From: Xestospongia bergquistia
Lineage: Eukaryota > Porifera > Demospongiae > Haplosclerida > Petrosiidae
Length of the DNA stretch: 64,000 bases
Reading direction: 5' to 3'
Assembly: GCA_963965975.1 (NCBI GenBank)
Contig: OZ014411.1
Span: forward strand, 23,915,249 to 23,979,248
The notes beneath the pieces were generated by a model. It saw only the letters and a list, made by a program, of their open reading frames with translations. It did not search any database and had not been told where the DNA came from. A program made the position numbers and the translations under genes. Shown here piece after piece: positions 1 through 64,000 of the stretch (the stretch's first letter is position 1; each line of letters begins with the position of its first letter).

Positions 1-232
1 ACCAATTAGGAAACTGAAATTACAAATAGGACTTATTAAATTAATTTATTACTTTACAATTCTTCATTTTGTATATAAAAACAACAACCATTATTTCATA
101 CTTCAATTATACTAAAAAGGGTATACAAATAACTAAAACACATTAAAAATTTAAAAAAATGTGCACAACAGCCACAAAAAATGTCCTATTAACTTTTGTG
201 TCAATAAATGTTTTAGTCTTCCCACAAATACA

Positions 233-3200
233 TTAGCAGGATTTATGATACCAACAACGAAAATTTTCTGGAACTACTTCATGAGGTTGAACCTGTTGTT
301 AAAAAAGTAGTATCAAAAAAATCAAATGTTAGTACCAATGCTTTAAAAGGTACAGTTACTAACAGACAAACAGCATTACATAAAGGATCTACTATAAAGG
401 ACTGACTATGTAATTAACTATTGAAAAAAATAGGCCTACCCCAGTTTTATAGATCCTAGAATATGATCTGCGAACACAACGACCCCACTTCTTCATACAA
501 TCCTCATTCAATATATCGTTACATTGTTGAGGGCAAGATGGAGGCAACTGAGGAAACGGTAATGTGTTGTAGGAATAATAACAAGCCTGACAGTTTGTGA
601 TAGTGCAATTATTGGACTGACAGTCAAATGTTGAAGGTCTAAAAAATTGATGAAATGTGTCAACAATATATATGTTGCAATATATGAACAATTGTAAGTT
701 TTACTTATGCTACATTCAGTATGTTGATTAAACAGAAGATATATATAAACAAAATTTGTTTATAATACAATTATGATACTGTTATTTTATGTTAATAAGT
801 TATTGCTAAGTCCCTTTTATAATAATTGTAATGAATTAATATTAACGCTATAATAAATTATCATTTCCAAGTTAAACTTACATTGTACAGATAGCATCTC
901 TTATCACTGTACAAAATTCACTAGTACAAGTAGGTGGGCAAGCTACATTGAACATAAAGGCATTGTCAAATCTGGACTAATATACAAATACTGCGCACTA
1001 ACCTGAGCATTTCTGTTGACACTGATATTGTGTGAAAAAATTGTTTTCATTGCCATAACTACCTCTATATAAAAATTTCTCACATTTTTGGCTTGTAGTA
1101 TTATAAAAGTAGCGTGGAAAAGCACCATAACCTGGACCAATAACTAGAGGTTGGTTACAGGGGTTTGGTTCTAGGGGTAAAGTATAATTTGACATTCATA
1201 TGTGCATGTGACATTGTCTTCTTGATATTAATTGTATGTAATACTGATAAACATACTTGGACAATTGTTAGGATCAACACATCGTTTTTTATCTTCATCA
1301 ATAAGTTGTCCTGGAGGACAACCACATCCTGGTGGTGCATTGCCATCACAGGATATATCAGGATTAGAACATGTTTTTGGACAAGTACGTTTTTGTTGAT
1401 AGACTTGACCAGCAATAGAACAATCTAGTAAAGCACATTATTATCATAAAAATTAACTTATTGCAGTCATACACAAAATAATACGTGTCCAGGTACATAA
1501 TAAAGTAAACAGACAACAACAGGTCCAATTTAAAAGTTTTACATGTATTACAACATATAATCACACATGGTTTTTAAAACATCCTTCCACAATGCATGAT
1601 TCTGGAGGTACATTAAACACAGCAGGCTATTTTTAAATTTATATATAAAGTATAATTTACTTGACACTGCTGAACATGCTTTAATTAATACAAGCCAGAC
1701 TAAATTGCATATGTTTATAGCAGTATTATACATAGAGACAATGTCCAATGCAAGAACATATAAAATTTTAAGATATTGATTTTCTTTTTTCTTTTTATGT
1801 GACAATTTCCTGCATACATAGTTAAAAATAATTATTGATTTAAGTTTATGATACTTGCATTATTGTAGTTGGTGGATAGTACATGATTGGATACAGTGTT
1901 ATTCACCCACATGTAGTGCAGTGATAATTTTCAAATCATATATTGACTTTAATAAATTAAACACGCACTAATCAGGTTAGTGTGTTCTGTTCATTTTTTG
2001 TTTAATTTTGTAATCACTTACCATATCCAAATCTAAACCCTGAGCCAGAGCCAGAGCCAGATCCTGCATTATCTATATTGTGCATGAATAAAGAAGTACA
2101 TAATCTGAAGATATTCAATGATATGAAGTTTTTAAAAAGGGACCAATACACGGACAATTAGCAATATGAACAACAAATAGCTTATTAAATAAAGCAAAAC
2201 AAAAAATGTTCCATGTATTACACACAATGGAAAGACTATAGAAGATATTATAAATTGTATCAAATATATTCTGATTGTTAGATTAACATTTTTTGTGTAT
2301 TTATTTACTTGAAATTTGTGACTGATGTATTACATAAATTTCTGATATTGTCAAACCAAATGTAGTAGTTGAGACAATGTCAACTAACATTGCAGGCCTT
2401 AGTACTCATGAATTACTGTAGCATGTAAGCATGCTAGAATCATTCCTCTCAGCGAATTGACACCTGTCGACTTACTCTACTAACATTGACATGCAGAAAA
2501 GTGCTTTAACCTTTACCTAGTCTCAATAATGATCACAATGGTTTTTTTGGAATTGTAATGATTCTCATAATTATTGCTAAGCAATGTTTGATTTAACCAA
2601 AATTTAAATTTCCAAATAAAATTGAGTAGAGTGAAAGCATGGTTTATAAAGTTGCTAAAAGTTAATTCATCCTTAATTTGAACATTTACCATTAATTTTG
2701 CTAAATTTAGTAAATGCAATTAATATATTAAGATTATACTGTTATGCATGAATCCTTTTACCTGCACAAATAGGACAACCACATCTGTCAATTTGAGGAT
2801 TGGGACAGCTAGCATGCGGAATACATGGAGGACAAGAACATTGATCAGGATAAACACATCTCTTATGAAACTCATCTATAATCTGAAATGAAGTATTTTA
2901 TAATGGATATAAAAATATTATTATTGTGTAAAATAACAGTCTCAAAAAACTCAAATATAAAATATTAAACTATTAATTGATCAAAATTTAAATTGTATAA
3001 AATTTACTTACTTGTCCAGCAGGGCATGCACAACCAGGTTTACAATAAGGTAAACAGACAACAGACAGGTACAATCTACGAGTAGTACATGTATCATTGC
3101 ATTGGGCTCCACATGGTTTAAATATAGATCCTTCAATACTGCACGATCCTGTTTGAGCTGTATGATGTGGTAACAAAGACTGTGATAACTCAATTGTTTT

Positions 3201-4518
3201 CTTACAGATCATGCATTACTTACAGCACTGAGTGGTCACATCAGTTCCATTATTTATAAACTTTGCTCTACATTGTCCACAGTTATCAAGAACACATTGA
3301 GCATTAGGAATGTTAGAACAAGTTTGATGATCACAAGGATTAGTAGCACAATATATTGGTGGTTTATCAGGAGGACATGAACCTGTAAGACCAAGTGTAC
3401 TTTTTCTCTTATAAATAATAATTATACTTACTACATTGGTTAGTGACATCATAACCAGAGCTATTATAGAACCTAGCTGAGCATTGACCACAACTTGATG
3501 GGACACATATAGAATCTGGTATGTTTGGACATTGTGCTACATCACATGGATTGATTAGACATTGAACTAGTTCATCATCATCACATTTTTTACCTGTAAT
3601 TAATTGAATTTAAAAAGTATAAATAAAAAGTAATTTACCACATCCTTGCAGACATTTTTCAAGACTTTTAAATTTGTTCCGGTTACCTCCACAACCACCA
3701 TATATGAATTGTTGACATCTTCCAAAAGCATAGTTAAAATACCATCGAACAGTATCATTTGTACATGAACCACTATCAGGAAAGAATGTGCAAAAATCTA
3801 TAGAAAAGGATAGAAATTTAGACTTATGAAAAACATGAACTTAAGTCTTACCACAAACTTCTGTAACTTCAGTATTTCTAATGAAATATCTTGGTGAACA
3901 ATCACTGCAGACATCAGGGTAACAAGCAGCATTAGGATAGTCAGGACATACAGTATTGTCACAAATGTCTGAGCTACATGTCTTTCCTGGATCCAAACTG
4001 AATGAGCATCCTAAAGTAAATTTGTATACGTATATTTCAAGTACTGCATGGTGTTTCTAATTGTCTCATTTATAAGCAAGTAAATGTAAAATATTTATTT
4101 CTTGCATTTAAATTTGTTAAATAGTTGCATGTAATTATATTTTTATGTGGTTATATTGACAAAAATAGATTCCATCTTTTTAGACACTCTAATTTTGAAG
4201 TAGGTTATATTATTTTACGTGTGCCAATTCAGGTGGTCCTATATGATTTTTTTTTTGATCAACTGTAATTACATGTGTGGGAATGTTCTTTTCATTGTTT
4301 TATTATATCATTGCATGAAACTAACAAGAATAGATGGATTCTGATACTAAATAAAACAACTTTGAGCAGTTCCATAGCTACTTCCAACAAAAATTCACTC
4401 CTTTGCACTGCTAGCAACAACAGTGCTATCAAAATATTTATACATTTCTCCAATTATATTCTTGTTCTTGGTATTTGGTTTTCTATTTTTTTGCTGAATA
4501 TGTATTTGACTTCAATCA

Positions 4519-4586
<68 letters not shown>

Positions 4587-7500
4587 TATATAAACCAAAG
4601 TTTTTTATAGTATTGCTACATTCACTTACCACAAAACCTAATACATTCGCTAAGAGATCCAAATCGGTTCTGATTTCCTTGACATCCACTATATGTAAAT
4701 AGTTCACATTGACTTTTATCAGGATTAAAGAACCAACGAGAAAAAGCTCCTTTACATGGACCAGTATCAGGAGGTAAACGACAAATATCTGTACAGAAAA
4801 ACCTTACTTATATAATGCATATGTTAATAAAAATACTAAATTTTAACAAGTAAGTTGTTATTTGTCTAAAATCTTTTTAAAATATTTTTGAATCTTACCA
4901 TCTCGTGTCAAGACATCTCCATCTATAGCATTAACGGTAAATGACGTTTCGTTTGCTAGACTCTCAATAGAAACGTAAAGTTTTTTAGACACAACTGGTG
5001 GTGCTTGACGTTTTCTAAATCCTAGAGTGATACAACCAGTTGGTGGATCATTACATTTTGCATAGTATTCAATTTTTCCTTTGAATTGTTTGCTATAATC
5101 AGCTGTACTATCATCTGGGTTTGGAACTTTGCATGAATAACGAACTATTGCTGAGCTAGTGGATGTCACAATAATAGTTGCTCCTGCTTCAGGTAAATCA
5201 TATTCTAGATTCCGTGTAGTGTTTTCACCAAGTACACCATTGACTGTTTCATTTACTCTCCCTCTAGCTGACGCTATTAAACAGTAGATAATGAACAAAA
5301 TTAAAATGTGAGTATCTAACAAAACACTCTAATACAATCTGATATTTAAGAAAACATGGATAATTATACACACATGCATCCTTATTATAAAACATGTACT
5401 ATCAACTATATGGTAAGGTATGGGGCGCCGTTTGTGTCAAAACTAAATAGTTGAAGAATTTATAAACCCTATAATAAATATAACAAATATGACCAGATAT
5501 TTATAAATCCATATGGGAATTTATAAATGTTGTTAGAACTTTGTAAAGAATGTCAGGAATTTATAAAAACAACTTTTATAAATTCCCTCATATATTCATT
5601 CATTTACAAATCTCTAACAACATTATAAATTCCTGCATGTATTTATAAATCTTTGTTTGCAATTATTATATTTATTGTAAGATTTATAAATCCTTAGCAC
5701 ATAATTAAATATGAAAAACTATTTAGTTTTGGCCCGAACGGCGGCCCATATTATATTATTAAATCAGCTACTTACTTCACTTGACAATATACTATTCCAT
5801 AATATCAATCAGTATCAGTATATAGGTCTAGGCCTTTATTTAATCAGGATACAAGCCACTTTAACATTTTATATAGTAAAATTTATTTTGGAATTAAACT
5901 ATTCACCCCTAACTTTGTTTTTCGATTTTTGCATTGCCATCGTTTCCCTACATTTTATATATAACAAGAAATCTATTGAGACACTAACACACAGTTATTT
6001 ATTCAATTAACCATCACCTCTCACTGAGAACGTGGGCGCGAGATTTGCAGAATGTGTGTGTGTGTGTGTCTGCGCATCTGTCTGTCTGTTAGCTGGCAAT
6101 GCACCTTGAACTGTTCTAACTTGGCAATTACTGTGTTTACAGCTACAACACTTGACAGAGAAACAGCAAAAGCTAAGTACTAGCAAGTCATTCTAGATAA
6201 AAGGTTGTCAACGTTTATGGAAGACAAAGCTTGAAAAATCAGAAAAAAGCATAAGCAAGATGGAACAAGTCTTTGCTCCAACTACTATAGGTACAAAATA
6301 CACTCATCTACAATTTCAAGTGCTAGTTTAATCATAACAGGTGTTGTAGTGATAGTCACAGTCAAATGGCAGTTCTGTAAGACTCTCTTTGCTAAATTGC
6401 GTCCTTTGTAGACTTTTAGTATAACTTTCATAGCATTTAACATAAGTGTACACTCATTCATGTTATAAATATTTATTATAATATTAAATGTACTTTCTTC
6501 AATTCACTATATACTAATGCATACCAAATCCCTACATTATTAACCAATCAGTATCACACTTACAAACTATTGTTCAATCCAGGATACAAGCCAGTAGAAC
6601 ATTGTATATAGCAATATTTTCTTTGGAAGTTTTACTAACAATCATTTATTGTCTATAACTTGTGGAGGGATTATAATGAATAGATAAAGATTTCATCCCT
6701 GCCTTGATATTTTTTTTAATTTTTGCATTGTCATTTCTATACATGCTTTTCGTTGTGTTATATATGAGGGAGTACACATTTGTCACAACATTTCTTTGTT
6801 CTCTATCAAAATTGCACTCACTGCATTTGTGAAAGGAATCTAATTGGGCAGTGATGTGTGCTATAGTGTAGTCATTTTATTACTATAACACCAACCCACA
6901 GTTTTAAAAGGCATGCATGCATGTAGTAGGTGGAAAAAAGTACTAATTTAATTTTCTGGGCTAAAATTGAAATGCAATCTCAGACACTTATTATTCCAGC
7001 AACATAGCTAGACTATAAATATAACAGGATGACATGAGATTACATTCTGTGGATTCGATTGAAGTATATAATATTACAAGCAACAACATTCATTCTGTTG
7101 TCAAATAAAAATGTTAGACTCTATAGCTTACCACTGCATGATCTGATTTGCAATAGTAACAATATTTCAGCAAAAGAAGATTGCTGAAAATTATCAATGT
7201 GAAACACATATTGATTTTGAGATATATCTGTTGTTGTTGGGTCATAAGACATCAGCACTAGCTCTTCGTCGTTAGCATTGGCTACACCTACAGAAAACAC
7301 TTGAATACCCTTTTCACGCACTTTTACAGCTTCAGCAACAGTCAAATCACGGTTATTTGATTGCCCATCAGTAACAACAATGGCAACTTGAGGTACTCCC
7401 TCTATTTTTCTGGAATTTGAAAACGCTTCTATTGTTTTATTCAAAGCTTCATGAGTGGCAGTAAGACCTCCTGTGTACATTGTGTCATTAATGGAGTTTA

Positions 7501-8635
7501 TCAAAGATACCTTGTTGTTGTTAGACCCAAGTGGAATTACAATTGATACACGGTTAGCACTACTAAATCGTATGATGCCTATATGAGTACCTGTCGGTCC
7601 AATCCTGAAGCCCTTAACAGTGTTTACTACAAAGTTAATCATTCTTCTGAAGTATGACCTGCCAACACTTCCAGAAGCATCAAGAACAAACATGAGGTCA
7701 AGGCCAGATCTACAACCTGCAATAAAATATAATGTAATTTAAATTATAAAGTAACAGACAGGCTGCTACTATACAATGTATCATGCATTTTGTATCATTT
7801 TTTCTTTTAAATCAACCTTACCATCTAAATATTGTTTAAATGATTTTATGATACCAGGTGATAATTGGCCTGTTTCATTTAGTACTGAGCGTTGAAAAGA
7901 AAATACTTCATCTCTATGACATCTAATAGCTGTCTCTATAACCTATATTGGTATAAATTGAGAATTTTATTTTTAATGTGATCCTTGTGCTGGTTACTTC
8001 TTTCAATAATATTTACAGTATTAACTTTAATTGCATTGCCTGTGTAAATATTTACACTATATGCTAAATTAAGTGACTTAATTAATGTTAAATTTGTTAT
8101 TTTAATTACCTGCTCAATTCCAACTTTAATAATGGGATCTTGACCATTTAACACACTATCAAGACACTGCATGTTAGCAAAGTTGTCTAAAATTGCATCA
8201 CAGAATCCACTTTCAAGATAACACTTAGTGTGACTCGCAAATGCAGTTATTTCAAGAACTTTACAAGAAGGTTGATTCTTGTATGCGTCATCTTTTGCAA
8301 GTGCTTGCATAAGACATATTGTAGAGTTTTTCACCCAAATTTGTCCCTATATATAACAATTAAGATATGTATATCATATTTATTAGTTATATTAGTACCT
8401 GACTGTTAAAACATTTCATTTCCTTTTCAAATTTCTTGCAGTATTTCTCACCAAAAGCCAAAGCATACCATTTGCTTCCACAGCATTTTTCCTTTTCAAC
8501 ACATTCCCTATAAAACATGCAATTTCCTTTGTCAGCCAATGCTTGACAGCCTTCTGCCTTAATTTCAGTGGCTGAAATAAGTAAAAGAAGAATAATATTT
8601 TGACATTTCATTCTTTCACTTTTAGCTGAAATCAA
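233..8635 (-). CDS. Secreted mosaic protein: stanniocalcin-like region, VWA, Kunitz and TIL modules
   Basis: Eighteen exons (5' to 3'): 8399-8635, 8110-8346, 7822-7942, 7132-7716, 4899-5273, 4630-4788, 3852-4010, 3639-3797, 3432-3593, 3224-3382, 3012-3157, 2762-2882, 2022-2072, 1257-1424, 1003-1170, 882-942, 440-638, 233-292. Phases agree at every junction; about 1100 residues. Two ATGs compete (8635 and 8611); the second gives a compact signal peptide (MKCQNIILLLLISA). Residues ~22-190 are Cys-rich with FYRECVEK and GEKYCKKF motifs, like stanniocalcin-like proteins of invertebrates. Residues ~191-385 are a VWA domain with complete MIDAS (DASGS, T in GGLTAT, D in VVTDG). After an unassigned ~125-residue exon come Kunitz 1 (P1 Lys), a CPDYPNAAC-type Cys module, Kunitz 2, two more Cys modules, TIL-type modules, a Gly-Ser linker exon, and a degenerate Kunitz 3. 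Probably an extracellular adhesion or protease-inhibitor protein. Exons 1-4 and 5-18 could be two genes. Confidence 0.75.
4517..4588. repeat. (AT)n microsatellite in an intron
   Basis: A run of about 35 AT dinucleotides lies in the intron between the first Kunitz exon and the next Cys-rich exon of the secreted mosaic gene. Confidence 0.95.
5419..5750. mobile_element. MITE with TA target duplication
   Basis: The ends are inverted repeats: 5421 onward reads TGGGGCGCCGTTTGTGTC, and the complement of the other end (5748 backward) reads TGGGCCGCCGTTCGGGCC, followed on both sides by AAAACTAAATAGTT. TA flanks both ends (5419-5420, 5749-5750), as for Tc1/mariner-related non-autonomous elements. The interior is full of TTTATAAAT-type inverted motifs and has no coding capacity. 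It lies in the 1.86 kb intron between the VWA exon and the next exon, which is unusually long for this gene. Confidence 0.85.
5755..6780. repeat. Intronic direct duplication (about 5755-5985 and 6480-6765)
   Basis: Two diverged direct copies share CAATCAGTATCA, AGGATACAAGCCA, ACATT-TATATAG, TTTTTGCATTGCCAT/TTTTTGCATTGTCAT and TTATATATA blocks in the same order. The first copy abuts the MITE end at 5750. No open frame is shared, so this looks like a duplicated non-coding repeat. A short TG tract sits at 6054-6069 between them. Confidence 0.6.
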
Positions 8636-9389
8636 GTGTACAGTAGAACTTAATACTAGTCGTTAAATAACATATCATTAGGCACATCCTGTGATAGCAT
8701 TATTCATTATGTGCTGAGCTTCACATGCAGCAGTTCTGTCCAAACTTTACTTATGCTATTGTTAGTATCTATCAGATGTGCAACAATGCATGCATGTACT
8801 ATGACCCTATCTATTTTATTGAAGATGTGAACTTGTCAGCTTAAAACTGTTTTATTTAAATTACAAAAGTGACTGATGAGCACATTTCCTGTAGTCTATA
8901 TCCTTGGATATGTCACTGAATGTAAAATGTTCTTCATTCATTAGCATTTTTTTGAAAAAGTGGTATTATTAGCTGTACCATTCATATTATTAGATAATGT
9001 ATCTTAATTTCTTCTGATTTTCATGTCATAATTATAACTTTAAATAGTTACAAACATGTTTATCCACAATTCTTTGAAGAGCACCTGTCAAAACTACTCG
9101 TCCTAAGGGACATATACCACATGATCAGTTTACTTAACTGTCATTAATATAGAGTAACAGATTAGCAATAGGTATTGTTCTTCTGTTATTGCAGTGTAAT
9201 CTGTTATGAGCAGAAGGAAATGATAACATATTATCTTTAAAAAGGCATAATTCACTGTTTTAAATTATAATATGTATGCAAAGTAATTAATAACAATTAT
9301 AAATAATTCATAATTATATAATAATTAATGAATGACAGTCACACTGAACTGTGACTAGGACATTTCAACTATTTCAATATTAAAATAAA

Positions 9390-10080
9390 AGAATTGCCAG
9401 ACATCTATTTGAGGGCTATAGTTGATACTAGGACAACCTTTCTGACCATATGCATGCAATTTCTAAGGATAATAGTATTGAACTGTATCAACCCTTAATT
9501 CCATAGTAATCAAAACAGCATATGTTGTTGATGCTTTCTAATGATATATGTAATCAGATTATAATTATTTACAGCAACTAATCTACTTTAACAGAGTAAT
9601 GTAAGTTAGTAATATAATACATCGTACACACACACACATATATATACATAATATATACGCATACATCATCTATGAAATATATTTCCATCTTGATTTTTTT
9701 AAGAATCCTCACCAAAAAGCTGAAAGGACATCATTTGTTTCCACAGCAGTATCTTTTATCAACACATTCCCTGTTAACACTAGAGTCATTATACCAGTCA
9801 TGTAATGCCTGACAGTCATACGCCATCAACAGCGCTAGATGAAAAAAAAAGAAGTCTCATTTTTTGAATAATCTTGGACTTGTCACATTGCACTTGTTAT
9901 GATGTACAATATTATCAGATGATTTATAGTAATAAGTATACCTTGTGTTGACCCGCCCTGTCTTAATATAACTATAGGTATTATCATGGTACATTAAAAC
10001 ATGCTAGTGAACTAAATGCCCAATAAAATGTCAATAACATACACTCCAGACACAAGAGAGGATTATAACATATTGCCCAT
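9390..10080 (-). pseudogene. Decayed 5' end of a secreted-mosaic paralog (copy 1)
   Basis: Reading the minus strand at about 9710-9835 gives a broken version of exon 1 of the 233-8635 gene: CQALHDW followed by NRECVDKRYCCGN, matching CQALADK and YRECVEKEKCCGS, then a stop. The upstream flank (9905-10010) and downstream intron-like sequence (9390-9560) recur around the second copy at 11.6-12.3 kb, so a block was duplicated and then decayed. Confidence 0.75.
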
Positions 10081-10084
10081 AGCG

Positions 10085-12350
10085 TACATTGATGGTCTTA
10101 GCTTACCACTGCATGATCTTAATTATAAAAGTAGTTAACAGATCTGAACAAAAGGTATTTAAAATCATTAATTTGAGTGTCCATCAATTAGGACAATATC
10201 AAATTAAGATATTCCATGGCTTGTTCTAGAATTTGTGAAAGCTGTTATTATTTGTCTTAAAAGTAAATGTGTAGCAGCATAAAACACATCTAGTGTATCT
10301 TATGCTGCTAATAAATTTTTTCCAACAAAGTCTTGTTATATCTAAGTGGAATTACAGTTGAAGCAATACTATTCACAAATTTTAGTGCATGTTGAAGCAG
10401 ACCATTACAGTGTTTGTTCATTATACTTTGATCATTTACTTTTTAAGGTTTTCCTGTGTGGAAGAGTACTAATAGAGTTGCACGATAATTTAAATTTACA
10501 ATATCTCCAATCACTCATCTGTCAGCCTATGGATGGTAGCTAGTATTTTACCAAGCCATTTTTAAAAACCTGGGTGTGTGTGTCGAATAATTTTTATCCA
10601 TGCTGGTTGAATGTTAGAAAAGCAGTCATGTACCATATCATAATATTATGTTTCATCATAATTTTCATTTGTAATCTTATTAAAATTCCAAAACAAAGAA
10701 AAGTTATATAAATGCATGTAGGCAACATAATATCTATAATTATGGTTCTAATTTATAGCTATTAATACAAATAACACAAATTTAATTTATTTGTGAATAA
10801 TAAAGAAATGAATGATCAACTATATTACCAAAAATTAAGGCTTATTTAAATTTCAACAATTACAAATTAGTCCAGAAAATGTATTATGCTTATATAAGGA
10901 AGTTAACATTCAACAACAATGTGATGTGTCCATTTTAAGAATAATTTCAAACATGAAAATAGAATAGGAGAGGAGAGAACAGTAAATAAGCTTAGAAAAA
11001 AAGACAAATTGAAAACAGTGCTTCTGTGGTTACAAGTATAATATTCAGTATTGATTATGAATTACTCAAATCAACCAATCCATTTTACATTGATATAATA
11101 TATAAACACCTTTGGTTTCAATATGTGTTCCTATAATGTGTTATGACATTGAATTCAATACATCATTTAATGATGTAAGTGAATTTAATATATGCATGGT
11201 TTTAAGTACAGTATACCTTTTCAACTTCATGCTTAGTAACATTATCTTGTGATTATAAAATATAATATTGTTAAGACACTGCATGTTTTGTTCTTATCAT
11301 AAAAACCATTCTCAAGATAACACTTAATACAACTAACTTGTGCGACTGATTATAGATATTTACAGTAAAACAACAGATTTTCAGTTGACTTTGTCTCTGA
11401 AGAGTGCTTGACTAAAACAATTCCAACTGTCTTTCATTTAAATTTGACCTTGTAATGGAGATATTATATATACATATATCACTACAAATAGATTGGTTTA
11501 ATTCATATTAACCTATATATATAGTTATTTGAGTTGTATATACTACATGATGAGATAGTAGTAAACATTACATAATTTTCACTATTAATATACTAAATGA
11601 CAAATCATGTGATGAATTAGCAGCTACGAGAGTATGTTATCAAAAGAATTGCCAGACATGTCTTTGAGGGCTTTAGTTTATACTGGAGAAGCCATCCTGA
11701 CCACATGCATGCAATGTCTTAGTATTGAACTATATCTACTGCTAATTCCATAGTAATCAATGTTGTTGATGTTTTCAAATGATATATGTACTTTGTAGGC
11801 ATCTATACAACCCAAATGACCATGCATCAGATTATAGTTGCTTAAAGCAACCAATCTACTTCAACAGAGTAATGTACTTTAGTAATATAATACATTATAT
11901 ATACACATGCACACACATATATAATATATATGCATACATTGTCTTTGAAAGATATCGATTCCTTCTTGAGTTTTTTAAGAATCTTCACCAAAAAGTGAAA
12001 GGATACCATTCGTTTCCATAGCAGTATCTTTTGTCAACATATTCCTTGTTACAGTTACTGTAGCAGCCATGCAATGTTGACAGTCATATGTCATCAACAA
12101 CTGAAAAGAAAATGTGAAGAAGCCTCATTTTCTGCTAAAACTGAATGATCTTGGATTTGTCACACTGCACCTGTTATGATGTACAATATTATCAGATGAT
12201 TTATAGTAAATAATAAGTATACCTTGTGTTGACCTGCCCTGTCTTAATATAACTATAGGTATTATCATGGTACATTAAAACATGATAGTGAAGTAAATGC
12301 CCAATAAAATGTCAATAACATACACTCTAGACACAAGAGACATATTGATT
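10085..12350 (-). pseudogene. Decayed 5' half of a secreted-mosaic paralog (copy 2)
   Basis: In the same order as the intact gene the minus strand holds: an exon-1-like block (about 11960-12115), an exon-2-like block at 11270-11345 that shares AAGACACTGCATGTT and CTCAAGATAACACTTA with the exon at 8110-8346, a VWA-like trace at 10320-10370 sharing AAGTGGAATTACA, and at 10103-10120 the end-of-VWA motif TTACCACTGCATGATCT. Frames are broken throughout. The VWA trace is short and is the weakest part. Confidence 0.65.
10375..10540 (+). mobile_element. Ty3/Gypsy-type pol fragment
   Basis: The plus strand encodes a short piece (FDHLLFKVFL then LIELHDNLNLQ) that matches the start of the retroelement fragment at 30180-31050, read there on the minus strand (KELHEEQIPEF). 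A third copy is near 25600. Only a small piece is present and it has no catalytic motifs. Confidence 0.5.
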
Positions 12351-12614
12351 TGAATTAATAGGGTTTAGAGGTCACATTTATGTCAACAATATGCAGAACT
12401 ATGAATACTGACAAAATATTTGACAAGCAATGAATAAACTTTGTGAAAAGTTGATTTGGTTTATAAAAAAAAATGTTTTTAATAAAAACACCACAATTTA
12501 AATATAAATCAGAATATATTATATATCATGTATTAATTGAAACATGGTGTTTGTGAATGTCTGTTTTGATGTCATGTTAGATACTAACAATATCATTTAG
12601 TTCATGTATGTTGT

Positions 12615-13073
12615 CTATAATTTAGTTAAGATAGCAAACAGAAAACTGTAACAAGAATAAAGCACAAACATCCATAACAAAAACATAAAAATTGATTTGT
12701 TCTGTACTATTGCTATCACAACAAATATTAGAAGTACACAACAAACCCAACTTTGAAAACTCTCAAGATCTGATGAAAAGCTAACTTTTGAATCTCTTCT
12801 CTTCACACGATGGGGTCTCTCGTGATACAAATCTTTGCATTGATCAGTTTGATTTCCTAGATCAACGGAGCTTCGCTTGCATTTGCGGCGTTTAGAGTGT
12901 CCATCGATGCCACTAAAATCTGAAGATTGTCTGTCCACAGATTGTCTTTTACAGTATGATCTTTTGTAGCATTGCTGATCTTCAAGCTTCAATGGATTAG
13001 TACTGTCGTCTGACTGAGAGGAACGTTTTCTTTTAGTAATAAGTTCTTCGGTATTGCTACAGTTTGAAGACAT
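12615..13073 (-). CDS. Small basic protein with two C-terminal membrane helices
   Basis: Single-exon frame of 152 residues starting MSSNCSNTEEL and ending at TAA. The first ~100 residues are hydrophilic and rich in Lys, Arg and Ser with KR-rich clusters (TKRKRSS, SKRRKCKRSS, RVKRRDS). Residues ~108-150 form two hydrophobic segments (CCVLLIFVVIAIV and FLLWMFVLY) separated by a short polar turn, so it is probably a tail-anchored or hairpin membrane protein with a cytoplasmic basic domain. I do not recognise the family. A CACGTG motif lies about 50 bp upstream (13126-13131). The duplicated copy at 32415-32850 keeps the C-terminal two thirds almost unchanged but has a broken N-terminus, suggesting this copy is the functional one. 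It lies just 3' of the NLR-kinase gene on the same strand. Confidence 0.65.
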   Translation of the reverse strand: MSSNCSNTEELITKRKRSSQSDDSTNPLKLEDQQCYKRSYCKRQSVDRQSSDFSGIDGHSKRRKCKRSSVDLGNQTDQCKDLYHERPHRVKRRDSKVSFSSDLESFQSWVCCVLLIFVVIAIVQNKSIFMFLLWMFVLYSCYSFLFAILTKL

Positions 13074-13125
13074 TTTGACGTTTCACAACCCTAATTTGTA
13101 AAGCCTCGCCCAAATGATGAGTAAG

Positions 13126-13131
13126 CACGTG
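13126..13131. promoter_or_regulatory. CACGTG E-box upstream of the small membrane-protein gene
   Basis: A perfect CACGTG palindrome lies about 50 bp upstream of the ATG at 13073. In the pseudogene copy the same place reads GACGTG. Similar motifs lie upstream of other starts in the window (47235, 51228, 56545). Confidence 0.4.
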
Positions 13132-13523
13132 TGTAAAAAACAAATGATACCGGAAATTTGTTTCCACTTAACTATTTTAACATTAAGGGAATTTTATACA
13201 AATTTGTAGCTAGTTGTATTTTGTACATGAATACAGTTGCTTCTTCAAATCAAACAAACTCTTGTTGGTTGTATTTCTTCAAAGATTTTTTAAACTTTAG
13301 AAGTCTTTGGCAGCCATTTACTTGTAACAAATTCAAACAGTTGCTGTTTGTCTACAAAGTTTTATATCTCCAGAAACTATTGTGGTTATTATTGGAAAAA
13401 GGAGTGTCAAAAATACTGGGTTATAAATGACTTAAATAACTACTAAATTATAATTATATAGTAAAGTACAAAAAGAAAGTATACAAAAACATGGCTTACA
13501 TAATTATACTACAATATACTTCA

Positions 13524-14185
13524 TTAATGGAATCCTCTGATATAATCATGATTTAATAATTCAGTGGCAGTAGGTCTTTTATTTGAATCAACAGTGAGAC
13601 ATTTCTCAACAAAATCAATCAATGAACTTCCACTAAAAGCTCTTCTCAATCTGACAATCTAAAGTTCAAGAAATCATGAATTAAACATAGCTTTATGTAT
13701 ATGAAAAAATACTTGGCACTTTAATTTTAGAGAACTCATTAATAAGGATTAATAATTGCAAGGACAATATAATTATTGGAGATTTTCACAAAGGGATTTT
13801 ATATAAAGTATTACTGTCACAACATTACTGTATAAAATAATAAAGGCACATTTCTTTATGCTGGCTTTTTATAACCAATTTTTAAGTTCACAATACTACA
13901 ATGTAGTACATTATCAATCCTTCTATCCTGGCATCCATAAATTCAATAATTCATTAATCCATCCACCCACATAGACATACTGGTAATATCTTGTGGATAT
14001 CAGATTCTACAACACATGGCTCAGATCGTCTATAATTACTTATTCCATGTTTCTTTAGAACAGACTGTTTTTGTTGATCTAGCGATTGAGATGTTCTAAT
14101 AGATTGTTTGACTGAGAGCAATAATGTTCCAATCTGTAAACACATACAGATATATGTAATGTAACTTATAAATTACACTTCAACG

Positions 14186-14223
<38 letters not shown>

Positions 14224-17200
14224 CATGTATATCTCTATGAGGTGCCAAATGGTCATCATAGTGCATACTGTCATTTGACTTAAGGGGTGCCAAATATCCT
14301 GCTCTGTATATGCACTCAATTTTAACAAATAATATATATCTCTTATTAATATTTTGGAGTTCCTATTTATAATTCAGATCTCCAATTTATAATTTGGACC
14401 TGTCTCACTTGGCCCCAAAAAATATACATCATGGTTCAGAAGTCTATACTATTTATTGTTTGATGTATGGATGTATTAAGAGCACCTTCCATACTTCATG
14501 ACCACAATCACAAAGCATACAATAAATTATAATTATAGTGTCTTATAACAATTTTATTATTGTATGTGCTTTATCATAGTGGGTGTGGTGTTCAAGAAAT
14601 TCTTTCATAATGTTTTTGTTTCTTATTAGTAGTAGATGATTCTTGTAACATTAGCAAAATATTATAGTTAACAATATACCATTCAATATTTATTCTACTT
14701 ACATTACTGAATACAAAACACTTCGCTTGAGGTTTTTACAGACTTGAGCAGGGCCTTCTAATTAATTAACAAGCTGGAATATTAAGACTTTTTGAAAAGA
14801 AAAGCAGGATTGCACAAGACCACACCCACCATAATAAACTAATAGACAACCTTCAATATTAAAATTGCTTTCTGTTAATCTCATGTTTCCAGATGTGGAG
14901 AGAGGAGAATTTGTAGAGAGTGTCTTAAGATGCATTAGAAAGTGACGAATTTCAAACTATCAAATTATCAAATAAAATTGTCAATTAAAATCATTTAGGG
15001 AATATAATTTGGAGCATGCTTCAATGAGATTGTTATATTAATACAATGGAAGTTGTGAGAGGAGTTGCCTGCTCTTTGAGCTATCAGCAACTCTACAAGG
15101 AGCAAGACATCATTATTGAACAATTTATATACGGAGAGATGTTTTTGTATATCTACCAACAGGATAGATATAATCTTTGTGTTATAATGTTAATGTTATA
15201 AGTATATGATCAGCTGACACCAACTGACTAAATCATACTATTTTAGTTGTAAACCCTCTAATATCCCTCAAGCTTACTTTCCATGCTACGTAATAAACTC
15301 TAAGTTTTATGATCTAGACAACTAAAACAGTTTCCATGTAAATATTTTGGCATTTGAAAATATTATAATGTGATAATACTTGCTAAAGTGTCTCAAAATT
15401 AATTTTCAAAACAACATATCATGATGATTCAAAGTGTAGTAGTGTTCTTGTACTAAGTTCATCCATAATTACATGACATGATGAACAAGATGATTCATTT
15501 CACTCTTTTCATACTACATCATGTTATATTAATAACCTCACCACTCTATTAGCATGATGTCATAATTTACATACATATATAACCTCTCTGTTTTTATTAA
15601 GACACTCTTTAGATATTTCTCTCCCTCATATATCTGGCAACACAAGACTAGCTTTCTGGATATGATCAATAATGTACAAGGAGTGCCTTTGATATGCCAA
15701 GACATCAAACAACAAGTACCATTATCTCATTATCATCATGTAAATTATTTGTAATCACATTGGTTATATGTATGTAATTAGAATGTTGACTCACTTGTGA
15801 CAAATGTTTGGGTCCATCTTCATTTAGAGTTAACAAACACATCAATAGACCAAAGCTACAAAAAGAAAAATAATTACATATTAACATATATTTGGATAAT
15901 TCAAAAGTATAAATATCCACTGAGAGGAAACTATATCATCAATACAACAGAGAATATAACATGAAATATAATGTACCATTGTTGGACAAATCAAAGGAAG
16001 TGGAAAATTGTAGGACACACCCATTATATTAAATGACACTAATATACTGTGCATAGTTTACCTAAAAATATCAGCTTTAGTAGACAATGATGTCATTAAA
16101 TCAGGATTATTGGATACCATATGTATAAATCCTTCTGGTGACTTAAATCCCATTGTACCAACAGGTGATATATGGTATGTTCTGTCAGTTGTAGTATAAA
16201 TGTCTCTAGATGAACTCTTTGGTGGATCAGGTTGAAGAGATCCATCAGGATTTAACTCAAGACTAGCATCAAAATCTGATAGTACCTATGAAATAAAATG
16301 ACATAGTTGTTTACTCATGAATTAATCGCATGCACACTCCCTAATACAATATATATGACTGGCCATGTGTGTATTTCAAACATTGCATATGACAAAGTAT
16401 AGTACTTGTATGCACTTAGTATTAGCAATCAAATAAGTTATATGTTTTATAGTTATCAATTAAACTAATAACAGGATATGTGAGGAACTAGCAAACAAAT
16501 GAAGTCATCATTAAGTACTTTGTACTCCATTCATCAATGACGTCCAAGGCATCTACTCTGTGAAATTACATACCAAATTAAATTATAATTGCAGAAACAT
16601 TATATAAAATTGACATTTAATTCTATTGTTGTATGCAATTATCACACAAGAATAAATTGTTATACCGTTAAAATTGACCTACTAGTTAATACAGTATCAA
16701 GTAGTGTCAATTTTGTAGAAAAAGTAATATGTCTCACAATTTTAGGTCGTTTCCTACAGACACAAGCTAATGGATTAGGACACTCGCAATCTGTCAACAC
16801 CAGAATATTAGATGGTTTGATATCTCTGTGAATTATTGGGTTTGGTAAAGTATGGAGATAATGAAGACCTTGAAGAATCTCCCTAGCAATGTACCTAAAG
16901 GTAGGATATGATATTAGAAAGATCTTTGAACATACATATATACATAGTAGCATATAAGTTTGTTACATTTTACAGTATAATACTTATTCTACATACACAT
17001 ATATATTAGAAATGAGTATACTATTATAAATAATAAATCAATAAACATTTTTTTAAATTAACCAATATTTTTGTTATTTACTTTTGGATATGTGTTATGG
17101 CAATATTAATGATCCTACCAACAACAAAGCACTTTCAGACTGGTATGTAATGTTGTTATGTGTGTTAGACTAAAAAACACAAGTTGACACTGAATATCCT

Positions 17201-18499
17201 TTCAATAAGAAAATATGATCAATGCCATTTGATTTGTTTGTCTAACATGATCTTAAAAACATAATGAATATTGAAATCACGGTACAATGTGGTTTAATTC
17301 ACAGCAAAACACAATGAAATCAATTGCATTGAATAGAAATTGAATGGTCATTCTATGACCAGTGTGAGCACAAATATAGGAAGCTGAATTACACAACACA
17401 CATGTATGTACACTAACAATCGTACTAGCTACTAAGACAAACTCAATCTGAGTTATAATATTCTCATACACCAGACTTAAAAACATAAGTATAACAGATA
17501 AAGGAGGCATTAATTGGGAATAGTACATACATAATATGTATATTTACCTGAAGTTGTTTTGTATCTTTCTTAGTAACAGTGGCTCATTCTTATATCTTTC
17601 GTTTAGAGACCGAAGACAAAATCTTTCATAAGATCCCACAGTTCTTCCCAAGTCATCTGCATATATAATATTAAAAATTAACACATAATAAATTAGATAC
17701 TCACTTGTCATTCTTGGATAATAGTGATAGATATAACGTCTTCTTGGAAAGGCTTCTATAGGATCTCCCATTAACATTGCAATTAGAGGTAAAATATTAG
17801 GATGATGTAATTTAGGCATTATTAAGACTTCTCTCAAACGAAAGGCAGTCCGTTTCACAGCATACACCATTCCTTCAAAAATAACCTTTAAAGGAAAACA
17901 GTATAAGATGACAAAACATCATCATGAGTCAATACCTCTAATATAAGACCATTACCACCTTCTCTTATTACTCGAGTAGTCTTCTTGTCAGGTAGTGTAT
18001 AATCATGTCCAATTACAAACACTTCTCCATCTCCCTATATTAATATGTAATAATATATACATAGTATAGATAAACAAGTAACTTACATAGAAGCAATATC
18101 CTGGTTGATCAAGACCCTCTAATGCATAACGTTTGATTTGTTGCTCTGTTATAAATGCTTGAAGTCCTTCATGAAGTGGTTTGACAAGTGATGTACCAAA
18201 TATACCCAGAACATTCCTATGATGAGAAGACACTATACTACATCAGATGACAATAACAGTTCAGTTTACAACATATAAACACTATTGAACCTAATAAATG
18301 GACTGAATCTTGCAATTTAAAAAAGTCTCTAATACTTTGTAGACAATAAAGAGGTTATTCAAAATAATGTCTCTATTTATTGAAAGACTATCCTACTCAT
18401 GTACACTTGTGCACAATCTTGCATAGTCTTACAAAAAAATTACAAGATGTGTGTGTGTGTGTGAGAGAGAGACAGAGACAGAGACAGAGAGACAGAGAC

Positions 18500-18584
<85 letters not shown>

Positions 18585-21500
18585 CAGAGAGACAGAGAGA
18601 GAGAGGGAGAATGTAGGCAAATAAACAAGTAGAAAGATGTCACAAATAACCTTGGAGATGGTATAGATATCATTGGTGTAACATTAGCTAGAGTAGTATC
18701 AGCTGCCATAACATCAGATTCTTCTTGTTTATTAACTTTTGAAGGAAGTGGTAACTCTCGTACTACCTGCTCATCCTCATTAATGTCAAATATTTTGAAG
18801 TTTTGCCAACGTACATCTTTAACTTCATTTAAATAGTTACATCCAATCTCTCCTGGTTCAATACACTCATCACTATTGGCATACAGTGACATAATTACTG
18901 GGTCTTTTCCAGTGGGTGGAGCTAATGCAATACGAATATATCGACTAGAATTCAATAGAATAAGTTCACTAGTCTCTGCTTGACAAGTAGATCGACTAGA
19001 ATTCAACACGACAAGTTCAGCAATCTCTACTTGACTAGTAGTATGTGATTGTATAGAGGTTGTCTTGTGCTTCTCTTCTAACTCAATAGATCTGTTTGGT
19101 TGAGATACCTAATGAAATAGAAGAATTTTTGAAATGAACATGTTAATATATATACATGTATGTGGTCAAAAAGAAATCATAGGACAGTCTAGTACTCTAA
19201 TCTATACAGTAAACAAGTTACATGTACATAAAGCTATCATTTTTATATTGTTTGTAAGCATGTCAGTTAGATAATAGAGGTTATAACATGTTCATGAGTA
19301 TACAAATCAACACGCAACAAGTGAACAAGCGATCACACACGTTCCTGTACTAAAGTTAATTTGAATGCTAACAGGATGTGTCATACATGCAAAATATAAA
19401 AAATAATGTTGAAATGTTAGGCTATCAACTTCTTTGTGGTATCTATCAAGTTAATGTTAGCTTAAGATAAGATAACATTATACAACAAATTGGTATCTTG
19501 TGATGCTTAGAAACATGTGTTAAGTCATTATTTTAAGATACTATCTTACAAATTGCAAGCGACAATGCAAAATATTGAGAGATTGTGATTAAGAATATCC
19601 AACTGTTTTTGCTAATACATTTCAGTGAACATCTGATCCCATCATAAAGCATAGTTATCGCATACCTCATAACACTAATATTATAAGCTGTTAATATATG
19701 TAACAAAAACAAAAAATGTATTAATAATATGATCTAATATGAGTGATACAAAAACTAATACTTTATGATAATAATAACAACAATATACAGCTAAAATATG
19801 TACAAAATATAACGTGTACTACATGTATAAAAGTAATTAATAATATAAACAATATTACTGTTTATTAGTAACTGAGATCCCTGACATAGCAAATATGTTA
19901 CATTCATGAGTATATGAATCTAATTAAAAGCACCATATAAGGCTTAATTAAATGTCAACACAATATTAATAAAGATAATACAAAACACACTAAAGTAAGT
20001 AGCACTCACTTTAACCTGTTAAATAATCTTTTAAATAATCCATTTGATTTTGGGACAATGAAATATTAAGTCTGTAAGCCTGATATTTAGGATAATATAA
20101 AATAAATATACAATACATCCACATGTACTTTCCGAACCCTTTTCCTATTTTATTATTAATGTCATTACAAAATAAGTATAACTTACTTTAACCCAGTGCA
20201 TTGGTACAATAGGAGTTATTAAGACACTTTCAGAGAAGTCATATCTCGTATTTCGTGAGAAGGAGAACCAGATATGATCATTTTTACGATATTCAGTTTG
20301 TACTAGTATAGGACAATACATTTGTAGTTGAGGGGCAACAAAATCCTTGACTATATTATAAAAAAGAACATTTTCTGCTCGTCTTTGCATTCTATACTGT
20401 TCTGTTGTTTGATGCCCATATGGTACAAGAGATAGTTCAGATAGATGTGAAGAGACAACAGACATTGATGGTCTAGTCACTTGATCTGCTGTTACCACAA
20501 CTGAAGACTTTGAGGTCGCTTCATAAGCTCGACTATTAAAATGTGTGCCACACCCATCATAAGATAAGTACTCACGTAAGGTATTAATTACATAATCTCG
20601 TCTTCGTAAACTAATAACTATACGATTGAGATCACCAAACATTAAGTCATGATCTTCTTTGACAACAAGTACAGGTGTCTTCCTTTTTGTCATATTCATA
20701 CATTTGTGAATACGTAATTTTAATCTACTGACAAGCTTTTCTTTTGAACAGTATAGTTTCCAAGTAGTATCATCTTGAGCTGATGACACTAGATAGTATG
20801 CAATACCATTAATACTGCTCTCAATTTCATCGATGCTAAAACTAAAAATGTGTGATCTGAAGAGCTCATGGTGAACTTGTAAGCACAAGTTATTATCTTG
20901 AGCTTCATTCAAGCATCGCATAATTAATAGTGCTTTTTGGTTACTGACAATTGGATGGCTATCATCAAAACTCAGACAGATGTAGTTAAGAATGTAGAAT
21001 AGAGCTGCTTTAGCTATTTTAGATAATCCGGCTCCTGCTAATCCAAAATACATTTCCAAAATTCCCCATTTTTTTGGATCCAAGGAAAAAAGCTTATCAT
21101 TCACAAACTTCATAACTGTCATTAAAGGTTGATTAATAAGGTAGTAAGCAGCAAAGTATTCCTGTATAATTGGATGAAGGAACTGGTAGTTACAAGATGG
21201 GTTGACAAAGAACCCTTCATATGACATACTTTTAATCATTCCTAGTTGTTTAACATCTGCCATGCAAGCAAATCTACATTTCAGTAGTTCATTAGAGAGC
21301 TCTTCAAATGACTCAGGGTATTCTTCAATGTGTAACAGATAGGCCCACCGAGATAATGTTTTTAAGTCATGAATTTCCCGCCTCTTCATAATTTGATTAA
21401 AAAAAGACACATTTAAAACAAACGGTCTGAAATCTACTTCGTCGAATTTCATGGCTTCATAAATCTTCCCACAGACAATGGCAGTAACAAATGAAGACTT

Positions 21501-21615
21501 AAGTTGGATACATTGCGGTTCTAATTTGATTTCATTCCAGTTGATATTTAAATTAGGGTCATTTAGTGGAAAGTCAGGTATATTTTCTTGTACAAGTATT
21601 TCGAGAGCCATATAC
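13524..21615 (-). CDS. NLR helical region fused to protein kinase (copy 1)
   Basis: Exons: 20187-21615 (ATG at 21611), 18651-19108, 18087-18237 (or 18216), 17936-18034, 17705-17885, 17548-17656, 16738-16894, 16062-16285, 15795-15855, 13981-14133, 13524-13658. About 1050 residues with no internal stop. The first exon carries the winged-helix/HD2-type region that follows NACHT in NLR proteins: MIKSMSYEGFF, YQFLHPIIQEYFAAYYL, a KKWGILEMYFGLAG segment, LIMRCLNEAQDNNLC. No P-loop NACHT and no LRR are present. A linker exon follows, then a kinase: Gly loop GGNG, VYAVKR lysine, REVLIM glutamate, IIHRDIKPSNIL catalytic loop, LSDFD in place of DFG, FKSPEG, ADIFSFG, NKRPTA. The kinase looks catalytically plausible. 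Probably an intracellular signalling protein; the ligand is unknown. The upstream exon homologous to the start of copy 2 (22584-22619) is frameshifted with a stop, so this copy seems to start in its second exon. Confidence 0.8.
18448..18606 (+). repeat. (GA)n microsatellite with CAGA variants
   Basis: About 160 bp of GA repeats interspersed with GACAGA, preceded by a TG run, inside the intron of the NLR-kinase gene between exons 18651-19108 and 18087-18237. The same intron in copy 2 lacks it. Long open frames across it are artefacts of the repeat. Confidence 0.95.
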
Positions 21616-22305
21616 CTAGAACATATTGAACAATAACATTACTGAAAACACTAGAACAAAAGGATTTGTGTACATTTTATTACACATAAACTATGCCTCA
21701 AACTTATGATCCAAACTTGTGCAATTCCTTAATCACAGGTACCAGTCTTGTCTGAGGCAACTATTGTCAACCAGTGATTTGGGGATATACAACTACAAAC
21801 AGACTACTTAAATAACAAATATGACAAAATTATGAAATGCTTGACTAGAGTCCATATGCAATATATCCTGTATGGCAATCGGAACACTACTTTAACTAAA
21901 ACAAGTATGCTAACAATAATCCCGGGCACATGGCTGGGTCAACATAAGGAGCATCAAAATCATGTAAACAAGCTTGTCGGTAGGAAAAAAGTTCATGTCC
22001 AATAGACCTAGGAAATGTACAGACCTTAGTGTTATTTCTTAGACACTTGACCAAGGGATAGCTAAGAAGTTCTAGTACTATCCTATCCATGAATCATTTT
22101 GGGATATTTGGAAATGAATGTCTGGCTTCTTTTGTTTGACTATCCTGGGAACTAAATATACGTGAGTAAATTCCAGGACTAATTAATTAGAGTATTTAAT
22201 TACCTCATTTGACAAAGAGTTCATTACCATTATCATTATCATTGCTTCAAGACTTGTAATTATGTCATTAATTAACTACATTTAAATTACCATTACAAGA
22301 TTCCT

Positions 22306-22480
22306 TGACTGGGACTGGACTGGAGAAAATCTACAATATGTTCACTTCTACATTATTCGTATATTGTATTGTGTTCATCAGATACTTCTTCAGTTATAAT
22401 ATTATATGGCAATAAGAGGATATAGGTAAACAAAAAGAGTGTTAATGTTAGAGATTTTCCTCAGTCCAACTCCAGTCCAG
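22306..22480. mobile_element. Short inverted-repeat element in the first intron
   Basis: The ends form an imperfect inverted repeat: GACTGGACTGGAGAAAATCT on the left pairs with AGATTTTCCTCAGTCCAACT on the right. It lies in the intron between the vestigial start exon and the main exon of NLR-kinase copy 1. The same element is at 42001-42142 in copy 2, so it was in place before the segmental duplication. Confidence 0.65.
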
Positions 22481-22583
22481 TGCTCATTTTAGAAACAGTC
22501 CTAAAATGAGTGAATCTACTAAGTAGCACTATTTATAACAGGCTTATTAGTTAGAACTTACATAAAAACACATATATGATTAC

Positions 22584-22619
22584 CTGCTTTTGACGCTAGA
22601 ATTCAGTAACGTGAGCCAT
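22584..22619 (-). pseudogene. Vestigial start exon of NLR-kinase copy 1
   Basis: Aligned to the 38-nt start exon of copy 2 (42252-42289), this 36-nt stretch keeps the ATG, the AAAAGCAG end and the GTAATC donor. A two-base difference shifts the frame so that it reads MAHVTEF then TAG. It may still be transcribed as 5' UTR. Confidence 0.7.
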
Positions 22620-22799
22620 TTTAATCAAGGTTTAGGGTGTGGTTTTATAAAGATTATAAGGTAGGCGTGGTGAATTACGGACATAGCTTACTGACGCAAA
22701 CAATGAACGTGATCTTCATAATTATAATTTTCAAGTTTTAATATTTTTTATTAATTAATAAATTAAAGCCATAAAAATAGGTGACAACACTTTAGAAAA

Positions 22800-23400
22800 T
22801 TTAAAACAAATAGCGGGAGAATGGCTAAGTGGTACACGAAACAAGACCTTCTAGCTAGATCCAGTCAAAAAGGTAAAAGATGGCAATAGTGTTAGATCAG
22901 CTGCTAAAACGTTTGGCATACCTCACTCAACTCTTAATGATCAATTGATCATTGTTGTAGGGCACACACTAAAATTGTGCTGGTATTCCAACAGAAGCCA
23001 TTGAGAAGGAGATAGTAATGACTTGCCAAATATTAGCTGAAATAGGTTTTGCTATGTCAAGAGATTTGGTTGATGTTGTAGTCAGAGAATATGTAAACAA
23101 AACTGGCATCTTTTACTAACAGCATTCCTGGTAGGAATTAGTAGGAGAGGTTTTTAAATTTTTAAATTGTACTTATGTTCTGCAACCTTTAAATGTTGGA
23201 CCATTTGCTCCATTATAAAAAGGGCATGGGGGCACAATCAATGCATGGAAGATTGAGACAAGAGCAAGTCACATATCAAAAGAGTCCATTCCAGGGTTAA
23301 TATCAAAGCTTTGGGATGCAATTGCAACCATGTACATGTAATTGGAGGATTCAAAGGAAGTGGAATCTTTCCTCTTAAGGTTCTTAGCCATCTTGGTTAG
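22800..23400 (+). pseudogene. Decayed Tigger/pogo-type DDE transposase
   Basis: Fragments of a Tc1-mariner superfamily (pogo/Tigger, DDE_1) transposase follow in order with frameshifts: an HTH-like piece (SVRSAAKTFGIPHSTL, 22890-22945), a CENPB-type piece (EIVMTCQILAEIGFAMSRD, 23010-23065), a piece like LQPLNVGPFAPL (23180-23215), and a C-terminal GGFKGSGIFPLKV motif (23343-23382). The catalytic core is largely deleted. The right boundary abuts the truncated third kinase-gene copy. Confidence 0.8.
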
Positions 23401-24180
23401 AGTTATTCCAATACAAATATATCGACTAGAATTCAACAAGACAAGTTCAGCAATATCTACCTGACTACTACTACTACTACTACTAGTATGTGATTGTATA
23501 GAAATTTGTATTGTACTTCTCTTCTAACTCAATAGATCTATTTGGTTGAGATACCTAATGAAACAAAAAGAATTTTAAATAGACATGTTAATATATATAC
23601 ATGTATGTGATCCAAAACAAATCATAAGACAGTCTAATACTCTAAACTATACAGTAAACAAGTTACATGTACATAAAGCAATCATTTTTATATCGTTTGT
23701 AAGCATAATCATTAGATGACTATAATATATTCATGAGTATATACTAATCAAATTAACATGCAACAAGTAAACAGATTAAACACACACAAACACAGATCTG
23801 TAATAAAGCTCAATTCAATGGCAACAGGGTGTGTCATATATTTAAAAGGCACTAAAATAAGAAAATACTCACTTTAAACCAGTGAATTGGTACAATAGGA
23901 GTTTTCAGTACACTTTCATAGAAGTCATATCTCATATTATTTGAGAAGTAAAACCAGATATGATCACTTCTTAGATATTTGGCTTGTACAAGACAATACT
24001 TTTGTAGTTGAGGGCGAACTAAATCTTTTACCGTATTAAAAAAGGGCATCTTTCACTCATCTTTGCATTCTATATTGCTTTATTGTTTCATGGCGATATG
24101 GTACAAGATCTAAAGAGACAACAGTCACTGATGGTCTAGTCACTCGATTCGTTGTTACAATGACTGAAGACTCTGAGGTT
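23400..24180 (-). pseudogene. Truncated third copy of the NLR-kinase gene
   Basis: Two blocks match the NLR-kinase genes: 23405-23555 resembles the start of the linker exon (VSQPN-type sequence and the TATCGACTAGAATTCAA motif seen at 18940 and 39945), and 23880-24180 resembles the 3' end of the main exon, translating as DLVRPQLQKYCLVQAK, DHIWFYFSNNMRYDFYE, PIVPIHW. The intron between them is also conserved. A CTA triplet run sits at 23465-23483. No kinase exons are attached. Confidence 0.85.
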
Positions 24181-24289
24181 AGAAATTTAGAAATTAACAT
24201 TAAAGATTGATAAATATCAAAAGACATGCATCATAATATAATTTTAGACATTTAAATATTTATTTTCTTTTTTTGTTGATTTATTTTAG

Positions 24290-24740
24290 ATCAAGTGGTA
24301 ATGCTGTAAGATCTAAAAAGAACTGCACTCTTTCTAACTGCTTGGCACATTATTATTCATACAATCCTCTACCTTTACCTAAAGAGCCAAGGATTGTCCT
24401 ACTAATTGTACCTTTAATGAAGACATAAACAATACCTGTATGGCTACACGGGGTTTATGTGTTAACAGAGCTTACCGTAAAATCTACGAAAGTGTAAGTT
24501 AATATTTTCTAACTATTGTCATTATTAGTAACTTATAGATTTCATCCCAAGATAGAATACGTGAAAACTTCCGATGCTGGGCTTATCCTGGGTAATTAAA
24601 TATAAAGAACGTACTTACATTTTAAAAACAGTAAATAGCTATGTAATACTATAGAGTGCTCTTTTCACAGATAGTGACTGCTTTTTTGGTTTTACTACAA
24701 CTGTACATGTTATAAGATTTGTAATGTGACTGATGTTTGT
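24290..24740 (+). pseudogene. 3' exons of a secreted-mosaic paralog, opposite strand
   Basis: On the plus strand an exon beginning near 24291 reads CTLSNCLAHYYSYNPLPLP, then after a frameshift CPTNCTFNED and RAYRKIYES, matching CTITNCQACYYSYNTLPFP, CPQQCNDI and RSYSRIYKT in the exon at 440-638. The next exon (24541-24591) has RENFRCW, matching PENFRCW of the terminal exon at 233-292. A possible further exon starts near 24672. The frameshift makes this a probable pseudogene. Confidence 0.75.
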
Positions 24741-24954
24741 AAACTTTTGCAATATCTATTGATTGTTTGTAAAACCAAATATATGATATTACCGTTCACA
24801 TGGAGATAAATGACTACACCTACTACACTCACATAAAACTCACATATGCTATAATGAAGTAATAGTTACATGGATCTAAATTTTTCTAGAAAAGTTGTTT
24901 ATATATTTCTGTGATATATTGACCTATATATAATTGGTAACTTTATCAATAGAC

Positions 24955-25070
24955 CAACAGAAATACAATATTTTGGCAAACAATCACTGTAGACATCAGA
25001 GTAACAAACAGCATTAGGATTGTCAGAACATTTATGACTATTACAATGTGTGAGCTACATCTCTTTATTG
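24955..25070 (-). pseudogene. Remnant of a Cys-rich exon from the secreted-mosaic family
   Basis: Closely matches the exon at 3852-4010: shared runs include CAATCACTG, AGACATCAG, GTAACAA, CAGCATTAGGAT and GAGCTACAT. Broken by substitutions and an early stop. Confidence 0.75.
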
Positions 25071-25229
25071 GATCCCAAATCAAAAGAATACTCTATATAA
25101 GTAATGAATTGTTGCAATGTCTCACTGGCTTCTATGTGAGACTTAAATTCCTTTTCATATATGAACTCCTCAATTCTATCTGCAGTTTCTCTACAATATT
25201 GCCATTTTACTTCAAATGTTCCCACCAAT

Positions 25230-25700
25230 TGCATGAAAAACAAGGTTTGTAAAAAAATCTAGGCTAATTAAAATAACACTGAAAACACTACTATGCATAT
25301 TTTCAAATGTAAAGCCAAATTCAGTATCAATTTTTATTTTCTAAAAATAAAATTTTTTAGTGCTTTCATCTTTGAACTTCGAAGCCATAGAACATCTCAA
25401 TTTGCTATTGTCCTAATTGATATGTGTGTAGTATTATAGATCAAATCTAGTGTATCTTATGCTGTTAATAATTTTTCAACAAGTCTTATTATATCTAAGT
25501 GGAATTACAGCTGATGTAAACCTGTTAAATTGTCTAAACAAAATTTTTTAGTGCATAGTCTGTCTATTTAATTTCGAAGCAGATCATTCGTTATACTTTG
25601 TTCATTTCCTTTTGATGTTTTCCTGTGCTAATGAGTACTACAACAGAATTGCACGAATAGCAACTCCCTGAATTTACACAGTATTACTTTCTAGCAAACG
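25230..25700 (+). mobile_element. Retroelement fragment (inverse of 31000-31400)
   Basis: Sequence is the diverged reverse complement of 31000-31400, including AACACTGAAAACACTA, GCCAAATTCAGTATCAATTTTTATTTTC and the pol-start block near 25600-25690 also present at 10430. A segment at 25440-25520 shares AAGTGGAATTACAG with the VWA-like trace at 10350. No coding capacity remains. Confidence 0.55.
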
Positions 25701-25724
25701 ATAGTACTAGTGTATAATACTGCA

Positions 25725-25875
25725 GAATTATTTTATCCTAGGATAAAATATTGCTGCACAATTTTGTCCTACCCGCACAAAATGTATCCTAGGACAAAAA
25801 ATTTTGACTTGCAATATTTTATCCTAGGATATTAAATTGCTTGCAATATTTTATCCTAGGATCTAGAAAATATAA
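25725..25875. repeat. Cluster of TATCCTAGGATA-type palindromes
   Basis: TTTTATCCTAGGATAAAAT (25732-25750), TGTATCCTAGGACAAAA (about 25783), TTTTATCCTAGGATATTAA (about 25818) and TTTTATCCTAGGATCTAG (about 25851) occur within about 150 bp, often preceded by CTTGCAATA. No gene is seen here. Confidence 0.8.
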
Positions 25876-25974
25876 TTTTTTATTTTTCATTCTATATTAT
25901 ATAATAATATTTAAGGTTAACAGTAATTTTCATTTTACTGTAATAAACTTTGGAATTGTCTATATACAATATTA

Positions 25975-26830
25975 TACAGAAATTTTATCACAGTTGTCGC
26001 ATAACCAAATGTAAGATCTTTTTTTAATGACCTCTTCTGAGACTTGCACACAAACATCAATATGGTACCATTCAGAACAAGTGCTGCATTGAATCATCTT
26101 TAAATCTTTGATCTCTGGCATCCGATATTTGCAATATACTGGTGTCTTTACAATATTGATGATTTTATGGACCTTTCGACCAACACGTCTTGTAGTAAAT
26201 TTATTTAAGCAGCTGTGTAAGTGGTCTCTCATCTTTCGTTGCTCAAATGTATATCTACTTGGATCATCTCCCATAACAATCACTGATGCAAAAGTCAGAG
26301 CAAAGAGACCACAATCTGATGAGCCAACTTGTGACTGGTAATACCTATACCTTTAAAGATAAAATGAAACTTAGTGAGTAAAAACAGATAAGACTGACAT
26401 ACCTGATGTTGATTTCTCTATGAGTGGGTGGCAAACAAACAATTGTTGCAATTTTTCTTTGAAGTGATGAACTCATTGCAGGTGGTCACATCCACAAACC
26501 AAGGTCACATCCATATGTGGAGATAGTCACCCAATGATCATATCCTGTATGTAACACTTGAACAAATGGAGACCTTTGAATATCAAATGCTAGAGTTTGT
26601 CCAAGATTGGTATCTTGTAACCCATTGCAGAGAGGAAAAGATGTTGCGATGAGTCTTTGTGATGCATTTACAATGGTATCATTCAACCACTCCCCAGATA
26701 ATAGAATATGTTCATCAGCCTTTGATAGCTTCTGTACCCACATACTCTCTACATTCATTATGTCTCGTAGATCAACCTTATCAATCTGCTCACTGTTATT
26801 TGCTACCTCTTTCAGATTTGCTAGCTTAGC
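25975..26830 (-). pseudogene. Ulp1/SENP-like (C48) cysteine protease with PHD-like tail, probably element-derived
   Basis: Reading from about 26830 down: LSKADEHILLSGEWLNDTI, then GYDHWVTIS (catalytic His), then after one in-frame TGA (near 26487) and a short intron (about 26350-26401), QVGSSDCGLFAL with the active-site Gln and Cys, and MRDHLHSCL. The last ~50 residues have paired Cys and His (CSTCSEWYH, WLCDNC) like a PHD or related zinc finger. Such proteases are common in metazoan DNA transposons. The stop codon and the lack of other element parts argue for a pseudogene. It faces the Death-LRR gene head to head. Confidence 0.7.
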
Positions 26831-27018
26831 CTTCAGTCGTATTTTTGTAGTAGTTAGTTATGTTTGGAATTTACTCATTGTTATGATACAAATCATATGA
26901 CTATTTGCCAAGGATAAAGAAGAACACGTACCTCTGTCCAGTAAGTAAATTGCTTTAATAACTGAGATTTTTATTTATAATTACATTTTTTTTAAAAATT
27001 CAAATATTTTAGGCTAAA

Positions 27019-28907
27019 ATGGCTACTGGAGATAGTTCATTTGATGAGATATTAAATGGTGAGCCAACTTTAGCTGAGTTATGTGCAGATGTTCCTATCA
27101 GTACTAACTGGTATATAATGGGAACACAACTTAAACTTAATATCAGAAAATTAAATGAAATTGAAGATCTATCCAAGCCTGTTCCTTACAAAGTATCAAA
27201 GATGTATGAACTGTGGCTGGATACTAACCCCCAAGCTACAAGGAGACAAATTCTGGAGACATTAAGGATGGAATCGATTTGTCAAATGAGTCTAGCTCAG
27301 CAATATGAGACAAGGTTAAAAGAGCACATTTCTATTATTGGTTAGTGACTTATGACAGTGTATAAAGTTATGTTATTAACTTATTACAATATAAAGCATC
27401 CAGATAAATTCCTAATGAAACAAGTGCTAGCTTACAACCTGTAATAACAATTATGGCAAATACATTACAATTGACTAGACATAAGACTGTTAATAGTACA
27501 TATGATTACATTCTATAGCTACTGATAAAGTATTAGTAAAGAAACAAAAAGAGATTGAGAAAATGACAAGAGTGATAGAAGGTAAGTTATAGTAATGTTA
27601 GTAGTACATATACCATGTACAGTTAGACAAACAAAAAGACAATGAGATGCTGCAAGAAAAGATAACATCACTAACTTTACAGTTAACGGAGAGAGATAAA
27701 CAGATTACTCAGATGATGGAGAACATGAAAAGTAAGCAACTACTAGACATTCTGTTATGTCTGTTTAGCTCTACAGTCTCAGGTGGTACAGTTACGTGAT
27801 AAAATTAAAAGTAGTGATCCTCAGTTAAGTCAAAAGTTTAAGGAGGTACTAACTAACCAAGAAGAGTCATCATCAGATGACAAACTAACTCAAGAAGAAC
27901 CAGCTGACAGAGTGGATGATAATGAAACAAAAGACATCATATGCCATGTACAGTTAGACAAACAAAAAGACATTGAGATGTTGCAAGAAAAGATAACATC
28001 ACTAACTTTACAGTTGTATCAGAAGAATAGTAAGTTTGAGCTAATATGAATACTGTAATGCTGTAATCTTGTGAAAATACTAATGTTACATTGTAGGCCT
28101 GCATCATGATAATATAGTCAATGTGTTCTAACATATTAAAATAATGTAACTATTATTACTATTATAACTATTATTAAAGTTAATAACTATTATTAAAGTT
28201 CATTTTGTAGATTTGTTTATATTCATACATTGTTGCTATAGCCTTCTTAGTTAAGCTTTGATAGTCATAGTTGAGCATGTTAGAGTGTGTGTATAGCTAT
28301 TGTTGTGTATGGAAAATATTATGTATTAACTATGTTTTATATAGGGGAGACTGGAAGTGTTAAGTGGACTAGTGATAATGTTACACTTACTTCATCTACT
28401 GTGGTGGAATGTAAAGAAGTGATATGTCAATTAAAGAGAAAACAACACACAACATGGAGGATTAAACTTACGTCATTATCTCCACAAAGCTTACTAACAG
28501 TATTAACTGATATTAATGAATGTCAAGTGAGGAGACTTGTTATAGTGAACAATTATTTTGATAGTAATTGTGTAAGTCAATTAGTGCAAGTAGTAACTTA
28601 TAACAAAACAATGGAGAACCTATTTCTTATCTCCTCGCCTCTCTTACAAGATACTTACCAGTTACTAACAACTGCTCTAACTAATAATAAAGTAATCAAG
28701 ATATTATACTTGTGGCATGACAATAACATTAGTGATAAAGATATACCTCATCTCTCTCATCTTATCACTAATAATAAAACGTTGCAATCACTTTATCTCA
28801 CTGACTGTCCTAATATTACTAAATTTGGTAAAAAACAATTACAAGATGTTTGTGCTAAAAATAATAGTTTGAAGCGTTTGTCCATTAATGACAATATACT
28901 CCGTTAA
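27019..28907 (+). CDS. Death domain, coiled coil, LRR protein
   Basis: Five coding exons: 27019-27340, 27519-27581, 27627-27731, 27769-28029, 28345-28907; about 437 residues, all internal introns phase 1. An AG just before the ATG suggests a 5' UTR exon upstream. Residues ~15-107 look like a Death domain (NWYIMGTQL, YELWLDTNPQATRRQILETL, AQQYETRL). Residues ~108-250 are a charged coiled coil; DKQKDNEMLQEKITSLTLQL occurs in exon 3 and almost exactly again in exon 4. The last exon has a short KWTSDNVTL-type region followed by ribonuclease-inhibitor-like LRRs (LFLISSPLLQDTYQLLTTAL, LYLWHDNNISDKDIPHL). It is related to the genes at 44505-47209 and 47349-51169 on the other strand. Likely a cytoplasmic adaptor or sensor. 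There is no NACHT or other catalytic domain. Confidence 0.8.
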
Positions 28908-29590
28908 TTATTAGTTATTTTTGTGTATTGTTGTTATATTTTTCACTAAAAAATATCTTGATTATTTTAATGAAGAAGTATATCTTCCAACTTGTCCATC
29001 CACCAACCATTTCAGGAATGCAGTAAGGTTAGCATTTTCTGAAGATAAAATAGCAGATGTCAATGGTCTTCTTTTTAGGCAATCAAGCATAAGCACCCTT
29101 ATCTGCATTCAGAGTCCTCTATCCCACCCTTTTCATAGGACTACTTCCACACTCTCTCTTTGTCTGAGGAAAATGTTGCCAGGAGAATTCGATACTTTTG
29201 GTCTACATGTGGACCAGATGGATACAACTTGTCCTGATAAATATATACCCGTCATATGTTGCTAGTGGAACAATGGAAGCAGGAGCAGTAGCTAGAGGAG
29301 AAGAATTAGAATAAATACTCTCATTTTAACTCCAACCACTTCTTTACTCCATTGGCAATAGAGACCTTAGGATTTGTACGACCATCAACAACATTCCTTT
29401 TTAAAAGATTTGGGTCATCACCTCAGACAGTGTTCTGGAGAGGAGAAATAGTATTTATATTTTCTCCAAAGTTTGTCTGTGGCAGTGCAAAGAGAGAATA
29501 TGGCATTAGTGCTGGGTACCATTGATTACTCAACTAACCTTTGTCTTTGCACTGACTTCTAAACCCTAACTCATAAGTTATAATCCTCTC
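28908..29590. other. No gene recognised downstream of the Death-LRR gene
   Basis: A 114-residue open frame at 28921-29265 has no recognisable motifs and starts directly after the LRR gene stop. It may be 3' UTR or degraded element sequence. Confidence 0.4.
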
Positions 29591-29955
29591 TAGTGTCTGG
29601 TGTATTTGTTATTGATGTTTTTATTGGATATTTAGTTTACTATCATGTTTTACTGTACCATGATAATACCTATAGTTATATTAAGACAGGGCGGGTCAAC
29701 ACAAGGTATACTTATTACTATAAATCATCTGATAATATTGTAAATTATCTTAACAGGTGCAGTGTGACAAATCCAAGATCATTCAGTTTTAGCATAAAAT
29801 GAGACTTCTTATACTTCTCATTTTCTGTTGACGGACGACACATCACTGTCAAGCATTGCATGACTGCTACAAATAACTGTAGTGTTAACAAGGAATATGT
29901 TGACAAAAGATGCTGCTGTGGAAATGAATGGCATTTACTAAATAGTTGTTAATAT
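29590..29955 (+). pseudogene. Upstream region and exon 1 remnant of a secreted-mosaic paralog, inverted
   Basis: The plus strand carries, in inverted orientation, the flank found at 9905-10010 and 12185-12290 (ACCATGATAATACCTATAG, AAGACAGGGCGGGTCAACAC) followed by an exon-1-like piece (CQALHDCYK, then VDKRCCCGNEWH in a second frame). Broken by frameshift and stops. Confidence 0.75.
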
Positions 29956-30179
29956 ATGCTAGTACATTAAATGTATTAAACCTGATGGATTTTCTTAGTA
30001 AGTACTTGTATAATTATAGCAGGTTTTAATGTGTCACTAGTCTATACACACATTTTTAATAAATCCATATGTTTTCAAAACTCAATACCTTGCGAAAATA
30101 TAGATTCATATCCAGAGTCATACCATTGTATGAAACTAGCCCATTGTGTGTACTAATAGTGACATACTGTTTCGAGAAT

Positions 30180-31050
30180 TTATACAGTTGAATTGATTAG
30201 TATGTTCCAGGTCCAGAAAATGTTGTACCACTGTACAGAGATACAAACAAGTTGTCCATAGATGGAAGATGATAGGTATTACCGTGTTAGTCTTTGTAAT
30301 GTTATAGTTCCCACATATCCTGACAGCCCGTCCTTCTTGATAACTAGGATAAATGGAGCTGCCTAGTTTGAGAATTGTACAGATTCAATAACACTGTCTT
30401 TCTCCAGGTGGTCTAGCTCTCATTCCACTTTGGATCAGATAGTATAAACTATTTCTCTGGATCTGAAAAATTTAGGCTTGACATTTGGCATTAGGTATAA
30501 CTTGGCATTAGCATCATTAACCTTCATCTTTGAGAATAATATTATGTTTGTGTTTGTTAGGACCGTTTGCAAACTTGAACTGGATGGAAGCGTAACCTAT
30601 AATTATATAATTGGTCCAGCTGATGCTAGTCTAAGGTAAAAGTGTTCTAACCAGTCACATCCCGTTAGTCTGGGTCTATTAACAGCTACTACCAGAGGAC
30701 TTTGTGTGTAGGCAGCTTCCACTTCAATTGATCTTTCAAATTTGAACTTCTCCCCAGTGCAAGTTTTCAACTTAGCATTGCTATGCCTCAATGGTGGAGC
30801 AGCTCGACAAGGACATACACTCTAGTACGTAGCCTTTCTAGTAATAGATAGAGTTGCACCTGTATGTATTTCCATTGGTAACTCTATGATGTTTAGTGAC
30901 ATATTGACTATGAGAGGATCAGCACCATAACTTGCTGGAAATTATACAGTTGTAAATTCAGGGATTTGCTCTTCGTGCAACTCTTTTAGTATTTTCTTCA
31001 AGGAAAACCTCAAAAGGAAATGATCAAAGTATGAACAACCACTACTGTAG
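30180..31050 (-). mobile_element. Ty3/Gypsy-type LTR retroelement pol remnant
   Basis: On the minus strand an aspartic-protease-like part (about 30600-31000) contains MEIHTGATLSI, where the usual catalytic Asp of DTGA reads His, then LKTCTGEKF and LTGCDWLEHF. A reverse-transcriptase N-terminal part follows (about 30190-30480: HLEKDSVIESVQFSN, VIKKDG, a MDNLFVSL motif). Stops and frameshifts interrupt both parts, and no RNase H or integrase was seen. A decayed retrotransposon fragment of the host genome. Confidence 0.75.
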
Positions 31051-32235
31051 CCAAAATTAGACAGACAGGCACTAAAAATTGCTATTATCCTAATTGATGA
31101 ATTTTCAAATATTTTAAAAGTTAAAATTTGCAGAAAAGCTATATATTATAATAATTGCAACATAATGTTTTGATTTTTTTTAATTTGACTTTTTGGAAGT
31201 TTAAAGATGAAAACACTAATTTTAGAAAATAAAAATTAATACTGAATTTGGCTTTAAATTCGAAATAGTGTTTTCAGTGTTATGTTAATTAGACTAGATT
31301 TTTTTAAACAAGCCTTGCTTTTCATGCATTTTATGGAAATATTTGAAGTAAATGGAAATCTTGGAGAGAAGCTGCAGATATTCCAGAATATTCCAGATGA
31401 GCACATGTATGTATTGTACGTGTGAGCATGTTTTGAGTTAGATCTGTTCTGAGTTTTGTACAAGTTGACTCTCTTATTTCCTTTATATTTATTATTATAT
31501 GTTGAACCTATCTCGGCCAGGTTACAACAATAATTATGCGAAAAAGGTTGTGCTCGAATGTAAGACATACATACATGTATAAACACTATGCAACTTCAAT
31601 TAATAAGATGAAAATTTTGAGCTGAATATAATTTATGATAAAACAGAATTATTGAGTAGTAAAAAGTAACGAGTCTAAGAAAATAAAAATTCTGAAATGC
31701 TAAGAGCACTAGTACTAGTAGTTTGTCTTAGTTTATAGAATCTATATAGACTTTATCGACATATGCATTAGAAATGTCGAGGATACATGCATGAAGCATG
31801 AAAGTACTGTTTTCAATTCTTCTTGTTTTTCTTGTCTTGTTTCGTCTCACCTCATCTCGTCTTGTTTTGTCTCATCTCTTGTCTTGTCTACTCTCCTTTT
31901 CTCTTTTATTGACATTGTTTTGGAATTTTAATATCTTATATAATCAGAGATATATTCCTGGACTAACTTTTAATACTTATAATAATATTATATATATATA
32001 ATATAATAGGAACCTAAGGTAAAAACTTCAATACTGAAGTAACATTACAGTGTAATACCAAGTATATAAAAATGAAAATATAATATAGGTAAAGGTAGAG
32101 GTTACAGTATAATAAGCATTTACACAAAAAGGGGTTGGGATTAGTTTTATAAATACATATAGTATGATATGTAAACAATATACAGAGCTATACATACTGA
32201 TTAAATATTTGGACAAGCATTATATAATATTATAA
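31050..32235. other. Non-coding stretch with a CTCATCTCGTCTTGT-like short repeat
   Basis: 31050-31400 is the part mirrored at 25230-25560. 31822-31910 is a pyrimidine-rich stretch of TCTCATCTC and CTTGTCTTG variants. No gene is recognised. Confidence 0.5.
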
Positions 32236-32414
32236 AGGTGATTTGGTTTATAAAAATGTTTTAATAAAAATCCCACAATTTAAGTATAAAATCAGAAAAT
32301 ATTATATATCATGTATAAATTGAAACATATGGTGTTTGTGATTGTGTTTTGATGTTATGTTAGATGCTAACAATACATATATATAGCAAATATCATTCAG
32401 TTCATGTATGTTGT

Positions 32415-32852
32415 CTATAATTTAGTTAAAATAGCAAATAGAAAACTGTAACAATAATAAAGTATAAACATCCATAACAAAAACATAAAAAACGATTTGT
32501 TGTGTACTATTGCTATCACAACAAATATTAGAAGCACACAACAAGTCCAACTTTGAAAACTTTCTAGATCTGATGAAAAGCTAACTTTTGAATCTCTTCT
32601 CTTTATACGATGGGGTTTCTCGCAATCTTTGCAATGATCAACTTGATTTCCTAGATCAACGGAGCTTCGCTTACATTTGCGGTGTCCATCACTAAAATCT
32701 GAAGAGTTGCTGTCCACAGATTGCCTTTTACAGTGTGATCTTTTGTAACATAGCCGATCCTCAAACTTCAATGGGTTAGTGTTTTTGTCTAACAGAGAGG
32801 AACGCTTTCTTTTAGTAAAACAGTATTGCTACAGTTTGTGTTATGGGAAGAC
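32415..32852 (-). pseudogene. Frameshifted copy of the small two-helix membrane protein
   Basis: From about 32815 down to the stop, the frame matches the 12615-13073 protein closely, including both hydrophobic segments and the end FLFAILTKL. The 5' end is broken. The ancestral ATG region (MSSHN, 32850-32852) is followed by a net 7-nt deletion relative to unit 1 and then a TAG. No in-frame ATG precedes the conserved part; the longest frame opens at a TTG (32771). The last ~118 codons are intact, so the loss may be recent, or a different start may be used. Confidence 0.7.
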
Positions 32853-33305
32853 ATATTGACGTTTCACACCCCTAATTTGTAAAGCCTCGCCCAAATGCAT
32901 GTGTAAGGACGTGTGTAAAAAACAAACATTAAGAGAAAACATCTGTTTCCACTTTAAAAGTTAACTACTTTAACATTAAGAGAATTTTCTAAAAATTTGT
33001 AGCTAGTTGCATGAACACAGTTGGTTCTTCAAATCAAACAAACTCTTGTTGGTTGTGTTTCTTCAAAGATTTTTTAAACTTTAAAGTCTTTGGCAGCCAT
33101 TTACTTGTAACAAATTCAAACAGTTGCTGTTTGTCTACAAAGTTTTATATCTGCAGGCACTATTGTGGTTATTATTGGAAAAGGGAGTGTCAAAAATACT
33201 GGGTTATAAATGACTTAATAACTACTAAATTAAAATTATATACTATAGTACAAAAAGAAAGTAACCAAAAACATGGCTTACATAATTATACTACAATATA
33301 CTTCA

Positions 33306-36300
33306 TTAATGAAATCCTCTGATATAATCATGATTTAATAATTCAGTGGCAGTAGGTCTTTTATTTGAATCAACAGTGAGACATTTCTCAACAAAATCAA
33401 TCAATGAAGTTCCAAAAAAAGCTCTTCTCAATCTGACAATCTAAAGTTAAAGAAAATCATGAATTAAGCATAACTTAATATGTATTAAATATATTTGGCA
33501 CTTAAATTTTTGGCGAACTTATTAATAAGGATTAATAGTTGCAAGGACAATTATAATTATTGGAGATTTTCACAAAAAAGATTATATAATTTAAAGTATT
33601 ACTGTCACAACTATAGGATAATAAAAGCACATTTCTTTATGCTGGCTTTTTATAACCAAAAAAACAGACATTACTACATTACTACAGGTACATTATCCTT
33701 CCCTCTATCCTGGCATCCATCCATTCAATCATCCATTAATCCATCCATCCATCCTCATAGACATACTGGTAATATCTTGTGGATATCAGATTCTATAACA
33801 CATGGTTCAGATTGTCTATAAGTAGTTATTCCATGTTTTTCTAGAATAGACTGTTTTTGTTGATCTAACGATTGAGATGTTTTAATAGACTGGTTAACTG
33901 AGAGCAATAATGTTCCAATCTGTAGACACATACACATATATGTAATGTAACTACACTTCAAACCTATATATATGTGTTATACATGTATATCTCTATGAGG
34001 TGAAAAATGGTCATCATAGTGCATGCCTTTTTGTGTCATTTGGCTTATAGGGTGCCAAATAGGACAAAAAGCCTGCATAGTGTATATGCACTCAATTTTA
34101 ACAAATAATTCAGACCTCTTAATAATAATTTGGAGCTCCTATTTATTTATAAGTTACAGAAGCCAAGGACAGACATTCCAATTCTTATTTCTTATTTCTT
34201 CCGTGAACGTTCATGTATTTAAAAATTCCAGTTAACAACTAGTTGATGAGTTCAAATTTCTTATTCCTTATTCCATTTTTGGTACATATGCCATTTCTAG
34301 GCTTTTCTTGTTACTTAATAAAACATGGAATGCCAGTACCACGAGCTGTCTCTTAGAATCCAGCATCAGTGAGATGTTTATAGTTGGGTTGGTTTCCTGA
34401 TTTTGGTTGTATATTGTAGATCTGTTATTTATGGAAGCCAAGGATGGACATTCTAATTCCATATAACCCTCTTCAATTAAAAAGGAAATAGAAATTGGAA
34501 TATCCATCCTTAGCTTCTATAATAATTTAGAGATCCTAATCATAATTCAGATCTCCAGTTTATAATTTGGACCTCATCATAGGCATGGCTTTTTGTCTCA
34601 CTTGGCCCCAAAAAATATACATCATGGTTCAGAAGTCTATACTATTTATTGTTTGATGTATGGATGTATTAAGAGCACCTTCCATACTTCATGACCACAA
34701 TCACAAAGCATACAATAAATTATAATTATAATGTTTTATAACAATTTTATTATTGTATGTGCTTTATCATAGTGGGTATGGTGTTCAAGAAATTCTGTCA
34801 TCATGTTTTGTTTCTTATTAGTAGTAGATGATTCTTGTAACATTAGCACAATATTATAGATAACAATATACCATTCAATATTTATTCTACTTACATTACT
34901 GAATACAAAACACTTTGCTTGAGGTTTTTACAGACTTGAGCAGGGCCTTCTAATTAATTAACAAGCTGGAATATTAAGACTTTTTGAAAAGAAAAGCAGG
35001 ATTGCACAAGACCACACCCATCACTATTGATCAATTTATATATGGAGAGATTTTTTTGTATGCCTACCAACAGGATAGATATAATCCTTGTGTTATAATG
35101 TTACTGTTATAGTTATATGATCAACTGACACCAACTGACTAAATCATACTATTTTAGTTGTAAACCCTCTAATATCCCTCAAGCTTACTTTCCACGCTAC
35201 GTAGTAAACTCTAAGTTTTATGATTTAGACAACTAAAACAGTTTCCATGTACATATTTTGGCATTTGAAAAAATTATAATGTGATAATACTTGCTAAAGT
35301 GTCTCAAAATTAATTCTCAAAGTAAAACAACATATCATAATGATTCAAAGTGTAGTAGTGTTCTTGTACTAAGTTCATCCATAATTACATGACATGATGA
35401 ACAAGATGATCCATTTCACTTTTTTTCACACTAAATTATGTTATATTAATAACCTCACCACTCTATTAGCATGATGTCATAATTTACATACATATATAAC
35501 TTCTCTGTTTTTATTAAGACACTCTCTAGATATTTCTCTCCCTCATATATCTGGCAACACGAGACTAGCTTTCTGGATATGATCAATAATGTACAAGGAG
35601 TGCCTTTGATATGCCAAGACATCAAACAACAAGTATCATTATCTCATTATCATCATGTAAATTATTTGTAATCACATTGGTCATATGTATGTAATTAGAA
35701 TGTTGACTCACTTGTGACAAATGTTTGGGTCCATCTTCATTGAGAGTTAACGAACACATCAATAGACCAAAGCTACAAAAAGAAAAATAATTATATATTA
35801 ATATATATTTGGATAATTCAAAAGTATAAATATCCACTGAGAGGAAACCATATCATCAATACAACAGAGAATATAACATGAAATATAATGTACCACCATT
35901 TTTTGGTCAACCAGAAGAATATTATATATGTATAATATGCATAGTTTACCTAAAAATATCAGCTTTAGTAGACAATGATGTCATTAAATCAGGATTATTG
36001 GATACCATATGTATAAATCCTTCTGGTGACTTAAATCCCATTGTACCAACAGGTAATATATGGTATGTTCTGTCAGTTGTAGTATAAATGTCTTTAGATG
36101 AACTCTTTGGTGGATCAGGTTGAAGAGATCCATCAGGATTTAACTCAAGACTAGCATCAAAATCTGACAGCATCTAATGAAATAAAATGACATAGTTTGT
36201 TTACTCTACAAATACCTTATAATATTCAATGAGTAGCATTATTTCAGGTTCCTCAAATTATAACTAACATATTGGCAATTACATAAATCATAGTTATTCT

Positions 36301-39300
36301 ATTGACAATATTATTGGCTGAATTTTGAAAAGTTATAAAATCATTTCACCTTTACTATCAACCCTTTTAAGTACATTCATTTAATCTATCCAAAATATTT
36401 TGAGTGTCTTATGTGTCAACAGCTATCATTTTGAACTTTGGTTTAATATTGAACCTTTATAATGTCTAAGTCCATAATGTCTAAACTCTCATAAGTGTTA
36501 TATTAACAAGTCTTTATTCAAGTAAGGCAAAAGCAATATTTTTAGTATTAGCAAAACAGAAATTTAGTAACTTAATTGAGTAATACTCCAAGTTGCCTTA
36601 GATGGATTATATTAACTGTTCTTAACATAACTGTACTACAGTAACATAATACATCTATATACAAAATACCATACAAACACACAATACCTACATTATAGTC
36701 TCGTTTTTAGCTGGGATATGTATATAGGTTTGGACATTCTATTTAGTGCCTAACCAATGATTTGGCAATCTCAAATTAAGGGTAATGGTCTATTACATAC
36801 TTAGGCAAAGATGTACTATTATAATACAAATAATTTCATGTTAACTTAAAAGAATAATCAAGTCCCTTTGCTCACAGGAATGAAATTTTGTGTGAAAGTG
36901 GAATTCAAAGGGATATCTTCTGTAATATCATAGCCAATCTTAAAACACATCATGAAGTTAATGTCCATAATGTGTCATCTACTAATTAGCATCAACATCA
37001 TCAATAAGTGATAGTACAATTAGACAGCCCAGGTTGATAGTCTATGTAAACAATATAGGTATACTTCATATATGAATTATACCTATATTGTTGATAACAG
37101 GAAGTAAGAACGTACACAGCATGTACATGTAAACAAGATTGCATCATGTATCTCATACTATTTAGATAATTGCCAAGCGCCTTAGCACGAGGCAAATAAT
37201 CATGCGTCGCATCTCGCAGATAGTTTGTATGTATGTATGTATGTGTCACGCTTGAGAATGCAATTATTTCAGCGCAACGCGCAAACGTATGCTCACGTGC
37301 TTCAGTGTAACGCTTAGGAATGTTACTGCACTAGCTCCACGACCTTTTGCTGCAATCTGAACTCGTAACTCGGAACTCTTGTGGCTCTTTGTCCACGGCC
37401 CAATCGCTTGCACAATTCAGTGCATGAGGCTCCACACTGCGTATACGTATGTCTAGTAAATAGTCAATCTGTTCTGATTTTCAAAACAAATTCTTTAGGC
37501 AAACCACAAAGGAATACATACTCTTCATACCAGGCAGTTCTCCCTTCATTCAGTTATATTATATTATTCAAAATTATCACTTAATTATACTTGGATATTT
37601 CCTCTCTCAAGATGTTCAACTATATCCACAGCAATTATATGTACATCCTTATATAAAACTATTTTAATAAAGTATAACTTTGTATTATATATGTCTCACA
37701 ATTTTAGGTCGTTTTCTACAGACACAAGCTAATGGATTAGGACACTCGCAATCTGTCAACACCAGAATATTAGATGGTTTGATATCTCTGTGAATTATTG
37801 GGTTTGGTAAAGTATGGAGATAATGAAGACCTTGAAGAATCTCCCTAGCAATGTACCTAAAAAAAGAATGTCAGAGCTCTGTAATTAATTAGTACATATC
37901 TTAGTTACATATTATGTAACTGTACAATACACTTGAATTGGAATTCTTCATAACAATATATATCTATAATCTGTGCTGTATAATAATCAATAAATATAAT
38001 AAAATATTGATCTCATTTAATAGTAGCCAAGAGTTATTTGTGATGTATTTTTAGAGATATATTATCGTAATAGTTACATATATACATGTACATCAGTCAA
38101 TTATACTGTTCCTATTAATTAATGTTAATTCATCTACTTTATAATTCTCAACAGGATTAACTTTATCCTAGTGGGAATTATATTACATTTGGCAAATTCC
38201 AAGTATGAATAACAAAAAAAATTATAGACAAAGTGTATAATGTCATAACAAAGTGTCTTCTAACTAGAATGTAGGCACATTGTACTAAAATTACAGTTCA
38301 TACTGAATACACACTCCAATATCCATATCTTTTAATGGTCTCGTGTTACCTAACATCTTAAAATATGCACTACAAATGTAACGCACATAAAAACAACTAT
38401 TCAATGTGGTTTCAATGAACATGTATGTGCATCAGCCTTGAATAAAATCGATTTGCATTGGAAGTAAATTTATAAGGAAATCTGTGCCCAGTGTGAACAC
38501 ATAAAAGAAAGCTGCACTACAAAATATATACACAAACTAAGATATTATCTCCTTATATAAATAAACATAAGCATACCTTGTAAATATTCATGTAGTTAAG
38601 GAAGGCATTAATTGGGTATATAGCACATAATGTTATGTACATTAACCTAAAGTTGTTTTGTATCTTTCTTAATAGCAGTGGTTCATTCTTATATCGTTCA
38701 TTAAGACTTTGAAGACAAAATTTCTCATAAGACTTCACAGACCTCCCCAAATCATCTGCATAATATTAAAAGGTTAAAATATAATAAATTTAGATACTCA
38801 CTTGTCATTCTTGGATAATAGTGATAGATATAACGTCTTCTTGGAAAGGCTTCTATAGGATCTCCCATTAACATTGCAATTAGAGGCAAAATATTAGGAT
38901 GATGTAATTTAGGCATTATTAACACTTCTCTCCAACAAAAGGCAGTCCGTTTCACAGCATACACTGTTCCTTCAAACATCACCTTTAAAGGTAAACAATA
39001 TAAGATGACAAAACATCATCATGAGTCAATACCTCTAATATAAGACCATTACCACCTTCTCTTATTACTCCAGTAGTCTTCTTGTCAGGTAGTGTATAAT
39101 CATGTCCAATTACAAAGACTTCTCCATCTCCCTATATTAATATGTAATAATATATACATATTATAGATAGACAAGTAACTTACATAGAAGCAATATCCTG
39201 GTTGATCAAAGCCCTCTAATGCATAACGTTTGATTTGTTGCTCTGTTATAAATGCTTGACGTCCTTCATGAAGTGGTTTGACAAGTGATGTACCAAATGT

Positions 39301-42289
39301 ACCCAAAACATTCCCATGATGAGAAGACACCATACTACATTGAAACACAATGACAGTTGACAATATATAGACACTATTGACCTAATGACTCTAGTATATG
39401 GAATGTTTCTTACAATATAGCAGCATTGGCCTTTAAAGGAACTAGTTTCAACACATTATGTAACTAAACATATGCTATTAACCTGTTTTCACTACAACAA
39501 GTAATAAAAGACATAGTCTATATTCATTGAAAATATGTTCTAGACCTAGGCCTCTAAAATTATAATCTTATGAGTAAATGAGGGACAAAATAAAAGAAAA
39601 TACAGGAGATTAATAGAAAACAAATGTTATAAAATCCTAACCTTGTATGTGGAGAACTAACAGGTACAGATACCATTGTTGTAATATTAGCTACAGCAGT
39701 ATTAGTTGTCATAACACCAGATTCTGTTTCTCGATTTGATGGAAGTGGTAACTCACATACTACTTGCTCATCCTCCCCCTCTTGAAATGTCTTAAAATTC
39801 TGCCAACATATATCTTCTTTAATCTCGTATTTCTCATCTAAATAGTCACATCCAATCTCTCCTGGTTCATTACATTCATCACTATTGGCATATAATGATA
39901 TGATCATTGGGTCTTCTCCTGTGGGTGGAGCTATTCCAATACGAATATATCGACTAGAATTCAACAAGACAAGCTCAGCAATCTCTACTTGACTACTACT
40001 ACTAGTATGTGATTGTATAGAGATTGTCTTGTACTTCTCTTCTAACTCAATGGACCCGTTTGGTTGAGATACCTAATGAAACAGAACAGTTTTTGAAATG
40101 AACATGTTAATATATATACATGTATGTGGTCAAAAAGAAATCATAGGACAGTCTAGTACTCTAAACTATACAGTAAACAAGTTACATGTACATAAAGCTA
40201 TCATTTTTATATTGTTTGTAAGCATGTCAGTTAGATACAATAATGTATCCATGAGTATATTAATTAAATTAACATGAAACAAGTAAACAGATCACATACA
40301 AACACACACATCTGTAGTAAAGCTAATTGAATGGCAACATGATGTGTGTCATATATTCAAAAGATACTAAAATAAGAAAATACTCACTGTACTATTACTT
40401 ACTTTAAACCAGTGCATTGGTACAATAGGAGCTATTAGTACATTTTCATAGAAGTCATATCTCATATTATTTGAGAAGGAGAACCAGATATGATCATTTC
40501 TACGATATTCAGTTTGTACTAGTATAGGACAATACTTCTGTAGTTGAGGAGCAACTAAATCCTTTACCATATTAAAAGAAAGGACATTTTTCACTCGTCT
40601 TTGCATTCTATACTCCTTTCTTGTTTGATGGCCATATGGTACAAGATCTAAAGTGACAACAGTCATTGATGGTCTAGTTGCTCGTTCTGCTGTTACTATG
40701 ACTGAAGACTCCGAGGTTACTTTATGAACTTGACTATCAAAACGTGTGTCACGTCCACCATAAGATATGTGTTCACTTAAGGCAGTAAAAACATAATCTC
40801 GTCTTCGTAAACTAATAACTATACGATTGAGATCACCAAATAGTAAGTCACGATCTTCTCTGACAACTAGCACAGGTGTCTTCCTTTTTGTCATATTCAT
40901 ACATTTGTGAATGCGTAATTTTAATTTGCTAACAAGCCTTTCATTTGAACAGTATAGTTTCCAAGTAGCATCATTTTGAGCTGATGACACTAGATAGTAT
41001 GCAATACCATTAATACTGCTCTCAATTTCCTCTATGCTAAAACTAAAAATCTGTGATCTGAAGAGCTCATGGTGAACTTGTAAGCATAAGTTATTATCTT
41101 GAGCTTCATTCAAGCATCGCATAATTAATAGTGCTTTCTGGTTACTGACAATTGGATGGCTATCATCAAAACTCTGACAGATGTAGCTAAGCATGTAGAA
41201 TAGAGCTTCTTTAGCTATTTTAGACAATCCAGCTCCTGCTAATCCAAAATACATTTCCAAAATTCCCCATTTTTTGGGATCCAAGGAAAAAAGCTTATCA
41301 TTCACAAACTTCATAACTGTCATTAAAGGTTGATTAATAAGGTAGTAAGCAGCCAAATATTCCTGTATAATTGGATGGAGGAACTGGTAGTGATAGGATG
41401 GTCCGTTAATTATGCCTTCATATGACACACTCTTAATCAATCCTAGTTGTTTAACATCTGCCATGCAAGCAAAACTACATTGTAGTAGTTCATTAGAGAG
41501 TTGTTCAAAAGACTCTGGGTATTCTTCAATGTGTAACAGATAAGCCCAACGAGATAACATTTTTAAATCATCAATTTCTCGCCTTTTCATAATTCTATAG
41601 AATAAAGACACATTTAAAATAGGCGGTCTGACTTCTTTGTACGATTTCATGGCTTCGTAAATCTTTCCACAAACAATGGCAGTAATGAATAAAGACTTGA
41701 GTTGAGTACATTGTGGTTCTGATTTGATTTCGTTCCAGTTGATTTTTAAATAAGGATCATTTAGTTGAAGGTCGGGTAAAATATCTTGTACATCTTGTTG
41801 TAGTGCATCAACAGTAATAGGACTAGAATATATTGAATAATAATAATATTACCAAAAACACTATAACAAAATATTTGTATTATATTTTAATAATACTATT
41901 ACATCAAAAAATAAGATAGAAATTACCATTACCGTTACTTCAAGACTTGTAGTTAATTATGTAATAATTAATTAGATTTAAATTACCATTACAAGGTTCC
42001 TGACTGGGACTGGACTGGAGAAAATCTATCATATTTTCACTTTTACATTATTTTATATATTGTATTGTGTCCATATGAGGATATAGGTAAACAAAAGAGA
42101 GTATTAATGTTAAAGATTTTCCTCAGTTCAACTCCAGTCCAGTGCTCATTTTAGTAACAGTCCTATAATAAGTGGATCTATCAACTAACATTATTAACAC
42201 TAGCAGGCTTATTACTTAGAACTTACATGCACACATTAAATATAGAATTACCTGCTTTTGAAGCCACACTTGAAAAACCAGTGATCCAT
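33306..42289 (-). CDS. NLR helical region fused to protein kinase (copy 2)
   Basis: Exons: 42252-42289, 40403-41822, 39642-40072, 39184-39334, 39033-39131, 38802-38982, 38647-38755, 37700-37856, 35950-36173, 35712-35772, 33767-33919, 33306-33440; about 1052 residues, phase kept throughout. The start exon encodes MDHWFFKCGFKSS and joins in frame to SPITVDALQQDVQDILP, a segment replaced in copy 1. The order matches copy 1: NLR-type helical region (YQFLHPIIQEYLAAYYL, GLAGAGLSK, RCLNEAQDNNLC), a linker with SSRYIRIGIAPPTGEDP, then kinase (GGNG, VYAVKR, REVLIM, IIHRDIKPSNIL, LSDFD, FKSPEG, DIFSFGLL, NKRPTA). Codon-level conservation with copy 1 and identical kinase exon lengths suggest both are functional. 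For the exon at 39184-39334, the AG used in alignment with 18216 of copy 1 has become GG, but an AG 21 nt upstream restores an in-frame junction. The protein is presumably an intracellular signalling kinase; regulation is unknown. Confidence 0.82.
34158..34518. mobile_element. 361-bp inverted-repeat element inserted after the duplication
   Basis: The ends pair: AGAAGCCAAGGACAGACATT at the left and, on the complement, AGAAGCTAAGGATGGATATT at the right. It is absent from the equivalent intron position in unit 1 (near 14365), so it inserted after the segmental duplication. Two closely related copies form the foldback at 51272-51984. Confidence 0.85.
37170..37475. other. CpG-rich island inside an intron of NLR-kinase copy 2
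   Basis: About 300 bp with many CpG dinucleotides (GCGCCTTAGCACGAGGC, CAGCGCAACGCGCAAACG, CACGGCCCAATCGC) in otherwise AT-rich sequence. It is part of roughly 1.1 kb that unit 1 lacks. A GTAT tetranucleotide run is at 37227-37242. No RNA gene or frame with recognisable product was found. It may be a mobile element or a nested promoter. Confidence 0.5.
42001..42142. mobile_element. Short inverted-repeat element, partner of 22306-22480
   Basis: The ends GACTGGACTGGAGAAAATCT and AGATTTTCCTCAGTTCAACT pair as inverted repeats, in the same intron position as the unit 1 copy but with a shorter interior. Confidence 0.65.
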
Positions 42290-43300
42290 CTGATTTAGGA
42301 TATGGTTTTGTAATAGACTTATACTCTGTTTACACTACGGGCTGTTCTTCTGTTCCTTAGAACTACAATGATAATGGTACGAGTTTACAGGTCTCTTTCA
42401 TGACTCTAAATAGAAATTGCAATAAAGTGGGTGGGGATAATCACGTGCTTTAATTGGAAAATGGCATCCAGAGCAGTATTATATTCTTTGTGGCAGCAAA
42501 AAAGCCAGGAAGACAGTAGAAGTATAAAATAGATTTGTAGAAAAGTGAAAAATATTAAGAGAAGGCAAAGAAGACAAAGTATGATGTTTTTGTTACTGCT
42601 TTTGCATGTCCTGTTGAGCACAAAACGACTCAAAGTGAGAACAACATAACAATTATTCAGAAATGTGCATGTGATGGTGTAATTACAAATATTATACATT
42701 TATTTAGGAGTTCTAACAGGTGGGAACAGATAATGATGGTGACATCTCAACCTCATATTGGTTGGAAAACTTCAGAATGGGAAAGGACAGTTTTTGGCCT
42801 TTTCCTATATTCACATCTTAAGTTTCTTGATCTTACTGCTACACTGATCTCCTGGTTTTTCATACCCAGACTCGTTTATCTTTCTTGAAATTCTGAAGTA
42901 TGTATTTGTATTTCTTCTACTTCCTTCCAGAATTGCCTGTATAGCACCATCTCTCATATTCTAACATTTCTTCATCACTCCCACAAGCCATTAGATACAC
43001 ACCGTTATCATTTCGAAATGCACACATAGCCCAGTATATCAACAATGGGCGGAGAGAGCCACACCTTCAATTAAATTATCTCCTCTTAACTAAGACAACA
43101 ACACTCTGATGCTTTCTTTCTAATTGATTCTATTAACTCACTTCACTTAAATAAGGTAACAACACGTGATTTATTGCTACTAAGTTTTGTCTATAACTGT
43201 AGTAATTTAATTGTTGTGTCTATGGTTTAAATCAAACATTTGATCATAATTATATTTTTAACCAAATAAATTAATTATACATTATATGTATATCACAGTA
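42290..43300. other. Intergenic stretch, no gene recognised
   Basis: A CACGTG motif at 42442-42447 lies about 155 bp upstream of the NLR-kinase copy 2 start. A short plus-strand frame follows at 42462 (MASRAVLYSLWQQKSQ) but ends quickly. Confidence 0.4.
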
Positions 43301-43690
43301 TTATTGATAATTTTGACAGGCAAGTATGTTGTCATCTTCAATGTTACTTATTATTACAAGAAATATGAATCCACTATCCATAATAGTCACATTCAATTCA
43401 AGGTATGTTAATATCATGAGTATTGTCTTCTTCTCACCAACATACACTGCATAGTCTGTGTTTATCATTTTTGACTTTGCTTTCTCCTGTTCATCTATTG
43501 TTGCTTTTGCCCATTGTTTGTTTGTTGTTTCTTTTTTTGTTGTTGAGAAAAATCTAAGTTGAATGTGTTCCTTTACTGTTGTCAGGGCATCAATGTCACT
43601 GCTAGTTTGCATTAAGGAGAGAAGGTTTTGCATCATGTTTTCCACTTTGCTCTTACATGCAGTGAGGTCTGTGAATGAACCAGCTTGTAG
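43301..43690 (-). other. Unassigned open frame, possible element-derived coding remnant
   Basis: The minus-strand frame contains a coding-looking hydrophilic stretch (FTDLTACKSKVENMMQNLL, SDIDALTTVKEHIQLRFF, TIDEQEKAKSKM) of about 75 residues that degenerates into hydrophobic sequence toward 43301. No domain is recognised. Short helical Ser/Thr/Lys-rich C-termini like this occur in transposon proteins, so a remnant is the simplest reading. Confidence 0.3.
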
Positions 43691-43699
43691 TACATGAGA

Positions 43700-44504
43700 A
43701 AAATATTCATGTGTGTTAAACTCATTGCTATCAACTATGCACTTGTTATTATCACATCTTTTGTTACTGTCATATACATTGTTTCATTATATTCCATGCT
43801 TTCATTTCTTTGTTCATTTTCTATTGTGTATGGTTCACCATTTTTTTAATCAACACTACCGTTCTCGAGTTCATCTTTGTTCTCTGTATTTTCCTCTTCC
43901 TCTTATTTGTTGATTGACATATGAAGAAAGTGTATATGCTTATATGCTGTGCAATGTAAGGATAGATCCATACATGTACATGAATACATGTGTACACACA
44001 TGACACAATGAGCAATAAAGCTTACATGAACAACTTTCTAATAGTTTGATGAGAATGTAGTATGTGTTTTTTATTAAGAGACTGAATTTGCCATGTTAAA
44101 GTATGCCTTATTATTTTATCAGGTTGAAAATACAAATGTAAGTCTTTGACTCTATTTTTGGTTAAGCTATTGTGTATGTTTTTTAATATATATTTAGATG
44201 TAACAATAGTATAAGACTGACTATATATACCAGTAGTTTTATAATAGTTCTTTAAACTTTACAAGTCATTGGTAGCCTTCAGTTATAATGAATGCAAACA
44301 TTTGCTATTGTCTGCAAACTTTTGTATCTGCAGACAACATTGCTGTTGAGTTAAAGTGCATCACACTACACAGAGAGACAAAGCAGACAATGTAACCTCA
44401 TCCGCACAGAGAGTAGATAGGTTTAATAAAATGTATATATATATAATGAATAGATAAAGTCAAATATTTAAAATTATAGAAAACAAAAGTAGATGAATGT
44501 AACT
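43700..44504. other. Non-coding, with a third copy of a block seen near both membrane-protein genes
   Basis: 44250-44345 (TTTAAACTTTACAAGTCATT, then CAAACTTTTGTATCTGCAG) is a diverged copy of 13288-13380 and 33075-33165, which lie just upstream of the two small membrane-protein genes. No gene is recognised. Confidence 0.5.
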
Positions 44505-46846
44505 TTATTCAAAAGCAACTTTATCCTTAATTAATGGATAACAGTCCAACTTCTCACAACTCTCCTTGTGTATTCTGGATATTATCAGTTTTGTTACATC
44601 GTTACTAACGAGAGCATTGACGATTATACTAATATCAGCAATTTTTAATGAATTGTTTAAAAGACATAGTTTTGCCAATGACTTTGATGTCTTTAGTAGA
44701 GTAACTATTGTATCGGTACTTTCTGATGTAATTTTGGGATTTTCGTTGATTTCCAAGGTATTAAGTGTGCGATTTTTGGTGAGACCTTCACAGATATACT
44801 TGAAATTCTTGTCAGTGATGTTACAATGAGAAAAGCTAAGCGCTCTAAGTGTTTTATTTACAGCTAACACTTCTGACAAACAAACTGAGTCTTCTTCTGT
44901 GACATCAAGTGATGATAATAGTAATACCTCAAGTGAAATATTTGTACAAAGAGAACTACTCATTTCTTTAATAACATTAGGAGTATTTGGATTGAAAGAA
45001 AGATCTAACGTTTTTAATATGTTATTAGTTGGTAGTATTTTCGACAACGCAGAAATACATAATGGAGTAGCTAAAATTATATTAAGTTCCTTAACTGCAC
45101 ACTTGTTAAGATTGTTGACAACAACTTCAGAACTTGTGGGAAACGATGAGCTGAGCCGAATCGACCACTTTTTTCCGGTTGGTTGCTCTTTGGCCAATTT
45201 AGCCATGACTCCTTCACACTGTCCAACAGTAGGTGTCCTGAGCCTAACATAATCACTCCCCCATTGTACATTTGTATTATCTGTCATAAAATAAAACAGA
45301 TATATGATCTATTTACAGTATATTGCATATGTAATAAATATCTCATGGCTTTGAAGTGCATAGGAACAATTTTAGACCTAAATCCCAAGATACAGGATCA
45401 GCTTTAGGCGAAGCCAAGCACTGATATTAAGAGTTGAAGGTCTGAAATTGCTACTATCCACCAAGATATCATAGTATATGTATATATGATATATCTATAG
45501 CCTTCAAGCACTATCAAGCTTAATATTCTTCTACAGAATACAAAGACATCAGCATCTCTACTAAACTTGTCATGATCAATACTTCATGACATTAATGACA
45601 ATGTTGTAAATGCTTAAGATATTGCTATATACTATACACAAAGAAGTCATGGTACAAATGTGGACTTAAATAATATTCTATAACTCAGAAGCATCAGCAT
45701 CAAACTCATCATAATCAAGCATTAGGAATGCTCCTGCATAATTATACATGGTCAGAAGGATGCATATTGTCAGTCACATAACTCAAATATGGTGAATCAC
45801 AAATATCATTTGAAGAAATCTGTGTATCACATATTATAATTTGTGGCTTGACATTACTGACACAGAGAATATTAATATTGTCTAAACAAGGCACTGAAAT
45901 TCATAGTTGAGGTTTATATATGGAAACCTGCCCATGACTTTCATGACTTATATAATAGTCTGACTACCTTGCTTCAAATTCTCTGTCTCCTATCATTTTG
46001 CTGTCTCTCTGTAGCTGTGGGGTTGTCCCTTCTTAATATTTTAATGTTTTACAGTAAAAAAGTAGCATTTAAAATATAATCTTGTTTATATAACAAATGC
46101 ATCTACTTTTCACTTGAGGATCTAAAATAAGAATAACTATATATTCCCTAATTTACTGAGATTAATTTGAGGTGGGAAATACTATCAAATTGAATTGATT
46201 GTTATATAATCACCAATGTATTGTAGTACGTACAGGTATTTGGGAAATTGGAAAACATGGAAAATACTATGTGGAAACAGAAGCAGAAAATGAAGTAGGA
46301 AATATTACAATACAAAAATGGTTATTATTAAATCTAGCCACATGTCCATAGATCATGATGCTTAAGCATACAAAGAACTTTCAGCAGTCTCAGTTATGAT
46401 ATTTTAATGTATAATTTCCTGTCAGTAGTCTTTAATAATCCTTAAATGTTGATTCATACTAATCTGCCACTGTAGCTCTATAATATAGAATGTGACTGTT
46501 GACCAATAGTATAATTTTAAATTCTCATATAAGTAAGTTTATAATGCTATAGACTCATCAATAATGACTAACATAATAAAAGTTGTCAGCATGGTCAATA
46601 AAACACTGTTGTTTTGCTGTTTATGAACAAGGAACACTATTTATGCTGTCAGGTACAAACAATACTTCAAATTTGACCTGCTATTAAGTTCATATGCACT
46701 GAAGAGAATTGACATTTTTGTTCAAAATCTATGGGCTATATCTTCATCAAGCGTTGTGTGTATAAATGTATATACAGACATATATCTATACACACACACA
46801 TACATACATGCTTAAATCCATACATACATACATGCATTATATATAT

Positions 46847-46911
<65 letters not shown>

Positions 46912-47209
46912 ACAGTAAGATTGTGTATATAGGGATTTTGCAAAAGTTTGTGAAATCATTTTTTTCACTTAGGGATTTAATAAAACCCTAAACCCTAAGC
47001 AAAAAGTGATTTCACAAACTTTCGCAAAATCCCTATATATACAATCTTACTGTAACATATATATATATATATATGGGTCTTAGTTTAGATCTCAGCATGT
47101 TTTAGCTATTGTAGCAGTCAAACCTACCATAAATATCGCCTTCTTTACGAGGCTTTTTGACCTTTGATTCCATTTTTTTACTTTCTTCTCGTGATCGCTT
47201 CGTTGCCAT
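44505..47209 (-). CDS. LRR protein of the Death-LRR family lacking the Death domain
   Basis: Two exons, 47128-47209 and 44505-45280, phase 1 junction, about 285 residues. Exon 1 encodes a Lys/Arg-rich start (MATKRSREESKKMESKVKKP) that could act as a nuclear localisation signal. Exon 2 has the VQWGSDYVRLRTPTVGQCEG region shared by the family and then about five ribonuclease-inhibitor-type LRRs (LKTLDLSFNPNTPNVIKEM, LRALSFSHCNITDKNFKYI, LNTLEINENPKITSES). It is closely related to 47349-51169. The intron still matches the neighbour's introns in places, but the Death-domain exon and the short charged exon found there are gone. Splicing exon 1 directly to exon 2 keeps the frame. Confidence 0.72.
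46824..46907. repeat. (TA)n microsatellite
   Basis: AT/TA dinucleotide runs with small interruptions abut the palindromic element at 46908; a shorter TA run follows it (47058-47074). Confidence 0.95.
46908..47057. mobile_element. 150-bp near-perfect palindromic MITE
   Basis: TGTTACAGTAAGATTGT at 46908 is repeated as its exact complement at 47041-47057, and pairing continues inward through ATATAGGGATTTTGC and GTTTGTGAAATCA almost to the centre (near AAACCCTAAACCC). It sits in TA repeats, in the intron of the Death-less LRR gene. No coding capacity. Confidence 0.9.
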
Positions 47210-47234
47210 CTTATTACCAGCAGTCTTCGCCTAT

Positions 47235-47240
47235 CACGTG
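47235..47240. promoter_or_regulatory. CACGTG E-box upstream of the Death-less LRR gene
   Basis: A perfect CACGTG lies 26 bp upstream of the ATG at 47209, next to a CCCGCCCC GC-box-like run. Confidence 0.45.
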
Positions 47241-47348
47241 ATTTCAACCCGCCCCTTTAAAACATTTGATTGTGCAGCTTACATCAATACAAGAGACAAT
47301 GTCTACAGGCTTTATTAAGAGGAAAAACAAATAGAAGTATGAACTTTA

Positions 47349-50300
47349 TTACCAGACAAACTTAACTCTATCCTTGACTAACTCATAACAGTCCAACTCC
47401 TTACAACTCTCCTCATGTTCAATGGACATAAACAATTTTGTCTTGATATTACTAATGAGAGTGTTAACAATTACACTGACATCAGCACTTGTCAATGAAT
47501 TCTTTAAAAGAACTAGTTCTGCTAACGATGTTGTTGTCTTTAGTAAAGTAACTATTGTATCGGTACTTTCTGATGTAATTTGAGGATTCTGCTTGATTTC
47601 GAAGGTATTAAGCGTACAATTTTTGGTGAGACCTTCACAGATATACTTGAAATTCTTGTCAGTGATGTTACAATGAGAAAATCTAAGCACTCTAAGTGTT
47701 TTATTTACAGCTAACACTTTTGACAAATAAACTGAGTCTTCTTCTGTGACATCAAGTGATGAAAATAGTAATACCTCAAGTGAAGTATTTGTACAAAGAG
47801 AACTACTCATTTCTTTAATAACATTAGGAGTATTTGGATATAAAGAAAGGTTTAGCGTTTTCAACATGTTATTAGTTGGTAGTATCTCTGACAATGCAGA
47901 AATACAATACGGAGTAGCTAACGTTATCATAAGTCCATCAACTGAACACTTGTAAAGATTTCTAATAATTACTCGAGTACTTGCAGGATTTGACGCGTTA
48001 AGACGAATCGACCACTGTTTTCCATTTGGTTGCAGTTTGGCTAAGTCATCTATGACTTTTTCACATTCTTTAACAGTAGGTGTATTGAGTATAACTTCTG
48101 TATCAGCACTTTCCCATGGCCACATAATAAGTCCCTGTGTATACTCTGCTATAAAACAAGAAATGTATAAGATATAATTATAGTATAATGTATTATGTAA
48201 TAAATATATCATGGCTCAAAGTTTACAGTAGGGCAATATCATGGCTTTGAAGTGTATAGTGCAATATTACAAGATACAGTATACCTCAAGGCAAAGCTAA
48301 GGACTGATATTGAGAGGTAAAGGCCTGATATTGCTGTTATACACCAAGATGTCATCATTGTCATGGTACATATGATATATTCTATAGCTTATAAGGACAT
48401 CAGCATCTCTATCAAATTTATCACAATCAAGAGCTCACATTGATATATAGTGACAAAAATGTGCATGCTTAGAATGCTATTGCTGTTATACACCAAGATA
48501 CAAATGAGGAATTATGATCTATTCTGTGGCTTACAAACATCAAACTATAATTTTAAAATCCATCCTATAATTATTTTGGAAGACACTGACTTCACAGTAA
48601 AACATTGACAAAGATTGTAAAATTAGCAACAGCACCTTGAAAGACTAATGGCTATCATTGAAGTAGGAACGGGGAGTGCTAAGTCACCCCTCCCCAATAA
48701 TCGTACAAGAGGAACACATACAAACCAACCTACATGATTAATTATCAATTTAGTTTAAAACCACCTGATTGCCTCCCATCTTATCCATCCTATCATACTA
48801 CATACTGGATATAGAATATTAGAAATATACAAAAACAAGATAGTGAGAAGCTTTGAGCATTATTAGTCATAATAATCATCATACCTCTAAAGGTCAGTTA
48901 AAAATTAAAATTAAGATTAATTTAATTTTAAGATTAAAATTCATTGGTTGTTATATGCATTGGGAGTTAAAGGATGTAGTTTATTTTCATACAATATTCT
49001 TTAAAATCACATAAAGCAATATGATATTATAATGATGAAAACAAACATAACAAGTTGTATATAATTACAGATAACAAGTGGTTCAAAACAATTATAGGAC
49101 AGTCAGGCATGCATAATGTGCCAGGTAAAAAAAGAGGCAATATGAAATCAAAGCACAACTTGGGAAGTATGAACAGTAAGTTAATAAATAGATAGGAAAG
49201 ACTACATCATCTTTGTCAGTAATAATGGCATTAATTAAACATGCATATATGTAAGCTTTTTGCATTTGTGTCCATCCCCCTTTAATGCTAACTATTATAT
49301 ATAGATACCTTGGCTAAAATCTTGGTCAAAAATCTGTTCAAGTTTGTAATCCATTTCTGTCTTGTTGCCTCTTTTTTTTTTCACTTCTGTAGCTACAAAT
49401 ATTAAGGTACATATAGCTCAAATTACATCTAATTGACTTTACCTAAGTAGTCATGTATCTCATCAGCTTTGCGTTTATTTGTAACAAGAGGTCCCTCAAT
49501 AACAGTGATCACAGTCTCCCAGGATAGAAGATGTGACTCAGTAGAAGTTATCCAGGCATGAATGACTTTAGACAGTTTGTAGATATTGGTATCTTCTTTA
49601 TTTTTTAAGCCATCTAAAACATCGTGACTCACTTTCAGCCCTAACCCAATCTCATACCAATTATTACTTATGTCAGCTAAACGATTGACAAGATCATGTT
49701 CATCAGGAACCTCTTTCATAATACCTAAAATGTAATGTAATTATTAATAATAGACATTATCAATTCAATGACAACTGAAGAAAGGTATAACATTCTAATT
49801 GAAACAGTAATATTTAGACAGATGATAGCACTGTTCACGTATAGGGATTCATGACATATTTCTAATTAGCCAAACAATAATAGTATTATGAAATTGTTGT
49901 TGCGCTATCAGAATTATACTTTTGTAATCTTCATTTAGAGCACTTTGTAATGTGAACAGTGATCTTCATATAACATGACATAATAGAGAGATTCTACTTT
50001 ATTCATATTGCATGTATCTATCCTCTCTTGGAGGAATTCTATTAGCCTATATATACTATGGGCTCTAAACTATAGATATAGCAAAACTCAGGTTTATATA
50101 ATTAATCTATCTATATTATCAATTGAGGATTCATAACAAGAGAATCAATAATTATATAAGACGCCTAATTTACAAGTTTTCGGTAGGCAATACTATCAAA
50201 TTGTATTAATTACATAATATTAGATATTTTGGGTGTAGATTACACTTATCAATGTACTGGGTAATCCAGGTAGGTGGAAAATAGAAAACATAAGAGAAAA

Positions 50301-51169
50301 TATATAATCAAGAAATTCAAACTCAAAAGAAACCAGAAGTAGGAACTCTTGTATTACAGAGTACTTATTATTAAATCTACCCACATATCCATAGAACTTA
50401 ATACTTGAACATATAAAGGACAGTTAGAAGTCTCCCGAACATGATTCAATGCAATCAGTGGTCTTTAAACCTTAATAATTATAGCTCTGAAGCTCATGAC
50501 ATTTAAAGATGTAGCTTTTGCTACATTTGCAAGTATAGAAAGCGAATTGCATGTTAAAGGAAATTAATTGCTGTTCATGTATTGTACATTTAAGTGTTTA
50601 GGCATAAATGATAACCTTGTTAAAGGTCAAAAGATAAGTATACAAATCTATAAAAATCAGTACTCGTAATACAGCTCATTTCTCATTTACATTTTCATTT
50701 CCACATTGTATTTTCCAACCTACTTATAATTACTAACAACAATCATTCTACACATGCAGTAGAGCATATATCAAGTGGTTTAATCATAATATTAGTTTGT
50801 CTTGTCATTTAAACCAACTCTGTCAGTTTGTCACAGCAAATTGAAATTTTTAAATTGTTGATGCAAGCCCTGATTAAGCATGCACAGTTGCACACAAAAG
50901 TCTTGTTCAACCTTAGTGACATTATAATCATTAGATGATAAAGCAGTTTGGGAATGTAATTAGTACTTGTATAACACAGGTAAGCTTTTTACAGTATGTA
51001 GGCTGGGCCGCTATATTATATTTAAACTTATTGGGGCCTCTTTTGATCTTAACCTGTTTTATTTATCATAAAAGTCAAACTTACCAGAAATATCAACTTC
51101 CATATGATACTTTTTGGCCTCTGACTGCTCTCTTTTAGTTTCTTCATCTTGTGGTCGCTTCATCGCCAT
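47349..51169 (-). CDS. Death domain plus LRR protein
   Basis: Four exons, 51085-51169, 49443-49724, 49309-49392 and 47349-48148, all introns phase 1; about 416 residues. Exon 1 gives a charged start (MAMKRPQDEETKREQSEAKK). Exon 2 is a Death domain: DLVNRLADISNNWYEIGLGL, an LKNKEDTNIYKLSKVIHAWI segment and LLSWETVITVIEGP. Exon 3 is short and charged (VKKKRGNKTEMDYKLEQIF). Exon 4 encodes a MWPWESADTEVILNTPTVKE region and LRRs (LKTLNLSLYPNTPNVIKEM, LRVLRFSHCNITDKNFKYI). It is the closest relative of 44505-47209 and shares the plan of 27019-28907 without the long coiled coil. Likely an intracellular adaptor or receptor-like protein. A foldback element starts about 100 bp upstream. Confidence 0.8.
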
Positions 51170-51227
51170 GTTAATATGTAAAAGGTGGATTCGGCATTGC
51201 CGCAATGACGGTAGTCTCCTCCTATAT

Positions 51228-51233
51228 CACGTG
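51228..51233. promoter_or_regulatory. CACGTG E-box upstream of the Death-LRR gene
   Basis: A perfect CACGTG lies about 60 bp upstream of the ATG at 51169. Confidence 0.45.
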
Positions 51234-51271
51234 CCTGTTTGTCTTTTGAATAACGAAAAATCCTACGGAAC

Positions 51272-51984
51272 TACGGAAGCCGCAGACGGACATTCCAATT
51301 CCTTTTTCTTATTTCTTCCGCGAACCTTGGTGTATTTAAAAATTCCAATTAACGATCCAATTGATGAGTCCAATTTCTCATTCCTAATTCCATTTTTGTG
51401 CATGTGCGCCATTTCTAGGCTTTTCTTGTTACTTAATAAAACGTGGATAGCGAGTACCACGAGCCATCTCTTAGAGTCGAGCGTCAGCGAGATGTTTCCA
51501 GTTAGGTTGGGTCCCTAACTTTGGTTGTATATTGTAGTTCTATTATTTAGAGAAGCCGAGAACGGACATTAAAACTCTGTATAATCCCGCTATATTGAAT
51601 TTGGAAATAGGAATTGGAATGTCCGTCTGAGGCTTCGGACGGAACCCTCAGACAATTCCTATTTCCTAATTCAATTAAACGGGGTTATACGGAGTTTGAA
51701 TGTCCGTCCTTGGCTTCGCCAAATAATATAACTACAATATACGACCAAAGTCAGGGACCCAACCTAACTGTTCGCTGACGCTCGATTCTAAGTAACAGCT
51801 CGTGGTACTCGCGCTTGGCGTTTTATTAAGTAACAAGAAAAGCCTAGAGATGGCTGGCGCACATGCCAAAAGTGGTAACAAATTGAACTCATAAACTGGG
51901 TCGTTAATTGGGATTTTAAATACGCCAAGGTTAGCGGAAGAAAAAAGAAACAGGAATTGGAATATCCGTCTGAGGCTTCCGTAT
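51272..51984. mobile_element. Foldback: two copies of the 361-bp element head to head
   Basis: The left half (51272-51636) and right half (51637-51984) are inverted copies of each other and both resemble the element at 34158-34518 (shared AGGCTTTTCTTGTTACTTAA, TTGGTTGTATATTGTAG). Each half carries its own terminal repeats (GGAAGCCGCAGACGGACATT and GTCCGTCTGAGGCTTC). It is GC-richer than the surroundings and lies immediately upstream of the Death-LRR gene, so it could influence its promoter. The open frames inside follow from the repeat. Confidence 0.85.
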
Positions 51985-52063
51985 AAATCCTAAATTGAAT
52001 TAGTTAAATTAGTTCTGCATGATCTCTGTGCATTGGTGTTTACTGTTAAGAATTCTATAGGTA

Positions 52064-52112
52064 AGTATGCAGTTTCTGCGCATCTATATAGATGCACATG
52101 CAGAAACTGCAT
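52064..52112. repeat. Short palindrome (hairpin)
   Basis: TGCAGTTTCTGCGCATCTAT pairs with ATAGATGCACATGCAGAAAC and the following TGCA, with a short mismatch. It could form a stem of about 20 bp. No flanking gene feature explains it. Confidence 0.6.
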
Positions 52113-54101
52113 AATTAGCAGGTTTATCAGCAAAGACATGCAGCATGTACACACTGTAAAGATTAACAGACTATAGAAGATCATAATAACGATGTAAATA
52201 AAGATTACTATCTTACATCAGAAAAAGTGGAGCATGAGTTACTACTGCATGGGTAAAATTAATTATTAACAGATGGTGAACCCCACAGATCTCTCCAGAT
52301 CTAGAGAGGACAATTCAAGGATTGGAACTTAGACCAAATTGAAACTGATTATTCCTTGGAAAAGCAGATGATACTATTGAACTAGGAGTTAACAGAGTAG
52401 AATGTGTCTACAAATTAAAGATGACAGATTTAATCACCTCTGCCAACCAAGATCTTGCAGGAAGGTAAGAAATCACAGATAGCAAACGTTAAGATGGTGC
52501 CTGTAATTCCAAAACCATTCAACATATTATCAACAATGATCAACAATGATCGATAATAACAATTAAAAGTTATCATCGATCATTGGACCTAAAAGTCAAA
52601 GGGACAATGGGTTCATTGTTGTCTATGCTAGTCAATATACCTTAAGGCAATAGCTCTTCCATAGCCAAATTGACAGAAGATTGGAGTACACAGGAACCTG
52701 TAGCCACTTATGTATTGAAATGAGGGATAAGGTACAAGAGATGTCCAAATTAGCATGAAGTAATATTCAAGAGTCCAAATGATAATCTTAAATATGAAGT
52801 GGTCAGGTGTCAGGACCATATAAGATTATCCACAAGTAAGCAAAATTAATCTGAATTTGAAATTTCTGGTAGAAAGAAAAACAAAATAATATACTTAATG
52901 AAAAAGTAGTTTCTTTGTTCTTGTGGTCTGTTTGCTAATGATCACAGAGAGGATCAGGAGACTGAAAGATAAAACATTATTTTGTTCCAAAGGAAGATGG
53001 CATGTCATGTTGACTTCAGACAATTTAATCAGTTTGATGCATATCCAATACATGAGTGAGAAAGATATTTGAGAATATAGAGTCTCTCAAAGTACCTGTT
53101 AATAAAACTAGGCCATTGGCCAATACAGCAATAGAATATGACAAAAGACTGCCTTCAACACAAAATTTGGATTGATTAAGCTCAAGAGCATCTCAGTTAA
53201 AGGTCTGCATGGACAGCATTTGTGATGTGTTATTATTCTTGTCCAATTAAAATGGACATGCTGATACATGTACATACACATGGTTCAAAACAGTCAAAAC
53301 TTCTCAAGGTGCGATATAGATAGCACACTCATCTAATTAAAATGCTAATGGAAAGTAGAACTCAATTCTATCCTGCATTTTACAGGAGGACGGTATGTTA
53401 CAAAATGGCTCTATTTTTTAATTATTCCTTTTCCTTATACTAGTGCATTTTGGGTTTTACTATTTAGCCATAAAGGTCAAATATGTCACTATTTCTTTAA
53501 TCTTTCTTTTTTCTTTATCAGACATTTTAGAAGATATAGAAGGAATGTTTTTTCTGCTTCTGGTATGAAATGGTAGTTCATGTCATATTTGTTTTGTCAC
53601 CTAGTTAATTAGATATATCTTTTTCTATAGTATATGCAAAATAATGAGTTGTGGTTACAGAGTTATCCATTTTTCATTAAAAATTAAACAATATTCTCTT
53701 AAAAGTTAAACTCATCTTTATCATATTAATTGATATGTATATACTATATGTATGCACAATGAAAAGTATATATCATAAGATAATAAAGATGTATATTATA
53801 TGGCTTAATACATTTTTACTTTCTGTAAAAATGACATCCTCCAGTAACTTGCTTTTGAAACAGGTGTATGTATTGAAATACTATACATTGTAGAATCCAA
53901 TATAACACTTAATTGATTTTGCATGTATACAACATAGAACTTGAAAGATATGTGCATATGTGGGTTGGGCTGCTTCATTATTTTTGATACTGTATATATA
54001 TGGCCAGGTTTTGATTGAATCATATCTTTGTTCAAAGTAAATGATGAGCATATTATGTATAATGTATGATAACATAATTCAGTTGAAAGTGGAGATCTGT
54101 A
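52113..54101. other. Intergenic, no gene recognised
   Basis: About 2 kb without convincing exons or motifs on either strand. Short frames at 52628-52819 and 53805-54075 have no recognisable family and low-complexity AT composition. Confidence 0.5.
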
Positions 54102-56493
54102 TTAATCACACAGTTTAGAATTAAATACTTTTAATAAGTCATCATGTTCTTTTAATGCAAAGTTCAAGACTCTCTTTTGATAATACTTTCCACTAATGGA
54201 GTCTAAGTTATCAATGACATCGTCTAACAGATGAGCTCGACCGACTATACTACCATTTGGTTCACACTTGATGTGGGTCACATGAACGTGGAGATGATAG
54301 AAAGATGGTTGATAATGGATGTACAGCCTTAATTGGTTGCCAGGGATACCATACTTAGTAGAAACAGCTGCCTATAAATAAACATAAATTACAGTTGAGT
54401 AAATAATTAAGTGAATAAGACAAGTAATATCACTATAAACAAACTTATATACATGTATAATATGAAATAGTTAAATGATAATTTATTTTCCTCTAAAAGC
54501 AATGAAAACTCATTCAAACATTCAAAACCTTGCTTATAACCATACAATTGTTATTTTAAAATTAGAGTACATTGCTGTGTACCCTTGGCATTAACATACC
54601 TTTCCCTTTTCATCAATGTTCTTTAATAATGGTAAGTGTTCATTGTTAACATCTCTCAAAGATAATAACCCTCTCTGTCTTACAATAGCAAGTAAATAAA
54701 GGTCATTGATGTCTTCAGTGTCCCATTTTAAATCAGGTAACAAAACAAATCCAGTTATGGGGTCAGGATCATTGTAGATAACTCGATCTGCCTCACTTTT
54801 TCCATCTAGTATATTATAAACCCACTATATGACAAGAAATAAAATTTAATTTATATTGTTACAATTATTAAAAAATTACTTAATAATACAAAAACGTGGT
54901 AAACCTAAAGTATGTTCACATTAACTTTGACCTTTTATGCTGTTGTTTTTAACCATAGCTTTGTCTTTTCTAGTTCTATTTGTAATTATAAGATACCACA
55001 CCAATTATAGTACTTTCAGTTATTAACATAGTATTAGTCTGTAATTAATATATTTGATAATTCCAAAGCTATGCTATGTAAACTATGGCAATAATGATAT
55101 ATATATATATAAAGTTGTGTATTATAATATAGTGAAGCCATTAAAAATGATATGCATGGTCAAAGTAAGACTTCAGTGGCTACAAAGCAGTGAACATTGT
55201 ACATATGTGCCTTAACAATTAACATCATTATATGTGTTCTGCTAACATGAAAGGGTCTTATCCCTGCCTTAATGTGCTAATATATCATAGATCAAGAAAG
55301 TTTCATTGTTAAAAAAAGTTCGAACGTTGGACGACGTACAAAAATTAATTACACAAACATTATTAAACATTGAAATATTTATAGTAAGTAGTGCGCATGT
55401 TACATGGTGGTGTAAAATTTAGGGTTAATAAATTTTCATACATGCCTCTTGTGTATAAATTTTTTAACATGTTAATTTTTTATATGAAACTTTTATAACG
55501 TGAAAGTTTCCCAATCTACAGTATATGTACATTATTGATATTGATACCATAGATGCTACAGTGCCTGCCTTTTTGCTATTGTTTATACAGTATATTATTA
55601 GGAAGTATTTTCATTAAGTTCAAGTATTGTAAAACATTTCATCAATTTTTGGTATGGAACTAAATTTAGGTCAAATCAAATTTTAGGAATACCATAACAT
55701 CATGATTGACAGAAATTGAGATAAATTGTTGGCTACCACATTCAAAACAGCAGGCCAGAATTAGGGAGTATGCTGACAGACACATGTATGAATGCCACAA
55801 TAACATAAACTATAAGGTCATCTATTTGCAATTTTCAAGACAAATGTTAGTCAGATTCAGATTTGTTCGACTAATTACTAGTACTACTGGTGTGGCATCT
55901 CAAACCCTAAACACTTCCAAAATTCAAACTGATACTATATTACAAGGCAATTTATAAAGATACAACAGATTTGGAGATTAAGCAGAATAATGATAACACC
56001 ATTCACTGACCTGTAGACCTAGAGCTTGAGTTTCAATGTATGGTTTAGTAATTAAATGATAGTCATCAGGGGTCTCTCTTATCATGTACAGTTGTTGCTC
56101 TGAGTACTTTTTGATATGTTTATCACTTGCAGGATAAATAGTGGTCAACTGTAAGTTACCAAAACCATCAGTTGTCTCACTGCTTAGTGTGGTAGCCTTG
56201 TACTGGCCATAAATATCATTTTGAAAGTTTAATGACAATTGAGTAGATGAGGAAAATATAACTGACACTTCATCTCTGTGAATGGGTTGTTTTTCAACTA
56301 ACACAACAGCTCTTTTACAAATTGGTTCATCTTCAGAAAATGACCCACAGACTGCAATTGACTTTTGTCTAGTGTCTTGTGAAAGGATTCGCTCGACTTT
56401 GAAGTTATTAAAGTTGGAGATGACCAGATGCTTTGTCGGAGGTGATGATAAAGTATGGTCAGATACAGGACTGTCGACTTGATCAAACTGCAT
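54102..56493 (-). CDS. DCPS: Scavenger mRNA-decapping enzyme DcpS
   Basis: Three exons, 56011-56493, 54600-54824 and 54102-54371, phase 0 at both introns; about 325 residues, the usual size. It hydrolyses residual m7GpppN cap after 3'-to-5' mRNA decay. Exon 1 is the N-terminal dimerisation domain ([38 protein letters not shown]). Exon 2 carries [20 protein letters not shown] and [11 protein letters not shown]. Exon 3 has the HIT histidine triad, YHLHVHVTH, followed by [12 protein letters not shown]. All catalytic histidines are present. Start: ATG at 56493 (MQFDQVDSP), close to a CACGTG and a GGGGGCGG box. It is divergent from CNOT4. Highly conserved family; assignment is secure. Confidence 0.96.
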
Positions 56494-56730
56494 TGTTCAC
56501 AACTACATGTGTTTCCTTCCTTAAGGGGGCGGAGATTTTCAGGGCACGTGAGTTTAAACCACGCCCACTTGCTCAATTGCGTCTTTTGCTCTTCATTTGA
56601 GTGAGTGAGTACTTTTAACCGTTACAGGCCCGTTTTATTAAAGTTTTTACTTTGTTTTCATCGTGTACGAGATTGATCTTGTGATTTTCCCTCTGAATCA
56701 TACATCTCCAAGCTAAAACATCTCACAATA
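56494..56730. promoter_or_regulatory. Shared bidirectional promoter of DCPS and CNOT4
   Basis: The two ATGs (56493 minus, 56731 plus) are 237 bp apart. The gap contains GGGGGCGG (56525-56532), CACGTG (56545-56550) and CCACGCCCA (56559-56567), GC-rich motifs in AT-rich DNA. No TATA box is obvious. Confidence 0.7.
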
Positions 56731-57108
56731 ATGGATGAGCCTGAAGTAAGTTGACAGGGACCCTAATATGTCGTCACTATCAAGTAATGCTGATATTGAC
56801 AAAAGCATTTTTTGTAAACCATAGAACTTAAAGCTGTATATCTTAATTTTAAATATAATACTAGCACCTTTGTAAATTGATTGAGATGTTTTATTGTCAT
56901 GAGAAAATTTATGACAACAGTAATGGTGTGCTGGCACTACTCTCTTTCTCTCTCTCTCTCTCTGTAGTGCCCTCTTTGTTTGGAACCTCTAGCTATTGAT
57001 GACATTAATTTCTATCCATGTGAATGTCGTTATCAGGTAAGTGTACATGTACATTCAAATATAGTACATTTACTGTTTGTAACAAACTTTAAATGTGGAA
57101 TATTATAC

Positions 57109-57139
<31 letters not shown>

Positions 57140-60100
57140 AAAAGATTTGTAGATTTTGTTGGCACAGAATTAGAACTGATGAAGGAGGAAGATGCCCACA
57201 TTGTAGAACGGTAAGTTACTTACATTGAAAGGAGTTAGTACATGTACATGTAATACTTGAGTTACTGAACATTGTCATTGACATAATAAGACAATAAATT
57301 ACATAATAAAAATCACTTTCTTAAAAGTAGCTAATTTATTCTCTTTTCTTGGTCTTGTTAGCTTGTTATATATAATATAAATATGTTAGAATTTAATTCT
57401 GTGGTTAATTGGATAACTTCTATGTACATATATATAACTTCATAGATACAGAATAACATTACATACAACTTGTAAAATCTATTGTAAAAAGTCAGTTACA
57501 TACAATAATATACATTGTATAGTAATACCATTATACCATTATATTAGGATTGTATAGAGTTCTTGTATTATACAGTTACTGTACTGCCATTGTAATAAAT
57601 ACATGTAGTTAATGGTAGTGGAAATACGTTTATGGCCTTTTCACTGCATATATGAGTTATATAATACATAACAATAATGTAGTACAGTTTATTTCAATTG
57701 ATTTTATTGTTGTCTTGTTTGTAGATATATTCAGAGAACCCAGCAGAATATACACCTCCTTCACCAGAACAGTATGTATTGTACATAGTACTTTATTATT
57801 TCTATATTCTAATATAAATCCACTTATATTATTATAATGATATTCCTATTGTTGGACAACATAATTAAGGTTGGTATGTGTTATTTGGAGGTGGGGGAGA
57901 ATCAGTTTTTGGAATTAGAGTGATGAGGTTTAATTGGTTATCATCAAATATGACAAGCTACTCTGCAGTATAAGAGTATTTTGTTTATAAACTGTTAAGT
58001 TTTATGTGCTTTTATAAGTAGTAAGTGGCAACAAGACATGACTTTTTATCATAACTGTTGTTATTATGCTCAAAGTAGAGTGATCTTATTGGTTTGCTCT
58101 GTATACAATAACTGTTAATACATTAACTTTATAGACAATACCATCCTTCCAACTGTCTTTAGTAAAAAAAAAGTTGTCATGAACCAAAAGGTGCTTGTAT
58201 TATTATTATTTTATAATAAATGTACATGATGAGATAATTGTCAATGCTTGAGAATTCCCTTAACCACAAATTAGTATGTGTATACATTACAAAAGAACGT
58301 GAGAGTAATACACATGATATGTATTACACAAAGAAATTGTTTTAGTTAGCATCTACTATAATATATTTAATAGATGATTTATTTATACAGTGTTGTTGTT
58401 GTTGTTGTTGTTTGAGTTAGCTTTCAATTCCATTAGTAGTGTTTCTTTTTTAAACAAAATTATTTATTGCTCAATTATTTAGTTAATTACTGTGTGTATG
58501 TATTACTTGTAGAATTGCTAAGCTAAAAGAGAAAAGTAGAAAGAAAAATCATGAGAAAAAACAGAAAATTGTTGAGAGTAGAAAAAACTTATCAGAAGTC
58601 CGGTAATTGTCTATCATACATGTACATATATTATATAACATATATAAGTCTAATAATGTATGTGTCTGTCATGTTACTAATATTGTTTATATAATATTGT
58701 ATATATTTGACTTAATTTGGGAAAACATGCATGTATTACTGAAAAATTATGAATGAATGGTTACATATATGTGGTTGCTGCACAGTCATTTTGTGCAGTG
58801 TGTTTACCAAATATGGTATCCAAATACTTAAATGATAGGTCTTCTGGATAATGAGATCAGTAAACATCCTTCATTAAATGGCTGCACAGCAACCACATAG
58901 ACACAACCACTTGTTTAAAATTTTCAAGTCAATATGTTTGTGGTTTTTGTGAATTTAGTCACATATTATATAATGTATGTGTGTGTGACCTTATTTATGA
59001 AAAGTGACCACTGTTAAAACACTTTTAAAACAATTTTGTATACATACAGTTACCATAAGTAGTTGTGCATATATAGCAACTGTATGTAAACAAAAGTGTT
59101 TTTTAAATGTTTTAACAGTGGTCCCTTTTCACATATCTGGTCACAAATGTTTTGCCAGAAGTACTCCCTTGCTGCAAATCAGGTCATATATACATACATA
59201 TATGTGTGTGTCACAATATTGTTAATATCTATATGTATGCAATGGTCTTATTATTGTCATGTTGTATTATATATGATTTGAGTTCATTAATTCTTTCAAA
59301 TTGTACATGTATATTTATATAGTCTGGATATTTTTGCTTTACCACTGATAATTATAATACAATTATATGTACATCAAATTCATTTCAATTACTAGACGCA
59401 GTCAATGTATTGTTTATTATTAATACTTTACAATTGATCAATTCAACACCTCTATTGTATTAACTAGTATTTTGTTTGAGGAACAAAAGTCTAATGTCTT
59501 AAAGATTAAAGAGATATATTAAAGTTATAAATAAAATTATCTCAATTGAATACTAACACTTACAATTTTGTTATTGCTAACTTTACAAACATTTATATAT
59601 ATTCTTGATCATTAGAGTTGTTCAGAAAAACTTGGTATTTGTTTTGGGGTTGTCACCACGACTAGCTGACCCTGAGGCATGTGATTTGATTATTGAAATA
59701 CACCAATTATGTTTGTTTTCTATAGATATTGAAAAAACAGGAATTTTTTGGTAAATTTGGTAAAATTTATAAAGTAGTCATCAATCATCACACTGTCTAT
59801 AATGGCACACTGGTTAGTTAGACATTAAATGTCATATCAATTATATATATATCAATTGAGTCATTAAATTTGTCACTATTCTGTGTATTATCTGAAACTT
59901 ATAAAAATTGCAACAGTCCAGATAAAACTCTTTGATGTGGTCAATTAGAGTATTATTATTAATAATAGATTTTAATTTGTGGCCATCTGTCACAATGAAT
60001 ATAGATAATAATCACTCCCACAAACATACTAGTAGAACTGGAGTATATAATTTAGCTATATAGCATGAACATTTTATTTATTTCTATACATGCTTAATTT

Positions 60101-60963
60101 TGAGTTGGGCCCTGCTGCTAAAATATGTTGACTTATGTATATACATAACTATATAACTATATGAAAAATTCAAACAAGTAATGAAATGCAATGAAAAACA
60201 GGAATGTTGCTATTTCCTATCATTAATTAATGATATTAATTAAGGACACGTCCAAACAGCATCCTACATCATATGTAGATAGTGTGTTGTATTATTAATG
60301 ATACTCAATGCAATTATCATCCATTCCAAACATACTGGACTTGTAGAGCTATGATTGTAGTTAATGACATGTCCCACAGACATGAAATAACCAACAAAAG
60401 CATGTAAGCATTATCTCTGGTTCTACCAAAGCAAAACTTTGTTGGGCTCAGAGTCCCATTCAAAAATTGTGTCAAGTAGTAACCTACTACTTTATAAAAC
60501 AAAGATGGTTAAACAGCACTTAAAGTTTATATAAGCTGGATATTATTATACTGTTGACTGAATGGTTGCACTTGTGGGATTGCTAACCATCAACTAGATT
60601 CACAGTTGCAGACAGGATGTGGTCTGCAGTTACTATTGGAGCATGTTGTGAGTCAGCCATGAAGAAAATCTAAGTCTTTTCTACTAGAATTTCCTTAATA
60701 TTTTTACCACCTGGTGGTACACACAATAGTTTATGGTCACATGATATGTATGCACTATAGCAACCAATGAATTTCTTTAATGATGATGGTGTGACTGTAA
60801 AATTTTAATTATTATGATTATGTCAACTTTTCTAGGGGCCTAGCGTTAGTGCATATGTCACCTACCAACGACCAGAAGATGCTTCCAAAGCTATTCAAGC
60901 TGTCAACAATGCCTTTATAGATGGAAGATATTTGAAGTAAGTAGCTTTGTAATGTTAAATTAA

Positions 60964-60995
<32 letters not shown>

Positions 60996-62385
60996 AGAGC
61001 TTCATTTGGTACGACTAAGTACTGCTCATTCTTTCTCAGAGGAGTGCAATGTGCTAAACCAGTATGTTGTACAACAACATTAATTTAGTTATTTAATCTT
61101 TTTTTTAATATACTATATACATGGACTATATATTATATGTGTGTTACAAATTATGACCTGATTTGTAATAAGGGACTGCTTTTGTCAAAACATTTGTGTC
61201 CTGATTTGTAAAAGGATCACTGTTGAAACACCTCAAAAAAACAATTTTGTATACATAGTTATCATGAATAGTTATACATATATACTAAAATTGTTTTTAA
61301 TATGTCTTATCAATGGTCCCTTTTTCACAAAACAGGTCACAAATGTTTTGCCAGTAGTAGTCCCTTATTGCAAATCAGGTCACAAATACTGACAAACATA
61401 ATAGTTGTTATACATAGTGGACAATAATATAATTATTTAGCAATACATCTTATCTTTAGAAAGCAGCATGTCTAAATATTATATTTTATTTTATTTATTA
61501 CAATACACTATACTATTATGATACTAAAATGTATTTCTCTTGTAGGATTGTATGTATCTTCATGAACTTGGTGAAGAGGAGGCTAGTTTTACTAAAGAAG
61601 ATATGCAGCAAGGGTAAGTACATATACTAGATACTATATATAGTTCATAGAGAAGGAAAAGGCATTGGCTATTCTTCTCATACAATTCTAGTATACACTA
61701 CACTTGGTGTGTACATACATTGTATGATACGATTTCAATACAGAAAGTGATATGAGTCTTGAATGAGTCAAACTGTTAAGTGATTATTATTGTACTATAC
61801 GCTTAAAAGACATTATGTGGAACAGTTTTTCAATTACTGTACATTTTTTAACACTAATATTATTTGAGTCTTTTAAATTTAGTGATTTTAAACTTACTGA
61901 TTTAGAGTCTCGTGTACAAACCAGAAAAAATAATAAAAAAATAATAAAAAAATAAAAATAAAAAAAATAAAAAGCCAGAACTTACAAGAAAATAATTTTA
62001 GTTTTTTTATGTAAATGTACATGGATTTTCTATGATGATATTGTGACTGTTTCAGCCATTTAAGCTTGTAAATTGTTTACTTAATGGTATTGTAATAATA
62101 TCAATTACATAATTATGTATATATTGTCATTTTGTTACAGCAAACATCAGGATTATGAGATAGCTACATTAGAAGCAGCTAATGCTGTACAATGTCCTGT
62201 TAAAGAAAATCCACCAAAGAGGTACATTTAATAATGAATGGATATGGATTGAATTTTAATGGATGTCTTGTGATCTATCCATTTATATTTACAGGACACC
62301 ATCAACAAAAAGTAAACAACAACAACAACAATCAAATAATAAATCTACTGACAATAGTAGTAAACAAGGTAAGGTAACTTGTAAA

Positions 62386-62417
<32 letters not shown>

Positions 62418-64000
62418 ATGTGTGTGTCTGTGTGTCTGTGTCTGTGTGTCTGTGTCTGTGTGATTAAAGGAATACTTTTTAAGTGAACAATGTTGGCTTT
62501 TTAGTAGTATATGTACATATACACAGAATAGAATTTAGTTTCTATTTACTATAATTATGTGCATAAAGAATTTTGCTAGTTTAAAAGAGCTTTTTCTGAC
62601 TTACATGTGCTGAAAATACCTCAATGTTAAGACATGCAATTAGTCTAATAAAGGACTATTATTAATTGCTGTTAAAAATTAACAGCAAACAGAAAATATC
62701 ATAAGAATTAAAAAATTATTTGTATTTAATATTGATATGTAACATACACATACATGTACATGTACATAATTCTGTATTTAATTTTGATTTGTAATAAATT
62801 TTTAATTAGTAATCTTAATTAATATTTATAGGAACAGAGTCTGCTCTTCCACTAAGTGCTAACTGGTAAGATCTTATCAACATGTTGTTAACTTCTACTT
62901 AATAATGATATATTACATGTACATGTTCATGACGAGTACTTTTATGATTGACTGATCAATTCAATGATTTAATTATTTTTTTTAAAATTCAGGGGCTCAA
63001 AACAAGATAAGATCTCACGTTCTCGTAGTAAAGACAAACAACACCCTCCCTCATTAAAGCAACAACAAAGTATCAGTCACACCCACAAACCACACCCCTT
63101 ACCACTGCAACGAGCACATTCCCACCCTGTTCACGTTAATCCAACAACTATCAAAGGAACTGAAGAATTTGAAACTGAAAGCAGTGATCAAGGGGTTAAA
63201 AATGATAGCCCTGTTTCATTAAGTAGCTCTGCAGAAAGTTTAACATTGTCTACAGGAAGTACAGGTACTTCGGTAAAGAGAAGTAATTCTCTTTCCCATG
63301 AGGCAAGCAAGGGCATGCATACTTTGACAGTTCATTGTACCTCTGATGTATCTAGTGATGTAACATCAGAACATGATGTACTCGATAAAGACAGTTTTGA
63401 GGGGACATCATCTGGTGTCCCTTCATTAGTTGATACGAACAGTGCCCTAAGCCCCTTTAATCACACTCATCAAAATAGTTCATTATCAGATCCTGCAGTA
63501 ACAGAGATCGAGGAACAGAGTAGATCTATAGGTATGTGGTCTGAAGAAAATGATGATCATGTAAACAGCTACAATATGTGGAGTGATTCTGCTCATGAGA
63601 TTGAAAATGAAATGAACTTGCTACCTGTTGATGGTCAGTACTTAATACTGCATGTATTATAATACTGTGGTATAATGTTGTATTATAATACTGTAGTATA
63701 ATGTTATATTATAATACTGTGGTATAATGTTATATTATAATACTGTGGTATTATAATGTTATATTATAATACTGTGGTATGATGTTATATTATTATACTG
63801 TGGTATAATGTCATATTATTATACTGTGGTATGATGTTATATTATTATACTGTGGTATGATGTCATATTATTATACTGTGGTATGATGTCATGTTATTAT
63901 ACTGTGGTATGATGTCATATTTTATTATACTGTGGTATGATGTCATATTATTATACTGTGGTATGATGTTATATTATTATACTGTGGTATGATGTCATGT
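56731..64000 (+). CDS. CNOT4: CCR4-NOT subunit 4, RING-RRM-CCCH E3 ligase (3' end outside window)
   Basis: Coding exons: 56731-56745, 56968-57036, 57145-57210, 57725-57771, 58513-58602, 59616-59676, 59726-59812, 60836-60936, 60998-61061, 61546-61613, 62141-62221, 62295-62368, 62832-62865, 62993-63633; more lie beyond the window. The start MDEPE joins a C4C4 RING (CPLCLEPLAIDDINFYPCEC, CRFCWHRIRTDEGGRCPHC). A basic coiled segment follows (KLKEKSRKKNHEKKQKIVES), then an RRM (NLVFVLGLSPRLADPE, GKFGKIYKVVI, SAYVTYQRPEDA) and a CCCH finger (CSFFLRGVQCAKPDCMYLH). The C-terminal part is Ser/Gln-rich and disordered. It acts as ubiquitin ligase of the CCR4-NOT deadenylase and in ribosome-associated quality control. 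One intron (59677-59725) uses a GC donor. Several introns carry CT or GT runs and MITEs. Confidence 0.95.
58768..58902. mobile_element. MITE in a CNOT4 intron (type 1)
   Basis: GTGGTTGCTGCACAGTCATT at the left pairs with AATGGCTGCACAGCAACCAC at the right; length about 135 bp; non-coding. Confidence 0.8.
58984..59190. mobile_element. MITE in a CNOT4 intron (type 2, copy 1)
   Basis: TGACCACTGTTAAAACACTT on the left pairs with ATGTTTTAACAGTGGTC on the right, with outer GTGACC/GGTCA motifs. A related copy lies at about 61155-61395. Confidence 0.8.
61155..61395. mobile_element. MITE in a CNOT4 intron (type 2, copy 2)
   Basis: Shares ACAATTTTGTATACATA, CAGGTCACAAATGTTTTGCCAG and GCAAATCAGGTCA with 58984-59190 in the same orientation; its inverted ends are more diverged. 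Confidence 0.75.
61919..61973. repeat. A-rich (AATAAAAA)n tract in a CNOT4 intron
   Basis: Short A-rich repeat of AATAAAAA/ATAAAA units between exons 61546-61613 and 62141-62221. Confidence 0.8.
62386..62462 (+). repeat. (TG)n microsatellite with TGTC variants in a CNOT4 intron
   Basis: TG dinucleotides with interspersed TCTG, starting 18 bp after the donor of exon 62295-62368. Open frames reading into it are artefacts. Confidence 0.95.
63655..64000 (+). repeat. Minisatellite of about 26-bp units, running off the window
   Basis: Repeats of TATTATACTGTGGTATGATG-like units, period about 26 bp, with a shorter variant (TAATACTGTGGTATAATGT) at the left end. At least 12 units lie in the intron after the CNOT4 exon ending at 63633. 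Confidence 0.93.

Follow-up and report, generated by a model that had tools for sequence, protein, structure and literature searches.

Plant NLRs carry NB-ARC and LRR domains, while in RNase L and IRE1 a sensor or repeat region precedes a domain with the kinase fold. RNase L is a DFD protein that is not known to have kinase activity or an HRD motif. Sponge NLR expression has been studied in response to microbial molecular patterns (PMC6208332). Fungal NLRs with a PKinase domain are described in two reports (PMC12258605; PMC4986451). According to the former, the kinase of Sordariales NLR-kinases is mostly C-terminal (9/12) and resembles CHK2, and NLRs with integrated kinase domains have also been described in plants (PMC12258605). 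We analyzed 64,000 nucleotides of the sponge Xestospongia bergquistia, referred to here as the window, and found a protein family in which homology to the winged helix and HD2 of NLRs (WH-HD2) is followed by a conserved linker and a complete C-terminal kinase; no NACHT was found. Like animal NLRs (NLRP proteins and sponge NLRs), the sponge fusion has a WH-HD2 region with FLHP..QEY.AAYYL and CLNEAQDNNLC in the same order; unlike them, it has no NACHT or P-loop that could be found, no clear LRR array and no Death or CARD domain, and it carries a C-terminal kinase. It shares with fungal NLR-kinases a protein kinase joined to NLR-type sequence, but the nucleotide-binding switch that defines NLRs is missing (spliced gene 1), and whereas the Sordariales kinases are CHK2-like, the sponge kinase grouped with no named family in a PDB search. 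Plant NLR-kinases likewise hold NLR and kinase parts in one protein, although with NB-ARC and LRR and in a separate lineage. A sensor or repeat region followed by a kinase fold recalls RNase L and IRE1, and DFD is common to RNase L; however, the sponge protein has no ankyrin repeats or RNase domain and ends at the kinase. The first-pass annotation of this DNA knew of no described family with this architecture. NLR-kinase fusions as such are known from fungi and plants (PMC12258605), but a NACHT-less NLR-kinase appeared in no title or abstract start among the matches listed from the NLR, kinase and sponge literature.

Both large minus-strand genes lie where the first-pass annotation had placed them, and the strings it quoted are present. 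Gene 1 extends from 21615, with its ATG at 21611, to a stop at 13524, and gene 2 from 41822, or from an ATG in exon 1 at 42289, to a stop at 33306. Each forms a single open frame of 11 exons, predicted from genomic sequence, with GT-AG introns throughout; splice sites and phases were examined in these two genes. The predicted protein has 1050 amino acids, or 1052 if gene 2 starts in its 5' exon. In gene 1, the first large exon, exN (20187..21615), encodes the WH-HD2-like region (approximately residues 84-312), a possible LRR start and linker, followed by exM (18651..19108), a conserved linker region of no known family, and k0 (18087..18237), also linker. The kinase is distributed over k1 (17936..18034; glycine loop, REGGNGLILE), k2 (17705..17885; by eye, the beta3 Lys of AVK and the alphaC Glu), k2b (17548..17656; kinase insert), k3 (16738..16894; catalytic loop, HRDIKPSN), k4 (16062..16285; DFD motif, activation loop, SPE and KAD), k5 (15795..15855) and c2 (13981..14133), both C-lobe, and c5 (13524..13658; kinase end and stop). 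The corresponding exons of gene 2 are exN (40403..41822; WH-HD2-like region), exM (39642..40072), k0 (39184..39334), k1 (39033..39131; glycine loop), k2 (38802..38982; AVK and alphaC Glu), k2b (38647..38755), k3 (37700..37856; HRD loop), k4 (35950..36173; DFD and SPE), k5 (35712..35772), c2 (33767..33919) and c5 with the stop (33306..33440). Gene 2 has a further exon 1 with a candidate start codon (42252..42289, minus strand, hand-counted), which is also kept in gene 1 as a candidate 5' untranslated exon (22584..22619, minus strand, hand-counted) with the conserved donor AAAAGCAG before the intronic GTAAT. Since the ATG of the gene 1 exon runs into an in-frame TAG, this exon would be untranslated and the start would lie in exN. 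The exN of gene 2 has no ATG where that of gene 1 has its start, and gene 2 translation may begin in exon 1. Duplicated ORFs with hydrophobic ends (12618-13082 and 32418-32828) were rejected as a C-terminal exon because the kinase's own stop precedes them.

Two intact copies had been proposed, and both window genes are indeed open through 11 exons, but the family is larger: exon matches recur, with their order kept, at seven loci of the genome on three contigs. Using the gene 1 exons as queries, 65 of the 66 exon-locus combinations at the six other loci were matched at E <= 1, the best match being free of internal stops in all 65, although several do not span the whole exon. The weakest of these was c2 at C9 (E 0.01), and exM at C11, missed with the gene 1 query, was found with exM of gene 2 (E 2e-5). 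Identity in the first large exon falls to 29-34% in the most distant copies. We next considered selection, calculating dN/dS in pairs of the five copies on C1. The WH-HD2 part gave 0.13-0.30 in nine of ten pairs (one pair was undefined, and dS is saturated in three, those with the lowest values among the pairs that include the divergent copy), and the kinase 0.13-0.28 in all ten, while the linker parts reached higher values, up to 0.72. Both the WH-HD2 part and the kinase are under purifying selection. Since exon order is kept at seven loci and selection is purifying, a chance arrangement is very unlikely; this is a small, conserved animal family that extends beyond the two window genes. Divergence is faster in the WH-HD2 half than in the kinase, which is the best conserved part, as expected for a recognition part with a constant output; the faster change can alternatively reflect weaker constraint. 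When compared with Pfam and PDB, the linker region gave a single PDB match (E 1.5).

The absence of a P-loop NACHT claimed by the first-pass annotation held: spliced gene 1 has no NACHT among Pfam matches up to E 1 and no P-loop (GxxxxGK[ST]), and no NACHT was found at the seven loci. The genome contains at least 95 NACHT matches, and the nearest of those listed on C1, a listing that is a lower bound, lies approximately 445 kb from the window. When the N-terminal halves of 15 NLRs were compared with the seven loci, there was no NACHT-like match; of two hits at E <= 0.1, one (E 0.048) was exN itself, the query still containing the WH-HD2 part, and the other (E 0.097) fell at 3.6 kb of the window. 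A NACHT in an upstream exon was rejected, as the searches showed no NACHT at these loci and the next exon 5' of exN is the short 5' exon. Spliced gene 1 likewise had no CARD, Death or Pyrin match in Pfam. Pfam showed no LRR in spliced gene 1, but the claim that LRRs are absent may be slightly wrong, since the profile match to NLRs enters the start of their LRR region. Set against a bona fide NLR (NACHT plus LRR), the sponge protein lacks the NACHT with its Walker A P-loop and retains winged helix and HD2, as judged by sequence profile. Neighboring Death and LRR genes had been read as a dispersed NLR toolkit. This idea was not borne out: none of the window's three LRR ORFs, nor its Death-like ORF, whose Death match is below the Pfam cut-off, had relatives at E <= 1e-3 in the surroundings of the five further copies, covered by stretches of approximately 69 kb, 20 kb and 20 kb, and these ORFs were rejected as parts of the system.

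We hypothesize that the family arose when an NLR truncated at its 5' end was fused to a Ser/Thr kinase, with the NLR part serving as regulator or docking module, a reading to which we give an even chance. Before the seven copies diverged, a truncated NLR gene, with only the part after the nucleotide-binding domain left, would have been placed 5' of a kinase gene and joined to it. The NLR-derived part would no longer switch by nucleotide exchange and might instead keep the kinase inactive or take it to a partner, for instance an NLR assembly, a ligand or a protein that is damaged or has been modified by a pathogen; partner binding would then release or concentrate the kinase, and downstream targets would be phosphorylated. 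The ATPase switch may thereby have given way to the kinase, as the first-pass annotation had put it, and the arrangement suggests that kinase activity is set by the NLR-type module. By analogy, the function would probably be immune or stress signaling. More tentatively, and less likely than not, these proteins might form an animal class of receptor kinases in which WH/HD2 without NACHT does the sensing or docking itself and gates the kinase of the same polypeptide, the output being phosphorylation rather than oligomer assembly. WH-HD2 is generally regarded as a hinge in the service of the ATPase; should the NLR part prove to gate the kinase, WH-HD2 would be a stand-alone regulator, and what HD2 itself contributes in NLRs could be tested in a protein that has no ATPase. 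If true, this would also be an animal route that links NLR-type recognition to a kinase, parallel to the fungal and plant fusions. Counts of NLRs based on NACHT would overlook such proteins.

The NLR part might instead act as an integrated decoy, or as a similar competitor, that binds NLRs or their ligands and tunes NLR signaling, with the kinase as bait or passenger. NLRs to bind exist, given the number of NACHT matches in the genome, but a bait need not be the best conserved part of the protein or keep its catalytic residues in seven of seven copies, and the protein has no NACHT for the usual entry into an NLR oligomer. We regard this explanation as unlikely.

The C-terminal part of spliced gene 1 (residues 728-1046) matched Pfam PF00069 (E 2.2e-22; 80.2 bits against a cut-off of 31.7) over profile positions 46-263 of 263. 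By eye, the beta3 Lys, alphaC Glu, HRD, Asn, SPE, F-helix Asp and the metal-binding Asp of DFG are kept in all seven copies, in line with the full-length, catalytically plausible kinase predicted earlier. Two changes, also found in all seven, are DFD in place of DFG and, with the loop aligned by eye, Arg at the first glycine of the glycine loop. These changes could mean a pseudokinase, an ATP- or protein-binding scaffold without phosphotransfer, and RNase L provides a DFD protein not known to have kinase activity; however, the sponge kinase keeps HRD, which is not known from RNase L, together with the Lys, Glu, catalytic Asp, Asn and metal-binding Asp, which makes loss of activity improbable in our judgment. 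The best of 497 PDB matches was p38 (40 bits, mainly the catalytic loop), and none of these matches placed the kinase with a named family. Five weak kinase relatives in the genome (C14, C4 and C1) belong to a different, DFG-type family.

We asked whether exN is homologous to NLRs, as the first-pass annotation had proposed. Profile alignment of exN with 15 NLRs of the same genome scored 105.1, the best of 100 column shuffles reaching 27.6; HMMER ranked eight of eight NLRs above 2,008 decoys; and the only PDB matches at E <= 10 were three NLRP5 chains on the same stretch (E 0.04-0.09). Furthermore, the genome's NLRs, used as queries against the window and the other loci, gave 22 matches at E <= 0.01, all in exN and spread over four copies, the three divergent copies not being reached at this threshold. 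The match does not end with HD2 but extends into the beginning of the LRR region. These data support homology of exN to the winged helix, HD2 and LRR-region start of the genome's NLRs. An HMM search of exN had been suggested earlier: the profile of the genome's own NLRs stood clear of the shuffles, but the Pfam HD2 model remained below its cut-off. AlphaFold models of two versions of the exN region, built on alignments of window rows only, had pLDDT of 37 and 43. The first 11 Foldseek rows for the longer, low-confidence model were NLRP-type entries (E 0.06-0.23, none at 0.001), seven with an NLRP in the title and four being SCMC or cytoplasmic-lattice entries whose chain was not named; the shorter model, also of low pLDDT, had no NLR in the best 50 rows listed.

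The signal is concentrated in two motifs, F.HP..QE..AA and CL.E.Q, so that exN might be a fast-evolving helical region of an ordinary kinase that resembles NLRs through these motifs alone. Indeed, masking both lowers the score to 25.9, within the shuffled range; when either flank of the first motif was used by itself, no NLR ranked above the best decoy among the HMMER matches listed; and the two divergent copies matched no Pfam family at E <= 1. Yet the motifs keep the NLR order with about the right spacing, masking the first or the other alone still leaves 46.7 or 84.5, above the shuffles, and the NLRP5 chains fall on the same stretch; we regard this reading as quite improbable.

That an NLR fragment and a kinase are two neighboring genes duplicated jointly is very improbable and was rejected, since exN, exM and k0 join in frame through GT-AG introns without a stop in both window genes and the exon order is kept at seven loci on three contigs, which supports a single predicted gene. 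Consistent with this, k0 has no conserved start Met on the kinase side (SMVSS in gene 2, SIVSS in gene 1). Separately, no exN match lies beside the isolated kinase relics at C9:7366681 and C1:9210373/9214900, which look truncated or broken and reveal no ancestral architecture. The window also contains the broken remnant of a third copy (23404..24182, minus strand), made up of the last part of exN and fragments of exM, with stops.

Both copies of the kinase gene in the window lie on the minus strand, and each was read as 11 exons in one open frame with all introns GT-AG: gene 1 at 13524-21615 and gene 2 at 33306-41822, plus a 5' exon up to 42289. The product of gene 1 is 1050 aa counted from the ATG at 21611, while that of gene 2 is 1052 aa if the start is at 42289. 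Gene 1 carries an equivalent of the gene 2 5' exon (42252-42289), with an identical donor, but an in-frame TAG follows its ATG, and this exon of gene 1 would therefore not be translated. An early ATG in the large exon is present in six of seven copies of the family and absent from gene 2. A pair of basic ORFs with hydrophobic ends (by eye) was also observed on the minus strand, one 3' of each kinase gene (12618-13082 and 32418-32828). Because this ORF is duplicated downstream of each kinase gene, the duplicated unit exceeds the gene.

We asked whether the large exon, referred to here as exN, is related to the winged-helix/HD2 region of NLRs. Pfam NLRC4_HD2 matched exN at E 0.03 in both window copies, under its cut-off there and suggestive only; five of the seven copies matched within E 1 (best 0.014). 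A seven-copy profile was run against 8 NLR ORFs from this genome together with 607 ORFs (10 belonging to the family) and 2,008 decoys made by shuffling or reversal, and placed all eight NLRs (E 4.5e-8 to 0.012) above every decoy (best decoy 0.32). Profile-profile comparison against 15 NLRs gave a probability of 97.7% and a score of 105.1 over 184 aligned columns that begin in the winged helix, cover HD2 and extend to where the LRR region starts, against a maximum of 27.6 over 100 column shuffles. The score was 46.7 with the first shared motif (F.HP..QE..AA) masked, 84.5 with the second (CL.E.Q) masked, and 25.9, within the shuffle maximum, with both masked; in HMMER, among the rows listed, the flanks of the first motif by themselves ranked no NLR ahead of the top decoy. 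Among PDB sequences at E up to 10, three NLRP5 chains alone matched exN (E 0.039-0.085, individually non-significant), spanning winged-helix/HD2 with both motifs in order. When NLRs of the same genome were searched against the window and the remaining loci, 22 matches reached E 0.01 or better. Every one fell in exN; they were distributed over gene 1, gene 2, and two further copies on the same contig (C1), with none at the three divergent copies (one each on contigs C1, C9, and C11). Given the profile search, the profile-profile score, the PDB matches, and the NLR-query matches, homology of exN to the NLR winged-helix/HD2 region is well supported at the sequence level, though much of the signal sits in two motifs. 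The first-pass annotation was right to report an NLR-like region joined to a kinase, and this arrangement is more than chance. Two structure models, built from two window sequences only, both had low confidence (pLDDT 37 and 43); Foldseek returned NLRP-type entries at ranks 1-11 for the longer low-confidence model, none at E 0.001, and unspecific helical proteins for the shorter.

Spliced gene 1 contained no NACHT at E up to 1 (Pfam), nor a P-loop. The genome searched (146 Mb, 21 contigs) gave at least 95 NACHT matches, and those listed include none in the window and none on C9; the nearest listed on C1 is at 24,424,063, about 445 kb from the window, and the C11 entries lie some 6 Mb away from the C11 copy. 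NACHT and winged-helix/HD2 share a single long open frame in seven of eight NLRs of the genome (the eighth ORF is incomplete), and the kinase family therefore looks like an NLR truncated on the 5' side, after the nucleotide-binding domain.

Seven loci carry matches to the family exons in a common order. Two of them lie in the window, which spans 23,915,249-23,979,248 of C1; three are at C1:24.96-25.03 Mb, and C9 (about 136 kb) and C11 (about 6.61 Mb) have one each. Gene 1 exon queries matched 65 of 66 exon-locus combinations at the six other loci (E up to 1, weakest 0.01), with stop-free best matches, several spanning part of an exon only; the remaining combination, linker exon exM at C11, was recovered with the gene 2 exon instead (E 2e-5). 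Splice sites were read in gene 1 and gene 2 only. Compared with gene 1, the large exon is 78-81% identical in three copies and 51% in a fourth, with 34% at C9 and 29% at C11. The central kinase exons k2-k4 retained 56-100% identity, with the exception of insert k2b at C11 (49%). In the last two exons identity dropped to 35-48% for the C9 and C11 copies, and to 55% and 41% for the divergent copy on C1. Broken remnants were seen both in the window (23404-24182) and at C1:25.006-25.009 Mb, and kinase pieces lacking the large exon at C9:7366681 and C1:9210373-9215382.

Nei-Gojobori dN/dS between gene 1 and gene 2 was 0.28 for winged-helix/HD2, 0.28 for the kinase, and 0.62 and 0.59 for the linker parts. 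Across ten pairs from five C1 copies, values were 0.13-0.30 for winged-helix/HD2 (nine pairs, one undefined; dS saturated at 2.3 or more in pairs with the divergent C1 copy), 0.13-0.28 for the kinase, and 0.10-0.72 for the linker parts. Both halves, NLR-like and kinase, are under constraint. The divergent C1 copy, third in its cluster (C1:25,015-25,022.7 kb), is a mosaic in which the winged-helix/HD2 part and the C-terminal end have diverged around a nearly identical linker stretch and kinase core. Nucleotide identity to gene 1 and the C1:24.97 Mb copy is 39-78% over codons 30-389 of its large exon, reaches 98% in the stretch that follows and is 60-80% after that; the kinase core has 81-100% and the last exons 57-71%. 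This pattern suggests gene conversion, which also biases pairwise dS.

Pfam Pkinase matched residues 728-1046 of spliced gene 1 (E 2.2e-22). HRDxKPxN is a signature of Ser/Thr-type kinases; a PDB sequence search assigned the domain to no named subfamily. As assigned by eye, the beta3 Lys, alphaC Glu, HRD Asp, Asn, DFD Asp, SPE, and F-helix Asp are present in all seven copies, and all seven have Asp as the third DFG residue and Arg for the first glycine of the loop. We consider a pseudokinase scaffold less likely than an active kinase. Another kinase family, on C14, C1, and C4, carries the signature HRD[VI]SS[AS]NVLL...SDFGSANKA; its members have long N-terminal regions, several of which resemble coiled coils by eye.

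Domain order, absence of the switch, and retention of the catalytic residues are features of these genes, and we infer a regulatory or docking role of the NLR part towards the kinase. The winged helix and HD2 of NLRs pass on activation and also keep it in check. Without NACHT they cannot do this through nucleotide exchange, and the simplest remaining use of the NLR part would be to offer the kinase of the same chain a surface for binding or inhibition. The proposal that a kinase output had replaced the ATPase switch of a sensor is a reasonable guess. Joining of kinases to NLRs as such is already known: PMC12258605 states that kinase domains often occur in plant NLRs and describes 12 Sordariales NLRs with a kinase domain, C-terminal in nine, interpreted as possible decoys, and PMC4986451 includes PKinase among fungal NLR domains. 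We rate a decoy role for the protein studied here as less likely than regulation or docking of its kinase. Among the matches listed, mostly from open-access NLR/kinase and sponge literature, we saw none that describes a winged-helix/HD2-kinase protein lacking NACHT. Sponge NLR papers, in the parts consulted, sought NLRs by NACHT, and surveys so keyed would miss NACHT-less kinase genes.

The core of the earlier interpretation holds, while its reading of neighbouring Death-LRR genes as a dispersed NLR-like toolkit over-reaches. The window contains three LRR ORFs (44508-45308 and 47352-48215, minus; 28284-28904, plus), which are related to one another (26-68% mutual identity), and a Death-like ORF at 27013-27342 whose match is under the Pfam cut-off. 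A PHD finger domain match lies at 25975-26352 (minus), preceded by a stretch resembling an Ulp1-kind cysteine protease, and an exon at 7124-7738 (minus) encodes a von Willebrand factor A domain (E 1.7e-36).
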